This document shows positions 1 to 64,000 of a DNA stretch of 64,000 nt, in pieces. The notes under the pieces were generated by a model, which was not told the origin of the DNA, ran no database searches, and saw only the letters and a list, made by a program, of their open reading frames with translations. The DNA is from an uncultured Litoreibacter sp. (GTDB lineage Bacteria > Pseudomonadota > Alphaproteobacteria > Rhodobacterales > Rhodobacteraceae), in NCBI GenBank assembly GCA_947493265.1, contig CANLQL010000004.1:558001-622000 (forward strand). Direction: 5' to 3'. A program made the translations under genes and the position numbers. Positions within the stretch are counted from its first letter, which is position 1; every line of letters begins with the position of its first letter.

Positions 1-2
1 TG

Positions 3-89
3 CGGATAGGTCTGAACACCAACGATCATCGCCCCTATGCTGCAAACGGCACCCCTGTTGAGGCCCAGTATTCCTTCGATATTCCCTAA
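3..89 (+). CDS. 3' end of an unidentified protein (partial)
   Basis: An open frame enters from the left edge and ends at TAA (87-89). About 28 residues are visible. The tail has a G-x-PVEA-x-Y-x-F-x-I pattern near its end, which loosely recalls the last strand of TonB-type C-terminal domains. The fragment is too short to name. It converges with the DUF3179 gene that ends at 138. Confidence 0.4.
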   Translation, partial: RIGLNTNDHRPYAANGTPVEAQYSFDIP

Positions 90-137
90 CCAACGGTGTC
101 AGCAGATCGCGCGAAACACTAACGATTTGGCATTAGG

Positions 138-1520
138 CTATTGTGTCCAAAGCTTCGTATCGGGGTGGAATTGCGACCACGCGAACCAGAAGGCTTGATG
201 ACTCCCTATGTCTTTGCCACCTGCATCCACGGCTTTGATGCCTCCTGCATCCAGCGCGAGACGAACATTTTCAACAGCGATCTTGTCGCCACGAGCGAGA
301 GCTACAAAAGCCGTGCTTCGTTGAAATGCAATGGGCGTACCAGATGCGGTGACGACACCAATGATATCTTCATGCACAGGCAGACGCGGATCGACATCCC
401 CGATAGGAAAAATTGGACCATCTGCATCCCGGCCGTTGCGGAAGTCAGGGTCCCGGCCCAGCGCGTAGCGTTCCAGAAGAACCGTTGTTTCGGGATGAGC
501 ACGTTTCCATGAGCCCCAATCGCTGGTGATCACTGTGGCCTGTTTCAGTTTCAAGCCTTTTTTCGCCAGTGGTCCGGTAACGGCCTGCCCGGTGAACGTA
601 TCAAAGACGGAAAAGGTATTGAGGTCGAACATCACTTTATTAGACCGGCTCAACAGCCCGGACGTGCGCAATATCGGCCGCTTGATCCCCGCCGGAAGAG
701 CGTCAGTGAAATAGGCCTGCGCCGCACCACACAGCGTGCAATACGGGATGCCCAGATCGCGCCCACCAAGCGTGTCATTTACCATTTCACGGACTTCCAT
801 GATGCGTCGGGGGTAGGCACGGTATTCGCCGTTTACCTCGACCCCGAAAACGATGTCATCGTCCTTGAGCCATGTTGCGTCTTCAGCGCTACTCACCTTT
901 GGGTTGTCGGCGGCAGGGATGCAATTGCATCCGTTATCCGTGGTGTCGTAAGGACGATCATCGATCAAGACCCCACCCCAAGATACAAGCCGCCAGTCGA
1001 TGTCTCCTTCGACAAATATGGGGTCCCATTGTTCAAGAACTGTCGTAAAGATTGCCCGCTTCACGCGTAGGTAGTCCGGCGGCGCAGGGATGTCCCATGC
1101 TATCAGATGGTCGGTTACGTCGCCCCAGTTGTGGCGCGACCGAAAACTTTTCCCGAGCAGTTCTGACGCCGCTTCAGACAAGCTTTTCTGTATGCGGTCA
1201 GATGGCACAAACCGCATTAGATCACTGATCAACCAGACAAAGCGCGGGTCTTTTGATTTGGCGATCTCGGCCAGGGCAAGTTCCTGATTTTCATCCCAAG
1301 TCGACAAGGTCACACTGTCAATGAAGGCCACTCGGGTTGCAAATTGCATAGCCGGGGATAGGTCACCTTGCGGAACCGCGGGGGGTTGGCCGTATTCTTT
1401 AGTGACATAGTCAGGCAACTGCGCCGATTGAGCCTGCGCAATGCCCGCTGCAAATGACAAAAATAAAATGACTGCTGCCGCAAAACCTGAGCGAAGCAAA
1501 CGACCTGTTACAAACCCCAT
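138..1520 (-). CDS. DUF3179 family secreted protein
   Basis: Predicted exported protein of about 460 residues that matches DUF3179, a family of unknown function. The open frame extends to 1601, but the ATG at 1520 gives a clean Sec signal peptide: basic start, hydrophobic stretch, AQA-type cleavage before the mature part. The mature region carries a Cys-Thr-Leu-Cys-Gly motif within an IPYC segment and the downstream DUF3179 core around GLLSRSN and MFDL. The two cysteines could form a disulfide or bind a metal; this is inference. It stands alone, divergent from the aminotransferase at 1658, with 137 bp between the two starts. Confidence 0.75.
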   Translation of the reverse strand: MGFVTGRLLRSGFAAAVILFLSFAAGIAQAQSAQLPDYVTKEYGQPPAVPQGDLSPAMQFATRVAFIDSVTLSTWDENQELALAEIAKSKDPRFVWLISDLMRFVPSDRIQKSLSEAASELLGKSFRSRHNWGDVTDHLIAWDIPAPPDYLRVKRAIFTTVLEQWDPIFVEGDIDWRLVSWGGVLIDDRPYDTTDNGCNCIPAADNPKVSSAEDATWLKDDDIVFGVEVNGEYRAYPRRIMEVREMVNDTLGGRDLGIPYCTLCGAAQAYFTDALPAGIKRPILRTSGLLSRSNKVMFDLNTFSVFDTFTGQAVTGPLAKKGLKLKQATVITSDWGSWKRAHPETTVLLERYALGRDPDFRNGRDADGPIFPIGDVDPRLPVHEDIIGVVTASGTPIAFQRSTAFVALARGDKIAVENVRLALDAGGIKAVDAGGKDIGSHQAFWFAWSQFHPDTKLWTQ

Positions 1521-1657
1521 GACAAACCTTTCCATGCATGGCACGTCATTTTGCGCACCTGTCTGACGTCCAATGTGCCTTGAACTCCGGCAGTGGCCCA
1601 ATCACAATTGCTTTAACTGCCTAAAATGATCGGGCACTGAAAAAGCAGGATAGTGAT

Positions 1658-2578
1658 TTGCAAGACACCGACATCACCACGCATGACGCCGCCGAGGACC
1701 CGCGCAATCGCGATATCAAGATCTATGTGAATGGTGATCTTGTTCACCGCGATGACGCCAAAGTCTCGGTCTATGACAGTGGGTTTATGCTGGGTGACGG
1801 CATGTGGGAAGGGATGCGCCTCTATGATGGGAAATGGGCGTTCTTTGACGAACATATGGACCGCTTCTTCGACAGCTGTAAGGCCGTATCGCTAGATGTT
1901 GGGATGGATCGGGCAGGCATATTGGACGCTTTGAGTAAAACCGCCAAAGCCAATGACATGATCACCGATGTCCATGTCCGGCTGATGCTGACACGCGGGA
2001 CAAAGGTCAAACCATTCCAGCATCCATCACTTAGTCGATCCGGGCCAACGTTGGTCATAATCATGGAGCATTCCAAGCCCACGCAAGAATTGCAATCGCG
2101 CGGTATTCGTCTGGCGACGGTGCCGCAAGTGCGGGGGCTGCCGATGAGCCAGGATGCAAAGTACAACAGTCATTCGAAACTGAATTGCGTGATCGCATGC
2201 CTGCAAGCAGAGCAAGCCGGAGCAGATGAGGCGCTGATGCTGGACCCGCATGGATTTGTGAACACGACAAATGCGTGCAACTTTTTCATCGTTCGGCGTG
2301 GCGAGGTTTGGACGTCGACCGGTGATTACTGCATGAACGGTGTTACCCGCCAAAAGGTGATCGATCTGTGTCGGGCCAACGACATTCCGGTCTTTGAGAA
2401 AAACTTCTCTCTCTATGAAGCATATGGTGCCGAAGAGGCATTCTTAACCGGAACCTTCGGCGCACAAACCCCTGTCTCAGAAATTGACGGCAAGCCCATT
2501 GGAACTGGAAGCCGTGAAGTGACACAGAAAATTCGCGACTTCTACAAGCAGCTGATTGCCGAACAAATCGCGACCTGA
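1658..2578 (+). CDS. Class IV aminotransferase (BCAT / D-amino-acid aminotransferase fold)
   Basis: PLP-dependent fold-type IV transaminase of 306 residues. The N-terminal half has the KIYVNGDLV and SVYDSGFMLGDGMWEGM blocks of the family. Lys174 in the SHSKLN segment is the likely Schiff-base lysine, followed by GADEALMLDPHG. The segment after it reads NTTNACNFF, where most relatives have an E-G-S-x-x-N pattern, so the usual PLP-pyridine glutamate appears to be missing. The only in-frame start near the homologous N-terminus is a TTG at 1658. It converges with the TRAP transporter operon, and a hairpin sits between the stops. The substrate is not evident; a link to the imported solute is only inferred from position. 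Confidence 0.85.
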   Translation: MQDTDITTHDAAEDPRNRDIKIYVNGDLVHRDDAKVSVYDSGFMLGDGMWEGMRLYDGKWAFFDEHMDRFFDSCKAVSLDVGMDRAGILDALSKTAKANDMITDVHVRLMLTRGTKVKPFQHPSLSRSGPTLVIIMEHSKPTQELQSRGIRLATVPQVRGLPMSQDAKYNSHSKLNCVIACLQAEQAGADEALMLDPHGFVNTTNACNFFIVRRGEVWTSTGDYCMNGVTRQKVIDLCRANDIPVFEKNFSLYEAYGAEEAFLTGTFGAQTPVSEIDGKPIGTGSREVTQKIRDFYKQLIAEQIAT

Positions 2579-2587
2579 CCCGGCCCA

Positions 2588-2611
2588 TGACCGTGGCGTG
2601 CTCCACGGTCA
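2588..2611. terminator. Hairpin between convergent genes
   Basis: TGACCGTGG and CCACGGTCA form a perfect 9-bp stem with a 6-nt loop, between the aminotransferase stop and the TRAP permease stop. No T-run follows on either strand, so a bidirectional terminator is likely but not certain. Confidence 0.55.
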
Positions 2612-2632
2612 GGGATAGGCAGGTTGCGCAAC

Positions 2633-5278
2633 CTAGAAGGCAGGTTGCGTTGCGCGAGGCCGTTGAATGGCCACGATCATCAGCAACAACAAGAGCGCTG
2701 GTAAGAAGAAGATCTCCTTCGCCATGCGTTCGTTTTCTATCGCTACCGCTTCGATCTGCGCCGGTTCATCGCCGTAGAAATCATAGTCATTGGCGAGTTG
2801 ATCGAAATACGGTGTTCCTGGGAACGGCTCGTCCAAGGTCAGAAGATCTCCGTCTTCAAACACCGTCAGACCTACAGCATTCAAACGCTCGGCCCCGGTC
2901 CCGTCCGCTTCAGGTGTGAAGGTGACGGTGGTGTTTCCAACAATCCCGGTATCGAAATCCGGAGCTGAAATCCGCAGCCTTGCCGTTGATCCAACCGGCA
3001 GTTCTTCCAACGCTGTCAGGGCGGCAGGGCCAGTCGTTTCGGTATATTTGTCCTGCCATTGATCCAGGAAGAAGTCCGGCCGGAACAGCATGAAGACGAT
3101 CAACATCATCACCACCGCCTCCCATTTGCGGGTCTTGGCAATGAAGTAGCCTTGCGTCACAGCCGCAAACACCAACATCGCGATCAAGGAGATGAAGAAA
3201 ACCAACACCGCCTTCCCCGGACCGACATCGATCAGCAGCAGATCGGTGTTGAAGATGAACATGAACGGCAATAGCGCCGTCCTGATGTCATAGCTGAACC
3301 CGACGATCCCGGTCTTGATCGGATCACCCCGCGAAATCGCTGCCGCCGCATAAGCCGCGAGCCCAACTGGTGGCGTGTCATCTGCAAGGATGCCGAAATA
3401 GAACACGAATAGGTGGACGGCAATCAGCGGAACAATCAGTCCAGACTGCGCGCCGACGCTGACAATGACCGGAGCCATGAGTGACGACACAACGATGTAG
3501 TTTGCGGTTGTCGGCAGGCCCATACCAAGGATCAGCGACAACACCGCCACTAGGATCAGCAGAATTATCAAGTTTCCACCAGCGATCGTTTCGATCACCT
3601 GACCGATGATCTGATGCGCCCCCGTCAGGGAAATCGTCCCAACAATGATACCTGCGGCCCCTGTCGCGACCCCGATACCGATCATATTTCGTGCGCCACT
3701 TTCCAGACCGGCCACGAAGTCCTTGAATGCGACGCGCAGGCCATTCTGATCGGCCGATGCCGCCAAATGAGCATGGCTATTGCCACGCATCATTTGCTTC
3801 AAAGGCCTATGGGTCAGTGCCACGATGATCATGACAATCGTGGCCCAGAATGCGGACAAGGCTGGCGACAAGCGATCCAGCGTGTCCGTTCGAACCATCA
3901 AGTTCCAGACCAACACGAAGATTGGCAGTGCGTAATATGCACCTCCCCAAAAAGTTGGTGTCAGGCGTGGGGCCTCCACCACTTGCGAATTGGGGTCATC
4001 TGGGACGACGTCGGGATATCTTGAGGCCACGAAAAGCAGCACCAGATAGGCCACTGCCAAAAGCACCAAGGCCGGATAAATCGTTGTTCCCGGCATCATC
4101 GGTTCAAGAACTGCACGGAACCCGATCACCAGCATTGTCAGGGCTGCCATGACGAAGAAGCCTGTCAAAAACAGGATCAGGATCATCACGACGCCAATAT
4201 GGCGGCCCGGTTTCTTCAGCCCTTGAAGGCCCAGCTTCAGGCTTTCCAGATGCACGATATAGAGCAGCGCGATGTAGGAAATTACCGCCGGAAGGAACGC
4301 ATGCTTGACCACTTCGATATAGGGAATATTGACATATTCGACCATCAGGAACGCGGCTGCCCCCATCACCGGCGGCGTTAGTTGGCCGTTGGTTGACGAT
4401 GCAACTTCAACAGCGCCTGCCTTTTCCGGTGTGAAGCCGATGCGTTTCATAAGCGGAATGGTAAATGTCCCGGTGGTCACCGTGTTTGCAATCGACGACC
4501 CCGAAATCATCCCAGTCATCATCGAAGACAATACCGCAGCTTTTGCGGGTCCACCGCGTAACGCGCCCAAAAGGGCAATCGCAACTTTAATGAACCAGTT
4601 CCCACCGCCCGCTTTTTCAAGCAAGGCACCGAACAGAACAAACAAGAAAATCATTGAGGTCGACACGCCCAGCGCAACCCCGAAAACACCTTCGGTTTGC
4701 ATCCAATAGTGCCCCATCGCTTTGCTGAAGGACGCACCGCCGTAGTTGGTGATACTGCCGATCCAAGACGAATAGCCGCCGAAAAAGGCAAGCGCGAGGA
4801 ATCCTGACGCGATGATAACCAAGGGCAATCCCAAGGACCGGAACACAGCAACCATCAAGACAACCATACCGATGGCAGACATCACAATGTCAGAGGTCGA
4901 CCAAAGGCCGGGGCGGTCGGCGATCTCGAACCGGAACACAACCAGATAAAGACAGGCCGCCGTTCCGAGGATCACGAAAGCCCAGTCATACCAGGGAATT
5001 TTGTTTCGATGTCCAAACATCGGGAAGGCCAGCGTCGCCAAGACAATAGCAAAGGCAAGGTGCACGAAACGGGCTTGCGCCACGATGTTTGCAAAGATGC
5101 TGACACCGGTTATCTGCGCCAGAACACCGGGAACTTTCGATGCGATATAAAGCTGAAAAAGCGACCAGGCGATACACAATGCAAAGATTAATTTGGCTGC
5201 AAATGGTCCGGCATTTCGTGCGCCTGTGTCGGCTTCGGCCACCATGTCTTCAGCAGATTTGGCTGTTGTGTCGCTCAT
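2633..5278 (-). CDS. TRAP transporter fused permease (DctQM type, 4TM/12TM)
   Basis: Fused small and large membrane subunits of a TAXI-type TRAP transporter, 881 residues, an ion-driven solute importer of the inner membrane. Four helices (about 25-170) correspond to DctQ. The following dozen (about 180-690) correspond to DctM, with glycine-rich half-helix signatures such as SGSSIANTVTTGTFTIP and MGLPTTANYIVV. After a last helix pair there is a non-membrane region (about 735-850) resembling the TRAP-associated DUF3394 domain, then a closing helix. It lies 98 bp downstream of the TAXI binding protein on the same strand, with a terminator-like hairpin in the gap that probably lowers permease expression relative to the binding protein. 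The substrate cannot be read from sequence. Confidence 0.92.
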   Translation of the reverse strand: MSDTTAKSAEDMVAEADTGARNAGPFAAKLIFALCIAWSLFQLYIASKVPGVLAQITGVSIFANIVAQARFVHLAFAIVLATLAFPMFGHRNKIPWYDWAFVILGTAACLYLVVFRFEIADRPGLWSTSDIVMSAIGMVVLMVAVFRSLGLPLVIIASGFLALAFFGGYSSWIGSITNYGGASFSKAMGHYWMQTEGVFGVALGVSTSMIFLFVLFGALLEKAGGGNWFIKVAIALLGALRGGPAKAAVLSSMMTGMISGSSIANTVTTGTFTIPLMKRIGFTPEKAGAVEVASSTNGQLTPPVMGAAAFLMVEYVNIPYIEVVKHAFLPAVISYIALLYIVHLESLKLGLQGLKKPGRHIGVVMILILFLTGFFVMAALTMLVIGFRAVLEPMMPGTTIYPALVLLAVAYLVLLFVASRYPDVVPDDPNSQVVEAPRLTPTFWGGAYYALPIFVLVWNLMVRTDTLDRLSPALSAFWATIVMIIVALTHRPLKQMMRGNSHAHLAASADQNGLRVAFKDFVAGLESGARNMIGIGVATGAAGIIVGTISLTGAHQIIGQVIETIAGGNLIILLILVAVLSLILGMGLPTTANYIVVSSLMAPVIVSVGAQSGLIVPLIAVHLFVFYFGILADDTPPVGLAAYAAAAISRGDPIKTGIVGFSYDIRTALLPFMFIFNTDLLLIDVGPGKAVLVFFISLIAMLVFAAVTQGYFIAKTRKWEAVVMMLIVFMLFRPDFFLDQWQDKYTETTGPAALTALEELPVGSTARLRISAPDFDTGIVGNTTVTFTPEADGTGAERLNAVGLTVFEDGDLLTLDEPFPGTPYFDQLANDYDFYGDEPAQIEAVAIENERMAKEIFFLPALLLLLMIVAIQRPRATQPAF

Positions 5279-5311
5279 TCCTTCGCCCCCCGGTCGGAAT
5301 TACATTTAGTC

Positions 5312-5346
5312 AAAAACGCCAGCGCACCCATTGGGATACGCTGGCG
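5312..5346 (-). terminator. Intercistronic hairpin between TAXI protein and permease
   Basis: Reading the minus strand, CGCCAGCG and CGCTGGCG form an 8-bp GC-rich stem, followed at once by five Ts. This is a typical intrinsic terminator form. Its place between the binding-protein gene and the permease gene suggests partial termination or transcript protection. Confidence 0.7.
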
Positions 5347-5376
5347 CTGATTTCTTGAGACATCAGGTGATGTCGA

Positions 5377-6345
5377 TTAGTCCATCAAACCCAGCTCTTT
5401 GTAAGCGCGCTCTGCACCCGGGTGCAGAGGTGCGGACAAGCCATCTTTGATCATCTGTGCCGCATCAAGATTTGCGAAAGCGGGATGCAGACCACGGAAA
5501 TCGTCCAAGTTTGACAATACAGCTTTTGCAACGACGTAGGCCGTATCATCTGGAACAGAGGCCGAGGTTACAAATGTCGCACCAACACCGAAGGTTGTTG
5601 TGTCGCCATCTGTACCCGCATACATGCCACCCGGAATGGTTGCGACACGGTAATATGGGTTGTCATTGACCAGCTTATCGATGGCATCACCCGTTACGGA
5701 AACCAACTTCACGTCACATGTTGTCGTCGCTTCCTTGATCGCCGCAGCAGGGTGACCGATTGTGTAGATCATCGCGTCGATATTGTCGTCGCAGATCTGC
5801 TTGGCCATTTCAGAGCCTTTGTATTCAGTCGCCAGCGCAAAGCTGTCCATGCTCATGCCATACGCGTCCATCACAACTTCCATCGTGGCGCGCTGACCGG
5901 ACCCTGGGTTGCCGACGTTGACGCGCTTGCCTGCAAGCTCTTCAAAGGATGTGATGCCACTGTCGCCACGAACGAGAAGTGTGAATGGTTCCGGATGGAC
6001 CGAGAACATCGCACGTACTTCCGGGAACGGGTTGTCTTCAAACTTCGACGTGCCGTTAAAGGCATGGTACTGCCAGTCAGACTGTGCAACGCCAAACTCA
6101 AGCTCGCCTGCTTTGATTGTGTTGATGTTGTAGACAGAGCCACCGGTGGATTCCACAGCGCAGCGAATTCCATGCTCTTTGCGGTCACGGTTCACAAGCC
6201 GGCAAATCGCACCACCTGTTGGGTAATAAACGCCAGTAACGCCCCCTGTTCCGATGGAAATAAACTGCTGGTCCTGCGCAGAAGCGGATCCGGCAAAAGC
6301 CATTGTTGCAGCTACGAGGCCGCCAATCATTTTCATGTGTTTCAT
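5377..6345 (-). CDS. TAXI family TRAP transporter solute-binding protein
   Basis: Periplasmic binding protein of about 322 residues for the TRAP permease downstream. The frame is open to 6492, but the ATG at 6345 is preceded by AGGGAG and starts a clear Sec signal peptide ending in ASAQ. The mature protein begins with the TAXI hallmark ISIGTGGVTGVYYPTGGAI and has the NVGNPGSGQR block and a later hydrophobic segment with GHPAAA. The family binds small organic solutes; the ligand is unknown here. An RpiR regulator lies directly upstream on the same strand, and the aminotransferase lies beyond the permease. Confidence 0.92.
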   Translation of the reverse strand: MKHMKMIGGLVAATMAFAGSASAQDQQFISIGTGGVTGVYYPTGGAICRLVNRDRKEHGIRCAVESTGGSVYNINTIKAGELEFGVAQSDWQYHAFNGTSKFEDNPFPEVRAMFSVHPEPFTLLVRGDSGITSFEELAGKRVNVGNPGSGQRATMEVVMDAYGMSMDSFALATEYKGSEMAKQICDDNIDAMIYTIGHPAAAIKEATTTCDVKLVSVTGDAIDKLVNDNPYYRVATIPGGMYAGTDGDTTTFGVGATFVTSASVPDDTAYVVAKAVLSNLDDFRGLHPAFANLDAAQMIKDGLSAPLHPGAERAYKELGLMD

Positions 6346-6430
6346 GAAGTTCTCCCTAAATCTCTTGACGTTAGCACACGCCACATGATCCCGAAGGGTC
6401 GTAAATGTTCCGGTGGATGTCACGGAAAAA

Positions 6431-7318
6431 CTAATGTTTTTTTTGCGCGCGCCAGTACGCGCTGTTTCCCAACCGCAAGTTTTCATAGGCATTGATCCGG
6501 TCTTGCGCGGGCTCTCCAGCTTTGTCCATCAAATGCGCCAAGAGAAGTTCCACCAATGCCATCATCCCTGAAAAACAGCCGAAATTATAAGTACTTGCAA
6601 CCGATGCGACCAGTGTGTGGTTGGGTGACAGCTCAGGCGAAACAACCTCTGAATCAGTGATTAACAGCAGTTTCAGTCCTCGCTGTTCCGCAAATTTACA
6701 GGCTTCTATCGTCTCCAGGGAATAGGGCGTCACTGTGATTGCGATAAGGACGTCGCCTTCTTTTGCATCTCTCAGATCATCAATTGCGCTGTTGCCTTGA
6801 TGCGGAATCAGTTGAAGCGAAGGAAGGGCGAGCTTGCCGACAAAATGCAGAGAATGCGCGATCGCATAGCTTGACCTGACAGCCGTGACGTAAACGGTTT
6901 TTGCTGAAAAAAGCAGCTCCGTAGCGAGTTCAAGTTCTTCCAGCCGCTGACGTTCAAGCGATTTGGCGACGACCGAAAGAGAGTTCTTTGCAGCATCGAC
7001 AAAGACGCCGCTATCACCCTCCGGGCTTTGAATATGGTTGAGCCATTCAGTGTCGGAACTTGTTGTTTGCGTTGATACAAGGGCCTGCCGAAACGGCTGG
7101 CGAAAGCTCTCAAAGCTCTGAAACCCTAGTGTTTTGGCCATCTTAACCAATGTGTAGGTGCTGACATGTGCCTTGCGCGCCGTTTCCCGAATAGAGTCGA
7201 GGCCAAATGCTGACTGGTTATCAATCACGTATTTCCCGGCGATCCTCATCTGCGGCGAAAACTTGGTAATACCAGTCTTCAATGCGTCCGTCGTGTTCGC
7301 CTTGAGCTTTGCGTTCAT
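6431..7318 (-). CDS. MurR/RpiR family transcriptional regulator
   Basis: About 295 residues. The N-terminal HTH_6 winged-helix region (about 5-80) includes TLVKMAKTLGFQSFESFR. A SIS sugar-phosphate-type sensor domain (about 125-255) contains VYVTAVRSSYAIAHSLHF and DVLIAITVTPYS. The frame is open to 7348, but the ATG at 7318 has GGAGG 7 nt upstream and is preferred. It is 85 bp upstream of the TAXI gene on the same strand and probably controls TRAP uptake, using a phosphorylated or carboxylated metabolite as effector (inference). Confidence 0.88.
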   Translation of the reverse strand: MNAKLKANTTDALKTGITKFSPQMRIAGKYVIDNQSAFGLDSIRETARKAHVSTYTLVKMAKTLGFQSFESFRQPFRQALVSTQTTSSDTEWLNHIQSPEGDSGVFVDAAKNSLSVVAKSLERQRLEELELATELLFSAKTVYVTAVRSSYAIAHSLHFVGKLALPSLQLIPHQGNSAIDDLRDAKEGDVLIAITVTPYSLETIEACKFAEQRGLKLLLITDSEVVSPELSPNHTLVASVASTYNFGCFSGMMALVELLLAHLMDKAGEPAQDRINAYENLRLGNSAYWRAQKKH

Positions 7319-7562
7319 TCGATTCGCCTCCGGCAGTAAAAATAACATATGTTATTCATGATAGCGATTGGATCAGAGCGTAATCCCGGGGAAAAGCGGG
7401 AGCGCTTTCCCTTTCTGGCGCAGTTTTTCCGCTTAGGGCGGGACGACTGCACAGATGATTGGCAACATTACGCTGCTTGCTTAAGTGACCCAAAGTTTCC
7501 CCGTGAAATTCACACCGGCCCGCCGCCATATCGTAAAGGTCTTAGGCAGCTTGAGGATTGAG

Positions 7563-7796
7563 ATGTCACGCATCGCACAAATTATTGCAGACCGTCTTTC
7601 CCGTGAGGAGAGGATCGTTTTGACATCAATTTACGCGCGCAGGTCGGATCAAATAGCGTCGTCCAAAATCCTTGAGCAACTGATCGGGCTGCGGCTGGTT
7701 GAACTATTGCCGAAGGTTGGCGGAAGCGAGCGATCGCCGAAAGTGTCAGATCTGGGTCGACTTGTTGCAGATAATATCTCAAACATTCGGAACTGA
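7563..7796 (+). CDS. Small hypothetical protein, possibly winged-helix
   Basis: About 77 residues from the ATG at 7563; the frame is open further upstream to 7485. It is predicted mostly helical, and a pattern such as IYARRSDQIASSKILEQLIGLRLVELLP resembles small winged-helix folds. No family is recognised. It stands on the plus strand just before the DUF3772-like gene with only a few bases between, so co-transcription is possible. From the RpiR start (7318) to this start there are about 244 bases in which I see no gene. Confidence 0.5.
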   Translation: MSRIAQIIADRLSREERIVLTSIYARRSDQIASSKILEQLIGLRLVELLPKVGGSERSPKVSDLGRLVADNISNIRN

Positions 7797-7836
7797 ATGA
7801 TTTTTGAGGTGCCAGCTTTTGGTGACCTGCCAACAG

Positions 7837-9519
7837 ATGAACAAATGGCGAGGTAGCGGCTTTTTGCGCAGCTTTTTCCTTGTCGTTGGCATGTGGCTCC
7901 TTGGGATCGGCGGGGTTTTTGGACAAACCCAACTGCAGGCCGATCAGCAAGAACTTCTCGAAGAACGCGCCCTTGCGACGATCAATACGCTCGGCTCTCT
8001 CCTGAATTCACGCGAGACAATTGCGCAGCAAATCGAAGAGATGGTCAAAAGGATCGGCGAAGCGGAAGACGCGGAAAAAACGCCGCTTGCCGATGAATTG
8101 AAATTACTGAACGAAGAGCTTGCGGCAATCGAAGATCAGATTTCGATTGTTTCAACTGGCATCTCGGAGCGTGATTATCGGAAAATCGAAGGGACAGAAT
8201 TCAATCTCCAAACCGAGCTTGAAAATCTCGTCCAACCGTTCATGTCGCTGCTGCTGGGAGCGACTGAGGAAGCACGACGGATAGAGGCTACGCGACGCGC
8301 TTTGTCGACCGCGCAAACGCATCTTGCCGATGCGGATATCGCATTGCAAAACGTAAATGTGGCTTTGGGGAAAAATCCCGATCCCGCTGTGAAACTTGAA
8401 TTGGAAACACGTCAAAAAATCTGGTCTGAGCGCTTTGAGACCAACGAAAGCCAAGTCTCTGCCCTGGAACAACAGCTTGAAGACCTGCTGTCTAATCGGG
8501 TGTCTGCGGGCCGACAGGTCCAATCCGCTCTTCAGGGGTTTTTCCGAGAACGTGGTCTTAGCCTACTATTCGGTGTCTTAGCATTTGTCTCTGTCATGAT
8601 GACCTGCCGGGTCGTGTCCCGGCTTGCATCAACCGCTTGGACAAGAAGCGCGAAGGAACGCACCTTCTACACCCGCCTCTTCGGGTTGTTGTTTGGAGTA
8701 TTCGCAGTCGCCGCAAGCTTCGCGGCCATGCTTATCGTTTTCAATCTCAGGAATGATTGGCTGCTTCTCGGCCTCGCAACAGTTTTGGTGATTGCGCTGA
8801 TCTGGATCGGCATCCGCATGATGCCCGGGCTTTTTGAACAAGTTACCGTATTGCTGAACCTTGGCGCGGTTCAGGAAGACGAAAGGGTCGTCTTTAACGG
8901 TGTCCCCTTCATGGTTCGCAAGTTGAGTTTTTACACCGATCTAGAGAACCCGGCGTTGGATGGCGGGGAGTTCACCTTGCCCGTCCGGGAATTGATCGGC
9001 CTGCATTCCCGCCCCGCAGCAGAAAACGAGGCGTGGTTTCCATCGTTGCGTGGCGACTGGGTCAAACTGATGGACGGCAATGCGGGCCAAGTCATCGTGC
9101 AGACCCCCGAAATGGTGGTGATTGAACTATTGGGCGGCGCGCGGGCAACCTATCAAACAAGTGAATACCTAGCGCAAACACCCACCAACCTGTCACATGG
9201 GTTCCGTATCGAAGTTGAATTTGGGATCGACTATCGCCATCAGGCGGAAGCGACATCGACGATTCTAGAAACTCTGGAAGCCAGCGTCAGATCCAAGATG
9301 TCGGCGTTTCTTGGCGACGACCTGATCCGGGCTGTGTCGGTTGAGTTTCTCCGCGCAGCTGCGTCATCTCTGGATTTCGAGGTCGAAGTCGATGTGATTG
9401 GCAAGGCCGCCTATCGTTTTGAAGAAATCGAACGCGAGCTATCCCGCATCGTCGTGGAAACCGCGACGGAAAATGATTGGTCGATCCCATTCCAACAAAT
9501 TGTGTTGCACAACGCTTAG
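7837..9519 (+). CDS. DUF3772/MscS-like membrane protein
   Basis: About 560 residues. A signal peptide or first helix (about 8-30) is followed by a long, charged, coiled-coil-rich periplasmic part (about 35-235). Two or three transmembrane helices follow (about 245-340), then a C-terminal region in the position of the MscS beta/alpha domains (about 350-560). This arrangement resembles DUF3772-containing mechanosensitive channel homologues. The frame begins at a TTG at 7804, but the ATG at 7837 starts directly before the hydrophobic segment. The pore helix does not show the Gly/Ala pattern of true MscS in my reading (it reads LLNLGAVQEDERVVFNG), so gating activity is doubtful. Confidence 0.6.
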   Translation: MNKWRGSGFLRSFFLVVGMWLLGIGGVFGQTQLQADQQELLEERALATINTLGSLLNSRETIAQQIEEMVKRIGEAEDAEKTPLADELKLLNEELAAIEDQISIVSTGISERDYRKIEGTEFNLQTELENLVQPFMSLLLGATEEARRIEATRRALSTAQTHLADADIALQNVNVALGKNPDPAVKLELETRQKIWSERFETNESQVSALEQQLEDLLSNRVSAGRQVQSALQGFFRERGLSLLFGVLAFVSVMMTCRVVSRLASTAWTRSAKERTFYTRLFGLLFGVFAVAASFAAMLIVFNLRNDWLLLGLATVLVIALIWIGIRMMPGLFEQVTVLLNLGAVQEDERVVFNGVPFMVRKLSFYTDLENPALDGGEFTLPVRELIGLHSRPAAENEAWFPSLRGDWVKLMDGNAGQVIVQTPEMVVIELLGGARATYQTSEYLAQTPTNLSHGFRIEVEFGIDYRHQAEATSTILETLEASVRSKMSAFLGDDLIRAVSVEFLRAAASSLDFEVEVDVIGKAAYRFEEIERELSRIVVETATENDWSIPFQQIVLHNA

Positions 9520-9588
9520 AAATTTACCGCCTACAGGAGGTCGTCTGCACCAAAAATCCTAGGAACAGTTTTCTACTAAAGAATTAGT

Positions 9589-9617
9589 TTGACTTTTGTT
9601 ATCGGCTTTGGATAGCG
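9589..9617 (+). promoter_or_regulatory. Candidate promoter of the glycerol-type ABC operon
   Basis: TTGACT (9589-9594) is a near-perfect -35 box. About 17 bases later a weak -10-like ATAGCG occurs. It lies 50-80 bp before the strong Shine-Dalgarno of the binding-protein gene. It was judged by eye only. Confidence 0.35.
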
Positions 9618-9666
9618 TTAACATGCTGGCTCAGACCAGCTCACATAATCTTTGGGAGGAGACAAG

Positions 9667-11400
9667 ATGCGCAAGTATCTGCTCTCCGCGACCGCGGCTG
9701 TTGCCGTCATCGCGGGGTCTGGAACTGCTTTTGCTGATGCAGCGGCAGCTCAGAAATGGATTGATCAAGAATTCCAGCCGTCGACACTTTCGAAAGCCGA
9801 TCAAATGGCCGAAATGGAGTGGTTCATCAACGCCGCTCAGCCATATGCTGGCATGGAAGTGAACGTTTTGTCGGAAGGCATTCCGACACACGGCTACGAG
9901 TCAGAAGTTCTGACAAAGGCGTTTGAGGAAATCACTGGCATTAAAGTGAACCACCAAATCCTAGGCGAAGGCGAAGTCGTCCAAGCTGTACAAACACAGA
10001 TGCAAACCCAGCGGAACCTCTACGACGGCTACGTCAACGATTCCGACTTGATCGGGACGCACTCGCGTCTGCAACTGGCCTACAATCTGACAGAACAAAT
10101 GGCAGGTGATTGGGCGGAAACCACGTCGCCAACACTTGATCTGGAAGACTTCATGGGCATCCAGTTCACAACGGGGCCGGATGGCAACTTGTATCAATTG
10201 CCTGATCAGCAGTTCGCGAACCTTTACTGGTTCCGCAAAGACTGGTTTGACGACGAGGCCAACAAGGCCGCATTCAAAGAAAAGTACGGCTACGAGCTTG
10301 GTGTTCCGGTCAACTGGTCGGCCTATGAAGATATCGCTGATTTCTTCTCCAATGACGTGAAAGAAGTCGACGGCACGCGCATTTATGGTCACATGGACTA
10401 CGGCAAGCGGGCACCTGACCTTGGTTGGCGGATGACAGATGCTTGGCTGTCCATGGCAGGCACTGGGTCCAAAGGCGAACCGAACGGCGTTCCGATCGAC
10501 GAATGGGGTATTCGCATGGAAGCGGGGTCTTGTAACCCAGCCGGTGCCTCTGTTTCACGTGGTGGTGCTGCAAACGGCCCAGCGGCTGTTTATGCGATCC
10601 GCAAATGGGATGAATGGCTGCGGAACTACGCCCCACCCGGTGCGGCTTCGTTTGACTTCTATCAGTCACTGCCTGCACTTTCCCAAGGCAACGTGGCCCA
10701 GCAGATCTTCTGGTACACAGCGTTCACTGCAGACATGGTGAAACCGCAGGCTGAAGGCAACAATACAGTGGACGCCGATGGCAACCCACTGTGGCGCATG
10801 GCCCCTAGCCCGCACGGCCCGTATTGGGAAGAAGGTCAGAAAGTGGGTTATCAGGATGTTGGATCCTGGACCTTCCTGAAGTCGACACCTTCTGATCGCG
10901 CCCAGGCTGCATGGCTTTACGCACAGTTCGTGACATCCAAAACGGTTGACGTGAAGAAATCCCATGTGGGTCTGACCTTCACCCGTGACAGCACAGTGAA
11001 CCACGAAAGCTTCACAGAGCGTGCGCCAAAACTGGGCGGTCTTGTTGAGTTCTATCGCTCCCCTGATCGGGTGGCATGGTCGCCAACCGGCATCAACGTT
11101 CCGGATTATCCGAAGCTGGCCCAAATCTGGTGGCAGCAAATCGGTGACGTGAACTCTGGTGCGTTCACACCTCAACAGGCGATGGATCGTCTGGCCGAGG
11201 AAATGGACATCACGATGGCACGGATGCAAGCAGCTGACGAGAGCGCTGGCGTCTATGGTGGCTGTGGCCCACGCCTGAACGAGGAAAAAGACGCCTCCGA
11301 ATGGCTTGGCAAAGGTGGTGCCAAAGCGAAGCTGGACAATGAAAAACCGCAAGGCGAGACCGTCAACTACGACGATCTGGTCGCACGGTGGAACCAGTAA
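9667..11400 (+). CDS. glpV: ABC transporter substrate-binding protein, glycerol type (GlpV-like)
   Basis: Periplasmic binding protein of about 577 residues, large for the class but normal for the rhizobial glycerol importer GlpV. GGGAGGAG precedes the ATG at 9667; an upstream ATG at 9652 is less likely. The signal peptide ends AFADA. The mature protein has the sugar/polyol-binding pattern QFANLYWFRKDWF and GVPVNWSAYEDIADFF. It is the first gene of a six-gene operon whose composition (binding protein, two ATPases, two permeases, DUF2160 protein) matches the glpVSTPQU glycerol uptake systems of rhizobia. No glpK or glpD lies within the window, so the substrate is assigned by similarity of layout. 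Confidence 0.82.
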   Translation: MRKYLLSATAAVAVIAGSGTAFADAAAAQKWIDQEFQPSTLSKADQMAEMEWFINAAQPYAGMEVNVLSEGIPTHGYESEVLTKAFEEITGIKVNHQILGEGEVVQAVQTQMQTQRNLYDGYVNDSDLIGTHSRLQLAYNLTEQMAGDWAETTSPTLDLEDFMGIQFTTGPDGNLYQLPDQQFANLYWFRKDWFDDEANKAAFKEKYGYELGVPVNWSAYEDIADFFSNDVKEVDGTRIYGHMDYGKRAPDLGWRMTDAWLSMAGTGSKGEPNGVPIDEWGIRMEAGSCNPAGASVSRGGAANGPAAVYAIRKWDEWLRNYAPPGAASFDFYQSLPALSQGNVAQQIFWYTAFTADMVKPQAEGNNTVDADGNPLWRMAPSPHGPYWEEGQKVGYQDVGSWTFLKSTPSDRAQAAWLYAQFVTSKTVDVKKSHVGLTFTRDSTVNHESFTERAPKLGGLVEFYRSPDRVAWSPTGINVPDYPKLAQIWWQQIGDVNSGAFTPQQAMDRLAEEMDITMARMQAADESAGVYGGCGPRLNEEKDASEWLGKGGAKAKLDNEKPQGETVNYDDLVARWNQ

Positions 11401-11405
11401 AATAA

Positions 11406-11475
11406 GGTTGGCCCCTAGCTTTTGGGGGCCAGCTCATTGGTCGAAGTTACTTCCTGAGCTTCGACCAACCTTTTT
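11406..11475 (+). promoter_or_regulatory. Tandem stem-loops between binding protein and ATPase genes
   Basis: Two hairpins follow the glpV stop. GGCCCC pairs with GGGGCC. Then TTGGTCGAAG (11437-11446) pairs perfectly with CTTCGACCAA (11459-11468) and is followed by CCTTTTT. In addition GGTTGG (11406-11411) can pair with CCAACC (11465-11470), which competes with the second stem. This fits a partial terminator that keeps the binding protein in excess, or a conditional attenuator. Confidence 0.65.
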
Positions 11476-11490
11476 CGGGGCGGGAAACAC

Positions 11491-12555
11491 ATGGTTTTAG
11501 AGTTGAAAGAGGCCACAAAGGTGGTCCGTGGGATAACCCATATCAAGCCGACATCTTTGAAACTGGAGCCAGGGCATTTCAACGTGCTTTTGGGGCAGAC
11601 TGGTTCCGGCAAGACGTCCTTGATCAAGCTGATGGCAGGTTTGGACCCGTTGGCATCGGGTCAGATATTCCTTGATGGTCAAGACGTATCAGCGCTGTCG
11701 ACCCAGAAGCGCAATATCAGCTTGGTCCACCAGTTCTTCGTGAACTACCCACATATGACAGTCTTTGAAAACATCGCCTCCCCCTTGCGGGTAGCAGGCA
11801 TGGCCAAATCCGAACTTGAGGCGCGTGTGCAGGAGGCGGCAGACATCTTGCAGCTTGGTCCGATGCTTAAGCGTCGCCCACAAGAACTTAGCGGCGGGCA
11901 GCAACAACGCTGTGCGCTTGCGCGTGCAATTGCCAAAGAAAGCCGGGCCGTCTTCTTGGACGAACCATTGGCAAACCTAGACTACAAACTGCGCGAAGAA
12001 TTGCGGGAGCAATTGCCAGAACTCTTCGCTGGCCGAGGGGCCGTCGTCGTCTATGCAACTTCGGAGCCGGAAGAAGCTCTGCTTCTGGGTGGCAAAACCG
12101 CGTTGATGGATGATGGTGTTGTCACGCAATTCGGGACAACGTCAGATATTTACCGCAAGCCTGAAAACCTGACGGCGGCGCGCGTATTTTCCGACCCGCC
12201 CATCAATTCCGCCCAGATTGTAAAGTCAGGTCAGACCGCCAAGATGGAAACCGGTGTGAGTTGGGACCTAGATGGGGCAGCGGCAAACTTGCCTGATGGA
12301 CCCTATATTGTCGCGGTGCGTCCGCACCACGTGACGCCATTCTCTGTTTCTGCAAGCGATGTCGCGATGGATGGAACTGTTCTTGTGACCGAACTTTCGG
12401 GGTCAGAATCCAGCGCACATTTTCAGCTAGGGGGCGACGGATGGGTTTCTCTAGCGCATGGCGTTCATCCCTACGAGATCGGCGAAAATCATCGATTTTT
12501 CATGGATCCCAGCAAAGCGTTCTACTTTGCCCCTGACGGGAGGCTCGTAGCCTGA
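11491..12555 (+). CDS. glpS: ABC transporter ATP-binding protein (GlpS-like)
   Basis: First of two ATPase subunits, 354 residues. The Walker A segment is LGQTGSGKTSL, the signature is canonical LSGGQQQRCALARA, and Walker B is AVFLDEPLANLD. The H-loop position reads YATSEPEEAL, so the usual His is replaced by Ser. A C-terminal regulatory region of about 110 residues is of the MalK/TOBE kind. The stop overlaps the start of the next gene (TGATG), which indicates translational coupling. With its partner it should form a heterodimer that powers the permease pair encoded downstream. Confidence 0.88.
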   Translation: MVLELKEATKVVRGITHIKPTSLKLEPGHFNVLLGQTGSGKTSLIKLMAGLDPLASGQIFLDGQDVSALSTQKRNISLVHQFFVNYPHMTVFENIASPLRVAGMAKSELEARVQEAADILQLGPMLKRRPQELSGGQQQRCALARAIAKESRAVFLDEPLANLDYKLREELREQLPELFAGRGAVVVYATSEPEEALLLGGKTALMDDGVVTQFGTTSDIYRKPENLTAARVFSDPPINSAQIVKSGQTAKMETGVSWDLDGAAANLPDGPYIVAVRPHHVTPFSVSASDVAMDGTVLVTELSGSESSAHFQLGGDGWVSLAHGVHPYEIGENHRFFMDPSKAFYFAPDGRLVA

Positions 12556-13628
12556 TGGCAAAGATCACCTTATCAAACCTCCGCCACTCCTATTTGCCCA
12601 ACCCGAAAAGCGCGGAGGACTTCGCGCTCAAGGAAATTGATCTGGATTGGGAGGATGGCGGGGCTTATGCCCTTCTCGGTCCATCTGGCTGTGGTAAATC
12701 CACGTTGTTGAACATCATATCCGGATTGTTGACGCCATCAGAGGGTCGCATCTTGTTTGATGATCGCGACGTGACTGACTTGCCGCCTGATCAGCGCAAC
12801 ATTGCACAGGTATTTCAGTTCCCGGTCATCTACGACACGATGACGGTGCGCGACAACCTTGCGTTCCCGCTGCGAAACCGTGGCGTCGCCGATGCTAGGA
12901 TCGCGGAACGCGTCGCCGAAATTGCAGCGATGCTGGAAGTTGAAGACATGCTTGATGTTCGCGCATCGCATTTGTCCCCTGACAACAAACAGAAGATCTC
13001 CATGGGGCGCGGGCTGGTACGCGATGATGTGAATGTTGTTATGTTTGATGAGCCTCTGACGGTGATCGACCCGCATTTGAAATGGAAGCTGCGTTCAAAG
13101 CTCAAAGAGCTGCACCAACGTGTTCGGGCAACGATGATTTACGTCACCCATGACCAGACCGAGGCTTTGACCTTTGCGGATCAAGTCGTGGTGATGCAAG
13201 ACGGTGAGGTTGTTCAGATCGGCACGCCTGTGGAACTGTTTGAACGTCCACAACACACCTTTGTCGGCCACTTCATCGGCTCCCCCGGCATGAACGTCTT
13301 GCCTGTTGTTGAAACTGATGGGCGCGTGACATTCGAAGGTCAGGTCGTCGCAGTTGAAGGCAAAGTCAGCGGACAAGGTGGGGCAACCGAATTGGGGATC
13401 AGACCGGAATTCGTTTCCATCGCGGAGGCCGGATTGGAGGCGCGTGTGCGGAAAGTTTCAGACGTCGGACGTCATTCGGTCGTTGAGGTGATGGTTGGGG
13501 ATACACCCGTGAAAGCCGTCGTTGAAGGCGCTGTCCCAGTTCAGGGTGCGTCTGTCTTTCTAAACTTCGCCCAGGAACAGACCCGACTTTACCGCGACGG
13601 CTGGATCGCAACGGAGGTGTCCCCATGA
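12555..13628 (+). CDS. glpT: ABC transporter ATP-binding protein (GlpT-like)
   Basis: Second ATPase subunit, 357 residues. Walker A is LGPSGCGKSTL, Walker B is NVVMFDEPLTVID, and the H-loop is canonical VTHDQTEAL. The signature motif is degenerate, LSPDNKQKISMGR in place of LSGGQ. A TOBE-like region follows (about 280-350). The combination with the upstream partner gives one fully canonical ATP site and one degenerate site. It overlaps the neighbouring genes at both ends (TGATG before, ATGA after). This protein is unrelated to the secondary carrier of E. coli that bears the same symbol. Confidence 0.88.
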   Translation: MAKITLSNLRHSYLPNPKSAEDFALKEIDLDWEDGGAYALLGPSGCGKSTLLNIISGLLTPSEGRILFDDRDVTDLPPDQRNIAQVFQFPVIYDTMTVRDNLAFPLRNRGVADARIAERVAEIAAMLEVEDMLDVRASHLSPDNKQKISMGRGLVRDDVNVVMFDEPLTVIDPHLKWKLRSKLKELHQRVRATMIYVTHDQTEALTFADQVVVMQDGEVVQIGTPVELFERPQHTFVGHFIGSPGMNVLPVVETDGRVTFEGQVVAVEGKVSGQGGATELGIRPEFVSIAEAGLEARVRKVSDVGRHSVVEVMVGDTPVKAVVEGAVPVQGASVFLNFAQEQTRLYRDGWIATEVSP

Positions 13629-14488
13629 AGACGGAAAACCCAAAAGCCTGGTTCTTCGTGCTGCCGGTCCTGTTGCTGGTGGCGTTCAACGCGCTTGTTC
13701 CGATCATGACGGTGGTCAACTACTCCGTTCAGGAAACGTTCGGGAACAATGTTTTCTTCTGGCAAGGCCTTGATTGGTTCGAACAAATTCTTCGCTCAGA
13801 CCGGTTTCATGCAGCCCTTGGGCGGCAGTTCCTGTTCACATTTCTGATCCTGATTATCGAGGTCCCCTTGGGAATCATCATCGCCCTTTCGATGCCGCGA
13901 CAAGGCTTCTGGGTCCCGATCTGTCTGGTGACGATGGCGCTACCAATGCTGATCCCGTGGAACGTTGTCGGTGCCATGTGGAATATCTTCACACTGCCTG
14001 ATATCGGCCTGCTGGGCTATTTGATGAACCATACTTTGGGCATCAATTATGACATGACCCAAAATCCTTTTGCGGCTTGGGTGACGATCATCACGATGGA
14101 TGTATGGCACTGGACGTCGCTAGTCGTTCTTTTGTCTTACGCTGGCCTCGTATCGATCCCGGACGCGTATTACCAAGCAGCAAAAATCGACGGTGCCAGC
14201 CCTTGGAAAGTGTTTCGCTATATCCAATTGCCGAAGATGAAAACCGTGCTGACGATCGCAATCCTGCTGCGATTTATGGACAGTTTCAACATCTATACAG
14301 AACCCTTCGTTCTGACTGGCGGCGGGCCAGGAAATTCAACCACCTTGTTGTCAATCGACCTGGTAAAAATCGCCCTTGGCCAATTTGATCTGGGACCTGC
14401 TGCAGCGATGAGCTTGATCTACTTCGCAATCACGTTGCTGGTCAGCTGGCTGTTCTACACGCTTATGACAAAGGATGACGAACAATGA
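13625..14488 (+). CDS. glpP: ABC transporter permease (GlpP-like)
   Basis: Inner-membrane permease of 287 residues with six predicted helices. The binding-protein-dependent EAA loop lies around YYQAAKIDGASPWKVFRYIQLPKM. It starts within the stop of the preceding ATPase gene (ATGA) and overlaps the next permease gene in the same way. It forms the translocation pore with the downstream permease. Confidence 0.88.
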   Translation: MKTENPKAWFFVLPVLLLVAFNALVPIMTVVNYSVQETFGNNVFFWQGLDWFEQILRSDRFHAALGRQFLFTFLILIIEVPLGIIIALSMPRQGFWVPICLVTMALPMLIPWNVVGAMWNIFTLPDIGLLGYLMNHTLGINYDMTQNPFAAWVTIITMDVWHWTSLVVLLSYAGLVSIPDAYYQAAKIDGASPWKVFRYIQLPKMKTVLTIAILLRFMDSFNIYTEPFVLTGGGPGNSTTLLSIDLVKIALGQFDLGPAAAMSLIYFAITLLVSWLFYTLMTKDDEQ

Positions 14489-15282
14489 AAAAACGTTCCC
14501 TCATTCCGATCCTCTATATCGCCTTTCTGATGCTGCCGATCTACTGGCTGGTGGCGATGAGTTTCAAAACAACTCAAGAGATACTGGGCGGGTTCAGCCT
14601 GTTTCCACAAACATTCACATTGGACAATTACCGGGTGATCTTCACTGATCCGACTTGGTACTGGGGCTATATCAACTCGATCATTTACGTGTCGTTGAAC
14701 ACGGTGATTTCGGTCTGCGTGGCGCTCCCGGCGGCTTATGCTTTCTCCCGCTACCGCTTTCTGGGTGACAAGCAGCTTTTCTTCTGGTTGCTGACCAACC
14801 GGATGGCACCCGCTGCCGTTTTTGCGCTGCCATTCTTTCAGCTATATTCGTCAGTCGGGTTGTTTGATACCCATCTTGCCGTTGCACTCGCACATTGCCT
14901 GTTCAACATTCCATTGGCCGTCTGGATCTTGGAAGGCTTCATGGGCGGCGTTCCGAAGGAGTTGGATGAAACGGCCTATGTCGATGGCTATTCCTTCCCG
15001 CGCTTCTTCGTCACGATCTTTTTGCCAACGATCAAAGCCGGGGTCGGCGTTGCCGCGTTCTTCTGCTTCATGTTCTCTTGGGTCGAACTACTGCTGGCAA
15101 AGACCCTGACGGCGGTTGCGGCCAAACCGATCGCCGCAACGATGACGAAGACGGCGTCATCTGCCGGCTATGAACTTGGACTGCTGGCTGCGGCAGGGAC
15201 GTTAACAATTATTCCAGGTGCCATCGTGATTTACTTTGTCCGTAACTACATCGCCAAGGGCTTCGCCCTGGGGAGGGTCTGA
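14485..15282 (+). CDS. glpQ: ABC transporter permease (GlpQ-like)
   Basis: Second permease of the importer, 265 residues and six helices. The EAA loop is around ELDETAYVDGYSFPRFFVTIFLP, in which Asp/Glu replaces the first Ala of the motif. The start is an ATGA overlap with the upstream permease gene. A short basic C-terminus follows the last helix. This protein is not the glycerophosphodiesterase of the same symbol in E. coli. Confidence 0.88.
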   Translation: MKKRSLIPILYIAFLMLPIYWLVAMSFKTTQEILGGFSLFPQTFTLDNYRVIFTDPTWYWGYINSIIYVSLNTVISVCVALPAAYAFSRYRFLGDKQLFFWLLTNRMAPAAVFALPFFQLYSSVGLFDTHLAVALAHCLFNIPLAVWILEGFMGGVPKELDETAYVDGYSFPRFFVTIFLPTIKAGVGVAAFFCFMFSWVELLLAKTLTAVAAKPIAATMTKTASSAGYELGLLAAAGTLTIIPGAIVIYFVRNYIAKGFALGRV

Positions 15283-15683
15283 TGCGCAAGTTGTTTGCCG
15301 TGTTCGCATTCTTCGCAGCCAACTCTGCCCAGGCGCAGGGTTGGGGCAATGTCGCCAAGAAGGAAGAAGAAACAGGATTCTCCTGGACCGCTCCGCTTTG
15401 GCCGTCATTCTGGATGGCCTGGACCCCGGCGACGTTCTTCCTGTTCTGCGGAATCTTTGGTGCCATAGCCATAATCGGTGTTTTGGAAGGTTTCAAATAC
15501 CGCGACGGGCTTGAGCGGAAAGGCGTTCTTGGACTGACAACCACGCTGGGTGACCGGCTGTTCATTTCGCTGCTTGGAACGGCCTATATCTTCCTTGCTT
15601 GGTTGGGACTTGTTGGGCAACCGCTTTGGTGGCCGCTTGCGATTTCCGCCGGTTGGGCGATTTTTTGTTTCAGGAAAGTTTAA
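15282..15683 (+). CDS. glpU: DUF2160 family membrane protein (GlpU-like)
   Basis: Small inner-membrane protein of 133 residues with a signal-peptide-like N-terminus ending AQAQ and about three further helices. A tryptophan-rich segment reads FSWTAPLWPSFWMAWTP. DUF2160 proteins are regular last members of glycerol-type ABC operons; their role is not known to me. Translation is coupled to the upstream permease by a TGATG overlap. Confidence 0.8.
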   Translation: MRKLFAVFAFFAANSAQAQGWGNVAKKEEETGFSWTAPLWPSFWMAWTPATFFLFCGIFGAIAIIGVLEGFKYRDGLERKGVLGLTTTLGDRLFISLLGTAYIFLAWLGLVGQPLWWPLAISAGWAIFCFRKV

Positions 15684-15718
15684 GATTTTGCTTTGGATTA
15701 CGAATCGGGTGCGGTTAA

Positions 15719-15740
15719 CTCACTTGGTGTAAAAAGTGAG
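15719..15740. promoter_or_regulatory. Inverted repeat upstream of blaI-like gene (candidate operator)
   Basis: CTCACTT and AAGTGAG form a perfect 7-bp dyad with an 8-nt spacer, 18 bp before the BlaI-family start. BlaI/MecI repressors usually bind dyads of this kind at their own promoter. No second copy was found by eye near the neighbouring cluster. Confidence 0.5.
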
Positions 15741-15757
15741 CGGTTGCCCAGGATGGA

Positions 15758-16156
15758 ATGGCGATGAAAAAGAAAAAAAGTGAATTGCTGACCGAGGTCG
15801 AACTGGAGTTTATGAACGAACTTTGGGCCTTGGGCGAGGGAACTGTACGTGACGTGCTGGACGAACTGCCAGACAGTCGCAACCTCGCCTATACCTCCGG
15901 CGCGACGATCCTGCGCATTCTGGAACAAAAAGCATTCGTCACCAGTCGGAAGGCAGGCAAAAGCCATGTCTACAAACCGACTTTGGCAAAAGATGCTTAT
16001 CAATCACGCTCGCTGAAAAACCTGTCGGTCAAATTGTTTGACGATACGCCCGCATCGCTTGTGGCCCGTCTCGTAAATGATGACGAATTGACAGAAGAAG
16101 CGTTGGGGCAAATCCGGGCAATTGTTGATCGGAGGTTGAAAAATGATAGCGGGTGA
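15758..16156 (+). CDS. BlaI/MecI/CopY family transcriptional repressor
   Basis: A 132-residue winged-helix repressor. The N-terminal DNA-binding half contains LTEVELEFMNELWALGEGTVRDVLDEL and YTSGATILRILEQKAFV, typical of PF03965. The C-terminal half (about 90-130) is the dimer part, LVARLVNDDELTEEALGQI. The start could also be the second ATG at 15764. It overlaps the M56 peptidase gene by 14 bp, the usual arrangement for a repressor that is cleaved or released on a membrane-peptidase signal. No beta-lactamase gene is close by, so the regulated target is unknown. Confidence 0.85.
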   Translation: MAMKKKKSELLTEVELEFMNELWALGEGTVRDVLDELPDSRNLAYTSGATILRILEQKAFVTSRKAGKSHVYKPTLAKDAYQSRSLKNLSVKLFDDTPASLVARLVNDDELTEEALGQIRAIVDRRLKNDSG

Positions 16157-17285
16157 AGCTCTGCTCGATGCATTCATTAATGCCAACATTCTGTTTTGTG
16201 TGGCATTTGCATTGTGGTTCCTGGTGCGCGGTGCGATGTGCCGGATAGGTTTGAAACACGACTACGGGACCCAGTTGCGGCTATTGAATGCTGTATTTAT
16301 TGCCATTGTCTGCGCGCCTTTCCTGGTTGCCGGGGTGAATGCGCTTCAAGGGTCTGGTGTTGCGAAAGGTGTGAACGTTAACCTTTCCGATATGGTAGTT
16401 TCCTACTACCTGAATGGCGGCCTAGAGATGAAAGCCTCCGATTTCGAAGGGCTTATCTTAATGCGGGATACGTTCATCCTGAACGTGATGAACGCAGATG
16501 GTTTTGTCGCAAACGCTGTGATTGCCACGTTTCTTGTGGGTGCAGGATTGGGCCTAATCCGCCTTGTCTACTCAATCTATTGCCTTTGGAGCATCGTCGA
16601 CGACAGCTACGATCTTCGGCGCATCGGTCGGGTCCGTATCCGGGTTTCAGACAGAACATTGGTCCCCTTTTCAACACGGGGTTTACGGAAATACTACGTT
16701 GTCATTCCGTCCCATATGCTTGGACAACATCATGAGTTGAAGGTCACGCTCGCGCATGAATTTCAGCATATTCGCCAAGGTGATCTTGAATGGGAAGTTC
16801 TTTTGGAAGCGCTAAAACCGCTGTTCTTCCTCAACCCGGCATTTCACGCATGGAAAAGGCAGGTGGAACATCTGCGGGAGCTAAATTGCGACAGCAAGAT
16901 CATGTCCAACGGGCGTATCGATGTCCGCGAATATTGCGAAACCCTTCTGTCAGTGTGTCAGCAAACTTTGCGGCGTGACCGGGCCTTCCTGATCGCCGTT
17001 CCAAAGGTCACTTTGGTTACAGCTGATCGTACGCCACTGCGGGAAGGAAAGAGCCTGCTGGAGCAAAGGATACTTTCGGTGCTCAGCGGTCGGCGCGTAA
17101 AACATCAAAGGTTGGTATTTGCGGCAACAGCTATCCCGCTGATCGCAGCAGTGGTTTTCACTTCGGTCGCCATTCAACGGCCAGGGGACTGGAGCCAGGA
17201 CAGGCTGATGTTGTCAACCGTGGTCAATCTAGACCGTCTGGATGAGATTAATCGTCTTTCAACGTTTGGCCGGATCAGAAACTAA
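16143..17285 (+). CDS. M56 family membrane metallopeptidase (BlaR1-like, no sensor domain)
   Basis: A 380-residue integral membrane zinc peptidase. Helices are predicted at about 8-30, 48-70, 120-150 and 310-330. The zinc site HEFQH is at 205-209, with a likely third ligand Glu246 in the RELNCD segment. After the last helix only about 45 residues remain, so the penicillin-binding sensor domain of true BlaR1 is absent. By family it should receive an envelope signal and cleave the repressor encoded just upstream. What it senses is not visible. Confidence 0.8.
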   Translation: MIAGEALLDAFINANILFCVAFALWFLVRGAMCRIGLKHDYGTQLRLLNAVFIAIVCAPFLVAGVNALQGSGVAKGVNVNLSDMVVSYYLNGGLEMKASDFEGLILMRDTFILNVMNADGFVANAVIATFLVGAGLGLIRLVYSIYCLWSIVDDSYDLRRIGRVRIRVSDRTLVPFSTRGLRKYYVVIPSHMLGQHHELKVTLAHEFQHIRQGDLEWEVLLEALKPLFFLNPAFHAWKRQVEHLRELNCDSKIMSNGRIDVREYCETLLSVCQQTLRRDRAFLIAVPKVTLVTADRTPLREGKSLLEQRILSVLSGRRVKHQRLVFAATAIPLIAAVVFTSVAIQRPGDWSQDRLMLSTVVNLDRLDEINRLSTFGRIRN

Positions 17286-17366
17286 CCTGAGCAGGCCTTT
17301 ACATCGTGCCGATCTGCGACTGGTCGCCGGAATTGTGGCTGTCGACTAGCGACAATGAACGAGGGC

Positions 17367-17399
17367 TTAAGGCGTTCTATCTGAAGAGGATCGCCTTAA
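17367..17399. terminator. Inverted repeat between convergent genes
   Basis: TTAAGGCG (17367-17374) and CGCCTTAA (17392-17399) form a perfect 8-bp stem around a 17-nt loop. The right arm includes the stop codon of the BamA-like gene. It may serve as a terminator for both the M56 gene and the convergent gene. Confidence 0.4.
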
Positions 17400-18728
17400 A
17401 ACTCGCTGCGGAAGGTAAGACCAAAAGCTTGTTTTTGGTCGTAGGTTTCTCCGCTGGACGACAGGGCCAAATAGCTTTCAAACGTCCCAAGCTGTGTTGC
17501 GACAGACAGGCCAATACCCGCAGACGTCCGGAACGCGCGGTCATCTATTAAAACACCCGTGGGCGCTGCGTTTGTGTCCACGCCCCAACTTGCACCGACA
17601 TCGCCAAAGATGAACGTCTCAAGGGTCGGGATGCGCGTGAAGATAGGCAATAGTAAGTCTGTACGTGCGACCGCAAAATGATTGCCGCCAAGGTTTGTCA
17701 CTTCGTCGACGCCCCCTGCCCCGCAGCCAACACAGACGTCTCGCGGGCTAACGGACCCGCGCTCAAATCCGCGCAGCGCAGCACCTCCCAAAAAGAACCG
17801 ATCTGTCGCAATTGGATTATCGCCCGATAAACCCGTCACTGTTCCAAGTTCAACACGACTTCTGAGAGCCAATCCTGACCCACCGATCGGCAGTTTGCCA
17901 AAGAAACTGAGTTTGCTCGTCGACAAATCAGTATCGCCACCCAACCCTGTGAAATCCTGATCAAAACGCACGGACCAGCTAGACCCACCTAGGCCCGGAC
18001 GACCTGCGAGATCTGACCCTGTAATCAGGCTGATGCCGACACCGGAAGACACCCGGCTACCGGCTTCTGATTGCAAGATATTCGACGCCGAAGCATCGAC
18101 ATTGTCCAACTCGTCCCAGCTGAGCGTGTAGCGAAATTCGCCACCGATCTGATCACCCAAACGGAAGTTGTAGTAAGGGCTTAGTGACGCGGTTTTGAAA
18201 TCAAATGCGTCATTGTCATAGGCGTAGTTTTCGAAGTTGAACCGAATTCCACCGCTGCGTTCGCCCCCCCCAGAAACGCGGAGAGCGATAGGACAGACCA
18301 AGTGTCTGGGCTTCTTGGGCAACTGAAGCCGTACCGCGGTATTCGGTTCCTTCACCGTGCACATCCAGAAGCAAAAATCCGAGGACACCAAGAATGCCGC
18401 TGTCGCTGTCATAGCCCAAACCAAATGTCAGGCCACCCGTGTACTCGGGCTCTTCGCGGACGGTTATGGTCAGGACGTCCCCTTGGGAAGTGATCCTGAC
18501 ATCGCGAAATTCGCCGGTAAATTCCAATGCCGCAGCCGCCGCGCGTAAATCCTCTACACCCAGCAGATCCCCGGTCTGCAAGCCTGAGGTCGCTAAAATG
18601 TCCTGATCCCGGAACCGGTCATTGCCATCGACAACAATCGTATTGAAGACACGAGGCTCCGGTGCAGCGTGAACAGGCTGGATAGTTACGATTGCAGTCA
18701 GAATAGCTGCGACCAAGTTCGATTTCAT
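17396..18728 (-). pseudogene. BamA/TamA-like outer membrane protein, frameshifted at a G8 tract
   Basis: Two overlapping frames together encode an Omp85-type protein of about 443 residues. The first (from ATG 18728) has a Sec signal peptide ending VHA, one POTRA-like domain (about 24-100, RVFNTIVVDGNDRFRD onward) and the first barrel strands. The second frame (up to 17396) gives the rest of the barrel, including GGAALRGFE, which corresponds to the family's RGF motif, and a terminal Phe. The frames meet at eight G residues on the coding strand (C8 at 18264-18271). Seven Gs would give a continuous FWGGERSGGIRF reading. This may be a sequencing error, a real loss or slippage-based on/off switching. 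It is divergent from the TolC-like gene and may be part of the same export system. Confidence 0.75.
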
Positions 18729-18809
18729 ACTCTGCCCTCGCGTCGTGGATCGGATCATTTGATGCTTTTTGATGCATTTGCGTACCCGATCCACAGAAAT
18801 TTTCCCAGA

Positions 18810-18833
18810 CTAGGAAGAAAAAAACTTTCCTAG
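18810..18833. promoter_or_regulatory. Inverted repeat in the BamA-like / TolC-like intergenic region
   Basis: CTAGGAA (18810-18816) and TTCCTAG (18827-18833) form a perfect 7-bp dyad, and AGACT-like flanks extend the symmetry. It sits about 80 bp upstream of the BamA-like start and 150 bp upstream of the TolC-like start. It is a candidate operator or promoter element for both transcripts. Confidence 0.4.
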
Positions 18834-18980
18834 ACTGAAATTCCTTCCATGAAAGTTGGTTAATAGTTAAACACGTTCTAATTGTTCGGGGACGGGGAAT
18901 ACAGCGGTTAGATTACCAGTGTTTTTGTTCGAAGAAACAATAACAAGGCTTTGTGGGGGGCCGATATCGGGAGCGACTGG

Positions 18981-20942
18981 ATGAAAAGAATACTTTTAAG
19001 CTTAGCCGCATTCGGATTGGCAGCATGCGCGGAACCAGCAATCCAACCACGAGACGGAGATCTACCAAGGCCACGCGGTTTTTCCCCTAGCGTGGAGGAA
19101 GACCAAATCCGCGGTGAAAATGGTGAGATCCTAACCACAGAGCAAGCTCGTGCCCGGCTTGATCAGATGACCGTGAATGATGGTCAACGGACGCGCCGCC
19201 TTGATGACGAATTCAACGTCACTGCGCGCGACCGGAACGAAACCTGGCCAATCGACTCTCTTACCTACAAACGGTTTAACAACACGACGGAACGGGCAAT
19301 CTACCTGCGTCGTGCCTTGGGACGCTATGCACTGGCCGAGGCCAGACAGCGCGGGTTGGGCACGCAACTCAGCAAAGTACGATCGGCTGCGGCGCGGACA
19401 ACGTCATCGACCTCCGCCGAATGGTGGTCCCAAAACGTCCACAAGGGTGACTTGGCAGCAGGCCAAGCCGGTCGTCGGGTGTCTTTGCCAGAAACCATCA
19501 AATCCACAGTCAGAAATTCTAGCCAGATCGCCGCTTTCGGTGACCTGCCGGCCATTCGCGGCACAGCCATACAGGAAGCGCGTGGGCGCTTCGTGCCGGA
19601 ATTCTACGCGGAAGCCAGCCGCCAAAAAGAGAACGAAACAACCACCAGCCCTGCAATCGCTGCGGGGGCTGCGCGGGCGATTGATCGCACGGATGAAGTA
19701 GAGTTTGGCGTCCGGTCGCGCCTTCTGACGGGCGGTGAAATCTCCGTTTCGCAAAGGTTCACGACGACAAATACCAACCGGATATCCTATATCCCTGGCG
19801 AACAATCGCGATCCCAGACAACCATTTCGCTTGTCCAGCCGCTTTTGCGCGGATCAGGTGTTGGGGTTAACGACGCCCCACGCCGGATTGCCAATCTTGA
19901 TACTGGGATTGCGACTGAGGAATTCCGCCGCCAGTCAGAAGCACATCTTATGGAGGTAGAGCGGGCGTATTGGAACCTTTATGTCGCTCGCGCGGTCTAT
20001 GTCCAAAAAGCCCATCTGGCTGCACATGGCCGCAGATTGGCAGGACAAGTTTCGGGTCGGGTCGATATAGATGCCGATCCAGTTTTGGTTACGCGCGCAC
20101 GCTCACTTGCGGAGCAATGGACCGCCGACACCATTCGCGCGCAGGCCGCAATGGACAATGCAGAGTTCCGTTTGGCGGCCTTGGTAAACGATCCGCGTAT
20201 GGGTCCCAGTGGCGTTGAGCTGATCCCAAGTTCTGCCCCGAACGGTGCCCTCAAAGGTCTTCGAACAAACGATACGATTGAAGACATTTTCGTAAACCGA
20301 CCCGAATTGCAGCAAGCCATCTTGCAGTATGAGGCATCCCTGATCCGCGAAGGCATCGCTGCGAACCAGGCACTGCCTGAGCTTGATCTGGTTTTGGAAG
20401 CAACGTCAGAAGGTGGTGCGAACGGGTCCAGTTTTTCAGACGCATTGTCGAACCGCGGAGGTGGGTCAGGAAACCTGATCGGTCTCAAGTTTTCCGTTCC
20501 ACTGGGGTTTGATGAACGGGACGCACGCTACAAGCGCCGTCGTCTGGAGACCATCCAGCAAGAGCGTCAAGTACTGAACGTCGTTTCAACGATCCTACTG
20601 GAAGTCGATGTGTCGGCGAACGAATACATCGTCGCCTGCAATGATCTGATTGCCCAGCGCCAGTCACTGGCCGCTGCACAGTCTTCTTTGCGTACGGTCC
20701 GCAATCGCTGGAACGACGGTGTCGGTGGCGAAAACGGGATCGCTTTGTTGTCGGCATTGCTTGCAAGTTATCAGCAGGTTCAAGCCACCGAGCAGGCAGT
20801 TGCCACAGCCCGTGCAACTCGCGAAATCGCGGCAGCAAACCTGGCCCGCGCCCGGGGGGTTCTTCTGGATCGTTGGGGTTTGAAAACCGATATTCGCAAG
20901 GATATTCGCGACCAACCAACTTATAAACTGGTTAGCCGCTAG
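18981..20942 (+). CDS. TolC-family outer membrane lipoprotein
   Basis: About 653 residues. ATG 18981 begins a lipoprotein signal with lipobox LAAC (Cys16); an upstream ATG at 18951 would spoil it. An unusual charged pre-domain (about 20-190) precedes the efflux-protein core. The core has the two long helical repeats of TolC: first half about 195-400 (NRISYIPGEQSRSQTTISLVQPLLRG, then YWNLYVARAVY), second half about 420-640 (IRDNRW-type segment TVRNRWNDGVGG). The protein should form the outer-membrane channel. It is followed after 21 bp by the giant repeat protein, with a good GGGGAAGG ribosome site between, so the two are almost certainly one transcript. Confidence 0.88.
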   Translation: MKRILLSLAAFGLAACAEPAIQPRDGDLPRPRGFSPSVEEDQIRGENGEILTTEQARARLDQMTVNDGQRTRRLDDEFNVTARDRNETWPIDSLTYKRFNNTTERAIYLRRALGRYALAEARQRGLGTQLSKVRSAAARTTSSTSAEWWSQNVHKGDLAAGQAGRRVSLPETIKSTVRNSSQIAAFGDLPAIRGTAIQEARGRFVPEFYAEASRQKENETTTSPAIAAGAARAIDRTDEVEFGVRSRLLTGGEISVSQRFTTTNTNRISYIPGEQSRSQTTISLVQPLLRGSGVGVNDAPRRIANLDTGIATEEFRRQSEAHLMEVERAYWNLYVARAVYVQKAHLAAHGRRLAGQVSGRVDIDADPVLVTRARSLAEQWTADTIRAQAAMDNAEFRLAALVNDPRMGPSGVELIPSSAPNGALKGLRTNDTIEDIFVNRPELQQAILQYEASLIREGIAANQALPELDLVLEATSEGGANGSSFSDALSNRGGGSGNLIGLKFSVPLGFDERDARYKRRRLETIQQERQVLNVVSTILLEVDVSANEYIVACNDLIAQRQSLAAAQSSLRTVRNRWNDGVGGENGIALLSALLASYQQVQATEQAVATARATREIAAANLARARGVLLDRWGLKTDIRKDIRDQPTYKLVSR

Positions 20943-20963
20943 CCCTCGGGGAAGGAACATCTG

Positions 20964-23900
20964 ATGACCTTAGTCCCGAAGTTTGAGCAACTAGAAGACC
21001 GGATCGTTCTGGATGCGGAGCCTGTCGTCACCATTAACGCACCGGATTCCGTCGAAATTGGCGAACAGGACGTGTCGGTCACGCTGACCTTCTCAAACAC
21101 AGGCGATCAAAGCGGATATGTTCCCTACATCGACTTTGTGATCCCGTCGACGGGTGAAGATGGGGATGATGGCGTCACATTCGACAGCGCATCATTTCTG
21201 GGTGCTGCAATTGAGACCACCGAGATCGTGTTTGACGCAAGCGGTTTGGCAACCCATCCACTTGCAACCGACACAATGGGCGATCCGCTAATCATCTCTG
21301 CTGCAGACTTCGGCGCGCAGGCTGGCGATACTTTGGTTGTGTTTGAATTGCCATACGGCTCGTTCTCTCCGGGCAACCCGGCTGTTGATATCGATGTGGT
21401 CTTGGATTTCTCACCGCTTGCCGATCTGGATGAAGACTTCACACTGTCGGCTGTGTCCGGTTTTGCCTTTGGGCAAGATCCGATCGACAATCCCGGCACC
21501 GATGCCCCTATCCGCCAAACGACACCGTTTACGGACACGGTAAGTCAAACCCTGTTCGATGTTTTTAAAAGCAGCACGATCCCGGAAGACGAAGCCGCCA
21601 ACGGGCCTAGTTTCCCATATTCGTATACTTTTGGCGTTAATGTTGCTGACGGACAGACTCTGACAAATTTCTCGCTGACGGATACGTTGCCGCATAACAT
21701 TGTTTACGAAGGCGGTTTGACAATTTCAGGCGGTACAGGGGCCACAATCGTCAGCCAACCTGCAACCGGCGTGCCGATAACCGGTGCGAATGATATTTTG
21801 CAGATCGATTTCACCGAAGTCACAGACACGGTTACTGTCACATTCGATTTCTACGTGGCCGAGACGCTTTCCGACGATAGTAGTCCAGTTATCACGCCCG
21901 GCACAGGCGGTGCGGGATCAGTTTCCAACACTGTCGAGGGGGAAGGCGATTGGGTTCCTGTGGACCCCCGCGATGCAGCGACATCTGTCATGGACAGCGC
22001 CACGAATGTCGACGAAGTCGCAGCGATCAACATCCAAAAAGGCATCTCGCTGTTTACGGACAACAACCCGCAGGTTGGTATCACCGCGCCGGGCGATGAG
22101 TTTTTGTTCACGCTGAATGTTCAAGTCTCGGACTATTTCACACTTGGTGATATCGTCGTTGAGGATCTGATGGGCAATGGCTGGGAATTTGTCACCGGCT
22201 CGGCTCAATTCACCACCGTGGAAGAAGTCGGTGCAATCACAACGGCGCAGAATTTCGGATCTGATCTTGTCGTTGACCTGAGTGACTTCAATACTGGCGG
22301 AACAACCGGCCTGACTTTCAACCTGTCTGATGCAATGGTTTCTGCGGGCCAAGACGCGTTTTTGACCGGGGATGCCGCGCGTCCGGGCGCGATATCGGAA
22401 ACGCCAACGACTGTTCAGATCACTTACCGCGCGATTATCCGCGAGTCTTTGACAGATGCGGGTGGCCTTGGGCAGCTTAATGTCGGCCAGGGGGATGTTT
22501 TGACCAATATGGTCGACATTCGGGGCAATGTTTATGACAACACGACGGGCGTTGCGACCGGATCTCAGCTGACCGACACGTCTGAGGCGTCGCTCACCTT
22601 GGATCGCGGTGAAATCCGGGAAAAAACGGTTACGGCTGTAAATGGTCAGCCGTTTGATCCAGCGGTCCCTATTGCCGCGGGTGACGAGGTGACGTTCTCG
22701 ATCATTTATGACAGTCCTCTTGGGTCTTTTGATGACCTGTCGATCGTGGATAACCTGCCGCAAAACGTCTTTACAGCGTTGGAGTTAGACCCGACGGCGA
22801 TGGATCCCGAAAAGTTTTACGCGCCAGGTGATGGCCCTGCTATTCCGCCTCCGGGGTTTGCGACATTTGGACCAAACGATACGTTCTATAGTGAACTGCC
22901 AAACAACCCGATGACGGGTGTTCCGGATTTGCCGACGGTTTCAACGAACGGACCAAATAACCAGATCGATTTTGACCTGTCGAACTTGAACGTGGAGCCG
23001 CGCCAGGCTGTTGTCGTCGAAATTCTGCTGACTGTTACCGTCGAAGATGCGTTGTTTTCGGCTGACCTTCTACTGACCAACCAATCAACGGCCTTTGAAG
23101 CGAACGTCGCGCAAGGTCCCCCCACAGATACAACCGCAATTGCGCAATTTACCTATGCGGAACCGGTCTTGGAGATCACCAAAGGTGTTGTGGCGTTCGC
23201 GCCTTCACCGAACTCTGATGTGTCTTTGGTCGGTGCATCCCTGCCCGTGACCTTTAATGCACCCGGCACGGCAGGGGCCCGCTTCGATTTCAGTACTGGG
23301 CAGATCAACTCTTCAAACCTGGAAATAGACGCTGATATCACTGGTGTTGATGCAGGCGACATCCTGACATTCGCAATCGCTGTTGAGAATACAGGCCGCG
23401 CGCCCAACGGGGCGTTCGACGTGGTCATTCAGGATACAATTCCAACGCAGTTTGTTCCAGTAGGCGGAACAGGCAATGTCTTTGTCACGGACGGCAACGG
23501 CAACCCGATTACGTTTACCGGAGACCTCTTTACCGGCGGGATCACACTGACGGATCCGCCCCCTACCCCAGCGGGCTTGCTCCAAGGATCTATAGCGTCG
23601 TTTGACCAAACGGCGGGCGACAACATTGTCATCGTCACCTACGATGTTGAACTGGCCGACAGCGTCGTTCCGGACCAGCAACTGAATAACACGGCGGGTG
23701 TTACCAACTACGCAGCCTTGGAAGGCGGCGTGGACCGTGTTCCGATGGATGACCTAACCGATGGCGCAAGTGCGACGGTGGACGGCGTCGAAATCGACAA
23801 GTCCCTGACCTCAAGACAGTTTACTGACGACGGCTCCATCCCCTCGGGACGGACTGGTAACGAAGTTGTGGTCGGCGAGATGGTTGAATTTACGATCCGT

Positions 23901-26900
23901 GTCGACATCCCCGAAGGGTCATATTTTGACGCCGAAATTCGTGATCGGGTGACCGCGGGCGCATTGGTTCTGGAAAGCGCAGTTATTTCTTCATCGCCTG
24001 TGGGCGCGCAAGTTGGCGCAACTGCGTCCTTGGTCGGCGGTCAGATCGTTTTCGATCTTGGTAACTTTATCAATCCTTCCGACAATGACCTGTTGAATGA
24101 TTTTATCGAGGTAACGGTTCAAGGCCGCGTCGATGATCTGGCCGGATTTGAGGCCAACGGGTTCATGCGAAATGTCGCGTCGTTTTCTTATGCAGAAACG
24201 GATGGCGGGTCGACGAACCGGTTGCAAGATGGACAAAACCTGCGCCTGACAGAACCGAACCTGACAATTGACAAAGAAGCCAATACCGATGTTGTCGATG
24301 CTGGCGGTACGGTCAGCTACACTATCGACATTGCAAACCTTGCGGGTTTCCGGGATGCGCCAGCCTTTGATCTGACACTCTCGGATGGGTTGCCGACGCC
24401 AGAAATGGGTCTGGTCGGTGGCAGCGTCCAATTGTTCATCAATGGCGGATTGGTCGCTTTCAATGGGACAGACTATGATCTGACAGTGACAGGAAACACG
24501 TTCGAAGTCTTCATTGACAGGCTCGATCCCGGCCAAACTGCTGAACTTCGCTATGACGCGACCGTATTGCAGACAATCGCTGCGGGTACCGAAATCGACA
24601 ATACCGCGAACCTTGTCTTCGACAGCACGCCTGAGGATGACAGCGGCGCTGATGGGGATGACCGCGAATATACAATCTCGGACGTAGAAACGGTGCTGGC
24701 GCGTGCACCCTCAATCGACAAGGTCGTAGACACAAGCTCCACCAGTTATGCCGATACGACCGGGACCGATCTGGGGATCGGTGAGTTGGTCACCTATGAG
24801 ATTACGGTCGGTATTCCCGAAGGGGAAACCGACATGGTTGTACTGACTGACACGCTTCCAGCGGGTCTGGAATATGTTGAATCAACCGTTGTCCGCGTGG
24901 GCGATTCCAATGGGCGAATTACGGGATCACTTTTGTCAGCCTCCGATATGGGATCGAATTCAGGCCAGGTCACAACGTTTACATTCGGCGATCTCAGCAA
25001 CGCTTTCGATGGCACAGTTGACACAGATGACGAGATCGTCGTGCGGATCACCGCGCGCCTGACTGCCGATTCCGGCGTCGACACCACAGATACGCTGACG
25101 AACTCAAGCGCCCTTAGCTATCAGGACGGCCAAGGGGCGGCGCAAAGTATTGCAGACACCGCTGACATTGAAGTCGTTGAACCCTCAATGGCGCTGACAA
25201 AAGACGTCACGCCAACAACTGCGGATGCGGGTGAAACAGTGTCCTATACGCTGACCGCAACCAATAGCGGCGACGGTCCTGCCTACGACATGATCATTGC
25301 CGATGATGTGGTCGGCGCGGCGGCAGCAGCTGACCAGTTATCCGTTGTTGTCACATTGCGCGACGATCTGGGTGGAGTTTATACGCCTGCGGAAGCCCCG
25401 ACATTCAGCTTTAACGGTGCCGGGGAGCTTGAGGTTATCATCCCGTCCCTGCCTGCCGGATACGGGGCTGAGATTACTTATGATGCTGTGGTTCAAGACG
25501 CCGCGTTGTTTAGCACAGCCTATGTCAATACAGCAGAAATCACCCGCTATGACACTAATCCAGAGGGCGACGCGACAACCCCGCCTGCCGATCCGGATGA
25601 GGAAGAACGTGTATATGATGCGGCCCTCGGTGGCGGCTATGTTGTCCCTGAAGCCACCGCAACCTTTACGACACCGGATGTCACGCTGGAGAAAGAATAT
25701 CTCAGCAGTTCCGACACCAACACCGCTGCGCCTGGCACCGGTAATGCCGCTTTGGTTGTCGGGGAGACCGTCACCTATTTGATGACGATAACGATACCGG
25801 AAGGTCAGGCAGATCTGGTTTTGACAGATGTTCTGCCAACCGGTTTGGAAGCGTTGTCGGCCTCCGTCATTTCTCTGGACGGTGCAAGCTCCACAACATT
25901 GGTTGCAGGCGCTGACGAAAGCGACAGCGACATCACACTGGCCGCAGGTTCTGTTTCGTTCGACTTTGGAACGGTTTCACTGCCCGGAACCGCCGATAGT
26001 GCGGCGACAGATGCAGAGATCACCGTTTCCGTCACAGCGCGCGTCACCGACACAACACCCGACGTCGCTGACGGCGTGTCCCTGACAAACACGGCGACGC
26101 TGGAGGTCGACAATCCAGCTGGCGGCCCTGCCCTGCAAGACGATGTGGTTGCAACGGAAGTTGTCGATATCGTTGAGCCAGAGCTTGTCATTGATAAGAC
26201 CGGTCCAACAGGCGGCGATCCGAACGAAGCTGTGCCTTACCAGATCACCATCACCAATACGGGAACGGGGCCTGCCTATGATGCAGTCATTTCCGACCCG
26301 ATCGCAGATGCATTCTTGTCGCTTGTTGGTGGATCAATATCTGTAACGCACAGCGCAGGAACAATCGTCCCTGCGGCAGATATTACCGAAAATGCGTTTG
26401 CTGGTGATGGGTTCACTATCGAAAACCTGACATTGTTGCCCGGCGAAACGGTTACAGTTGATTTCTCCGTGCTCATCGATGCGGGCGCACCTGATGCGAA
26501 CTCTTTCGCCAATACCGCGACGGTCAACTATGACACGGTCGATGACGGTGATCCGGCAAGCCCGACCGGGCGGACCGGGACCGACAGTGACGATCATTCC
26601 ATCGCGACAGTGCCGCGCATCACCAAAACGCCGTTTAGTTCAAACTTCATTGATACCAATTCAGATTCTCCAACCGATATGCCGTTCGATTTGTCGGTCG
26701 GGGAAGAGGTCACATACCGCTACGTGATCACCCTTCCGGAAATCGGGATGGAAAGCGTGGTTGTCGTCGATACTCTGCCAACTGGTTTTGACTATGTGAG
26801 CTTCTCGGTCGGCTCGACCGGGAATATTTCGGGGGCAAACCTTTTGACCCCAACCGTAGATAATTCCGGCGCGTCAAATGTTGTAGAGTTTGATTTTGGG

Positions 26901-29900
26901 GCCCTAGACAACGACAACACGATTGATGGCATCAATGCCAACGACGAGATTGTTTTGTTTGTCACAGCTTTGGTCACCGATGATCCAGCAAACATCGCCG
27001 GAGCTGAACGGACTAACACAGCCACATTGGACGTTGACCCCGAAGGCCCAACCGGACCCTTTAACCAGCAATCCGCTGAAGCCGACGTGCGGATTGTCGA
27101 GCCTGAGCTCGAAATCGACAAAACCGGCCCTGTTGCACTGAGCCCTGGCCAATCCGGCACTTATACCATCACGGTCGAAAACTCTGGCCCTGCGGTTACA
27201 CCAAGTGCGACCGGGCCTGCTTATGACGTGATTATTTCCGACGTACTTGATCCTGAACTAACGCTCGACGGACCGCCGACAGTGACCGTGAACGGTGCAT
27301 TGTCCACTCCGGATACGCTGACCAGCGGCCCCGGAGGATTTACGCTCAGCTTCGTTGTTTTGGTTCCGGACGCTGTGATCGAGGTGACATATAATGCCAC
27401 ACTGGACGCTGGTGCGAGCGCGCTGGACACGTTTTCAAATACCGCAACGGCAAACTATGACAACGTTCCTGGAACACCTGCAAATCCCGCAGGGGAACGA
27501 ACTTACGCGCCCGTATCCGATGACCACGTCGTCACAACATTGCCGGAGCTGACCAAGACACCAATTTCGTCCAACAACACAGATACCGGCAGCGCACAAA
27601 ACGCGGCCGGAGTCTTCGATCTGACCATTGGCGAAGAAGTCACTTACGAGTTGGTTCTAACCTTGCCGGATATTTCGATGGACCTTGTCGAATTGGTCGA
27701 CACTTTGCCATCCGGGCTGGATTTCGTCTCGGCCCGTGTGGTGTCTACATCTGATGACGTCACGATCAACGGCACAACTGTAATTACTGAGGCCGCTACC
27801 GGTGCCACGTTCCAGTTGAGCGATGTGGTCAATGACACAAGCGGAACAGACCTGAACCAAGTTACATTGGAAGTGGTCGCTCGCGTCCGCGCCGATGCTG
27901 CAAATGTCGACACGTTGCAATTGACGAACTCTGCGGGTCTCACGATCACACCTGACGGTGAAGCGCCTTTGACAACGGTCGTTGATACCGCAGTTGTTGA
28001 GATCGTTGAGCCAGAACTGACTTTGACCAAAACGGGCTCAGTTGCCGCTAATCCGGGCGATCCTGTCGACTACACGTTGACGATTGTGAATGACGGCACA
28101 GGGCCCGCGTATGATGTGATTGTCGAAGATACCCTGAGCAATGCGTTCCTGTCGCTTGTCTCTGGCACTGTGATGATCAATCTGGGCGGCGATATCACGG
28201 CATCCGTTGATGTTACCGAAACCGCAACCGGGTTCACGTTTGAACTGGACGACAATACCACCGGTGAGCCGATCCCGATCCTGCCGGGCGAAACGCTGAC
28301 GGTTACCTATCAGGCATTGTTGGATGCAGCCGCACCCGAAGCGCAGTCATTTGTTAACACCGCAACAGCGAATTACGACGGCCTTCCTGGCGATCCGGTT
28401 GACGGCGACGGAAACCCGATTGCTGATCGCGATTATTCCACCACTGATGATTTCTCCGTCGCGACCGTGCCGTTCATCGTGAAGACGCCAACATCGACCA
28501 ATTTTGGCGAAACATCAGACGCGCCGTTTGAATTGGCGATCGGGGAAACGATCACCTACACATATGAGCTTTATCTCCCCGAAATCGAGCTTTCGCAGAT
28601 CAGTTTCTTCGACGACCTGCCAGACGGTATGGAATATGTCGGCCACACAGTTGTCAGCAATGGCGATATGACGGCAATCGGCGGTGGCGCTTTCCCGACA
28701 CCGACGCTTACGCTGGTCGGAAACGATCTGACATTGCTGTTTGAAGACGTCGATAACCCGGAAGATACGTCCCCTCCGACAATCGGAACCGATGACATTC
28801 TGACGATTACTGTCGACGCGATTGTTACCTCCGATGCGGCTGCAGGCGATACGTTGACCAACGAAGCCGTGTTGCAGGTTGTGCCTGCGGGTGGCGGGAC
28901 GCTGAACCAGTCCTCCGCGACGGCCTCTGTCGGCGTGGTAGAACCGGAACTCAACGTTGATAAATCTGGGCCTCTTGGGGCAAACTTAGGCGACACTGTT
29001 CCCTTTGAAATTGTGATCGAAAACGTCCATCCAAGCGGCTCGACAGGTCCGGCCTATGACGTTGTGATCTCAGACCCAATGCCGCCGGAATTCTCGCTAA
29101 ATACCGGATCATTAACCTACACAAGCGATCAACGCGGGGCTTTGGTACCATCATCTGTTACCGCAACGGCAACCGGCTTCGATGTCACCTTCAGCGAGTT
29201 GCTTGCTGATGAAGTTTTGACGATCAACTACACTGCGGACCTTTCCGCAACTGCAACACCGTCCGCAAGCTTCACAAATGAGGTGACGGTGAACTATGAC
29301 AGCGCACCGGGTGCCAACCCCGAGCAGGAAACCTACGCCCCGGTCACGGATGACCACCGCATCGCGACGATCCCTCAGCTAACCAAAACAATTACCGGGA
29401 CCGACATTGCGCAAACCGGGTCGGGTGAACATGTCCCTGGCAATGAAGACGTCACCGTGGGTGAGTTGATCACCTACGAATTGGTTGTGACCCTGCCAGA
29501 ATTCGACGATCAGACTGTTACGCTTGTGGACACGCTGCCCCCAGGTCTTGAGTTCATTAGCAGTGAGGTCACCGGCGTCGGCGCGGAGATCACCGGCGTT
29601 ACTTTGGGTGATACGGGCCTTGCGACCGCAGCAGCGCAGATCGTGACTTTCAACTTTGGCACTCTGAACAACGCGTTTGCTGACGGTGCTGCAGATGAAG
29701 GTGTTATCAACGGCGAAGATCAGATTACGATTGAAGTAGTGGCGCGGGTTGCAGATGTCGCCGCAGCGACAGACGGTGCGACACTGACCAACGATGCGAG
29801 ACTGAATGTCACCCTTTCAGATGGCTTTGTCTTTGCTGAACAACAGGCCGAAGATAGCGTTGACGTTGTTGAACCGCAGATTGATATCGACAAAACAGTG

Positions 29901-30947
29901 AGCGATCCGGAGCCGATGGTCGGCGACACGATCACTTACACCGTCGTGCTCTCCAATGATGCCGCCGCAACCGGTCCGGCGTTCAATCTAATAATCTCCG
30001 ACATGTTGCCAGATGATCTGTCATTGATAGGCGCACCGGTGTTGTCGGATCCTTTGCTTGGGTCCAGCGGCAATGGCGCAGGTGATCGCGCATTGCTGGT
30101 TTCCGTGCCGGTTTTGCAGCCCGGTGAGACATTGACCGTGACCTATGACGTCTTTGTAGGCTACGCGAGCCCGGTTTTGATGGATGTGACGAACACCGCC
30201 ACTGTAACCGGCAGCACGACGCCAAACAGCAATTTGCCAGATGGCGGCGGGCGTCCATTTACAGACAACGACACGGCGGTGATCGAAATTGATCCTGCCC
30301 CCGAACCTGTCACGGACCGGGAAGAACGCCTGCCGGGCGGCGGGATCGATGACGCGCAATTCCTGCCGGTGCTGTTGATTGATCCGATCTTCTCCGGCAC
30401 TGCTGAGCCGGGTTCAAACGTCACTGTGACGCTTTACCGCCAAGATGGCTCGCTGAGTTATGTGCGGAATATTCTTGCTGATACTGGCGGGCATTGGATT
30501 GCGATTTTCCCAAGCGTTCAGCTTGAGACTGTGCAAGACGAAACCAATGACTTCTTCACGCGGTCCGTCTTATTCGATGCGCCATACGACCCGATTGACG
30601 ATATTGAACGAGACACACTTGGAACACCGATTGTCCAACGCGCAGTCACAACAGGCTCTATTCTGAACGACGAAGGGTATTCCTTGTCCTTGCAACAAGA
30701 TCGACCATCAACGTTGCCACAGGAATCGGGACAACATAATGCCCGGACCTATTTCAATCCGGCGACAGTTGGCGAAGGATATGGAACTGGCGTTGTGCTG
30801 AAAGTAGATGAAGTCTTTGAAAACGTTGCTGGATTGACTGTTGAGCGTCTCTATGGTGCGTCAACGGATCCGCTTGGTGCGGGTTTGAACCGCTTCAACT
30901 ACGAGTTCTTGTCTGAGGCGACCGCGATGCCTGGCGGCGCGCGCTAG
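20964..30947 (+). CDS. Giant DUF11-repeat surface protein with LEPR-XLL-like N-terminus
   Basis: A 3327-residue protein, strongly acidic, rich in Asp, Thr, Val and Gly, with almost no Lys in long stretches and, in my reading, no Cys. There is no Sec signal; the N-terminus reads FEQLEDRIVLDAEP, like the LEPR-XLL motif of large secreted adhesins. From about residue 730 to 3100, DUF11-type domains (V-EPEL-x-I-DKTGP start, GPAYDVVISD core) alternate with a related domain type (KTPxSSN start, GEEVTYELVLTLP core, VDTLPSGLDFVS). Eight such pairs were counted, each about 300-330 residues. The N-terminal 700 residues hold more diverged copies. The C-terminal 250 residues contain an Ig-like segment (GTAEPGSNVTVTLYRQDG) and a separate end domain with ARTYFNPA. 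It is probably a surface fibre or adhesin exported by the neighbouring genes. The stop codon overlaps that of the convergent GAF-adaptor gene. Confidence 0.9.
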   Translation: MTLVPKFEQLEDRIVLDAEPVVTINAPDSVEIGEQDVSVTLTFSNTGDQSGYVPYIDFVIPSTGEDGDDGVTFDSASFLGAAIETTEIVFDASGLATHPLATDTMGDPLIISAADFGAQAGDTLVVFELPYGSFSPGNPAVDIDVVLDFSPLADLDEDFTLSAVSGFAFGQDPIDNPGTDAPIRQTTPFTDTVSQTLFDVFKSSTIPEDEAANGPSFPYSYTFGVNVADGQTLTNFSLTDTLPHNIVYEGGLTISGGTGATIVSQPATGVPITGANDILQIDFTEVTDTVTVTFDFYVAETLSDDSSPVITPGTGGAGSVSNTVEGEGDWVPVDPRDAATSVMDSATNVDEVAAINIQKGISLFTDNNPQVGITAPGDEFLFTLNVQVSDYFTLGDIVVEDLMGNGWEFVTGSAQFTTVEEVGAITTAQNFGSDLVVDLSDFNTGGTTGLTFNLSDAMVSAGQDAFLTGDAARPGAISETPTTVQITYRAIIRESLTDAGGLGQLNVGQGDVLTNMVDIRGNVYDNTTGVATGSQLTDTSEASLTLDRGEIREKTVTAVNGQPFDPAVPIAAGDEVTFSIIYDSPLGSFDDLSIVDNLPQNVFTALELDPTAMDPEKFYAPGDGPAIPPPGFATFGPNDTFYSELPNNPMTGVPDLPTVSTNGPNNQIDFDLSNLNVEPRQAVVVEILLTVTVEDALFSADLLLTNQSTAFEANVAQGPPTDTTAIAQFTYAEPVLEITKGVVAFAPSPNSDVSLVGASLPVTFNAPGTAGARFDFSTGQINSSNLEIDADITGVDAGDILTFAIAVENTGRAPNGAFDVVIQDTIPTQFVPVGGTGNVFVTDGNGNPITFTGDLFTGGITLTDPPPTPAGLLQGSIASFDQTAGDNIVIVTYDVELADSVVPDQQLNNTAGVTNYAALEGGVDRVPMDDLTDGASATVDGVEIDKSLTSRQFTDDGSIPSGRTGNEVVVGEMVEFTIRVDIPEGSYFDAEIRDRVTAGALVLESAVISSSPVGAQVGATASLVGGQIVFDLGNFINPSDNDLLNDFIEVTVQGRVDDLAGFEANGFMRNVASFSYAETDGGSTNRLQDGQNLRLTEPNLTIDKEANTDVVDAGGTVSYTIDIANLAGFRDAPAFDLTLSDGLPTPEMGLVGGSVQLFINGGLVAFNGTDYDLTVTGNTFEVFIDRLDPGQTAELRYDATVLQTIAAGTEIDNTANLVFDSTPEDDSGADGDDREYTISDVETVLARAPSIDKVVDTSSTSYADTTGTDLGIGELVTYEITVGIPEGETDMVVLTDTLPAGLEYVESTVVRVGDSNGRITGSLLSASDMGSNSGQVTTFTFGDLSNAFDGTVDTDDEIVVRITARLTADSGVDTTDTLTNSSALSYQDGQGAAQSIADTADIEVVEPSMALTKDVTPTTADAGETVSYTLTATNSGDGPAYDMIIADDVVGAAAAADQLSVVVTLRDDLGGVYTPAEAPTFSFNGAGELEVIIPSLPAGYGAEITYDAVVQDAALFSTAYVNTAEITRYDTNPEGDATTPPADPDEEERVYDAALGGGYVVPEATATFTTPDVTLEKEYLSSSDTNTAAPGTGNAALVVGETVTYLMTITIPEGQADLVLTDVLPTGLEALSASVISLDGASSTTLVAGADESDSDITLAAGSVSFDFGTVSLPGTADSAATDAEITVSVTARVTDTTPDVADGVSLTNTATLEVDNPAGGPALQDDVVATEVVDIVEPELVIDKTGPTGGDPNEAVPYQITITNTGTGPAYDAVISDPIADAFLSLVGGSISVTHSAGTIVPAADITENAFAGDGFTIENLTLLPGETVTVDFSVLIDAGAPDANSFANTATVNYDTVDDGDPASPTGRTGTDSDDHSIATVPRITKTPFSSNFIDTNSDSPTDMPFDLSVGEEVTYRYVITLPEIGMESVVVVDTLPTGFDYVSFSVGSTGNISGANLLTPTVDNSGASNVVEFDFGALDNDNTIDGINANDEIVLFVTALVTDDPANIAGAERTNTATLDVDPEGPTGPFNQQSAEADVRIVEPELEIDKTGPVALSPGQSGTYTITVENSGPAVTPSATGPAYDVIISDVLDPELTLDGPPTVTVNGALSTPDTLTSGPGGFTLSFVVLVPDAVIEVTYNATLDAGASALDTFSNTATANYDNVPGTPANPAGERTYAPVSDDHVVTTLPELTKTPISSNNTDTGSAQNAAGVFDLTIGEEVTYELVLTLPDISMDLVELVDTLPSGLDFVSARVVSTSDDVTINGTTVITEAATGATFQLSDVVNDTSGTDLNQVTLEVVARVRADAANVDTLQLTNSAGLTITPDGEAPLTTVVDTAVVEIVEPELTLTKTGSVAANPGDPVDYTLTIVNDGTGPAYDVIVEDTLSNAFLSLVSGTVMINLGGDITASVDVTETATGFTFELDDNTTGEPIPILPGETLTVTYQALLDAAAPEAQSFVNTATANYDGLPGDPVDGDGNPIADRDYSTTDDFSVATVPFIVKTPTSTNFGETSDAPFELAIGETITYTYELYLPEIELSQISFFDDLPDGMEYVGHTVVSNGDMTAIGGGAFPTPTLTLVGNDLTLLFEDVDNPEDTSPPTIGTDDILTITVDAIVTSDAAAGDTLTNEAVLQVVPAGGGTLNQSSATASVGVVEPELNVDKSGPLGANLGDTVPFEIVIENVHPSGSTGPAYDVVISDPMPPEFSLNTGSLTYTSDQRGALVPSSVTATATGFDVTFSELLADEVLTINYTADLSATATPSASFTNEVTVNYDSAPGANPEQETYAPVTDDHRIATIPQLTKTITGTDIAQTGSGEHVPGNEDVTVGELITYELVVTLPEFDDQTVTLVDTLPPGLEFISSEVTGVGAEITGVTLGDTGLATAAAQIVTFNFGTLNNAFADGAADEGVINGEDQITIEVVARVADVAAATDGATLTNDARLNVTLSDGFVFAEQQAEDSVDVVEPQIDIDKTVSDPEPMVGDTITYTVVLSNDAAATGPAFNLIISDMLPDDLSLIGAPVLSDPLLGSSGNGAGDRALLVSVPVLQPGETLTVTYDVFVGYASPVLMDVTNTATVTGSTTPNSNLPDGGGRPFTDNDTAVIEIDPAPEPVTDREERLPGGGIDDAQFLPVLLIDPIFSGTAEPGSNVTVTLYRQDGSLSYVRNILADTGGHWIAIFPSVQLETVQDETNDFFTRSVLFDAPYDPIDDIERDTLGTPIVQRAVTTGSILNDEGYSLSLQQDRPSTLPQESGQHNARTYFNPATVGEGYGTGVVLKVDEVFENVAGLTVERLYGASTDPLGAGLNRFNYEFLSEATAMPGGAR
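23158..30300 (+). repeat. Eight-fold ~0.9-1.1 kb coding repeat inside the giant gene
   Basis: Starts of the DUF11-type half-units lie near 23160, 24250, 25173, 26171, 27097, 28005, 28936 and 29866. Spacing is about 1.09, 0.92, 1.00, 0.93, 0.91, 0.93 and 0.93 kb. The copies are clear at protein level but well diverged at DNA level, so the array is old rather than a recent tandem expansion. Confidence 0.75.
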
Positions 30948-32614
30948 AACCAGAAGTTCAACAGGAAATAGTCGCGAAGCTCCCGGTAGACGATCTGCCC
31001 TAGCGGCCTTGTTTCCCGCTGCACTGACAAAACGCCATTCAATCCGGGACGCACTGCGTCAGGTTCGTTCAAGAACTCGGCCCGACCCAGGTACATTTTC
31101 TGCGTGTCTTCACCCAGCCCCGCCGGAGAGACGAGGGTGATCTTGCTTTCCAATCGGATCGTCGGGTCGAAATCTGGTCGAAAAATGCCCTCTGAGCCAT
31201 CCCCAAGCTTCCCGATTTGGGATTCTGGTATGGAAAGTTTCAAGCGCATCGCAGAGGGATCAGCAATCGTCAGAAGCTCTTCCCCCTGTCGCACCGTTGT
31301 GCCTTCGCTTTGTCCGAGATCGGGGGCGATAACCGTTCCTGAAATCGGTGCGACAACAACCGTGCTGGCGAGCCGCGCATCCAACAACGCCACCCGCGCA
31401 TCAAGGCGTTGAACTTCAAGCTCAGCGTTTCTGAGTGCAGCCGCGTTGCGGGACGCGCGCGACGCTTCGCGTTCAAGCATTGCCTTGGCGCGCTCCGCAC
31501 GGATACCGATCAGCTCGATTTCAATATCGTTGTTATCCAACTCAAAAAGCGATGTTTCTCCAGCGACAACGCGGTCCCCGTCGCGCACGTTGATTGTGGA
31601 AAGCGTCGCAGTCGTTGGAGCAGTGATTACGCGGCTTTCTTGGGCCTCCACGATCGCGGGAAGTTCCACCCCGTCTGGTAATGGGATCAATGCAAGACCA
31701 ACCAAAACCAAGGCAGCAGACCCGATCCGGACCAGACGCCCAGTTGTAAACCATTGGCGCTTTCGCTTGCGTTGGCTCAACGAATAAACAGCAGAAAGAA
31801 GCGGCAACGCAGTTCTGTTGCGGCTGGGGCCCTCAAGATGGATAACCAACCCTTCGCTTTGATGCGGCGCGGCCGCATAGCTGCGATCCTGACCGATCAA
31901 TCGTTGGCTCGCGGTTGTCGCCATCTCCTTCTTTATCTTTTCAGGAAGGCTTGCACGCTTTGCGGCACCGTCCTGGCCAGAGATTTTCAAACCACCAATA
32001 TTACCATCCCGGCTGAAAGCAGCTGCCGCATAGCTTGCACCCGTGTGCTTTGCCAGCAGATCAACAAAGCGACTGACATCGCTGATCTCGCCTCTGGCAA
32101 TCGCCTGGATGTCGGTGATCAACCCGTCACGCTCAGTCCGATCAGAAGGAAGGTTGCGGGAAAATGATAGTGCGCCAAGAAATGTCGCCCGCTCATGCGC
32201 CAGAGCACTTTGCACAGTATTTGACGCGGATACGCCCAACGCCAAAATTGCTGGCCTGCCGGTTGGCATCGCGACCCGAACCAAGAGCGTCGAGGATACG
32301 GTCGTCACTTGGGCTTGCTCAAACTCGCCAGCATTCAAGCCGTCGGTTATCGCAGCGGTAAAATTTTCTGGCAGGTTTTCCGGTGGGTTGCCCGCAATAA
32401 CACGGGTCTCGCTTTCGTCGTCTTGCACGCTAAGACTAACCCAATGCGCGTTCGTGAGCGCCCGCGCGAAGCCAACAAATTTCTCTGCAAACCTCGTCGG
32501 GTGGTCTGTCGAAAACACGTCCTCCAGGGCGTCTGCCAAGGTTGGCTTTCTTGGCCCATCCGTTGACGCGGATTTGTCTTTGAGGTCTTTGCTATCTGGG
32601 GACAGGTCCGTCAT
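30944..32614 (-). CDS. GAF-like/HlyD fusion membrane protein (secretion adaptor)
   Basis: About 556 residues. The frame is open to 32833, but ATG 32614, which follows the upstream adaptor stop closely, is the likely start. Residues 1-300 are soluble and contain two segments of GAF-like character (about 30-165 and 180-290). One transmembrane helix (about 310-330) is followed by a HlyD-type adaptor: lipoyl half (VITAPTTATLSTINVRDGDRVVAGE), short coiled coil (about 390-430), second lipoyl half (VVVAPISGTVIAPDLGQSEGTTV) and barrel part. The C-terminus is rich in aromatic residues (YFLLNFWF). It is the last gene of the M50-SapC-HlyD-adaptor operon and converges with the giant gene with overlapping TAG stops. 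It may couple a cytoplasmic signal or the substrate to the export channel (inference). Confidence 0.8.
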   Translation of the reverse strand: MTDLSPDSKDLKDKSASTDGPRKPTLADALEDVFSTDHPTRFAEKFVGFARALTNAHWVSLSVQDDESETRVIAGNPPENLPENFTAAITDGLNAGEFEQAQVTTVSSTLLVRVAMPTGRPAILALGVSASNTVQSALAHERATFLGALSFSRNLPSDRTERDGLITDIQAIARGEISDVSRFVDLLAKHTGASYAAAAFSRDGNIGGLKISGQDGAAKRASLPEKIKKEMATTASQRLIGQDRSYAAAPHQSEGLVIHLEGPSRNRTALPLLSAVYSLSQRKRKRQWFTTGRLVRIGSAALVLVGLALIPLPDGVELPAIVEAQESRVITAPTTATLSTINVRDGDRVVAGETSLFELDNNDIEIELIGIRAERAKAMLEREASRASRNAAALRNAELEVQRLDARVALLDARLASTVVVAPISGTVIAPDLGQSEGTTVRQGEELLTIADPSAMRLKLSIPESQIGKLGDGSEGIFRPDFDPTIRLESKITLVSPAGLGEDTQKMYLGRAEFLNEPDAVRPGLNGVLSVQRETRPLGQIVYRELRDYFLLNFWF

Positions 32615-32621
32615 GAAATGC

Positions 32622-33428
32622 TCATGGCCGGGAGATGACGACACTGGTGCCGGCCAGAACTGATCTGTCAGAATTATCCAACTCAAAAACCACGCGCACA
32701 GTGCGGCTGGCTGGGTCGATCCTTTTGTCAGCCAGGATAAATTCCAACGAAACTTCCGTAGCCCCTGCATCATCGAGCAAGGCGGATACTGCTCGGTCAA
32801 CGGTAAATCCATTAACCCATGCGACAGGTACAAAAGCAGTCGCTTTCAGCCTGTCCAGGTTGCCAATTTCCATGATCACAGCTTGCGTATCAATCGTCTC
32901 ACCTGTTTCCGCAGCTTTCTGCAATACCGTTGCTGAAAAAGGTGCACGGATCGAAAATTCATCCAAGGTCGCTTGTTCAAGGTCCAGCTGTGCCACAGCC
33001 TGGTCTCGCGCCTCTTTTGCCAAGATTAGATCGGCTTGCGCCAACTCAACGGCCTGTTCCGTTTGCGTAACCTCCCAGGCCTGGGCAGCACCCTTGCTGC
33101 GGGCTGTTTGCACCCTGTCACGTAGCGCTTCCGCTTGGGCCAGGACGGTCTGCGCCCGCAAAATTGCGCCATCGCTTTCCGCCGAGATTTTTGCGAAATC
33201 TACGCGGGCTCTTTGGACGTTCGAATCCATGACAACCAGAACATCGCCTTTCGAAACGGTTGCGCCTTCCACCACCGGAAGCGCTTCTATTCGGCCGTTT
33301 ACAGCGGTGCGGATTTCAACCTTCTGAACCGGCTCAAGGATCGCAGTAACACTGTCCGAGAACACAGTTTGCGCCAATGACACGAAAGGAAGAAGGGCCA
33401 CCAGAAGGCTTATGAGAACGACTTTCAA
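32622..33428 (-). CDS. HlyD/MFP family periplasmic adaptor
   Basis: Periplasmic adaptor of 268 residues. The signal peptide ends SLAQ. A lipoyl half (RTAVNGRIEALPVVEGATVSKGDVLVVMDS) is followed by a coiled-coil hairpin (about 70-140), the second lipoyl half (FSIRAPFSATVLQKAAETGETI) and a beta-barrel domain. The start is a TTG at 33428 within a TTGA overlap with the SapC-family stop, which indicates coupling. It is short and lacks an N-terminal membrane anchor beyond the signal peptide. It likely contacts the TolC-like lipoprotein. Confidence 0.85.
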   Translation of the reverse strand: MKVVLISLLVALLPFVSLAQTVFSDSVTAILEPVQKVEIRTAVNGRIEALPVVEGATVSKGDVLVVMDSNVQRARVDFAKISAESDGAILRAQTVLAQAEALRDRVQTARSKGAAQAWEVTQTEQAVELAQADLILAKEARDQAVAQLDLEQATLDEFSIRAPFSATVLQKAAETGETIDTQAVIMEIGNLDRLKATAFVPVAWVNGFTVDRAVSALLDDAGATEVSLEFILADKRIDPASRTVRVVFELDNSDRSVLAGTSVVISRP

Positions 33429-34183
33429 ACAGTGTCTCCCATGGTGGAGAAATTTGAAAGCGATGTGAAATGGCCGCTCAGGATATTGCCAAGACCCCGT
33501 CGCATGAAACTTGCCAGGACGTCATCGGGCAGCTCGCGCATCTTTTCTTCCGAGATCGTCTGAAATCCATCGACCTTCAGGGTTTTTCCGCCACGTGTGA
33601 TCGTGACAGTGGACGGTCCTATCAGTTCATGGGACGCAAATTCCTCCATCGCTGCGCGCGTTCTGGCTTGGGCTGTTTCATATCTCTTGCAAAAGTCGAG
33701 TGCGGCGGTAACGACCTTGCCTGTTCCGTCTTTCGTAAACAGTGCCCGCTCCGGATCGCCGTTGGTCTCAAACATCGTGGAGCTTAGATCGGCACATAAA
33801 ATGTTTCGTGTCGCCTCTTCACTTTCGCGAACGAAGGCGAATGGAAAACGTCTCAGGTAAGCTGGTACATAAGCGCCATCACGCCACGCACCATCGGCAT
33901 CCACATAGTCGTTTTTCCCTTTCTGGAACCCGACCAATGCCAACGGGGTCGGCATTTGACCGCCGGACAAAACGATCGGGTAGTGGCGCAATGCAAGGGG
34001 AAATTCTTCTACCGTTAACGGTATTGCGTTAGCCGTGCTGGCGAAATCGAATGACTTCTGCGCCGCCAAGCTTAGGCCGCTATGGCGTTCGGGCAGAAGC
34101 GGCACCAAAGTCTTGTAGAGCAGCGGCAGATTCTGCGGCTCCATCGCCTTGTCTTCTTTAGATATCGCGCGTCTCTTGACCAT
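33425..34183 (-). CDS. SapC family protein
   Basis: Cytoplasmic-looking protein of up to 252 residues matching the SapC family (PF07277). The family opening is NLPLLYKTLVPLLPERHSGL, and the body contains EFPLALRHYPIVLSG and AYLRRFPFAF. The start may be ATG 34183 or, closer to the usual family length, ATG 34144. SapC proteins are found near surface-layer and giant-protein loci, but their biochemical role is not known to me. It lies between the M50 gene (18 bp upstream) and the HlyD gene (4-nt overlap), so it is part of the operon. Confidence 0.85.
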   Translation of the reverse strand: MVKRRAISKEDKAMEPQNLPLLYKTLVPLLPERHSGLSLAAQKSFDFASTANAIPLTVEEFPLALRHYPIVLSGGQMPTPLALVGFQKGKNDYVDADGAWRDGAYVPAYLRRFPFAFVRESEEATRNILCADLSSTMFETNGDPERALFTKDGTGKVVTAALDFCKRYETAQARTRAAMEEFASHELIGPSTVTITRGGKTLKVDGFQTISEEKMRELPDDVLASFMRRGLGNILSGHFTSLSNFSTMGDTV

Positions 34184-34201
34184 TTCTGCTCTTTCTTGGT
34201 T

Positions 34202-36193
34202 TTAGCTTAGATTGATTGGTAGCCGATCCTGCAACAGACGAGAAACGGAGATACGAAGCCGGGTTACGATTGATTTAGGCGGCGTTGCAAGTCGGGCAAC
34301 CAAAGCACTACCAGACCGCAGCCCCGCGGCACAATCCGGCAGGGCAATCGGATCAGCACGGAGCTTGATAAGACCCTGAAAAGCCGTGATGTCTGACCGG
34401 ACATCGCGCAAAGTAGCGGCAAACTCGCAATCGGGATCATGTCGCAACCGAACTTGAAGCGTGGCCCCTGTATCTAGGTCGATTTGCTGCTCCAGAAGGG
34501 CTTGATCCAGAAAGACGGTGATCAATGGTTCGATTGGGGAGGATACCGCACCGATAGGTGCCGTCCCACTGGCAACCCAGGATCCGACAAAATTTTCGCC
34601 ATCCATCGGTGTCCATTTTGAGCCCGTTCCGACCACGATGTTCAGCTTGTTTTTCCGGGCTTGCAATTGGGTTGTGATGTCTGAAATTCGGTCGATATCC
34701 TGCGACAATGTCGCCAGTTCAATCGCCGAGATCGAGATCGCTCTGGATGTGTTGGTGAGGATTTCAGCCCGGGCTTTGGTATCAAAAATCTGTTGCTCCA
34801 GATCGGGGCTTTCGAAAACCAGACCGTTCTGTCCTTTTGTAAGCCTGCTTGCTTCTGTCGGCTCTATGAACCGGGTTTCGAAGGTTTCAAATCTACCCGG
34901 CATCAGCAGGCGGTCCGGCAGTGGCATTGTAACTAGCCAAGCAAGCGCGCCGAAACACATAACCGCGAAGCCTGCGCGCCAGATCGACAGCTTGCGTTGC
35001 TGTGCAAACCGAAATGTCGACCATGCGGGACGCACGACCAGCATCATCAGGCTGATCACAGCAACCACCGGGGACAACCGTGGGTCGAGCTGATAGGTCA
35101 GCCAGAAAATCCCAATAAAAATTGTCCAACGATACAGGTAGGAAATGACCCAATATCCCAAGTCAAACCCGTTAACCGTTCCTGCCGCGCCTAGCCAGCG
35201 CACGACCAGATTCCGCGCCGATTGACTTGCCCGGGTTGCAAGGTTCGGTCGACGAATAAGATCGGTGAGCACGTAGTAGCCATCAAGCTTTACCGCCGGG
35301 TTTAAATTGAACAGCATTGTCAAAAGTCCGGCGACAACAGCGACTTGCAAAATAATCGTCTGCACGGGTCCGGTTTGCGTTTGTGACCAGAAGATCGTCA
35401 GAATTGCGATGGCCCACGTTTCAAAATAAAGCCCGCCTGCGCCGATCATTGCGCGTTGCCATTTCGATCTGAGCCGCCACGCACCGGTCACATCGGTAAA
35501 CGGGAACGGGGTCATCGCGAAAACTGCGATCCCCATTCGTATTGGCCCCGGCTCCAACCCGGCGCGCAGGCAAAAAATTCGATAAGCCAACGCATGACCC
35601 AGTTCGTGGATCATCTTTAAGACGACATAGAGGCCAGCAAAAACAAGAAAACCTTTCCACCCCATATCCGGGATGCTGCGCAGGCTAAGCGATACTTTCT
35701 CAGCATTGGCCAGCAGTTGGAAAATCGCTGTAACTGCGGCGAGCGCCCAACAAAAATATCCGACCGGCGAGAACAACGCACGACCAAGCCAACTGAATGC
35801 TGCGGCAACTGGCCCAGCATCGATCAGATCAGCCCTGAGTGAGACCAACTTGCTTTCAAGGGGCGCTTTTGGTTTAGGCGCTTTAGCTGTCGTCCCGGGC
35901 TCAATCAAAAATCCCGCTTGCAGCAAAGGCCCAATCAGTCCGCTTTTGAACGAGTCCTGAATTTGCGCATCGTGGAAAGCCTGTCCAACAGATCCGGTGC
36001 GCCGTAACGCATCGAGAAATTGAACCGTTGGTCTGTTTGCCTTGTAGATTTTCCCGGTCGCTTCGTTTGACAAAACGAACTCGGGCTCAGCCGCACCGGG
36101 TGGGGTTACGTCATGCACTTTCACAAATGGAGGAACTTCGAGCCGCCGCTGCGCAAAGTCGTTCTGCACCTGTTCTTTTTTGACGGTCTCCAT
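34202..36193 (-). CDS. M50 site-2-protease-like protein with PqqD-like N-terminus and adaptor-like C-terminus
   Basis: A 663-residue polytopic membrane protein. Residues about 30-100 resemble the PqqD fold, a small peptide-binding winged helix (FVLSNEATGKIYKANRP, then a SFKSGLIGPLLQAGFL end). Membrane helices span about 140-420. The M50 zinc motif is HELGH at 196-200, with the matching Asp in NLNPAVKLDGYY (Asp304). After the last helix (about 408-428) a periplasmic region (about 435-660) has barrel/lipoyl-like strands and a helical segment (about 470-520), as in HlyD-type adaptors. It is the first gene of the four-gene operon. With no ABC or RND pump present, it is the best candidate for the inner-membrane core of the exporter, acting as protease, channel or both. 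Confidence 0.85.
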   Translation of the reverse strand: METVKKEQVQNDFAQRRLEVPPFVKVHDVTPPGAAEPEFVLSNEATGKIYKANRPTVQFLDALRRTGSVGQAFHDAQIQDSFKSGLIGPLLQAGFLIEPGTTAKAPKPKAPLESKLVSLRADLIDAGPVAAAFSWLGRALFSPVGYFCWALAAVTAIFQLLANAEKVSLSLRSIPDMGWKGFLVFAGLYVVLKMIHELGHALAYRIFCLRAGLEPGPIRMGIAVFAMTPFPFTDVTGAWRLRSKWQRAMIGAGGLYFETWAIAILTIFWSQTQTGPVQTIILQVAVVAGLLTMLFNLNPAVKLDGYYVLTDLIRRPNLATRASQSARNLVVRWLGAAGTVNGFDLGYWVISYLYRWTIFIGIFWLTYQLDPRLSPVVAVISLMMLVVRPAWSTFRFAQQRKLSIWRAGFAVMCFGALAWLVTMPLPDRLLMPGRFETFETRFIEPTEASRLTKGQNGLVFESPDLEQQIFDTKARAEILTNTSRAISISAIELATLSQDIDRISDITTQLQARKNKLNIVVGTGSKWTPMDGENFVGSWVASGTAPIGAVSSPIEPLITVFLDQALLEQQIDLDTGATLQVRLRHDPDCEFAATLRDVRSDITAFQGLIKLRADPIALPDCAAGLRSGSALVARLATPPKSIVTRLRISVSRLLQDRLPINLS

Positions 36194-36309
36194 CGGAAAA
36201 AACTATTGCACCTCCCCGCTATGAGTCGAGGGGAGAAATTCACTGCCGAAGTCGTATTGGCTCAGTTTGTGTATTTTCCCAAAGGTCATGCCGACAAAGT
36301 GCGAATGTT

Positions 36310-36357
36310 TGCAATAGAATTCCTTAACTTACTAAATTAGTCAGTTAATCTATTGCA
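36310..36357. promoter_or_regulatory. Long dyad element between the M50 operon and the imelysin operon
   Basis: A 25-bp palindrome (36324-36348) with only one mismatched pair is centred on 36336: TTAACT, ACTAA, A, TTAGT, AGTTAA. It is framed by TGCAATAGA (36310-36318) and its exact inverse TCTATTGCA (36349-36357). The element lies about 117-164 bp upstream of the M50 start and about 237-284 bp upstream of the imelysin start. It may be an iron-responsive operator for the imelysin operon, since several alphaproteobacterial iron regulators use AT-rich dyads, but I cannot match it to a named box with certainty. The rest of 36194-36593 shows no gene. Confidence 0.5.
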
Positions 36358-36593
36358 TTTCCCGACAGTTTCACTCAACTTAATTTAATAGCCAGCCGCC
36401 TGAGTCTTCGGCAAGCCAGATACCCGTCACCCGGAAAGGGTGCGACAGACAATTCTTGGCGACAAAAAAATGCACCAACATGTGATTCAAGATGCTGCCA
36501 GCGCAAAGGCGGTAAAGCTATTGCCCGGAAATTCGTGTCTGCATTCCTTCGCCGCAAAACAAAGACCAATCACGAATTGAAGGACAGTATCCG

Positions 36594-37862
36594 ATGAAGA
36601 TCTTCTCAATAACCACAAGCGTTCTTGCCCTAAGTGTCGGCACCGCAGCAATGGCGGATGGACATGCCAGCAAAGATTCTGTGCTTGAGACCTATGCCAA
36701 TATAGCCGCAGCGAATTATGGCGACAGCCTTATCTCCGCGCAAAAACTGCAAACTGCAATCGGCGTGCTTCTTGCCAACCCATCTGCTGAAGCTCTTGAA
36801 GCGGCGAAGTCAGCTTGGCTCGCTGCCCGCGTTCCATATCAACAAACGGAAGTTTTCCGTTTCGGAAACGCGATCGTTGATGACTGGGAAGGCAAGGTAA
36901 ACGCTTGGCCATTAGATGAAGGTTTGATCGACTATGTGAACACATCCTATGGCGGACCAACGGATGAAAACGAAGCAGCGGCCCTGAATGTGATTGCGAA
37001 TGCCAGTTTCACACTGTCCGGCGAAGTTGTTGACGCGTCCCAAATCACGCCTGCGCTCCTGGAAGATACGTTGCAAGAAGCGGACGGTGTCGAGGCAAAT
37101 GTTGCGACCGGATACCATGCGATCGAATTCCTGCTTTGGGGGCAGGACCTGAACGGCCATGAAGCCGGGGTCGGGAATCGACCGTGGACGGACTATGCAA
37201 TCGGCGACGCCTGTACGAACGGCAATTGCGACCGCCGTGGCGCATATCTGAAAGCCGCGACTGAGCTTTTGATCTCGGACCTGGAATGGATCACTGGGCA
37301 ATGGGCCGATGGCGGTGACGCCCGCGCCGCTGTTTTGGCGGACGAGGATGCAGGCATCGCCGCGATCCTGACCGGAATGGGTTCGCTATCCTATGGAGAA
37401 ACCGCAGGTGAACGGATGCGTTTGGGCGTCATGTTGAACGATCCTGAGGAAGAACATTCCTGTTTCGCCGACAACACCCATAACGACCATTATTATAACG
37501 GCGTCGGCATCCAATCGGTCTATCTGGGCAGTTACACACGGATCGATGGAACCGTTGTCGACGGACCGTCTGTGTCAGATCTGGTTTCGGCGACTGATGC
37601 TGGGCTTGACGCAGAAATGCGATCCAAATTGGCGGCTGCTGTTCTGGCACTTGGCAAGATTAAAACCGCGGCAGAGGCAGGGTTCAGCTACGACATGATG
37701 CTGGAACGTGGCAATGCAGCTGGTGAAGCGCTCATCATGGGCGGTGTAGCTGGATTGATCGACCAGACCCGCAGTATTGAACGGGTCGTCGCAGCACTTG
37801 GCACATCTATCAACGTAGAAGGATCTGATAGCCTCGACGATCCCGAGGCCGTCTTCCAATGA
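36594..37862 (+). CDS. Imelysin family protein (IrpA/ICMP type, iron-regulated)
   Basis: Periplasmic M75 imelysin-like protein of 422 residues with signal peptide (cleavage after AMA). It has the conserved GxHxxE motif as GYHAIEFLLWG (near residue 180) and a KVNAWPLDEGLIDYV segment typical of the IrpA branch. The family takes part in iron uptake or sensing and is not an active peptidase. It leads an operon with a di-heme protein, a second imelysin and a DUF1513 protein. ATG 36594 is preceded by GAAGGA. Confidence 0.9.
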   Translation: MKIFSITTSVLALSVGTAAMADGHASKDSVLETYANIAAANYGDSLISAQKLQTAIGVLLANPSAEALEAAKSAWLAARVPYQQTEVFRFGNAIVDDWEGKVNAWPLDEGLIDYVNTSYGGPTDENEAAALNVIANASFTLSGEVVDASQITPALLEDTLQEADGVEANVATGYHAIEFLLWGQDLNGHEAGVGNRPWTDYAIGDACTNGNCDRRGAYLKAATELLISDLEWITGQWADGGDARAAVLADEDAGIAAILTGMGSLSYGETAGERMRLGVMLNDPEEEHSCFADNTHNDHYYNGVGIQSVYLGSYTRIDGTVVDGPSVSDLVSATDAGLDAEMRSKLAAAVLALGKIKTAAEAGFSYDMMLERGNAAGEALIMGGVAGLIDQTRSIERVVAALGTSINVEGSDSLDDPEAVFQ

Positions 37863-37994
37863 TAGTCGAGGGTTCACCGCGATGATTGTCTGTCACTGCC
37901 AGCACGTTACTGATCACGATATCCATGTTGCAATCGACTGGATGCGCGCGGCGGACCCTCACACTCTTTGATCGCCAAACTCAGCGAAGAAAAT

Positions 37995-39536
37995 ATGCCC
38001 AGCTTAATGCCTCGAAGATGGATGAAGCCGAGTAATCTCGGGCTTTTGGTTATATGCATAGGGTCTGCTGCAATAGCGGACCCGTTTGCAGAACCGCATC
38101 TCAAAATCATTCCCCGGACCGAAGCTGAAGCAGCGCGGATTGCGACGGTTACCGCTTTGGCAACCGATTTCGATGCGGCGCAACCTTTCGAGGCAAAGTC
38201 CGCTGGTGCGGCGACTGTGCGGGCGACCGCAGACGCAAACGCCTTTTCGCACCCATCCGGCAACATCACATTCGAGGATGAGTTGAATTTCAAAGTCGGC
38301 AACGGCTTGTTTCGAAAGCTCTGGGTCTCCTCACCATCGTCGACTTTGGCATCTGACGGGTTGGGGCCGCTCTACAACGCAAGATCTTGCCAGCGGTGCC
38401 ATTTGAAAGATGGTCGTGGTCATCCACCGGAAGGTCCTAATGACACATCCATTTCGATGTTTTTTCGGGTTTCCATTCCCGGCGAGCCTGCAGATAGCAT
38501 CGCCCAAATTGAAGGCTACCTGGCCACACTGCCTGAACCGACATACGGATCACAACTGCAGGATTTCAGCCTGGCCGGGCACGTCGCCGAATATCGCCTT
38601 CAAATCGACTACACTGAAATAGAAGTGCCGCTATCTGGTGGCGAAGTCGCCTACCTACGCGAACCCAGCTACACCGCCGCCGATCTTGGCTATGGCCCTC
38701 TTCACTCAAATGCGATGCTAAGCCCGCGTGTCGCACCGCAGATGATCGGACTTGGCCTGCTGGAAGCGATCCCCGCAGCCGATATTTTGGCGCATGCTGA
38801 CTCTGAAGACGAAGATGGTGACAGCATTTCGGGTCGCCCAAACATCGTGCGGTCAACAGAATATGATCAACCGATGCTGGGCCGGTTCGGTTTGAAAGCC
38901 GGGGCACCCACCGTTCGGGAACAGTCCGCAGCCGCCTTTGCCGGGGATATCGGGATTTCCAATCCGCTTTTTCCGGCACCTTGGGGCGAGTGTACGGAGG
39001 CGCAATCAACGTGCAGATCCGCAGCCCACGGAGATGGTGATGATCGAATTTTTGAGATCGACGCGGAAGGCCTTGATCTGGTGACATTCTACAGTCGCAA
39101 TCTTGGTGTACCCGCACGGCGCAATGTCGACGACCCGCAGGTTCTGCGCGGCAAAGACGTGTTCTATTCCACCGGATGCACCTCTTGCCACCAGCCTTCT
39201 TTCGTCACCCACCGTCTTGAAGATCAGCCAGAACAGAGCTTCCAATTGATTTGGCCCTATACCGACATGCTGCTTCACGATATGGGACCGGGTCTTGCTG
39301 ACAATCGTCCAGAAGCCCGTGCCAATGGTTCAGAGTGGCGCACGCCACCGCTTTGGGGAATTGGTCTGACCCAACAGGTCTCCGGACATACCTATTTCCT
39401 GCATGACGGACGGGCGCGGTCTTTGCTTGAGGCGGTTTTGTGGCATGGCGGCGAAGCTCAGTCGCAGCGCGACGCTGCTGTGGAAATGCCTGCAACGGAT
39501 CGCGCGGCATTGATCAGATTTTTGGAGAGCCTTTAG
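37995..39536 (+). CDS. Di-heme oxidoreductase-like protein (DUF1111)
   Basis: Exported c-type cytochrome of about 513 residues in the DUF1111 family, related to di-heme peroxidases. Two heme c sites are visible: CQRCH in the N-terminal third and CTSCH in the last third. The frame opens at 37968; ATG 37995 or the later ATG 38022, directly before the hydrophobic signal, are better starts. The signal peptide ends AIADP. It lies 132 bp after the first imelysin gene and touches the second (TAG then ATG). In this gene set it is thought to handle iron or copper redox during uptake; the exact reaction is not established to my knowledge. Confidence 0.88.
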   Translation: MPSLMPRRWMKPSNLGLLVICIGSAAIADPFAEPHLKIIPRTEAEAARIATVTALATDFDAAQPFEAKSAGAATVRATADANAFSHPSGNITFEDELNFKVGNGLFRKLWVSSPSSTLASDGLGPLYNARSCQRCHLKDGRGHPPEGPNDTSISMFFRVSIPGEPADSIAQIEGYLATLPEPTYGSQLQDFSLAGHVAEYRLQIDYTEIEVPLSGGEVAYLREPSYTAADLGYGPLHSNAMLSPRVAPQMIGLGLLEAIPAADILAHADSEDEDGDSISGRPNIVRSTEYDQPMLGRFGLKAGAPTVREQSAAAFAGDIGISNPLFPAPWGECTEAQSTCRSAAHGDGDDRIFEIDAEGLDLVTFYSRNLGVPARRNVDDPQVLRGKDVFYSTGCTSCHQPSFVTHRLEDQPEQSFQLIWPYTDMLLHDMGPGLADNRPEARANGSEWRTPPLWGIGLTQQVSGHTYFLHDGRARSLLEAVLWHGGEAQSQRDAAVEMPATDRAALIRFLESL

Positions 39537-40529
39537 ATGAAAGCACTACTGTCGACAGTTTTCCTTTTGTCTACGTCGGCGGGTTTCGCCGATACGCCTC
39601 TGCCGGGAACAACCGTCGACACGCATGTTCTGCCCGGATACGAAACCCTTGCCGCGCAGACCGCGGAGCTATCGTTGGCAGCGGCGACTGACTGCTCTGT
39701 TGAAAGCCCCGACTTAGTTGCTGCCTATCACGACGCGTTCGACGCATGGATCGCGGTCAGTCATTTGCGCTTCGGCCCGTCAGAACGCAACGACCGCGCC
39801 TTTGCGCTTGCGTTCTGGCCCGATCCAAGGAGTGCCACTCCGAAAGGTCTTGCCGCCTTGATTGCAGACCAGGACACGGTTGCAGCGAACCCGGACGAGT
39901 TTGCAACTGTATCCGTTGCGCTCCGAGGGTTTTATGCTTTGGAGCAACTCTTGTTCGACTCGCAACTCACCGAGGCAGGGCCGCAGGAATACATCTGCCA
40001 ACTGGTTCGCGCCATCGCGAATGATATCGCGCAAAATGCGTCCGAGATACTTTTGGATTGGAAAACGGAATATGGGAATCTGATGGCCAATCCAGGCAAC
40101 GCGACCTACCGAACCCCAGACGAGGCTTTGCAGCAATTCTTTACTGCGCTTTCAACCGGTTTGGAATTTACTGCCGAAACCCGCCTTGGTCGCCCGCTTG
40201 GAACATTTGACAGGCCACGTCCCAATCGAGCCGAGGCGCGGCGTTCCGGTCGCTCCCTTCGCAATGTGATCGGCTCCCTCACGGCGACCAAGCAACTTGC
40301 AGAACAACTGTCGATGAACGATCCCAAAGTAGAGGAGGCTTTCAACGCGGCGATCCAACGCGCAACCGAACTTGACGATCCTATTCTTGCCGGCGTTGCC
40401 AGCCCGCAGGAAAGGTTTCGGATCGAAGTTCTCAAGCAGGATATCGACAATATCCGCAGAATTCTTGCCGAGCAGGTTGGCCCATCACTAGGTATCGCGG
40501 CAGGTTTCAATTCCTTGGATGGCGACTGA
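39537..40529 (+). CDS. Second imelysin family protein (GxHxxE motif degenerate)
   Basis: Exported protein of 330 residues with signal peptide ending GFAD. The fold pattern is imelysin-like, with helical blocks HDAFDAWIAVSHLRFGP and VALRGFYALEQLLF. At the GxHxxE position it reads GFYALE, so the metal-binding His is replaced by Tyr. This branch commonly accompanies an IrpA-type protein and may act as a structural partner. It starts one base after the di-heme gene and ends in a TGATG overlap with the DUF1513 gene. Confidence 0.85.
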   Translation: MKALLSTVFLLSTSAGFADTPLPGTTVDTHVLPGYETLAAQTAELSLAAATDCSVESPDLVAAYHDAFDAWIAVSHLRFGPSERNDRAFALAFWPDPRSATPKGLAALIADQDTVAANPDEFATVSVALRGFYALEQLLFDSQLTEAGPQEYICQLVRAIANDIAQNASEILLDWKTEYGNLMANPGNATYRTPDEALQQFFTALSTGLEFTAETRLGRPLGTFDRPRPNRAEARRSGRSLRNVIGSLTATKQLAEQLSMNDPKVEEAFNAAIQRATELDDPILAGVASPQERFRIEVLKQDIDNIRRILAEQVGPSLGIAAGFNSLDGD

Positions 40530-41593
40530 TGGCGAACCGGCGGGCTTTCATCGTAGGAATGCTTGCAACAGGCTTATTGCCTAAAGCAACCTGGGCCGAT
40601 GTCGGCAGTCCTGCATTTCTTTCTGCCGGGCTGACGCATGACGGCACCTATGTTCTCTGCGGTCTGACAGCGAGCAGTCAAATCGCGTTTACCTTCCCAC
40701 TCCCTGCCCGCGGCCACGCCGCTGCAGTCCACCCAAAACTTGCGCAAGCTGTCGCATTTGCGCGCCGTCCCGGCACCTTTGCCATCGTCTTAGACTGCGC
40801 ATCAGGAAGAGAAAGCGTGAGGCTCATCGCGCCTGCTGGTCGGCACTTTTACGGCCATGGCGCGTATTCCGCCGACGGAGAGCTCTTGTTTACGACAGAA
40901 AACGACTTTGACGCGGGCAAAGGCGTTATCGGGGTTTGGAGCACGCGCGATCACTATGCGCGGATTGGAGAGTTTTCATCTGGCGGAATTGGGCCGCATG
41001 ACATCAAGCTATTGCCGGATGGTCAAACACTGGTAGTGGCGAATGGCGGTATTGAAACCCATCCGGAAAGCGGTCGCACAAAGCTCAACCTTCCGACAAT
41101 GAAGTCCAATCTCAGCTACCTGAGTTTGGATGGCCACATCTTAGGTCAGGTGGAATTGAGCAATGAATATCAGAGAAATTCCATCCGTCACCTCGCTGTA
41201 TCGCAAGAAGCGACAGTCGCGTTCGCGATGCAATGGCAGGGTGACTTAACGGACCAAGTGCCCTTGCTGGGAACCCATCGGCTTGCTGACGATAGGCCGC
41301 CGAAACTGGCAAATGCGGACACCTTTCACAATTTGCAGGGATATGTCGGAAGTGTCGCCGCGAACCTCCGGACAATTGCCATAACAGCTCCGCGTGGTGG
41401 CGCTTTGCTGGAATTTAGTGCTCAAGACTTGCGCCTCATTGATCGGTTGGATTTGGCGGATGTCTGTGGTGTCGCGCCCTTGCGATCAGGATTCATCTGC
41501 ACAAGTGGAAACGGCCATGTCGGACCGTCAAACGGACATGGCTTCGGTGATCCTTACCCAATTAAATGGGATAACCACCTCGTTGCCGTTTAA
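40529..41593 (+). CDS. DUF1513 family periplasmic propeller protein
   Basis: A 354-residue exported protein. The N-terminus NRRAFIVGMLATGLLPKATWA resembles a Tat signal. The body is a seven-bladed-propeller-like series of strands with FYGHGAYSADGELLFTTEND and GIGPHDIKLLPDGQTLVVANGG, typical of DUF1513. It is the last gene of the imelysin operon and starts in an overlap with it. No catalytic residues are recognisable. The 228 bases that follow (41594-41821) contain no gene that I can support. Confidence 0.85.
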   Translation: MANRRAFIVGMLATGLLPKATWADVGSPAFLSAGLTHDGTYVLCGLTASSQIAFTFPLPARGHAAAVHPKLAQAVAFARRPGTFAIVLDCASGRESVRLIAPAGRHFYGHGAYSADGELLFTTENDFDAGKGVIGVWSTRDHYARIGEFSSGGIGPHDIKLLPDGQTLVVANGGIETHPESGRTKLNLPTMKSNLSYLSLDGHILGQVELSNEYQRNSIRHLAVSQEATVAFAMQWQGDLTDQVPLLGTHRLADDRPPKLANADTFHNLQGYVGSVAANLRTIAITAPRGGALLEFSAQDLRLIDRLDLADVCGVAPLRSGFICTSGNGHVGPSNGHGFGDPYPIKWDNHLVAV

Positions 41594-41821
41594 GCGGTTT
41601 TCTCTTCCCACCAGTTGACCCGTCTCGGAAGAAAAGCAAAAGGTTTTGTCAAATGGTCACGAAGACTGATGAGAGCGCGACCGCTGAGGAATACCCCGAC
41701 ACGGCGAAATCTCATCGAAAATACGCTAAAATTTGTCCCTCTCGTCAGGGGCGGACAGAATTTGGGCCAATTGGCACGTTACGCCACTGGCCGACTCTGA
41801 AGGATTGAGGCAGCTTGCGGC

Positions 41822-43054
41822 ATGGACCAAATTATCGCTGAAATGATCAGTACTGCCACCATCGCTCTCGCGCTGTTCGGTATCGCCTTTTGTCTCATGC
41901 AGACAGAGTATTCAAACGTGAGCCGCAGCTTTGCGGCCTTCCTGACAGCGGTCGCGGTCAACAATTTGCCCGATGCGTTCAATCGCTTCTTTCCGCCACT
42001 GGACGGCATCTACATACAGCCCTCTGACCTGATTTTGTGGATGTCGAGTTCCTTGTGTCTCGCCCCGTTGTTCTGGATCTACGTGGTCACATTGACGTCC
42101 ACGACGCAGCGTGGTCCGGCAAACCTGAACCGACACTTCGTTCTACCTGCGCTTGCAGTTTTGACCGGAATCCTGATGACCCTTTCCCCGCAAAGCTTAT
42201 GGTCCGATTCAGTTTCAGATGACATTCTGTCGGCGTATGGCTGGTGGTCCGCGCTTGTTATCGTGGTCGCGTTCTTGCAGATCGCCGTCTATCCGCAAAT
42301 GGCCATCTACCTGTTCCTGATCATCCGTCGGCTAATGCGCTACCGCCTGATGCTGCGCGATGTCTATGCCAGCACTGAGGAGCACGAATTGCGTTGGATT
42401 TACGTGATTGGGTGTTTGGGTGCCCTATTTTGGGTGACACAAGCGCTCATTCTGTATTTTGCCTTCGACCCGGAGCAATCTGATATCCCGCCTGCATTTT
42501 TCGCGGTTGCCGGGCTTGCTGCCCTGTTTTTGGTTGGCACAACGATCCTGTGGGGGCTTCGGCAGCGCCCGCCATTGGTGCCAGACCCCGAAGATGCAGA
42601 ATTGTCTGACGGCCCAGGCAATCAGCCTGCTGCCCAGTCCGGCGACAAATATGAAAAATCCGCGTTGAGCACTGAGGCATCAACACGGATCGCGCGAAAA
42701 TTGCGCGCTGCAATGGAACAAGACCATCTGCACCGTGACCCGAACCTGTCGCTTTGGGTCTTGGCGCGACACATCGGTGCCTCGCCAAACTATATTTCCC
42801 AGACATTGAACGAAGCAATTGGCGAAAGTTTCTTTGACTTCGTCAACGGCTACCGCATCGCCGAAGCCAAGGCGCGCTTGTCTAAAACGGACGACACCGT
42901 TTTGGCGATCACCTATGACGTCGGCTTTAACGCACGATCATCTTTTTACAATGCGTTCAAACGCGTGACCGGCCAGACCCCGACGAATTTTCGCAAAACA
43001 CTGTCTCAACGTGATGGGATGGACGACCTGAACGGCGAATTGCGCGACATCTGA
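41822..43054 (+). CDS. AraC-family regulator with seven-helix membrane domain
   Basis: A 410-residue protein. The first 250 residues form about seven hydrophobic helices, ending with LAALFLVGTTILWGL. A linker (about 255-285) leads to the C-terminal AraC/XylS DNA-binding region (about 295-395), containing LSLWVLARHIGASPNYISQTLNEAIGESF and ITYDVGFNARSSFYNAFKRVTGQTP. It is a one-component membrane regulator. The start is ATG 41822 with a GGCAGCTTG upstream context. The target and ligand are unknown; it lies downstream of the iron operon and upstream of a small lipoprotein gene. Confidence 0.85.
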   Translation: MDQIIAEMISTATIALALFGIAFCLMQTEYSNVSRSFAAFLTAVAVNNLPDAFNRFFPPLDGIYIQPSDLILWMSSSLCLAPLFWIYVVTLTSTTQRGPANLNRHFVLPALAVLTGILMTLSPQSLWSDSVSDDILSAYGWWSALVIVVAFLQIAVYPQMAIYLFLIIRRLMRYRLMLRDVYASTEEHELRWIYVIGCLGALFWVTQALILYFAFDPEQSDIPPAFFAVAGLAALFLVGTTILWGLRQRPPLVPDPEDAELSDGPGNQPAAQSGDKYEKSALSTEASTRIARKLRAAMEQDHLHRDPNLSLWVLARHIGASPNYISQTLNEAIGESFFDFVNGYRIAEAKARLSKTDDTVLAITYDVGFNARSSFYNAFKRVTGQTPTNFRKTLSQRDGMDDLNGELRDI

Positions 43055-43203
43055 TTTTATCAATGTAAATCAGAAGGGACCCACACCCCCAGTTTCAACG
43101 AACAGACAACACGCAATTGTCGAGCTGCGCAAAAGGCTTATCGCTGGCTGCGCGCTCGGCCTTCTATATCAATACGAATGAAAATACTGAGAAAGAACCC
43201 TCA

Positions 43204-43386
43204 ATGAAAAGATATCTACTTCTAGTTGTCCTTGGCCTAAGTGCATGTGAATCGCCTGCTGAGATTTCAGCACGCGAACAACTCGACGCCGCCTGTGTCG
43301 CAGGAGACCTGCAGGCCTGTGCTGCGGTTCAACAGCGCGTCGCCGCAGAAAACCAAACCATTGCAATAACCGCAGCCGGTTTCTGA
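43204..43386 (+). CDS. Small lipoprotein
   Basis: About 60 residues from the ATG at 43204. MKRYLLLVVLGLSACES is a lipoprotein signal with lipobox LSAC. The short mature part has two further cysteines in LDAACVAGDLQACAAV, a pattern reminiscent of a single Sel1/TPR-like helix pair. No family name can be given. The longer frame from 43117 lacks the signal. Confidence 0.6.
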   Translation: MKRYLLLVVLGLSACESPAEISAREQLDAACVAGDLQACAAVQQRVAAENQTIAITAAGF

Positions 43387-43558
43387 CCTGCGCATCAATT
43401 GAATTGAAAGCAACTAATAATAAACTTCGGGAAGCCCCAAGCGAACCCGGAGAAGTTTCGGGCGGTCGCAGAGAAGTCGAATACTTCGCCTGCACCGCCC
43501 GGGCCTTTCACTTGAGATCGATCCGAAACGACGACAAATGCCGCAAGACGGCTTTGCA

Positions 43559-43689
43559 TTACGCTTTCGAAGTTTTAACTTCCTTAAATGCGGACCCGAT
43601 CACAAAAACCGTCAGTGCACTGAAAATTCCAATCGAATAGAGCGTGGCCGTCCCCGCGGCGTCCGCAAAGCGTCGGGCTGTTCGGTCAT
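43559..43689 (-). pseudogene. Possible small one-helix membrane protein with a frameshift
   Basis: Reading the minus strand from ATG 43689 gives MTEQPDA. One base later, in another frame, comes a convincing membrane segment ATLYSIGIFSALTVFVIGSA followed by a basic end KEVKTSKA and stop. One extra T in the short T run near 43670 would join both into about 43 residues. It may be a decayed gene, a base-call error or chance. Nothing else is recognisable in 43387-43842. Confidence 0.3.
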
Positions 43690-43842
43690 CTCTATGATCG
43701 CGATGTCTAGCGCCGCACTAATTTGTTGAAATGCGTAAATTGCATTGGACCCGGCACCCGCATCACGTTGATCAACACGCGGCATGGTGAATTCAAACAT
43801 CTGCGCAATCGTCCAACTTGCCAAGCAGTCCTGAGCAGGCAC

Positions 43843-44472
43843 TTAGCTTGCTTCAGGAACAATCCGTGATGCAATTTCGTCCAGTAGCGCTTCCAGGTCA
43901 GTTGGCATTTTGTCCTCAGCCAACTTCCCATCAATCGTCAAAAACGACAAACCATGCACAAAGCTCCATAACATGAATGCTTTCTGACGATCCGTCTCTT
44001 CGATTTCGTTCCGGCCATGACATTTGGCGACTTCCAATTGCACAACCTCAAACTTGGAATCCCCAAGCGCTTCGAGCGCTTCATCCTCTTTGGTCTCACC
44101 TGACCAGGTGAACATGAGCCGGAAAACACCCGGCTCGGAAATAGCAAAGCGGATATAAACACGCCCGAGCGCGACTATGCGCGCGCGGCTCCCATCTGGG
44201 AGTGATCCCAACTCCGCCATCATTTGTTCGGACTGTCTAATCATTCCTGCAGCTGCGACCTCACGCAGCATTTCTGTCTTATCTTTGAAATGCTTATAGG
44301 GCGCGGCGGTTGAAACCCCTGCCCGCCGACATGCCTCGGAAACCGAAAAATTGTCCGGGCCTTTTTCTTCGACCAATTGGCGGGTCGCCTCTATCAATTG
44401 CGACCGCAGATCGCCGTGATGATAGGTTTCGCGTTTCTTGCTTTCAGGAGAAGTTTTCATGATCCAATTCAT
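43843..44472 (-). CDS. TetR/AcrR family repressor
   Basis: About 209 residues from ATG 44472 (or 205 from ATG 44460); the open frame reaches 44643 but that would overlap the divergent efflux gene. The N-terminal HTH (about 25-70) contains FSVSEACRRAGVSTAAPYKHFKDKTEML. The C-terminal ligand domain (about 85-205) includes VYIRFAISEPGVFRLMF, close to the WHG family of C-terminal domains. It is divergent from the RND adaptor gene with a dyad in between and is thus its probable repressor. Confidence 0.88.
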   Translation of the reverse strand: MNWIMKTSPESKKRETYHHGDLRSQLIEATRQLVEEKGPDNFSVSEACRRAGVSTAAPYKHFKDKTEMLREVAAAGMIRQSEQMMAELGSLPDGSRARIVALGRVYIRFAISEPGVFRLMFTWSGETKEDEALEALGDSKFEVVQLEVAKCHGRNEIEETDRQKAFMLWSFVHGLSFLTIDGKLAEDKMPTDLEALLDEIASRIVPEAS

Positions 44473-44506
44473 TTCATGGCCCGTACCACTTGTCAAAGTA
44501 AGAACT

Positions 44507-44524
44507 TCTAACATATAAGTTAGA
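44507..44524. promoter_or_regulatory. Candidate TetR operator
   Basis: TCTAAC and GTTAGA form a perfect 6-bp dyad with a 6-nt spacer in the divergent intergenic region. A further half-site CTCTAAC follows at 44527. It lies 28-45 bp before the efflux adaptor start, where a repressor would block transcription. Confidence 0.55.
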
Positions 44525-44551
44525 GTCTCTAACATTGCGAGAGGACACGTC

Positions 44552-45679
44552 ATGAAAAAGCCGAAACTGCGACAGGTGACAAAACGCTTGGCAATTCTGA
44601 TGGGAACGATTGTCGTTATCGGAAGCGCTGGTATGGCGATCACCTTCGGATCTCAGGCATTGGCAAATCGTGCTGCAAGCGCACCTGCCCCTAATCCTGC
44701 AGACGTTGTTCCCGTGGCCGTTGAGGAAATTGTCTTTGAGACCGGGTACACGACCCAAAGACGTTTCCTGGGCCAAATAGAACCAGCAACTGAGGCGTCT
44801 TTGTCGTTTGAATTGGGTGGAAAACTCGCTGAGCTGGCCGTCGGAGAAGGTGAAAACATCACCAAGGGTGAGGTTGTCGCCAAGCTAGACACGTCGTTGC
44901 TGGATGCTGAGCAACAACGCCTGACCGCATCGAAGGACGCTTTGCACGCGCAACTGACCTTCGCCAAGCGGCGTTTAAAGCGCGCACAAGATTTGCAAAC
45001 CGAAGGATTCACCAGCCAAGAGACCTTGGACCAAGCCCAAGCAACATTTGACGAACTGGCCAGCCGTATCCGCGAGATTGACGCTCGCTTGCTGTCTTTA
45101 CAGATCAACATTGAGAAATCCGTATTGCACGCACCATTTACAGGCCGGGTCGGCGCGCAGGACGTCGAGGAGATGGAAACTCTGGCCGCTGGGCAATCCG
45201 TTCTGACCCTCATCGAAACCGGGACACCGCGAGTGCGAGTGGGGCTGCCACTGCACTTGACGGCGGAGGACATTTCACAGGTCGTCATCGCCGTGAACGG
45301 CGTTGAATATCCCGCCGTCCTTAACCAACTTCGTCCCGATATTGATCCCAGAACGAGGACGCGCACAGCCTTATTCACCCTTGAAAACGAAACCGAATTT
45401 ACGTTCGGGCAATCCGCGACAGTTTTGATCGAAACCCCGGTAACTGCGGCAGGCGCTTGGATCGATTTGGACGCTTTGCAACAAGGGGCAGGCAGCATCT
45501 GGACCGTATTGGTGTTCGACGGGGAAATCGTCAGAACAGCCGCTGTCGAGGTTTTGTATCTGCAAGACAACCGCGCGTTTGTGCGTGGCAGTTTCACCGA
45601 AGGTGCACAAATGATCCGATCGGGCGCGCACCGTGTCGTCCCTGGTCAACAAGTGCGCATTTTGACTGAGGAAGGATAG
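44552..45679 (+). CDS. RND efflux periplasmic adaptor (MFP)
   Basis: A 375-residue membrane-fusion protein. The N-terminal basic stretch and helix (about 10-38) anchor it in the inner membrane. The barrel-sandwich halves are EPATEASLSFELGGKLAELAVGEGENITKGEVVAKLD and VLHAPFTGRVGAQDVEEMETL, separated by a coiled-coil hairpin (about 125-190). The next gene starts 4 bp later. No outer-membrane partner is encoded beside it, so it probably uses a TolC from elsewhere; the TolC-like lipoprotein at 18981 appears dedicated to another system. Confidence 0.9.
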   Translation: MKKPKLRQVTKRLAILMGTIVVIGSAGMAITFGSQALANRAASAPAPNPADVVPVAVEEIVFETGYTTQRRFLGQIEPATEASLSFELGGKLAELAVGEGENITKGEVVAKLDTSLLDAEQQRLTASKDALHAQLTFAKRRLKRAQDLQTEGFTSQETLDQAQATFDELASRIREIDARLLSLQINIEKSVLHAPFTGRVGAQDVEEMETLAAGQSVLTLIETGTPRVRVGLPLHLTAEDISQVVIAVNGVEYPAVLNQLRPDIDPRTRTRTALFTLENETEFTFGQSATVLIETPVTAAGAWIDLDALQQGAGSIWTVLVFDGEIVRTAAVEVLYLQDNRAFVRGSFTEGAQMIRSGAHRVVPGQQVRILTEEG

Positions 45680-45683
45680 GCGC

Positions 45684-48600
45684 ATGAATACCCTTACCTT
45701 CCGCCAGCCGCGCCTTGTTGCCTTGATCTTGTTGGTTTTGATCTCGGCTGGATTGTCCTCGTTCTTGTCGCTGGGTCGTCAGGAAGATCCCACGATTACG
45801 AACCTTTTCGCGACCGTGACAACGCAGTTCCCGGGCGCTGATCCAGCGCGGGTTGAAACGCTGGTAACAGCCGAAATCGAAGAAGAACTTCAATCCATCC
45901 CTGAAGTCGATATCATCACCTCCGTATCGCGTTCAGGTGTTTCGGTCGTATCTATCGAACTTTTGCAGACGTTAGACGATGCCACGATCGAACAGATTTG
46001 GTCTGAAGCGCGCGACGCCGTTGAAGCGGCCCGCCGCGCGTTTCCCGCGGGTGTGCAGCCACCTGATTTCAACGCAGAAGGTATTTCCGCATATTCTGCG
46101 GTGATCGCAGTTACAGCCGACCATGACAGCGTTCCGCATACAATCGTCCAAGCCCATGCTGACGCCCTTGCAGACCGGCTTCGTTCGATCCCGTCCACCC
46201 GTTCAGTTGACCTGTTTGGGGAGCCCGAGGATGAAGTTCTGGTCTCTGTCGATGCCCAAGCTGCGGCCGCCCTTGGTTTGACAACACAAGATATCTCAGC
46301 GTTGATCACGGCAGCAGACGGAAAGGTGCAAGCTGGACGCCTACAGTCGACCGGCGTTGATCTGACGATCAACATCTCCGGTGCAATCGAGGCCTTGGAC
46401 CGTATCGGTGACATTGTTGTGCGGCAGAATACAAACGCCACGACCGTAACACTGGCGGACATCGCCACCATCACGCGTGGAATGCGAACGCCCGCTACTG
46501 AAATGGCCATGGCCAACGGCAAACGCGCTGTCCTTGTCGGGGTTCTGGCGCAAGACGGCGTTCAGATTGATCGCTGGATGTCGTTTGTGAACGACGAACT
46601 GGCAGAGGGGCAAAACCAGATACCCGTCGGTCTTTCTGAAACACTGATGTTCGATCAAAGCACGTACACTGCTGACCGTTTGTCAGAGGTCGGGACAAAT
46701 ATGGCGATCGGCGTTTCATTGGTGGTCGCCGTGCTGTTCATCACACTTGGATTGCGTGCAGCGGCGATCGTTGCAGTTGTTTTGCCGGTGGTATCGCTTG
46801 CAACGCTGGCAAGTATGAACTTCATCGGCTTGCCGATCCACCAGATGTCAGTGACAGGTTTGATCGTTGCTTTGGGGCTTCTCGTCGATGCAGCCATCGT
46901 GATGGTGGACGAAGTGCGTCAACGCCTTAGCCGCGGCGTGGACCGCGTCGATGCCGTGGGCGATGCGACCAAACGACTGGCGGCTCCGCTGTTGGCGTCG
47001 ACTGTAACGACTGCATTGTCGTTCACCCCGATGATCCTTTTGCCAGGGCCCGCGGGAGATTTCGTTGGGTCCATCGCGATTGCCGTGGTTTTGATGCTGG
47101 TCTGGTCGCTGTTCGTCGCACTGACAGTGACACCCGCGTTGGCGGGGTGGTTTCTCAAGGCCGGCAAACCGTCCGGTATCCGCCTCCCTGCGCTTGGTCG
47201 CGGTTTTTCTTCGCTGATCGCGCTTTCTGTGCGCAATCCGATCCGGTCCATCGCGTTGGCATTGATCCTGCCGATCCTGGGCTTTGCCGCTTTCCCGACA
47301 CTCACCGCACAATTCTTTCCGGGGGTTGAGCGTGATCAGTTCTATGTCGAAGTCGACATGCCACCCGGGACATCAATCACGGAAACCGCCGCGGTTTCAA
47401 AACAAATCGACATGCGTCTGACCGAGTATGACGGGGTGGACCGCGTGTATTGGTCTATCGGCAAATCCGGTCCCGCTTTCTACTACAATATCACCGGTGG
47501 CAGGTCAGCCGAACCCGCGTACGCGCAAGCAATGGTCAAAACAGAGACTGCTGAAGATGCCGCCGGCATCGTTCCGCAACTTCAAGCCACGCTTGATGCT
47601 GAGTTTGCACAAGCCCGCATCATCGTGCGCGATCTGGTTCAAGGCCCACCTGTGGCAGCCCCCATCGAGGTTCGTCTAGTTGGAGCTGACTTGGCGGTCT
47701 TACGCGATCTTGGAGACGATGCGCGGGCGATTATGGCCGACTTACCGCTTATCACCCAAGTTCGTGCGGGTGTCGTTGGCGGCGCGCCGCAAATCCGCTA
47801 CGAGATTGATGAGCCTTCCGTCCGACTTCTGGGCATGAACCTAACGGATGTCGCATCGCAGCTTGAGGCAGGGCTTGTCGGTGTGACCGGTGGCAGTCTT
47901 GTTGAGGGGACTGATCAGCTGCCGGTGCGCGTGCGCTTCGGCGACGATTTGCGCGGTGATGTTGAACAGATTGCAGATCTCCCCATTCTTGTCCCGAACG
48001 CCGGATCGCTTGCGGCTACAGGAACACTTCCAACCGTGCCCTTCTCGGAGCTTGCGACGCCAATTCTCGAACCCGCTGAAAGCGTAATTACGCGCCGCAA
48101 CGGGGAGCGGATCAACACGATACAGGCGTTCATTGTTCCAGGCGTTTTGCCAGAAGAAGCCCTGCAAGAAACCCTCGCGGCCTTGGAACTTGCCAATTTC
48201 GAAGTGCCGCTCGGATACCGGATAGAATTGGGCGGTGATAGCGATGCGCGGTCTGACACATTGGGCAATCTGCTTGCCTCCGTCGGCCTGATCGTGACCC
48301 TGACAATCGCTGCGATTGTGCTGACGTTCAATTCGTTCCGGTTGACCGTGATCGCGCTTGTCGTGTGCGTCTTGTCTGCAGGTCTATCGATGTTGTCACT
48401 GGCAGTGATGCAGTACCCGTTTGGTATCAACGCAATTATCGGGGTGATCGGATCAATCGGTGTTTCGATAAATGCCGCCATCATCATTCTGACCGGGCTC
48501 AAATCCGATCCCAAGGCTGTTGCGGGGGACACCGACGCCATCGCGCAGGTTGTCACCGGATCCAGTCGCCACATCGTGTCGACGACGATCACCACCTTTG

Positions 48601-48815
48601 GAGGCTTCTTACCGCTTATCCTGGCTGGTGGCGGTTTCTGGCCCCCCTTCGCGGTCGCCATCGCCGGTGGCGTGTTGCTATCTTCAGTTATCTCGTTCTT
48701 CTTCACACCGGCTGCGTTTATGCTGGCATATGCGCGTGCCAAAAAGCCGGACCCGAAGGAACAGGAAAAACCGGAAAATACTGGTGAGCTTGTTGTCCGG
48801 CTGGCGGCAGAATAA
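45684..48815 (+). CDS. RND efflux transporter permease (AcrB-type)
   Basis: Proton-driven efflux pump of 1043 residues with the expected 12 helices and two large periplasmic loops. Motifs include the N-terminal FRQPRLVALILLVL with GRQEDPTI, and the fourth helix VALGLLVDAAIVMVDEVRQRL. At the proton-relay site it has Asp-Ala where many HAE pumps have Asp-Asp. The second half has GVIGSIGVSINAAIIILTGL. The substrate is not predictable. It forms an operon with the adaptor and is likely repressed by the divergent TetR protein. It converges with the LysR gene, 40 bp apart. Confidence 0.92.
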   Translation: MNTLTFRQPRLVALILLVLISAGLSSFLSLGRQEDPTITNLFATVTTQFPGADPARVETLVTAEIEEELQSIPEVDIITSVSRSGVSVVSIELLQTLDDATIEQIWSEARDAVEAARRAFPAGVQPPDFNAEGISAYSAVIAVTADHDSVPHTIVQAHADALADRLRSIPSTRSVDLFGEPEDEVLVSVDAQAAAALGLTTQDISALITAADGKVQAGRLQSTGVDLTINISGAIEALDRIGDIVVRQNTNATTVTLADIATITRGMRTPATEMAMANGKRAVLVGVLAQDGVQIDRWMSFVNDELAEGQNQIPVGLSETLMFDQSTYTADRLSEVGTNMAIGVSLVVAVLFITLGLRAAAIVAVVLPVVSLATLASMNFIGLPIHQMSVTGLIVALGLLVDAAIVMVDEVRQRLSRGVDRVDAVGDATKRLAAPLLASTVTTALSFTPMILLPGPAGDFVGSIAIAVVLMLVWSLFVALTVTPALAGWFLKAGKPSGIRLPALGRGFSSLIALSVRNPIRSIALALILPILGFAAFPTLTAQFFPGVERDQFYVEVDMPPGTSITETAAVSKQIDMRLTEYDGVDRVYWSIGKSGPAFYYNITGGRSAEPAYAQAMVKTETAEDAAGIVPQLQATLDAEFAQARIIVRDLVQGPPVAAPIEVRLVGADLAVLRDLGDDARAIMADLPLITQVRAGVVGGAPQIRYEIDEPSVRLLGMNLTDVASQLEAGLVGVTGGSLVEGTDQLPVRVRFGDDLRGDVEQIADLPILVPNAGSLAATGTLPTVPFSELATPILEPAESVITRRNGERINTIQAFIVPGVLPEEALQETLAALELANFEVPLGYRIELGGDSDARSDTLGNLLASVGLIVTLTIAAIVLTFNSFRLTVIALVVCVLSAGLSMLSLAVMQYPFGINAIIGVIGSIGVSINAAIIILTGLKSDPKAVAGDTDAIAQVVTGSSRHIVSTTITTFGGFLPLILAGGGFWPPFAVAIAGGVLLSSVISFFFTPAAFMLAYARAKKPDPKEQEKPENTGELVVRLAAE

Positions 48816-48855
48816 AGCAGATTAACAATGGAACAGGTTACTTCTGCGGAAGTTG

Positions 48856-49707
48856 CTATTCTTCGATCAAGGCGGTCAAAGCGCTCCATTCTTGCCGAGA
48901 TACCGCATTAGGACCTGCAAGTAGCCAATAGCTTTCGTGGTGCAAGAGCGACCGCTGATCGAGGCGGACCAACTCACCCCTTGCCAAGGCAGAGGCGCAG
49001 AGCGGCAGCGATGCGAGGGCGACACCCAGCCCTGCTTTTGCCGCGCTGAGTGCCGAAATTTGGGTATCAAAACGCAGCCGGGGCACTGGTGTCGTTGGAA
49101 TGTCGTACGCTGATGCCCAGGCGGGCCAACCTGGCCGTGGACCAGCGCAGGCAATCCTTGGCAATTCCGTCCATGTGTCAGCAGTTTGGGTTAAGCTTGG
49201 TGCAGCAACGGGGGCCAATTTTTCCGGATAGAGTCGCGCGCGATACGGATGTGGCCAATCCCCAGTGCCGTAGCGAATACGGATCACGTCATCCTGCGGC
49301 GCGTCATGCGCCCCCAAAACAAGCGTCCGGACCGAAAGCTCGGTCTTCGCGAGAGACTGCAGGTGGGCCAACCGAGGCATCAACCAAAGTTCAATGACTG
49401 ACTGGCTGGCAGAAATGGTCAATCGTTTGTGGCCTGATCCAAAAACCGCTTCCGTACTGTCGCGCAACCCATCTAGCGCTTGGCGGACATGTGGCAGCCA
49501 CGCCTCACCCTCAACGGTCAAATCGATAGTTCGGGCCTTGCGGTCAAACAGAACGATATTCAGGTGCTTTTCTAGTTGGCCGATCCGCTGGCTGACCGCG
49601 GCCTGCGTTAGGCCAATTTCCTTAGAAGCAGCTGTGAAGCTACCCAACCGGGCAGCCGCCTCAAACGCGCGTATCCATTCAAGTGGCGGAAGACGAGGTT
49701 CATTCAT
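48856..49707 (-). CDS. LysR-family transcriptional regulator, probable tmpAB activator
   Basis: A 283-residue LysR-type regulator. HTH about 12-65 (RAFEAAARLGSFTAASKEIGLTQAAVSQRIGQLE); effector-binding domain about 90-280. It lies divergent from the tmpA-tmpB operon with 97 bp between starts and a LysR-like dyad there. A LysR regulator beside tmpAB is the usual arrangement, so it probably responds to 2-trimethylaminoethylphosphonate or a product (inference). Confidence 0.88.
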   Translation of the reverse strand: MNEPRLPPLEWIRAFEAAARLGSFTAASKEIGLTQAAVSQRIGQLEKHLNIVLFDRKARTIDLTVEGEAWLPHVRQALDGLRDSTEAVFGSGHKRLTISASQSVIELWLMPRLAHLQSLAKTELSVRTLVLGAHDAPQDDVIRIRYGTGDWPHPYRARLYPEKLAPVAAPSLTQTADTWTELPRIACAGPRPGWPAWASAYDIPTTPVPRLRFDTQISALSAAKAGLGVALASLPLCASALARGELVRLDQRSLLHHESYWLLAGPNAVSRQEWSALTALIEE

Positions 49708-49741
49708 AAGCCATTCAAAGCCTCAATAGTATTATTCCTAA

Positions 49742-51546
<1,805 letters not shown>

Positions 51547-51800
51547 GGTCCCGGTTCCCCCCGCGCTTTGGGTTCGGCCGTGGTAAGCCATTAGGGAAAA
51601 ACGAAAGCGGCGCGGATTTTCCCCCGTCGCCTCAGTCTCCGGCTCCGCAACGCGCATCGCCAGCACGACAAAAAACCCATAGCGAGACGTTGGCGGTGTT
51701 TTCGCTGAACTGACAGCAGGTGAGTCCGGATTTTGCGAGCATTTCATAGAACCGGCAAAGACCCCCACTTGCCCGGTCGCTCATGTGACTTAGTTTACAT
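51547..51800. other. Non-coding stretch after tmpB
   Basis: No gene supported. The strand opposite to tmpB has a short open segment with proline- and arginine-rich content, but it has no homology that I can see and overlaps tmpB and the kinase gene. Confidence 0.5.
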
Positions 51801-51821
51801 TGAAATTCTTTGCCAATTTCA
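51801..51821. promoter_or_regulatory. Inverted repeat upstream of the histidine kinase
   Basis: TGAAATT and AATTTCA form a perfect 7-bp dyad with a 7-nt spacer, 40 bp before the kinase start. It is a candidate operator; the binding factor is unknown. Confidence 0.45.
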
Positions 51822-51860
51822 GGTTCAGGTTTGCGCTGAATACTTTTAAGGGGACACGGG

Positions 51861-53162
51861 ATGCGAAAATCTGAAACCAATCTCTCAAGTACCGCACTTC
51901 TGGGTGAACTGGCAGATGGCGTGGGCGGGGAGATTGGGACAGTTTTTCTTGAGCGCGTTGTCAATGCATTGCGCCAGGCGATGGACGCGCATTTGGTTCT
52001 GATAACCGTTGGCGACGGGCTGCCTGCCAGCCGCGCCGAGGCGACATATGCGCTTCGAAACGGGCTTGCGGATAGCGACGTCGCATACAGCTTAGCGGGC
52101 ACCCCATGTGAATGTGTATATCGTGGCGAAACCTTCACTGTTCCAAGTGCCTTGGCAAAACGTTTCCCACGGGAAAAAGGGTGGGAAGGGTATATCGGCG
52201 TGCCGATCCGTGATCGCAATCAGATCGTTGTCGGAAATTTTGCCGTTTTCTCAGAAGCCCCAATCAACAAGCCTGATTTGGCCACGCAGATCGTCAAGAT
52301 TTTCGGCGCCCGGATCGAGGCGGAAATGCAATATCGCACGCTAATCGAAGAACGAGACTTCCTGATCGAGAACTTGCAGTCAGCCAATGAGTCCATTGAG
52401 GTCCGAAACAAGGCGTTGCACGACGCAAATCAATTCAAGACAAGTATTCTGGGGATGGTTGCTCATGATTTACGAAACCCTCTTGCGGCGATAATCGCGA
52501 AAGCTGAACTATTGCAGGCGCGAATACACAACAAATCGCTTGATCCAAAAAAAGCTGACACTGATCTGGAAAAGATCACCAATAACGCAGAGCGGCTTTC
52601 AGAAATCATATCATCAACGCTCCTTCGGTGCCGCACGGACAGCGCCAGTTTGCAACTGTGTCGCACCAAGACTGATGTGGAACGACTGGTACGCCAGGCA
52701 ATTGAAAGTAACGCCGAAGGGGCGCGGCAAAAGGTTATCGATATTGCGCTGACATCAGCCAGCGACTGCACTGCGTTTCTTGACGAGAGCCTGTGCCTTG
52801 AGGCGATAGATAATCTGATCAGCAACGCGCTAAAATACTCGTTCTCCGGGGCGAACATCAGAGTAAACATTGAAAGCGACAGCGAATTTGTTGTGGTTGC
52901 GGTTCGTGATCAGGGCCAGGGCATGACAGAGGACGATTTGAAACGCGCTTTTGGTGCATTTCAGGTCTTGTCGGCAAAACCAACTGGCGGCGAAAGTTCA
53001 ACCGGGCTTGGTCTTTGCAATGTTCGCCAAATCGCACGTGCACATGGCGGGGAAGTTACCGCAAAAAGTGAAGGGCCTGGAAAGGGCTCCGTCTTTTCGC
53101 TCCGGCTTCCCAAAAGCGATTTGGTCATACAGGATACTGAACCGCAGAGCTTACAGGGGTGA
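51861..53162 (+). CDS. Orphan GAF-domain sensor histidine kinase
   Basis: Soluble 433-residue kinase. GAF-type sensor about 20-160 (segment GWEGYIGVPIRDRNQIVVGNFAVFSE), coiled linker about 160-190, DHp domain with phospho-acceptor His202 in VAHDLRNPL, and HATPase about 310-425 (N box DNLISNALKYS, G1 VRDQGQGM, G2 STGLGLCNV). There is no receiver domain and no response regulator gene beside it. There are no membrane helices, so it senses a cytoplasmic cue. AAGGGGA precedes ATG 51861. It lies between tmpAB and a BCCT-like carrier gene. Confidence 0.9.
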   Translation: MRKSETNLSSTALLGELADGVGGEIGTVFLERVVNALRQAMDAHLVLITVGDGLPASRAEATYALRNGLADSDVAYSLAGTPCECVYRGETFTVPSALAKRFPREKGWEGYIGVPIRDRNQIVVGNFAVFSEAPINKPDLATQIVKIFGARIEAEMQYRTLIEERDFLIENLQSANESIEVRNKALHDANQFKTSILGMVAHDLRNPLAAIIAKAELLQARIHNKSLDPKKADTDLEKITNNAERLSEIISSTLLRCRTDSASLQLCRTKTDVERLVRQAIESNAEGARQKVIDIALTSASDCTAFLDESLCLEAIDNLISNALKYSFSGANIRVNIESDSEFVVVAVRDQGQGMTEDDLKRAFGAFQVLSAKPTGGESSTGLGLCNVRQIARAHGGEVTAKSEGPGKGSVFSLRLPKSDLVIQDTEPQSLQG

Positions 53163-53398
53163 TCCCAAGATACAGATCGCACCTGCCCGGTCTGTCCAAA
53201 CTAAAACAAACTCAGCTTCTAAATCCTTGCCAGTTATCGGCGAAGGATAATGGCCCCGTGGACGCCGTTCTTCAGCAATCTGGACGAGTACGACCTGGAA
53301 AATAAGCCTCCGGGATTAGCCGACCAAATACCCGCACAGAATAACTCTAGGGAATTATCGAACCAGCCCTTACAACTTAGAAAAACCAAGGGGGAAAA

Positions 53399-54583
53399 AT
53401 GTTAACTTCAATCATCTCATTCGGGGTCATTCTCGCATTTGCTCTGGTGATCATTTGCGTCGTCAAGTGGTGGAACCTTCCGCTGACTGGCGTCACGCCT
53501 GTGCCACTGTTCACGTTCATCGCGATCCTGTTCACATCGGGTCTGGACGTTGGACTGATCATGTTCCCGCTTGCGTTCGACTACCCTCTTTACGCTGATA
53601 CCGCGGCAGAACCAGCCTACGCCTTCACCAATCCCTTGGCCCTTGAATTCGGGTTCTGGGGCTTTTTGATCTGGGCCTTCTATTTCCTGACGACGTTCTA
53701 TTTCTGCGCGATTGAACCGCGCGTGGGCTTCTTCAAAATCCCGGCTGTTAAGCTTCTGAATAACATCGTGATCATTACAACCTGTGCCTTCACAGGGGCC
53801 TTGTTCCTGATCTATATGCCGTACTACATCGCAGAGGTTGGCGATGGTGAGACCATTCTACCGGTGTTCTACCTGATCTGCTTTCTCGTCATTTTGGTTG
53901 CGGCTTTCAGCTCGACGGACTTGAAATTCGTGAAGCTGCTTTCGGTCAGTTCCACCGTCCTGTTCCTCTTGTTGATCGCTTACATGTTCCTGAATGCAGG
54001 GATGAGTTTGGGCGACTTGGCCTCCACTTCTAGTAACATTGGTGGCTATTTCGCTAATATTCACAAGTTCATCATTCCGCTTACTGACTACCACGAATTC
54101 TATCTCTTCTGGTGGTTTGCATGGTCGATCATGATCGGACAATTCGTCAGTCGCTTTGTTGGGGGGCTGAAAACATGGCAGCTGCTTGCATCATTGCTGG
54201 TGTTCCCATCCATCCCATTGGCGCTGTGGTTTTCGGTTCTCTACTATTACCACCTCAACGGGATCGGCACGGCAGGACTGCCAAATTGGGCCATGACAAT
54301 TGTCGGGATCGTGTTTGTGATCAACTCGTTTGATTCACTTATCCGGCTCTACACTGACAACCTGAACCTCACCACGGAACGCTTTGGCACCGCATCATAC
54401 GTCCTGGCGAATGCGATCGGTCTCTTTGTTCTGACACTGCTGTTTCAAAGCCAATGGCTGCAAATCCAGTGGGTCGGTACGATTGTTATCGGTATCTATC
54501 TGATGGCGTTGGCGTATATGTTCTTTGCCAAACGGGAAAAGCTGTCCAACCTCGACGGCAATCCTGCGGTCGCAGCAGAGTAA
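53399..54583 (+). CDS. Divergent, short BCCT-like transporter
   Basis: Inner-membrane protein of 394 residues with about ten helices. The segment LFWWFAWSIMIGQFVSRFVGG matches the W-W-x-A-W-S core of the betaine/carnitine/choline transporter family. An earlier region with TSGLDVGLIMFP and AEPAYAFTNPLALEFGFWGFLIWAFY matches the GIGLMFWGVAEP part and the next helix. It is about 100 residues shorter than usual BCCT proteins and lacks their long termini. The proximity to tmpAB suggests transport of a quaternary ammonium compound, which is inference. The gap from the kinase stop to this start (53163-53398) holds no other gene; AAGGGGG precedes the ATG. Confidence 0.7.
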   Translation: MLTSIISFGVILAFALVIICVVKWWNLPLTGVTPVPLFTFIAILFTSGLDVGLIMFPLAFDYPLYADTAAEPAYAFTNPLALEFGFWGFLIWAFYFLTTFYFCAIEPRVGFFKIPAVKLLNNIVIITTCAFTGALFLIYMPYYIAEVGDGETILPVFYLICFLVILVAAFSSTDLKFVKLLSVSSTVLFLLLIAYMFLNAGMSLGDLASTSSNIGGYFANIHKFIIPLTDYHEFYLFWWFAWSIMIGQFVSRFVGGLKTWQLLASLLVFPSIPLALWFSVLYYYHLNGIGTAGLPNWAMTIVGIVFVINSFDSLIRLYTDNLNLTTERFGTASYVLANAIGLFVLTLLFQSQWLQIQWVGTIVIGIYLMALAYMFFAKREKLSNLDGNPAVAAE

Positions 54584-54600
54584 TCGTTGCCGAACAAATA

Positions 54601-54629
54601 TGGACCTGTCGGCGAGCTCGGCAGGTCCA
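54601..54629 (+). terminator. Hairpin after the BCCT-like gene
   Basis: TGGACCTG and CAGGTCCA form a perfect 8-bp stem around a GC-rich 13-nt loop, 18 bp after the stop. There is no clear T-run. It probably ends transcription from the left and possibly that of the convergent gene. Confidence 0.55.
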
Positions 54630-54669
54630 ACTCAAGCGTTTTGGAAAGGAAGGTTTCAGCCTCGGCCTT

Positions 54670-55527
54670 TTAATCAGACCGAGCTTTGTGCTTGCTTGGG
54701 TCAGCAACGGGTATCTCGTATCTCAACGAGACTTCCTTGCCCGAAACATTGGCTGAAATGACCAAGTCCCACCAACTGCTTTGTTCGTCTTCGGACCAAG
54801 ACGTCGGCGGGCTAGTTTGCGGAATCTCCACGAAAATCTTGGTCCTGCCAGAACGGACTTCTTCAACATGACCTGGCAACCTGAGGTCAACGACCTTCTC
54901 AAACGCGGTCCCGTCATTCTCTTCTCTGCGAATAACTTTGAAATGTTCCAATCGGACATCGATGCGCTCTGGGTCAAGCTCGGCCGTGGTTACCATCAGC
55001 GCGGAAAAATTTGAACCAATCCAAGCAGGACGTGTTTCGTTGGTAAGCAAAAAATGCTTTTCTAAACGCAACGTCCTCCAGGCGATGTATGTGTTTTTCC
55101 CGAAGTAAATCGCTGCGATGATTGGAATGATATTTAGCAGGACCCAAAGGTTGCCCTCTGGCAGTCCCTCAAACAGAGTTGCCACGCCGAAGACAGCAAA
55201 CATGGCCAAAACGATTGCAAATGCGAGGGTTCCCCAGAACTCCGATTTACTTCGTGATGTCATGTGGTCGGATCGCCACCGCGCATCCCACATCCATGGC
55301 TGGTCGGAATATTTTGCAACAGATGCGCGGCGAAAGCGGTCCTCTCGATAAGTCAGAAAGCAAAGCCCCAAAACACCTGCAAAGATTGTGCCGAATAGAA
55401 GGAGGAATGGGAAAACCCACCAGCTGAACTGCTGATTGGAAACTGCTCCGATCATGATTGCAATCAGGCAAAACGTGCCAATCGCGATTACTGCATTGCT
55501 TCCAATTCGGGGGCGGACAAACTTCAT
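54670..55527 (-). CDS. Hypothetical membrane protein (four helices)
   Basis: 285 residues, no recognised family. Two helix pairs (about 12-60 and 110-155) precede a C-terminal soluble region (about 165-280) of alternating strands, perhaps an Ig-like cytoplasmic or periplasmic domain. The start at 55527 lies 107 bp downstream of the stop of the Slam-like gene on the same strand, so joint transcription is possible. No catalytic motif is seen. Confidence 0.65.
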   Translation of the reverse strand: MKFVRPRIGSNAVIAIGTFCLIAIMIGAVSNQQFSWWVFPFLLLFGTIFAGVLGLCFLTYREDRFRRASVAKYSDQPWMWDARWRSDHMTSRSKSEFWGTLAFAIVLAMFAVFGVATLFEGLPEGNLWVLLNIIPIIAAIYFGKNTYIAWRTLRLEKHFLLTNETRPAWIGSNFSALMVTTAELDPERIDVRLEHFKVIRREENDGTAFEKVVDLRLPGHVEEVRSGRTKIFVEIPQTSPPTSWSEDEQSSWWDLVISANVSGKEVSLRYEIPVADPSKHKARSD

Positions 55528-55633
55528 TTGAACTTCCTCAAGAAGCAGTTGCGATGTCTCAGCTTGATATTGGGGTTTCAGCCAACGGGCAACTGATCAA
55601 AAACGGCCGCGCGATATCCTTCGCGGGTTCGCG

Positions 55634-57025
55634 TCAAAAGTTGGATTGCACACCTAGCCGCCCCGTAACTTCCAAGGTGGAATATCGCGTGACATTTGAA
55701 TTCGTTCGCGTAACCGAAACCGACCAATTTGGCGAAAATCCGAAGTAAGAAACTTGTTCAAGTGTCGCAGATACACCGACACTGACATACCGATCTCGGC
55801 GACCGTCCAGAGAAAGGGAGAACTCATCGTAAGTTTTCTTGCCAGCAGTAAGGGAAGCCGAAACCTTATTCCCCAAGATCGTTCGAGCCAGATCATAGCT
55901 AAGCGTTGCGCGATGGTCGGTAAACGTGTTCGTAGCAGTGTCAGCCCTATTTTGCCTAGAATTTAGCGACAGCCGTACGACATTCTGATTTTCAAGGCGC
56001 CGGGCGTAGTTCGCTTGTAGATCGATAACTTTGGTATCCGGTTGGTCAGCTCTCAAGCCTTCCTGATCTTCAGCGGACAACTGAAGGGACGCTGATGCAG
56101 ATTGCCCAAGACGAAAACCTTGCGACAACGCCAGCTTTTGATAGCGCCACAAAGGGTCGCCCCCATACCAGACTTGACCGGCATGAAGCGAAATCCCAGA
56201 CGGGCCAAACCCCTCAAACAATGCGCGCTGATGGGACAATGAGACCTCTGCCAGACCAAGCGCGTAGTCACGCCCGGAAATACCTGGAGCCGCTTCTCTT
56301 GAGGAGGAAGACAGCGCGTATGTGCGACCGAACAGATACAATCCGGCATAGGTTGCATGGGTAGGTCCCTGCGAGAGGCGGTATGACACATCAACATCGC
56401 CAGCGTATTCGACACCCGACAAAGATCTGCTGCTTGGGTCAAATATGAAATCGAATTCCCCAAGTGAAAATGTGCTGTCTTCGGTTCCACCATTGATGTT
56501 GTTTGATGGCGCGATAGAAAAGCCAAGCTTTATCGAAAGCGGATTCTTCTGGCGAATTGCCTGGAATTCGCGCGCGACGACAGCAACCTCTTCCGGCGTA
56601 TCTGTGTGATTGGCCCCCCGCCGCAACCACCACTCTGCCCTTGTGAATTGGCCTAGGTTAAATTTGGCAGCAGCCGCAAGCCGGGAGGCTTGCAATTTTT
56701 CTTCATCTGTCCGCGCCGCTCGATACGCACGTTTTGCGCTGGCGGCAGCGGCGCTATCCTGCCCCAACTCGGTCTGTGCTTGAGACAGGATGAATAGCGT
56801 TGGAAAGTCATTCGGCGTCTTGGACAGAATTTCTTGTGCCAATCTTGTCGTTAGGGCTGGGTCGCCATCGATGAGGGCTTGGCTTGCCGCATCGCGCTGG
56901 GTTTCTACCGTTTGCGAAACACTTGGCGAGGTGCTTGCAAGAAGACACACAATAATCGTTAGCGTCCGGAACAGAGACTTCGGATTTCGTAGAATTTCTG
57001 AACCCGTGATTTTTCCAAGCATCAT
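55634..57025 (-). CDS. Slam-type surface lipoprotein assembly modifier (DUF560)
   Basis: Outer-membrane protein of 463 residues. Signal segment about 20-40, TPR-like N-terminal domain about 45-155 (LIDGDPALTTRLAQEILSKTPNDFPTLF), and a C-terminal beta barrel about 165-463 that opens with LGFSIAPSNNINGG, the region characteristic of Slam proteins, and ends in Phe. Slams move lipoproteins or hemophilins to the cell surface. The divergent CAP-domain lipoprotein gene is a candidate client. Confidence 0.82.
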   Translation of the reverse strand: MMLGKITGSEILRNPKSLFRTLTIIVCLLASTSPSVSQTVETQRDAASQALIDGDPALTTRLAQEILSKTPNDFPTLFILSQAQTELGQDSAAAASAKRAYRAARTDEEKLQASRLAAAAKFNLGQFTRAEWWLRRGANHTDTPEEVAVVAREFQAIRQKNPLSIKLGFSIAPSNNINGGTEDSTFSLGEFDFIFDPSSRSLSGVEYAGDVDVSYRLSQGPTHATYAGLYLFGRTYALSSSSREAAPGISGRDYALGLAEVSLSHQRALFEGFGPSGISLHAGQVWYGGDPLWRYQKLALSQGFRLGQSASASLQLSAEDQEGLRADQPDTKVIDLQANYARRLENQNVVRLSLNSRQNRADTATNTFTDHRATLSYDLARTILGNKVSASLTAGKKTYDEFSLSLDGRRDRYVSVGVSATLEQVSYFGFSPNWSVSVTRTNSNVTRYSTLEVTGRLGVQSNF

Positions 57026-57296
57026 CTTTTGTCAGCTCTTCTCCAATGAAATTTCGCAGACATTCGGCCTCAACCACGTGTGGAGCAAGCGCCGCGCTGT
57101 AATCTAGGATCGTTAGCGCGGGTCTCCGCTCAATTTACAGTCTAAGGAGCATCGAAGTGCGGTGACTTGCCGACACCTTTCGATAGATGAGCATTTTACC
57201 GCTGCCAACATAGGCTATTATTTTCAAGTGTTTACGGCGGTGATGGCTTGCGACTAGGAGTCGATTAACTTGAAAAACTTCTTGGAGGACACCCCA

Positions 57297-57833
57297 ATGA
57301 AACATGCGTTTTCAGTAGTTTTAGTGAGTTTTTTGGCAGCTTGCGGAGGCTCTGGAACAGGTCCAACGGGTCCGATTTCGGTAAGCGGTCCCACACCAAC
57401 AGCACCATCCAGCACGCCGCCAAGCAGTCCGACGGCCCCGCCATCTTCAGCAGTGAATAACGCTTCCTTTGCAACTCAGCTAAACGGTGTGCGAATGGCG
57501 AATAGTGCTGCCCCGGTTACATTCGATTCTCGGCTCGCAGCCGCAGCCCAGCGCCACGCAAATGATATGCTTGCGAACAACTACTTCAGCCACACGGGTC
57601 TAAACGGATCCACCCCAGGCGACCGGATTACGGCAGCCGGATACCAATGGCGCACATATGGTGAGAACATCGCACGAGGTCAGTCTTCGCAGGGTGATGC
57701 ATTGCGAGGATGGACGAATTCCCCTGGTCATCATGCCAATAACATAAATCCGAATTTCGAAGATTTTGCTTTGGCTAAATCCGGTTCCGGCAGCAATGCC
57801 CGATGGGTTCTTGTGCTGGCGACAGAGCGTTAG
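57297..57833 (+). CDS. CAP-domain (SCP/PR-1) lipoprotein
   Basis: About 178 residues from ATG 57297, which has TTGGAGGA upstream. The lipoprotein signal ends in lipobox LAAC (Cys at 15), followed by a flexible Gly/Pro/Ser/Thr-rich linker (about 16-50) and a CAP domain (about 55-175): LNGVRMANSAAPVTFDSRLAAAAQRHANDM, then NYFSHTG, YGENIARGQ and SPGHHANNINPNFEDFALA. The long linker after the lipid anchor is what surface-exposed lipoproteins often have. It lies divergent from the Slam-type gene; the 271 bases between hold no other gene. Confidence 0.88.
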   Translation: MKHAFSVVLVSFLAACGGSGTGPTGPISVSGPTPTAPSSTPPSSPTAPPSSAVNNASFATQLNGVRMANSAAPVTFDSRLAAAAQRHANDMLANNYFSHTGLNGSTPGDRITAAGYQWRTYGENIARGQSSQGDALRGWTNSPGHHANNINPNFEDFALAKSGSGSNARWVLVLATER

Positions 57834-57906
57834 TCTGCTTTCAAAAGATTGGGATTGGATGGAGTTCTAGTACCTCGAGGTGTCATCTGATGCTCGTGCG
57901 ACCGGA

Positions 57907-58713
57907 TCAATCCGTTTCGTATGGGCGCTCAATCGAAAGCGCTTCCTTAAGCTTGGCCCAGGTCGCGGCCTCAAAGCGTTCTGGCCATTCCACACCAAGC
58001 TCGTGCGCTCTTTTTCGTGCTCTTGGTAGATAGGCTTTTGCGTAGGCGAGTTGGGTTGCGATCATTGCATCGCGATTGGGGATCGGGGGCGGAAGCGAGA
58101 TCAGAAGCGCTTTCTGGTCATCGGTAATTAGGCGGTTGAGGTGCAAAACCCCTCCCCGATTAGGTGCATCGGTTTCTTCAATCAGCAGCTCTACAAGTAG
58201 ATTGCGGAGATGGAATGTACCTAAAACGCCGTTGATGTATTCTTCGCGCCCAACTGCAAGATACATCAAGCCAAGTATCCTGAAAAATTCTTCGATCTGA
58301 TATCTAAATCTTTCAGGATTTGGCCCACCAGCAGGTGCCTTTTCGAGCAATCCGTCAAAAATGCCAGCGTGATCAAAAAGCGTTTTCAGGCTGTTTTGCG
58401 TGTGCGATCCCATCTGATCAGGCTTTAGGATTACGACATCGGTGCGGGTCCAATCCTCGGTGATGGCATTTATGAGAACTGGAACTGTTGTCCGGTCCCA
58501 CCACAGCACGATCTCTCCCGTTTGGCTCACTGCATTGCGCCAAATCTCCGCTACCGCATCGGTCGCACCATCGTCAGCAACGAGGACAAAATCTATGTCA
58601 CTGTATGCGTCAGCCATACCGTTTCCGTAACTGCCGCTTAGAAACAAAGCATGGATGCCCGGAGAATCTATCGTTGCGTTGGTGATGGTTTGAATGGTTT
58701 CGTCGTGATCCAT
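57907..58713 (-). CDS. Nucleotidyltransferase-like protein (aminoglycoside-type fold)
   Basis: About 268 residues from ATG 58713; the frame is open to 58839 but the N-terminal extension looks random. The nucleotidyltransferase core GSYGNGMADAYSDIDFVLV gives the G-S and D-x-D metal residues. A helical second domain (about 125-265) follows, as in aminoglycoside adenylyltransferases. The substrate is unknown and resistance should not be assumed. Stops of this gene and the CAP gene face each other. Confidence 0.75.
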   Translation of the reverse strand: MDHDETIQTITNATIDSPGIHALFLSGSYGNGMADAYSDIDFVLVADDGATDAVAEIWRNAVSQTGEIVLWWDRTTVPVLINAITEDWTRTDVVILKPDQMGSHTQNSLKTLFDHAGIFDGLLEKAPAGGPNPERFRYQIEEFFRILGLMYLAVGREEYINGVLGTFHLRNLLVELLIEETDAPNRGGVLHLNRLITDDQKALLISLPPPIPNRDAMIATQLAYAKAYLPRARKRAHELGVEWPERFEAATWAKLKEALSIERPYETD

Positions 58714-58863
58714 TAGTCTTGGCCCCTTATGTCGGTTCCGTCGTGTATCCCTACCACCCTGACGCATGGCGTCAATTTGGGCACCAAGTGGGCCCCAAAA
58801 GATTGGTATAGGGTGCAGTGCGGCGACTGTCGTAGCCAAAACTGCCAGTAGGAAATTGCAGTC

Positions 58864-59265
58864 TTAGTCCCAGGAGGCATTCTGCAGAACGACCCGGTAC
58901 CCATCAGGATCTTCAAAAGTACATCCCAACCGATCCCAATATGGATTGAACGCCCCGACAGGTGTGTAGCCTGCGTCTCGCATCCGTTGAATTGCGTCTT
59001 CCCATTCGTGCTTTTCTGGCAAGTACAGAACCAGCAGATTGTCTTTTGTCGGTGCACGACCTGCAGCGTGCCCTGATTTCTTCGTAAACTCAAAATGATA
59101 GAACGATTGAGGGTCGCCGACCATCAGACCGTCAAAGCCATCATGGTCAGTGAACTCAAACAAGACTTCTAAACCCAAGCCATCGACATAGAAGGCTTTC
59201 AATGCGGAAAGATCGTCCGTTGGCCGTGCGACCCGAAGTTTAGGCACTGTCATTTGCATTACCAT
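58864..59265 (-). CDS. VOC/glyoxalase superfamily protein
   Basis: A 133-residue vicinal-oxygen-chelate protein with two beta-alpha-beta-beta-beta modules: VARPTDDLSALKAFYVDGLGLEVLFEF and GAFNPYWDRLGCTFEDPDGYRVVL. ATG 59265 or ATG 59253 are possible starts. Enzymatic role is unknown. Confidence 0.82.
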   Translation of the reverse strand: MVMQMTVPKLRVARPTDDLSALKAFYVDGLGLEVLFEFTDHDGFDGLMVGDPQSFYHFEFTKKSGHAAGRAPTKDNLLVLYLPEKHEWEDAIQRMRDAGYTPVGAFNPYWDRLGCTFEDPDGYRVVLQNASWD

Positions 59266-59369
59266 TTGCTCGCCGTCGGAGACTTTCTACAGTCTTAGCT
59301 CAACTTGAGAGCTAGCACAGAATTTGGGACGTACCGTTCCGATCAGCAATTCTTTATAGCACTTAGATT

Positions 59370-59693
59370 TCAGAACTTTCTGCAATCTGTGAACCCCTCT
59401 TCGTCCAGGAATTCGCCGAAGTCGAGGGACAGGGTATCTTTCAATTTCAACGCGAAATTTAGCGACGCTGCGGTCACGCGCTCACGATCATATTCATCTT
59501 GGCATCTATATTGCGTGGACCAGTCGCTCCATCGAATATCAAAAACCGTCAGCTTGTTGCGGTCACGGTAAAAGTACCCGCGCACGTCTTGTTTTGCGAC
59601 CATGTACCGGTCGTTGATGACAACGAAATCTGCCGCCGCACTCGTGGCAAATACTGCGAATATCAGCGAGAGGCCGGTTCGTTTCATGATCAT
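59370..59693 (-). CDS. Small exported hypothetical protein
   Basis: 107 residues, or 105 if the ATG at 59687 is used. The signal peptide ends SAAAD. The mature protein has two cysteines (near 80 and 103) that may form a disulfide, and many charged residues. No family is recognised. It stands alone on the minus strand. Confidence 0.6.
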   Translation of the reverse strand: MIMKRTGLSLIFAVFATSAAADFVVINDRYMVAKQDVRGYFYRDRNKLTVFDIRWSDWSTQYRCQDEYDRERVTAASLNFALKLKDTLSLDFGEFLDEEGFTDCRKF

Positions 59694-59828
59694 TGTTCCT
59701 TCACACTGAAATGGCTTCGGTTAGCGGCGGACAAAGTATATCCTTCTGTACGATGCGCAGAATTTTCGAGCATCACAATAAATTTGCCCAAATTTGGTAG
59801 CTAAAGCCTAGCGTGAAAGCTGCGCGGT

Positions 59829-60254
59829 TCAATGTTGCGGATTGCGGCTGGCTTGTACGTTCTGTTGCCGCTCAGGCCATTCTGATTTGATAAATGCTAA
59901 GATATTCCAGATGTCCTCATCTGTAATCACACCGTCGAACGCAGGCATTCCACTGCTGAAATCAGTCACACCCTGCGCTGAGAGCGCTGCTTTTCCACCA
60001 AGCTTGGTGTAGCTGAATAGAAGGGCGTTATCGTGGTGCCATGTGTGACCTGTTTCGTCATGGGGAGGCGCAGGAAATACACCGTTTTCGTTCGGTGAAC
60101 GCCAATTGGCTTGGCCCTCTAAATTTGCGCCATGGCAGGTCGCACAGTTCTCTGCGTATAGCTTTGCGCCGGCTGAAATATTCCGTCCATCAAGCTCATG
60201 ATCTGCCAGGGCTGGATTTGCGATAAGCAATAAGCCAAACGCGAACGCCCTCAC
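59829..60254 (-). CDS. Exported c-type cytochrome
   Basis: Mono-heme cytochrome c of about 141 residues. The heme site is CATCH, and the distal Met is likely the one in SSGMPAF. The start chosen is GTG 60254, which overlaps the stop of the multicopper oxidase (GTGA) and has GAGG upstream; ATG 60269 is possible. The signal peptide ends PALAD. Coupled expression suggests electron exchange with the oxidase. Confidence 0.82.
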   Translation of the reverse strand: MRAFAFGLLLIANPALADHELDGRNISAGAKLYAENCATCHGANLEGQANWRSPNENGVFPAPPHDETGHTWHHDNALLFSYTKLGGKAALSAQGVTDFSSGMPAFDGVITDEDIWNILAFIKSEWPERQQNVQASRNPQH

Positions 60255-61552
60255 GTGACCTCGACCCATGTTTTCATGCCGCTGGCTTGGTGGCCAAGCA
60301 TATGACAATGCAGTAACCATTTGCCGGGGTTGTCGAATACGCACAGAATATCCCGGCTTTCCTGTCGTTGCAGCAAAGTTGTGTCGCGTAACGGTCCAAG
60401 TGTTTCGTCAGCATTGACCTCATAGAAGTGATGGCCGTGCAGATGAATGCCGTGCGGAAATGCGGTCTCGTTGCGCAGTTTGATCCGGACAGTCTCACCA
60501 CGTGAGATGATATGCCAAGGGGCGTCTTGAAGACCCGAAACACCGTTCAAGCTCCAAAGGTCGTCGCCACTATGTTGGCCACCCATAGCACCACCTTGCA
60601 GTGTCAATGTGAGAACGCGATCCGCTGAGCCGGACGGTTGCGGTACATTGGCCTTTGGCAGAATGCCTATTTCAGTTTGGATCGGGTTAGGGTTGTCACC
60701 TTCGACAGAGATTTCTCCAAGTTCATATGGATCCTGCCGCGTCGGGAAGATGAATTTTACCGTTTCAGTGACATCAGCGATGATATCCATTCGTTGTGCC
60801 GGAGCAAGCATTCGAGGCCCAATATCCTGAAGCGTTGAAAGTGGCATCCCGTCAAGGGCCACGACCTTGCCTGCGAGACCCGTTACTTCAAGCGGAAATA
60901 TCCTAGCCGTCGCGACATTTATTAACCGTAGCCGCACCCGATCACCGCGACGAACAGTGTTAACGGAAGGAATGATTTTTGCAAAAGTTCCTAACCGCCC
61001 TGCGTGCGAAAAGTCATGACGGTTTCCGAAGTCTTCTATCATCTCGCCGGTGCGCTCAATGCGCCAATCATCGAGCATAACCGTGATATCGTGGGCGACC
61101 TTTGGCGGATCAGCTTCTTCGACAATCAGTGGGCCGTAGAGCCCTCTTGCGACCTGTTCCCACGATCGATTGTGCGAGTGATACCAATATGTTCCGGCGT
61201 CTGGCAGCTTGAATCGATAGTCGAAGCTTTTGCCATCTTCGACGAGAGGTTGGGTAAGACCGGGAACCCCGTCCATCGAATTGTCTATGCGAATGCCATG
61301 CCAATGTATTGCGGAGCCTTCGCCAATGGCATTTTCGAACCGCAAATCGGCCATATCACCAATTCGGAACCGCAATTCAGGCCCTGGGGAAGAGCCGTTT
61401 ATTCCCAGTAGCTGCGTGGTCCCATCACCTTCCGGCAGGACCTGTCCTGTGATCTTCTCTGCACGCAGGATAAATGGGGCAGCTAGCGACGCTTTGGGAA
61501 GTCCAACCAAAGCGGCAGAAGCTAACAAGAAAGTTCGGCGATTTATTTGCAT
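60251..61552 (-). CDS. Multicopper oxidase (three-cupredoxin type)
   Basis: A 433-residue Tat-exported oxidase. The Tat signal contains NRRTFLLASAALVG. All four copper-binding blocks are present: HWHGIR, YWYHSH, HGIHLHGHHF and HCHMLGHQASGM, the last giving the type 1 Cys with its His and axial Met. Related enzymes oxidise Cu(I), Fe(II) or organic substrates. No methionine-rich insert as in CueO was seen. It forms an operon with the cytochrome c. Confidence 0.9.
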   Translation of the reverse strand: MQINRRTFLLASAALVGLPKASLAAPFILRAEKITGQVLPEGDGTTQLLGINGSSPGPELRFRIGDMADLRFENAIGEGSAIHWHGIRIDNSMDGVPGLTQPLVEDGKSFDYRFKLPDAGTYWYHSHNRSWEQVARGLYGPLIVEEADPPKVAHDITVMLDDWRIERTGEMIEDFGNRHDFSHAGRLGTFAKIIPSVNTVRRGDRVRLRLINVATARIFPLEVTGLAGKVVALDGMPLSTLQDIGPRMLAPAQRMDIIADVTETVKFIFPTRQDPYELGEISVEGDNPNPIQTEIGILPKANVPQPSGSADRVLTLTLQGGAMGGQHSGDDLWSLNGVSGLQDAPWHIISRGETVRIKLRNETAFPHGIHLHGHHFYEVNADETLGPLRDTTLLQRQESRDILCVFDNPGKWLLHCHMLGHQASGMKTWVEVT

Positions 61553-61759
61553 AGCGATTATCTATCTCTCAACCCGGCAATCCTTGTGGCAAGCCTTATA
61601 CATGTCTCCAAGCAACTTCATCGCAAGGACGACTTAGTCATTGCATCACTACTCGTCATAGACCCAGCCAATATCCCGGTTTCGGCAGCGCTCCGCCACC
61701 AAGAAAACGTCGCTGTCCCAACCCGAAAATGAGCAATTCAAGAACGATTTTCTTGTGCA

Positions 61760-62050
61760 TTGACGACCAATTCCTCGATCACATTAGAATCTCACGCTTT
61801 TCGTACAGGTTCCACCAACAGGAAGGTCAAAGGATATCTTGTCACGTGGATGCGGGCGGCTGGTGTTCCCCGAAAACGCGCGCTGTCTCGCTTTGCGACC
61901 ATGAACGACAACGACTTGAAGAACGTTTTGATGCGCCGCATGGTTACCCCTCGTGAAATCGGCACGACCGTTGCCTTTCTAACTTCAGATGCGGATGGCA
62001 GCCTGTCAGGTCTATCCCTCGCAGGCGACAGCAACATCGAGACGCCTTGA
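61760..62050 (+). pseudogene. Remnant of a short-chain dehydrogenase (3' end)
   Basis: The last 40 codons read RRMVTPREIGTTVAFLTSDA and then a G-L-S-L-A-G-D tail, which corresponds to the C-terminal helix and strand of SDR enzymes. No Rossmann glycine motif or YxxxK is found upstream in any plus frame within 61553-61900. The gene therefore appears truncated at its 5' end. It abuts the BKACE gene, so the pair may once have been an operon. Confidence 0.6.
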
Positions 62051-62070
62051 ATTCGAATGGAAACCCAAAA

Positions 62071-63006
62071 ATGAAAAACAAAGCTGAAGGCAAAGTCATC
62101 ATCAGTTGCGCCGTTACCGGAGCCATTCACACACCATCAATGTCACCGCATCTTCCGGTTACCCCTGAAGAGATCATCAGCGACTCTTTGGCTGCCGCCG
62201 AGGCTGGGGCTGCGATCCTGCATCTGCACGCCCGTCATCCCGACGGACGCCCTGATCAGAGCCCGGAAGGGTTCGCGGCGTTCCTGCCGAGGATTAAGCA
62301 AGGCACAGATGCTGTTATCAACATAACAACAGGCGGCAGCCCGTATATGAGTGTCGAAGAACGCGCAGGTCCCGCGGCGACCTTCCAGCCGGAATTGGCA
62401 TCGCTCAACATGGGGTCAATGAATTTCGGACTCTATCCGATGCTGAACCGGTACAAGGAGTTCAAGCACGATTGGGAGCGGGAGCATTTGGAAGGCTCAA
62501 AAGACCTCGTCTTTCGCAATTCCTTCAAGGACATCGAGTATGTGCTGGAAACCTGCTACGGGAACGGCACGCGGTTCGAGTTCGAGTGTTACGACACATC
62601 GCACCTCTATAACTTGGCGCATTTCGCAGGCCGTGGCTTGGTCAAGGCACCGTTCTTCGTTCAATCGGTTTTCGGATTGCTCGGAGGTATCGGAGGGCAC
62701 CACGAAGACGTCTTACATATGAAACGGACAGCGGACCGGTTGTTCGGTGACGATTTCTGCTGGTCGGTACTGGGTGCAGGTGCAAACCAGTTCCGCATTG
62801 CAACACAAGCAGCAACACTTGGCGGCAATGTCCGCGTCGGACTTGAAGACAGCCTCTGGGCAGGTCGTGGCGAATTGGCTACATCTAACGCGGTTCAGGT
62901 GCGAACAATCCGCACTATTCTCGAAGGCTTGGGGCTTGAGGTAGCGACACCAGATGAAGCGCGCGAAATCCTGAGCCTAAAAGGCGGAGACCAAGTAGCA
63001 TTCTGA
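62071..63006 (+). CDS. BKACE family beta-keto acid cleavage enzyme (DUF849)
   Basis: A zinc-dependent enzyme of about 311 residues that condenses a beta-keto acid with acetyl-CoA and cleaves it. Family marks are KVIISCAVTGAIHTPS, the metal pair in ILHLHARHPDGRP, SLNMGSMNF and FVQSVFGLLGGIGG. ATG 62071 is preferred over a TTG at 62047. Known relatives use 3-keto-5-aminohexanoate or dehydrocarnitine; the substrate here cannot be told apart from sequence alone. Confidence 0.88.
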   Translation: MKNKAEGKVIISCAVTGAIHTPSMSPHLPVTPEEIISDSLAAAEAGAAILHLHARHPDGRPDQSPEGFAAFLPRIKQGTDAVINITTGGSPYMSVEERAGPAATFQPELASLNMGSMNFGLYPMLNRYKEFKHDWEREHLEGSKDLVFRNSFKDIEYVLETCYGNGTRFEFECYDTSHLYNLAHFAGRGLVKAPFFVQSVFGLLGGIGGHHEDVLHMKRTADRLFGDDFCWSVLGAGANQFRIATQAATLGGNVRVGLEDSLWAGRGELATSNAVQVRTIRTILEGLGLEVATPDEAREILSLKGGDQVAF

Positions 63007-63185
63007 GCGAGCGAAACCTCCAGATGTACCTTACCAAGGACAATCTCGAGACCGAACGATCCGCGCGAACATCCGTTGAAGATATTTCCGGAGCGCAATT
63101 TAGACGGGACAGAATACTGATAGCGCTGTTTCTCCAAAAAGGAACAGGTTGCTTCGGAAACTTGTGACGGCAGTTATGAGGAGGG

Positions 63186-63260
63186 TGGCTGGGATGGTAG
63201 GATTCGAACCTACGATCTACTGTACCAAAAACAGTTGCCCTACCGCTAGGCCACATCCCA
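63186..63260 (-). tRNA. tRNA-Gln (anticodon TTG)
   Basis: The minus strand folds as a complete tRNA: acceptor TGGGATG with CATCCCA, D-arm with GCGGTAGG, anticodon stem ACTGT/ACAGT with loop TTTTGGT giving anticodon TTG, and T-arm GGTTCGAATCC. Discriminator G and an encoded CCA (63186-63188) follow. It lies alone between the BKACE gene and the flavoprotein gene. Confidence 0.95.
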
Positions 63261-63351
63261 ATACCGATGCCTGATCTAATACCCCATCGCGCGCACTTCA
63301 AGTCAAAAATCGCTGCTTGTTGTCAGACAGGTGCGAAGCTAAGCCAAACCC

Positions 63352-64000
63352 ATGAACGTTGATGTTGTCATACTAGGAGCAGGAGCCGCAGGACTTTTCT
63401 GTGGGATCGAAGCGGCGCGACGCGGGCGAAAGGTCGTTGTGATTGATCATGCGAAAGCTGCTGGTGAAAAGATACGTATTTCAGGGGGTGGGCGCTGCAA
63501 TTTCACCAATCTCGACATTCAACCTGAGAAATTTCTGTCGCAAAATCCGCGCTTTGCGATCTCTGCGCTCAAGCGCTTCACCCAATGGGATTTCATTGCT
63601 CGCGTCGACGCTGCCGGGATCACATGGCATGAAAAAACGCTTGGCCAGCTGTTTTGCGACGGATCCTCGCGACAGATTGTGGATCTGCTTGTTGATGATC
63701 TTGCCCGTGCCGGGGGCGCACTACAGTTGCAGACGGAAATTACCAACGTGAAGCGGTCGTCAGACGGATTTGAGATTTCCACGACATCCGGCACCTATCA
63801 AAGCAAGGCAGTTGTTGTCGCGACAGGGGGCAAGTCCATCCCAAAGATGGGGGCGACGGGATTTGGCTACACTCTGGCGGCGCAATTTGGGCTGTCGCTG
63901 ACGGAAACGCGTGCTGCTTTGGTTCCGTTGACATTTGCCGAACAGGAGCTTGCAACACTTAAACCCCTGGCGGGGATTTCGGTGCCTGCGAAGGTCGCTT
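63352..64000 (+). CDS. YhiN/HI0933-type NAD(P)/FAD-dependent oxidoreductase (5' part)
   Basis: Starts at ATG 63352 and runs off the right end; 216 codons are visible. The N-terminus has the dinucleotide motif VVILGAGAAGLFCGIEAARRG, and GEKIRISGGGRCNFTN is the hallmark of this flavoprotein family. VVVATGGKSIPKMGATGFGY is the second FAD-associated motif. The function is not established. Only the missing C-terminal half prevents full confidence. Confidence 0.88.
   Translation, partial: MNVDVVILGAGAAGLFCGIEAARRGRKVVVIDHAKAAGEKIRISGGGRCNFTNLDIQPEKFLSQNPRFAISALKRFTQWDFIARVDAAGITWHEKTLGQLFCDGSSRQIVDLLVDDLARAGGALQLQTEITNVKRSSDGFEISTTSGTYQSKAVVVATGGKSIPKMGATGFGYTLAAQFGLSLTETRAALVPLTFAEQELATLKPLAGISVPAKVA

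Follow-up and report, generated by a model that had tools for sequence, protein, structure and literature searches.

A recurring bacterial gene set that looks like undescribed export machinery for giant LEPR-XLL surface proteins

Described systems and the layout of the locus

Type I secretion (HlyB/HlyD/TolC, LapBCE) resembles the locus in our window (the whole stretch of 64,000 nucleotides that was analysed) in that a giant repeat protein is accompanied by membrane fusion proteins and an outer membrane factor of the TolC family. However, the gene set described here has no ABC exporter, features an M50 protease in its inner-membrane unit and is accompanied by a SecA-like ATPase in many relatives; moreover, the conserved motif of LEPR-XLL giants is N-terminal, whereas type I secretion signals are C-terminal. 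The accessory Sec systems (SecA2, or SecA2/SecY2 for the serine-rich giants of Gram-positives) likewise have an additional SecA that is encoded next to a single large surface protein. In contrast to these, the SecA-like protein of our set is truncated after about residue 610, lacks a SecY2 partner, is joined to an M50 protein and adaptors, and is absent from the window's clade; two such proteins scanned against SecA2 models scored 317-540 bits, below the cut-offs. RiPP pathways with leader processing (daptide, YydH/LiaK) supply the best curated matches to the M50 part, with 108-200 bits in three members, and a PqqD-like domain ahead of M50 is common to these pathways and some members of the set. 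Nevertheless, the M50 scores do not reach the equivalog cut-offs (300 and 225), the M50 domain is fused to an adaptor, and the presumed substrate is a giant protein instead of a small peptide. A feature in common with two-partner secretion and other Omp85 systems is the Omp85 gene that neighbours the giant, both in the window and in two syntenic relatives, but there is one POTRA only and a Pfam scan of the giant found no TPS domain. A previous description of the gene set was not found in the literature searched, with wording that was possibly too narrow and a scope outside bioRxiv and most subscription journals.

All parts that a sequence-only reading of this DNA had named are present between 17396 and 36193 (Table 1). 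The giant P0003 begins 21 bp after the end of the TolC-like gene, and no Sec signal is visible in it because its first 45 residues contain no hydrophobic segment (best 19-residue mean 0.82), so that both statements of that reading are borne out. Its leader reads LEDRIVLDA (residues 10-18), and its repeats match the RrgB isopeptide-fimbrial model with 376.5 bits and a DUF11-type repeat with 228.2 bits. P0002 carries MKRILLSLAAFGLAAC close to the N-terminus, which by eye is lipobox-like; it is 70% and 67% identical to its counterparts in two syntenic relatives, a Litoreibacter and a Sulfitobacter, whose giants (4000 and 3961 aa) are 46% and 44% identical to P0003. The operon P0007/P0006/P0005/P0004 faces the giant gene, and motifs and domain scans confirm its proposed composition of M50-adaptor, SapC, HlyD and GAF-like/HlyD proteins, with one restriction: in P0004 a long N-terminal part precedes the HlyD region, its AF2 model (mean pLDDT 88.6) predicts an adaptor fold, and Pfam detects GAF not in P0004 itself but in 27 of the 41 proteins of alignment A4 (40 of 65 listed sequences plus the window protein). 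The divergent BamA-like barrel on the other side of the giant is an Omp85 gene, as had been suggested, yet it is broken across two frames (P0008 with the POTRA, P0001 with the barrel), the frame change coinciding with a run of G at about 18262-18268. In the syntenic Litoreibacter and Sulfitobacter the gene occupies the same place as one open frame of 462 and 493 aa, respectively. BamA has five POTRA domains; the two window pieces, scored separately in default of an intact copy, reach 92.3 and 50.3 bits with the BamA model TIGR03303 (cut-off 297). The claim that no pump is encoded holds for the interval of the set, although an ABC importer and an RND pump with adaptor lie elsewhere in the window. 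The window's layout recurs in one Litoreibacter and one Sulfitobacter and its core in 110 loci, which is more than chance.

Table 1. Coordinates of the genes of the set and of transporters elsewhere in the window
Feature	Position	Strand	Evidence
Omp85/BamA-like outer membrane protein, one POTRA	17396..18794	-	Pfam POTRA 23.8 bits, Omp85 78.9 bits
P0001, barrel piece of the Omp85 gene	17396-18424
P0008, POTRA piece of the Omp85 gene	18216-18794
P0002, TolC-family outer membrane factor, lipoprotein-like start	18951..20942	+	Pfam OEP 78.8 bits
P0003, giant LEPR-XLL repeat protein, 3327 aa	20964..30947	+	NF012209 22.4 bits (cut-off 17)
P0004, GAF-like/HlyD fusion, 556 aa from Met at 32614	30944..32614	-	HlyD_3, HlyD_D23 (Pfam)
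P0005, HlyD/RND-type membrane fusion protein, 268 aa	32622..33428	-	TIGR01730 109.9 bits (cut-off 94.9)
P0006, SapC-family protein	33425..34183	-	PF07277 179.9 bits
P0007, M50 (site-2-protease-type) membrane protein with membrane fusion domain	34202..36193	-	HELGH, NPAVKLDGYY
ABC importer, outside the set	11491-15282
RND pump and adaptor, outside the set	44552-48815

Recurrence of the set and its association with LEPR-XLL proteins

We compared 110 distinct loci, after removal of L031 (on the contig of L032, without M50), L063 (same as L032) and L100 (same as L036). Within 10 kb of the M50 gene, a GAF-HlyD-type or other long adaptor is found in 102 of them, a further HlyD in 77, SapC in 17 and a SecA-like ATPase in 65; 54 loci have an ORF of 1500 aa or more, the giants and SecA genes being concealed at several loci by contigs that end early. 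An outer membrane factor (OEP) is present in just 37, which counts against the export system that we propose below, and among 32 locus pieces a relative of the Omp85 gene occurs only in L053 and L055. ABC ATPases lie within 10 kb of M50 in 12 of the 110 loci, and none of the four longest has an exporter membrane domain; the sequence-only reading had named a conserved ABC transporter gene occurring regularly in these loci as evidence against a separate export class, and such a gene is not observed. An RND pump lies within 10 kb of M50 at one locus, that of the window, and there outside the set. ORFs of 1058-1088 aa near HlyD in L082 and L087, considered as RND pumps, are GGDEF/EAL proteins according to Pfam.

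ORFs of at least 1000 aa are partly antisense ORFs or other large genes, and for this reason the test based on LEPR-XLL is the trustworthy one. Genomes were called M50-positive if a match of at least 139 bits covered at least part of the M50 region, which left out G363 and G382 (119 and 106 bits) as well as planctomycete matches to M50 alone (53-57 bits). The co-occurrence that had been expected holds in three genome draws: M50-adaptor genes are present in 18 of 20 LEPR-positive genomes of the family draw (27/198 overall; Fisher p 5e-17), in 13 of 14 of the Gammaproteobacteria (25/184; p 2e-12) and in 7 of 8 of the Planctomycetota (30/118; p 3e-4); the draw centres G000, G238 and G210 had been picked as carriers, and without them the fractions are 17/19, 12/13 and 7/8. 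In four of the 42 LEPR-positive genomes (G030, G131, G425 and G329) the M50-adaptor was not detected. Unfiltered tallies with alignment A2 (177/184, 116/118) are useless as M50-adaptor counts, because the adaptor half of A2 matches membrane fusion proteins generally.

LEPR-XLL and M50-adaptor genes often stand side by side in the family and Gammaproteobacteria draws, but not in Planctomycetota. Of the 23 LEPR hits in the family draw, 16 have a giant ORF that ends no more than 3.3 kb from the M50 match. Among 18 hits in Gammaproteobacteria, 7 have the LEPR ORF no further than 5 kb away, and 8 others are on contigs without an M50 match. None of the 12 planctomycete hits is within 5 kb of an M50 match; three share its contig at more than 900 kb.

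The M50-adaptor protein and a truncated SecA

P0007 scores 17.6 with the Pfam M50 model, below the threshold of 27.2, though its HExxH and NPxxxxDG motifs are present in membrane helices. The nearest curated family is daptide_HExxH (NF041824; 108.5 bits, equivalog cut-off 300). The AF2 model of P0007 (mean pLDDT 88.9) predicts an adaptor fold, with MexA/MacA adaptors matched over about 250 columns. HExxH and the second motif are both kept in 110 of 110 M50 sequences longer than 500 aa (including two duplicate pairs); in those loci that were found by a peptide pattern around the second motif (the best 80 of at least 579, many from MAGs) this motif is uninformative, because the pattern selected for it, while HExxH lies outside the pattern. 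With an E-value limit of 0.01, Pfam detects a PqqD-type domain in 16 of the 52 members of A2, which comprises P0007 and 51 of 78 listed M50 sequences. PF05402 exceeds its cut-off in L043 (27.1 against 23.4 bits), and Pfam does not detect it in the N-terminus of P0007.

A Pfam scan identifies the ORF of 650-700 aa that adjoins M50 in many relatives as SecA. All 31 proteins scanned (alignment A3, 31 of 42 listed SecA-like proteins from named loci) possess the SecA_DEAD, P-loop_SecA and preprotein-binding domains, and none of the 31 possesses SecA_SW. When their profile is aligned with the best solved SecA chains (765-844 residues), the match stops at about residue 610, and the truncation is deduced from this match together with the domain scan. 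The wing/scaffold region of SecA contains the two-helix finger that engages SecY. An ORF in L167 proved not to be SecA and was left out; in L164 a housekeeping SecA is cut at the edge of the piece.

In the family draw a short second SecA is found in 16 of 27 M50-positive genomes, each time in the M50 locus, and in none of the 171 M50-negative ones. A plain count of genomes with at least two SecA matches (18/27 against 17/171) is inflated by helicase noise: 16 of the 17 M50-negative cases are noise only, and G146 (83% complete) has a second copy scoring like housekeeping SecA plus a 36-bit fragment. Four M50-positive genomes were inspected as well, and second copies in G091 and G180 were no longer counted thereafter. 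The 11 M50-positive family genomes without a local SecA-like gene contain no true second SecA, and a second full SecY is missing from all 27 M50-positive genomes (G180 has a fragment; in G084 none was found). In the window's clade a SecA-like gene is absent from the M50 locus, and just one SecA is encoded in the window genome, so that we infer a SecA motor there and do not observe one.

Proposed export route, competing explanations and the giants

The gene set looks like an undescribed bacterial machine that exports enormous surface proteins. In the route that we propose, the short N-terminal LExR-x-LL leader would dock at the inner membrane on the PqqD-like N-terminal domain of the M50-adaptor, and a SecA-type motor would push the unfolded chain over this membrane. 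Many lineages would use a dedicated truncated SecA for this step, and the window's clade its only, housekeeping SecA. Cleavage at the M50 site would remove the leader. The M50, HlyD and GAF-like/HlyD proteins may contribute their adaptor domains to a periplasmic tube that extends to the TolC-like lipoprotein and conducts the giant chain to the surface; SapC and the Omp85 protein presumably have roles as well. We put the probability that the window represents a SecA-less branch of a widespread, leader-dependent LEPR-XLL export system working in this manner at about 0.58. Several observations count against it besides the scarcity of outer membrane factors: the missing local SecA-like gene in the window's clade, the lack of adjacency in Planctomycetota, the four LEPR-positive genomes in which no M50-adaptor was detected, the recognition of PqqD in a minority of M50 proteins and not in P0007, and the imperfect difference between D and S leaders. 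Site-2 proteases cut inside membranes, and the leader of the giant is not hydrophobic; furthermore, the window-clade genome G063 has an ABC exporter and HlyD gene 14.6 kb from its M50 gene (L031).

The latter observation favours a different explanation, namely that a type I ABC exporter encoded elsewhere exports the giant, and that the M50/GAF/SapC set matures, senses or retains it at the surface. Site-2 proteases are often regulators of surface processes, and RTX-type motifs do occur in some LEPR-XLL giants: four SecA-less giants other than that of the window contain 9-15 GGxGxD matches, and RTX domains are described for a LEPR-XLL giant from Vibrio that is about 8000 aa long (PMC10868602). 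However, GGxGxD is absent from the window giant, the ABC ATPases near M50 are as few and as devoid of membrane domains as described above, and several adaptor domains and a dedicated SecA are hard to square with maturation alone; we consider this explanation unlikely. The sequence-only reading had instead let the M50 protein replace the exporter. If its membrane domain were itself the channel or pump, no SecA or ABC ATPase would be needed and the dedicated SecA would be a lineage-specific addition, which fits three deep SecA-less M50 clades (including the window's) that keep much of the remaining set, and the 11 of 27 M50-positive family genomes without a true second SecA. On the other hand, we know of no site-2-protease-type domain that pumps protein, the protease motifs kept in all 110 M50 sequences over 500 aa would be needless for a pure channel, and a SecA-like ATPase stands at more than half of the loci, in the family draw exclusively with the M50-adaptor. 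This makes a pumping M50 domain decidedly improbable. An ordinary efflux unit for small molecules that adjoins the giant gene by accident would agree with adaptors that are closest to RND/MacA-type membrane fusion proteins, but the window's RND pump has no relative in the other 109 loci and LEPR-XLL and M50 co-occur in three separate draws, so that we give this idea hardly any credence.

The recurring set without a fixed ABC or RND pump and its link with the SecA-like ATPase thus support an export class of its own that is linked with LEPR-XLL giants, and not the replacement of the pump by M50. An M50-adaptor that reads and clips the LEPR leader while a SecA motor pushes is the more likely arrangement of the two; processing of the substrate, which had been offered as the lesser role of M50, fits the kept protease motifs and the PqqD-type domains better. 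A bolder version is tentative and on the whole rather unlikely: the truncated SecA, without the wing/scaffold region and independent of SecY, might drive giants as long as about 17,800 residues into the M50-adaptor, whose site-2-protease fold would be gate and leader peptidase continuous with the TolC conduit, the window's clade being motorless or driven by housekeeping SecA. How bacteria bring proteins with lengths from several thousand to 18,000 residues to their surface is largely an open question, for which the set would offer concrete genes: a short recognisable N-terminal leader paired with a candidate leader peptidase, adaptors and often a dedicated SecA. The latter would be a natural SecA without the wing/scaffold domain, a case relevant to the question of which SecA regions translocation requires.

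The giants themselves differ between loci with and without SecA. In the leader, LExRxxx is followed by D at 13 of the 15 SecA-less loci and at none of the 25 SecA-linked ones, leaving out L099, L145, L158 and L163 (planctomycete locus without local SecA, or without an M50 locus of their own). This split between D and S tracks clades, although imperfectly: the window-clade relative L183 has A, and L158 is of S type in G091, which is without a short SecA. Family giants adjoining a SecA-like gene have 6,441-17,824 codons and the complete giants of SecA-less loci 1,851-4,570, a comparison of 15 SecA-linked giants of one family with 12 SecA-less giants of several groups that leaves out those of G009, G084 and G138 (not ending near M50); in G230 (L123) and G001 a SecA-like gene lies elsewhere in the genome.

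The window locus and its close relatives

All seven genes named in the sequence-only reading, which had proposed an M50/adaptor, SapC, HlyD and TolC set as an exporter of the giant protein free of ABC and RND pumps, were found in the window where it placed them. The giant (P0003, 3327 aa) carries a LEPR-XLL domain at residues 6-27 (22.4 bits against a cut-off of 17), as well as RrgB-type isopeptide and DUF11-type repeats, and possesses no hydrophobic N-terminal segment. The TolC-family gene stops 21 bp 5' of the giant, which converges with the facing operon (see table). The window Omp85 gene is divided over two frames, with the change at a G-run, and the gene may be broken or the tract phase-variable, or the shift may stem from a sequencing error; its counterpart is one open frame each in a Litoreibacter (462 aa) and a Sulfitobacter (493 aa) relative. 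Genes of imelysin-like (M75) and BlaR1 (M56) type adjoin the M50-adaptor and Omp85 genes, respectively (see table).

Positions of features in the window and in related genomes
Feature	Position	Remark
BlaR1-type M56 membrane protease gene	window 16143-17285	flanks Omp85 gene
Frame change in Omp85 gene	window 18216-18424	
GAF-like/HlyD gene (P0004), last base	window 30944	
Giant (P0003), last base	window 30947	
Imelysin-like (M75) gene	window 36594-37862, opposite strand	adjoins M50-adaptor gene
ABC exporter and HlyD gene, G063 (window's clade)	L031:11838-14848	14.6 kb from M50
LEPR-XLL frame of 17,824 codons, G071 (locus L159; window's family)	G071:C4:103221	directly adjoining SecA/M50 cluster

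In a tree of the M50 domain, inferred by a quick method with SH-aLRT support only, the window and four loci (L032, L064, L065, L066) form a group of five with a support of 100, and a local SecA gene is absent from all five. The whole block is syntenic in Litoreibacter (L065, L183) and Sulfitobacter (L066, L184), in the order M50-adaptor, SapC, HlyD, GAF-like/HlyD, convergent giant, TolC-like lipoprotein and divergent Omp85. The syntenic giants measure 4000 aa (Litoreibacter) and 3961 aa (Sulfitobacter), the TolC-like lipoproteins are 70% and 67% identical to that of the window, respectively, and the leader LEDRIVLDA of the window corresponds to LEDRIVLAG and LEDRIVLDG in these relatives. In another genome (G049; L062, L177) neither the M50 gene nor the giant is intact, each being spread over several frames, and the system appears to be decaying there.

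The structure model of the M50-adaptor protein P0007 (mean pLDDT 88.9) comprises a small N-terminal alpha/beta domain, helices with the motifs HELGH and NPAVKLDGYY, and a part resembling MexA/MacA-type adaptors, with a match of about 250 columns. Pfam recognizes the N-terminal domain as PqqD in 16 of 52 relatives, and HlyD in the C-terminal half of one of them (L043). The M50 motifs are kept in all 110 M50 sequences longer than 500 aa; among named families, the closest are M50 proteins that process leaders in peptide pathways, all with matches below the cut-off. The model of the GAF-like/HlyD fusion P0004 (mean pLDDT 88.6) likewise matches MacA/MexA, and Pfam places HlyD at residues 317-526 of the scanned piece.

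Composition of the gene set and its link to LEPR-XLL giants

Relatives of P0007 occur in 27 of the 198 genomes drawn from the window's family, and a scan of one genome per species yielded at least 579, of which the best 80, numerous MAGs among them, include, by their titles, Alpha-, Beta- and Gammaproteobacteria, Planctomycetota, Verrucomicrobiota, Myxococcota, Chlorobiaceae and Fibrobacter. Pooling these 80 with further neighbourhoods gave 110 distinct loci. Within 10 kb of the M50 gene, a GAF-HlyD-type or other long adaptor is present in 102 loci, an additional HlyD in 77, a truncated SecA-like ATPase in 65, an ORF of at least 1500 aa in 54, a TolC-type OEP gene in 37 and SapC in 17. An ABC ATPase lies within this distance in only 12 of the 110 loci, which supports the proposal that an ABC exporter is no fixed part of the set. 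The only RND pump (1/110) is that of the window itself, where pump and adaptor start 8.4 kb past the M50 gene.

The suggested co-occurrence of LEPR-XLL giants and M50-adaptors was recovered in all three draws, with the LEPR-XLL search run independently of the M50 genes: 18 of 20 LEPR-positive genomes also possess the M50-adaptor in the family draw (27 M50-positive among 198; Fisher p 5e-17), 13 of 14 in Gammaproteobacteria (25 among 184; p 2e-12) and 7 of 8 in Planctomycetota (30 among 118; p 3e-4). Of the 23 LEPR hits in the family draw, 16 belong to a giant ORF whose end is 1.35-3.24 kb away from the M50 match; for three this distance is 10-30 kb, and the contigs of the other four have no M50 match. 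Among the 18 gammaproteobacterial hits, seven lie within 5 kb of M50, three farther off on the same contig and eight on other contigs. None of the 12 hits in Planctomycetota lies within 5 kb of an M50 match and their ORFs reach only 812-2,223 codons; therefore, the adjacency test does not support a neighbourhood link there. The LEPR model passes over many SecA-less giants despite clear leaders (LEPRIMLDG, LEPRIVFDA and similar). Besides the longest frame (see table), LEPR-XLL frames of more than 12,000 codons are present in G001, G065 (two), G070, G238, G408 and G450.

The truncated SecA-like ATPase

Many relatives have a SecA gene adjoining M50: all 31 proteins scanned possess SecA_DEAD, P-loop_SecA and preprotein-binding domains and keep the GEGKT-type and DEAD motifs, and none possesses SecA_SW. 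Against the best solved SecA chains, the alignment of their profile starts near residue 11 and stops near residue 610. In a quick tree they form one clade, separate from six housekeeping SecA sequences, all from the window's family. A short second SecA is found in 16 of 27 M50-positive versus 0 of 171 M50-negative family genomes (Fisher p 9e-17), and these 16 are the genomes with the SecA-like gene in the M50 locus. The window genome has a single SecA, as do G198, G200 and G201 of its clade, and none was found in the MAG G199. For some of the planctomycete loci that lack a local SecA, short SecA genes are present at other sites of the same genome.

Complete giants of SecA-less loci (n=12) range from 1,851 to 4,570 aa, and SecA-linked giants of the window's family (n=15) from 6,441 to 17,824 codons, without overlap. 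Outside the family, a SecA-linked giant of only 2,912 aa (L083) shows that this size difference does not hold everywhere. In the position that follows LExRxxx, 13 of 15 SecA-less loci have D, the exceptions being A in L183 of the window's clade and N in the decaying L177, and the 25 SecA-linked loci have S, A or N and never D; L158, from a genome with no short SecA (G091), has an S-type leader and was left out of the D count. Size and leader residue track clades and are not independent events, and both fit a leader that the machinery would read. In one M50 clade, the SecA-less giants (L056/L173, L058/L175, L060, L061/L174; 4,054-4,570 aa) contain 9-15 GGxGxD motifs, which are absent from the window giant.

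Proposed mode of export and class

The PqqD-type domain preceding M50 and adaptor, the conserved short leader at the N-terminus of the adjoining giant and the dedicated SecA of many lineages together point to a putative export route in which the leader of the giant would be docked, SecA would drive its passage, the leader would be removed and a tripartite conduit would carry the giant. In the window's clade the housekeeping SecA is the only one found. The set contains no ABC exporter and thus falls outside type I secretion; nor does it belong to the accessory Sec systems, since the window genome lacks a second SecA and no second full SecY was found in the 27 M50-positive genomes. The set would rather work like parts of both. 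We found no earlier account of it in the literature searched, a search outside which preprints and most subscription journals fell, so that this silence is weak evidence of novelty. Two Granulosicoccaceae loci (L082, L087) encode a GGDEF/EAL protein after the HlyD gene, which hints at control by cyclic-di-GMP.
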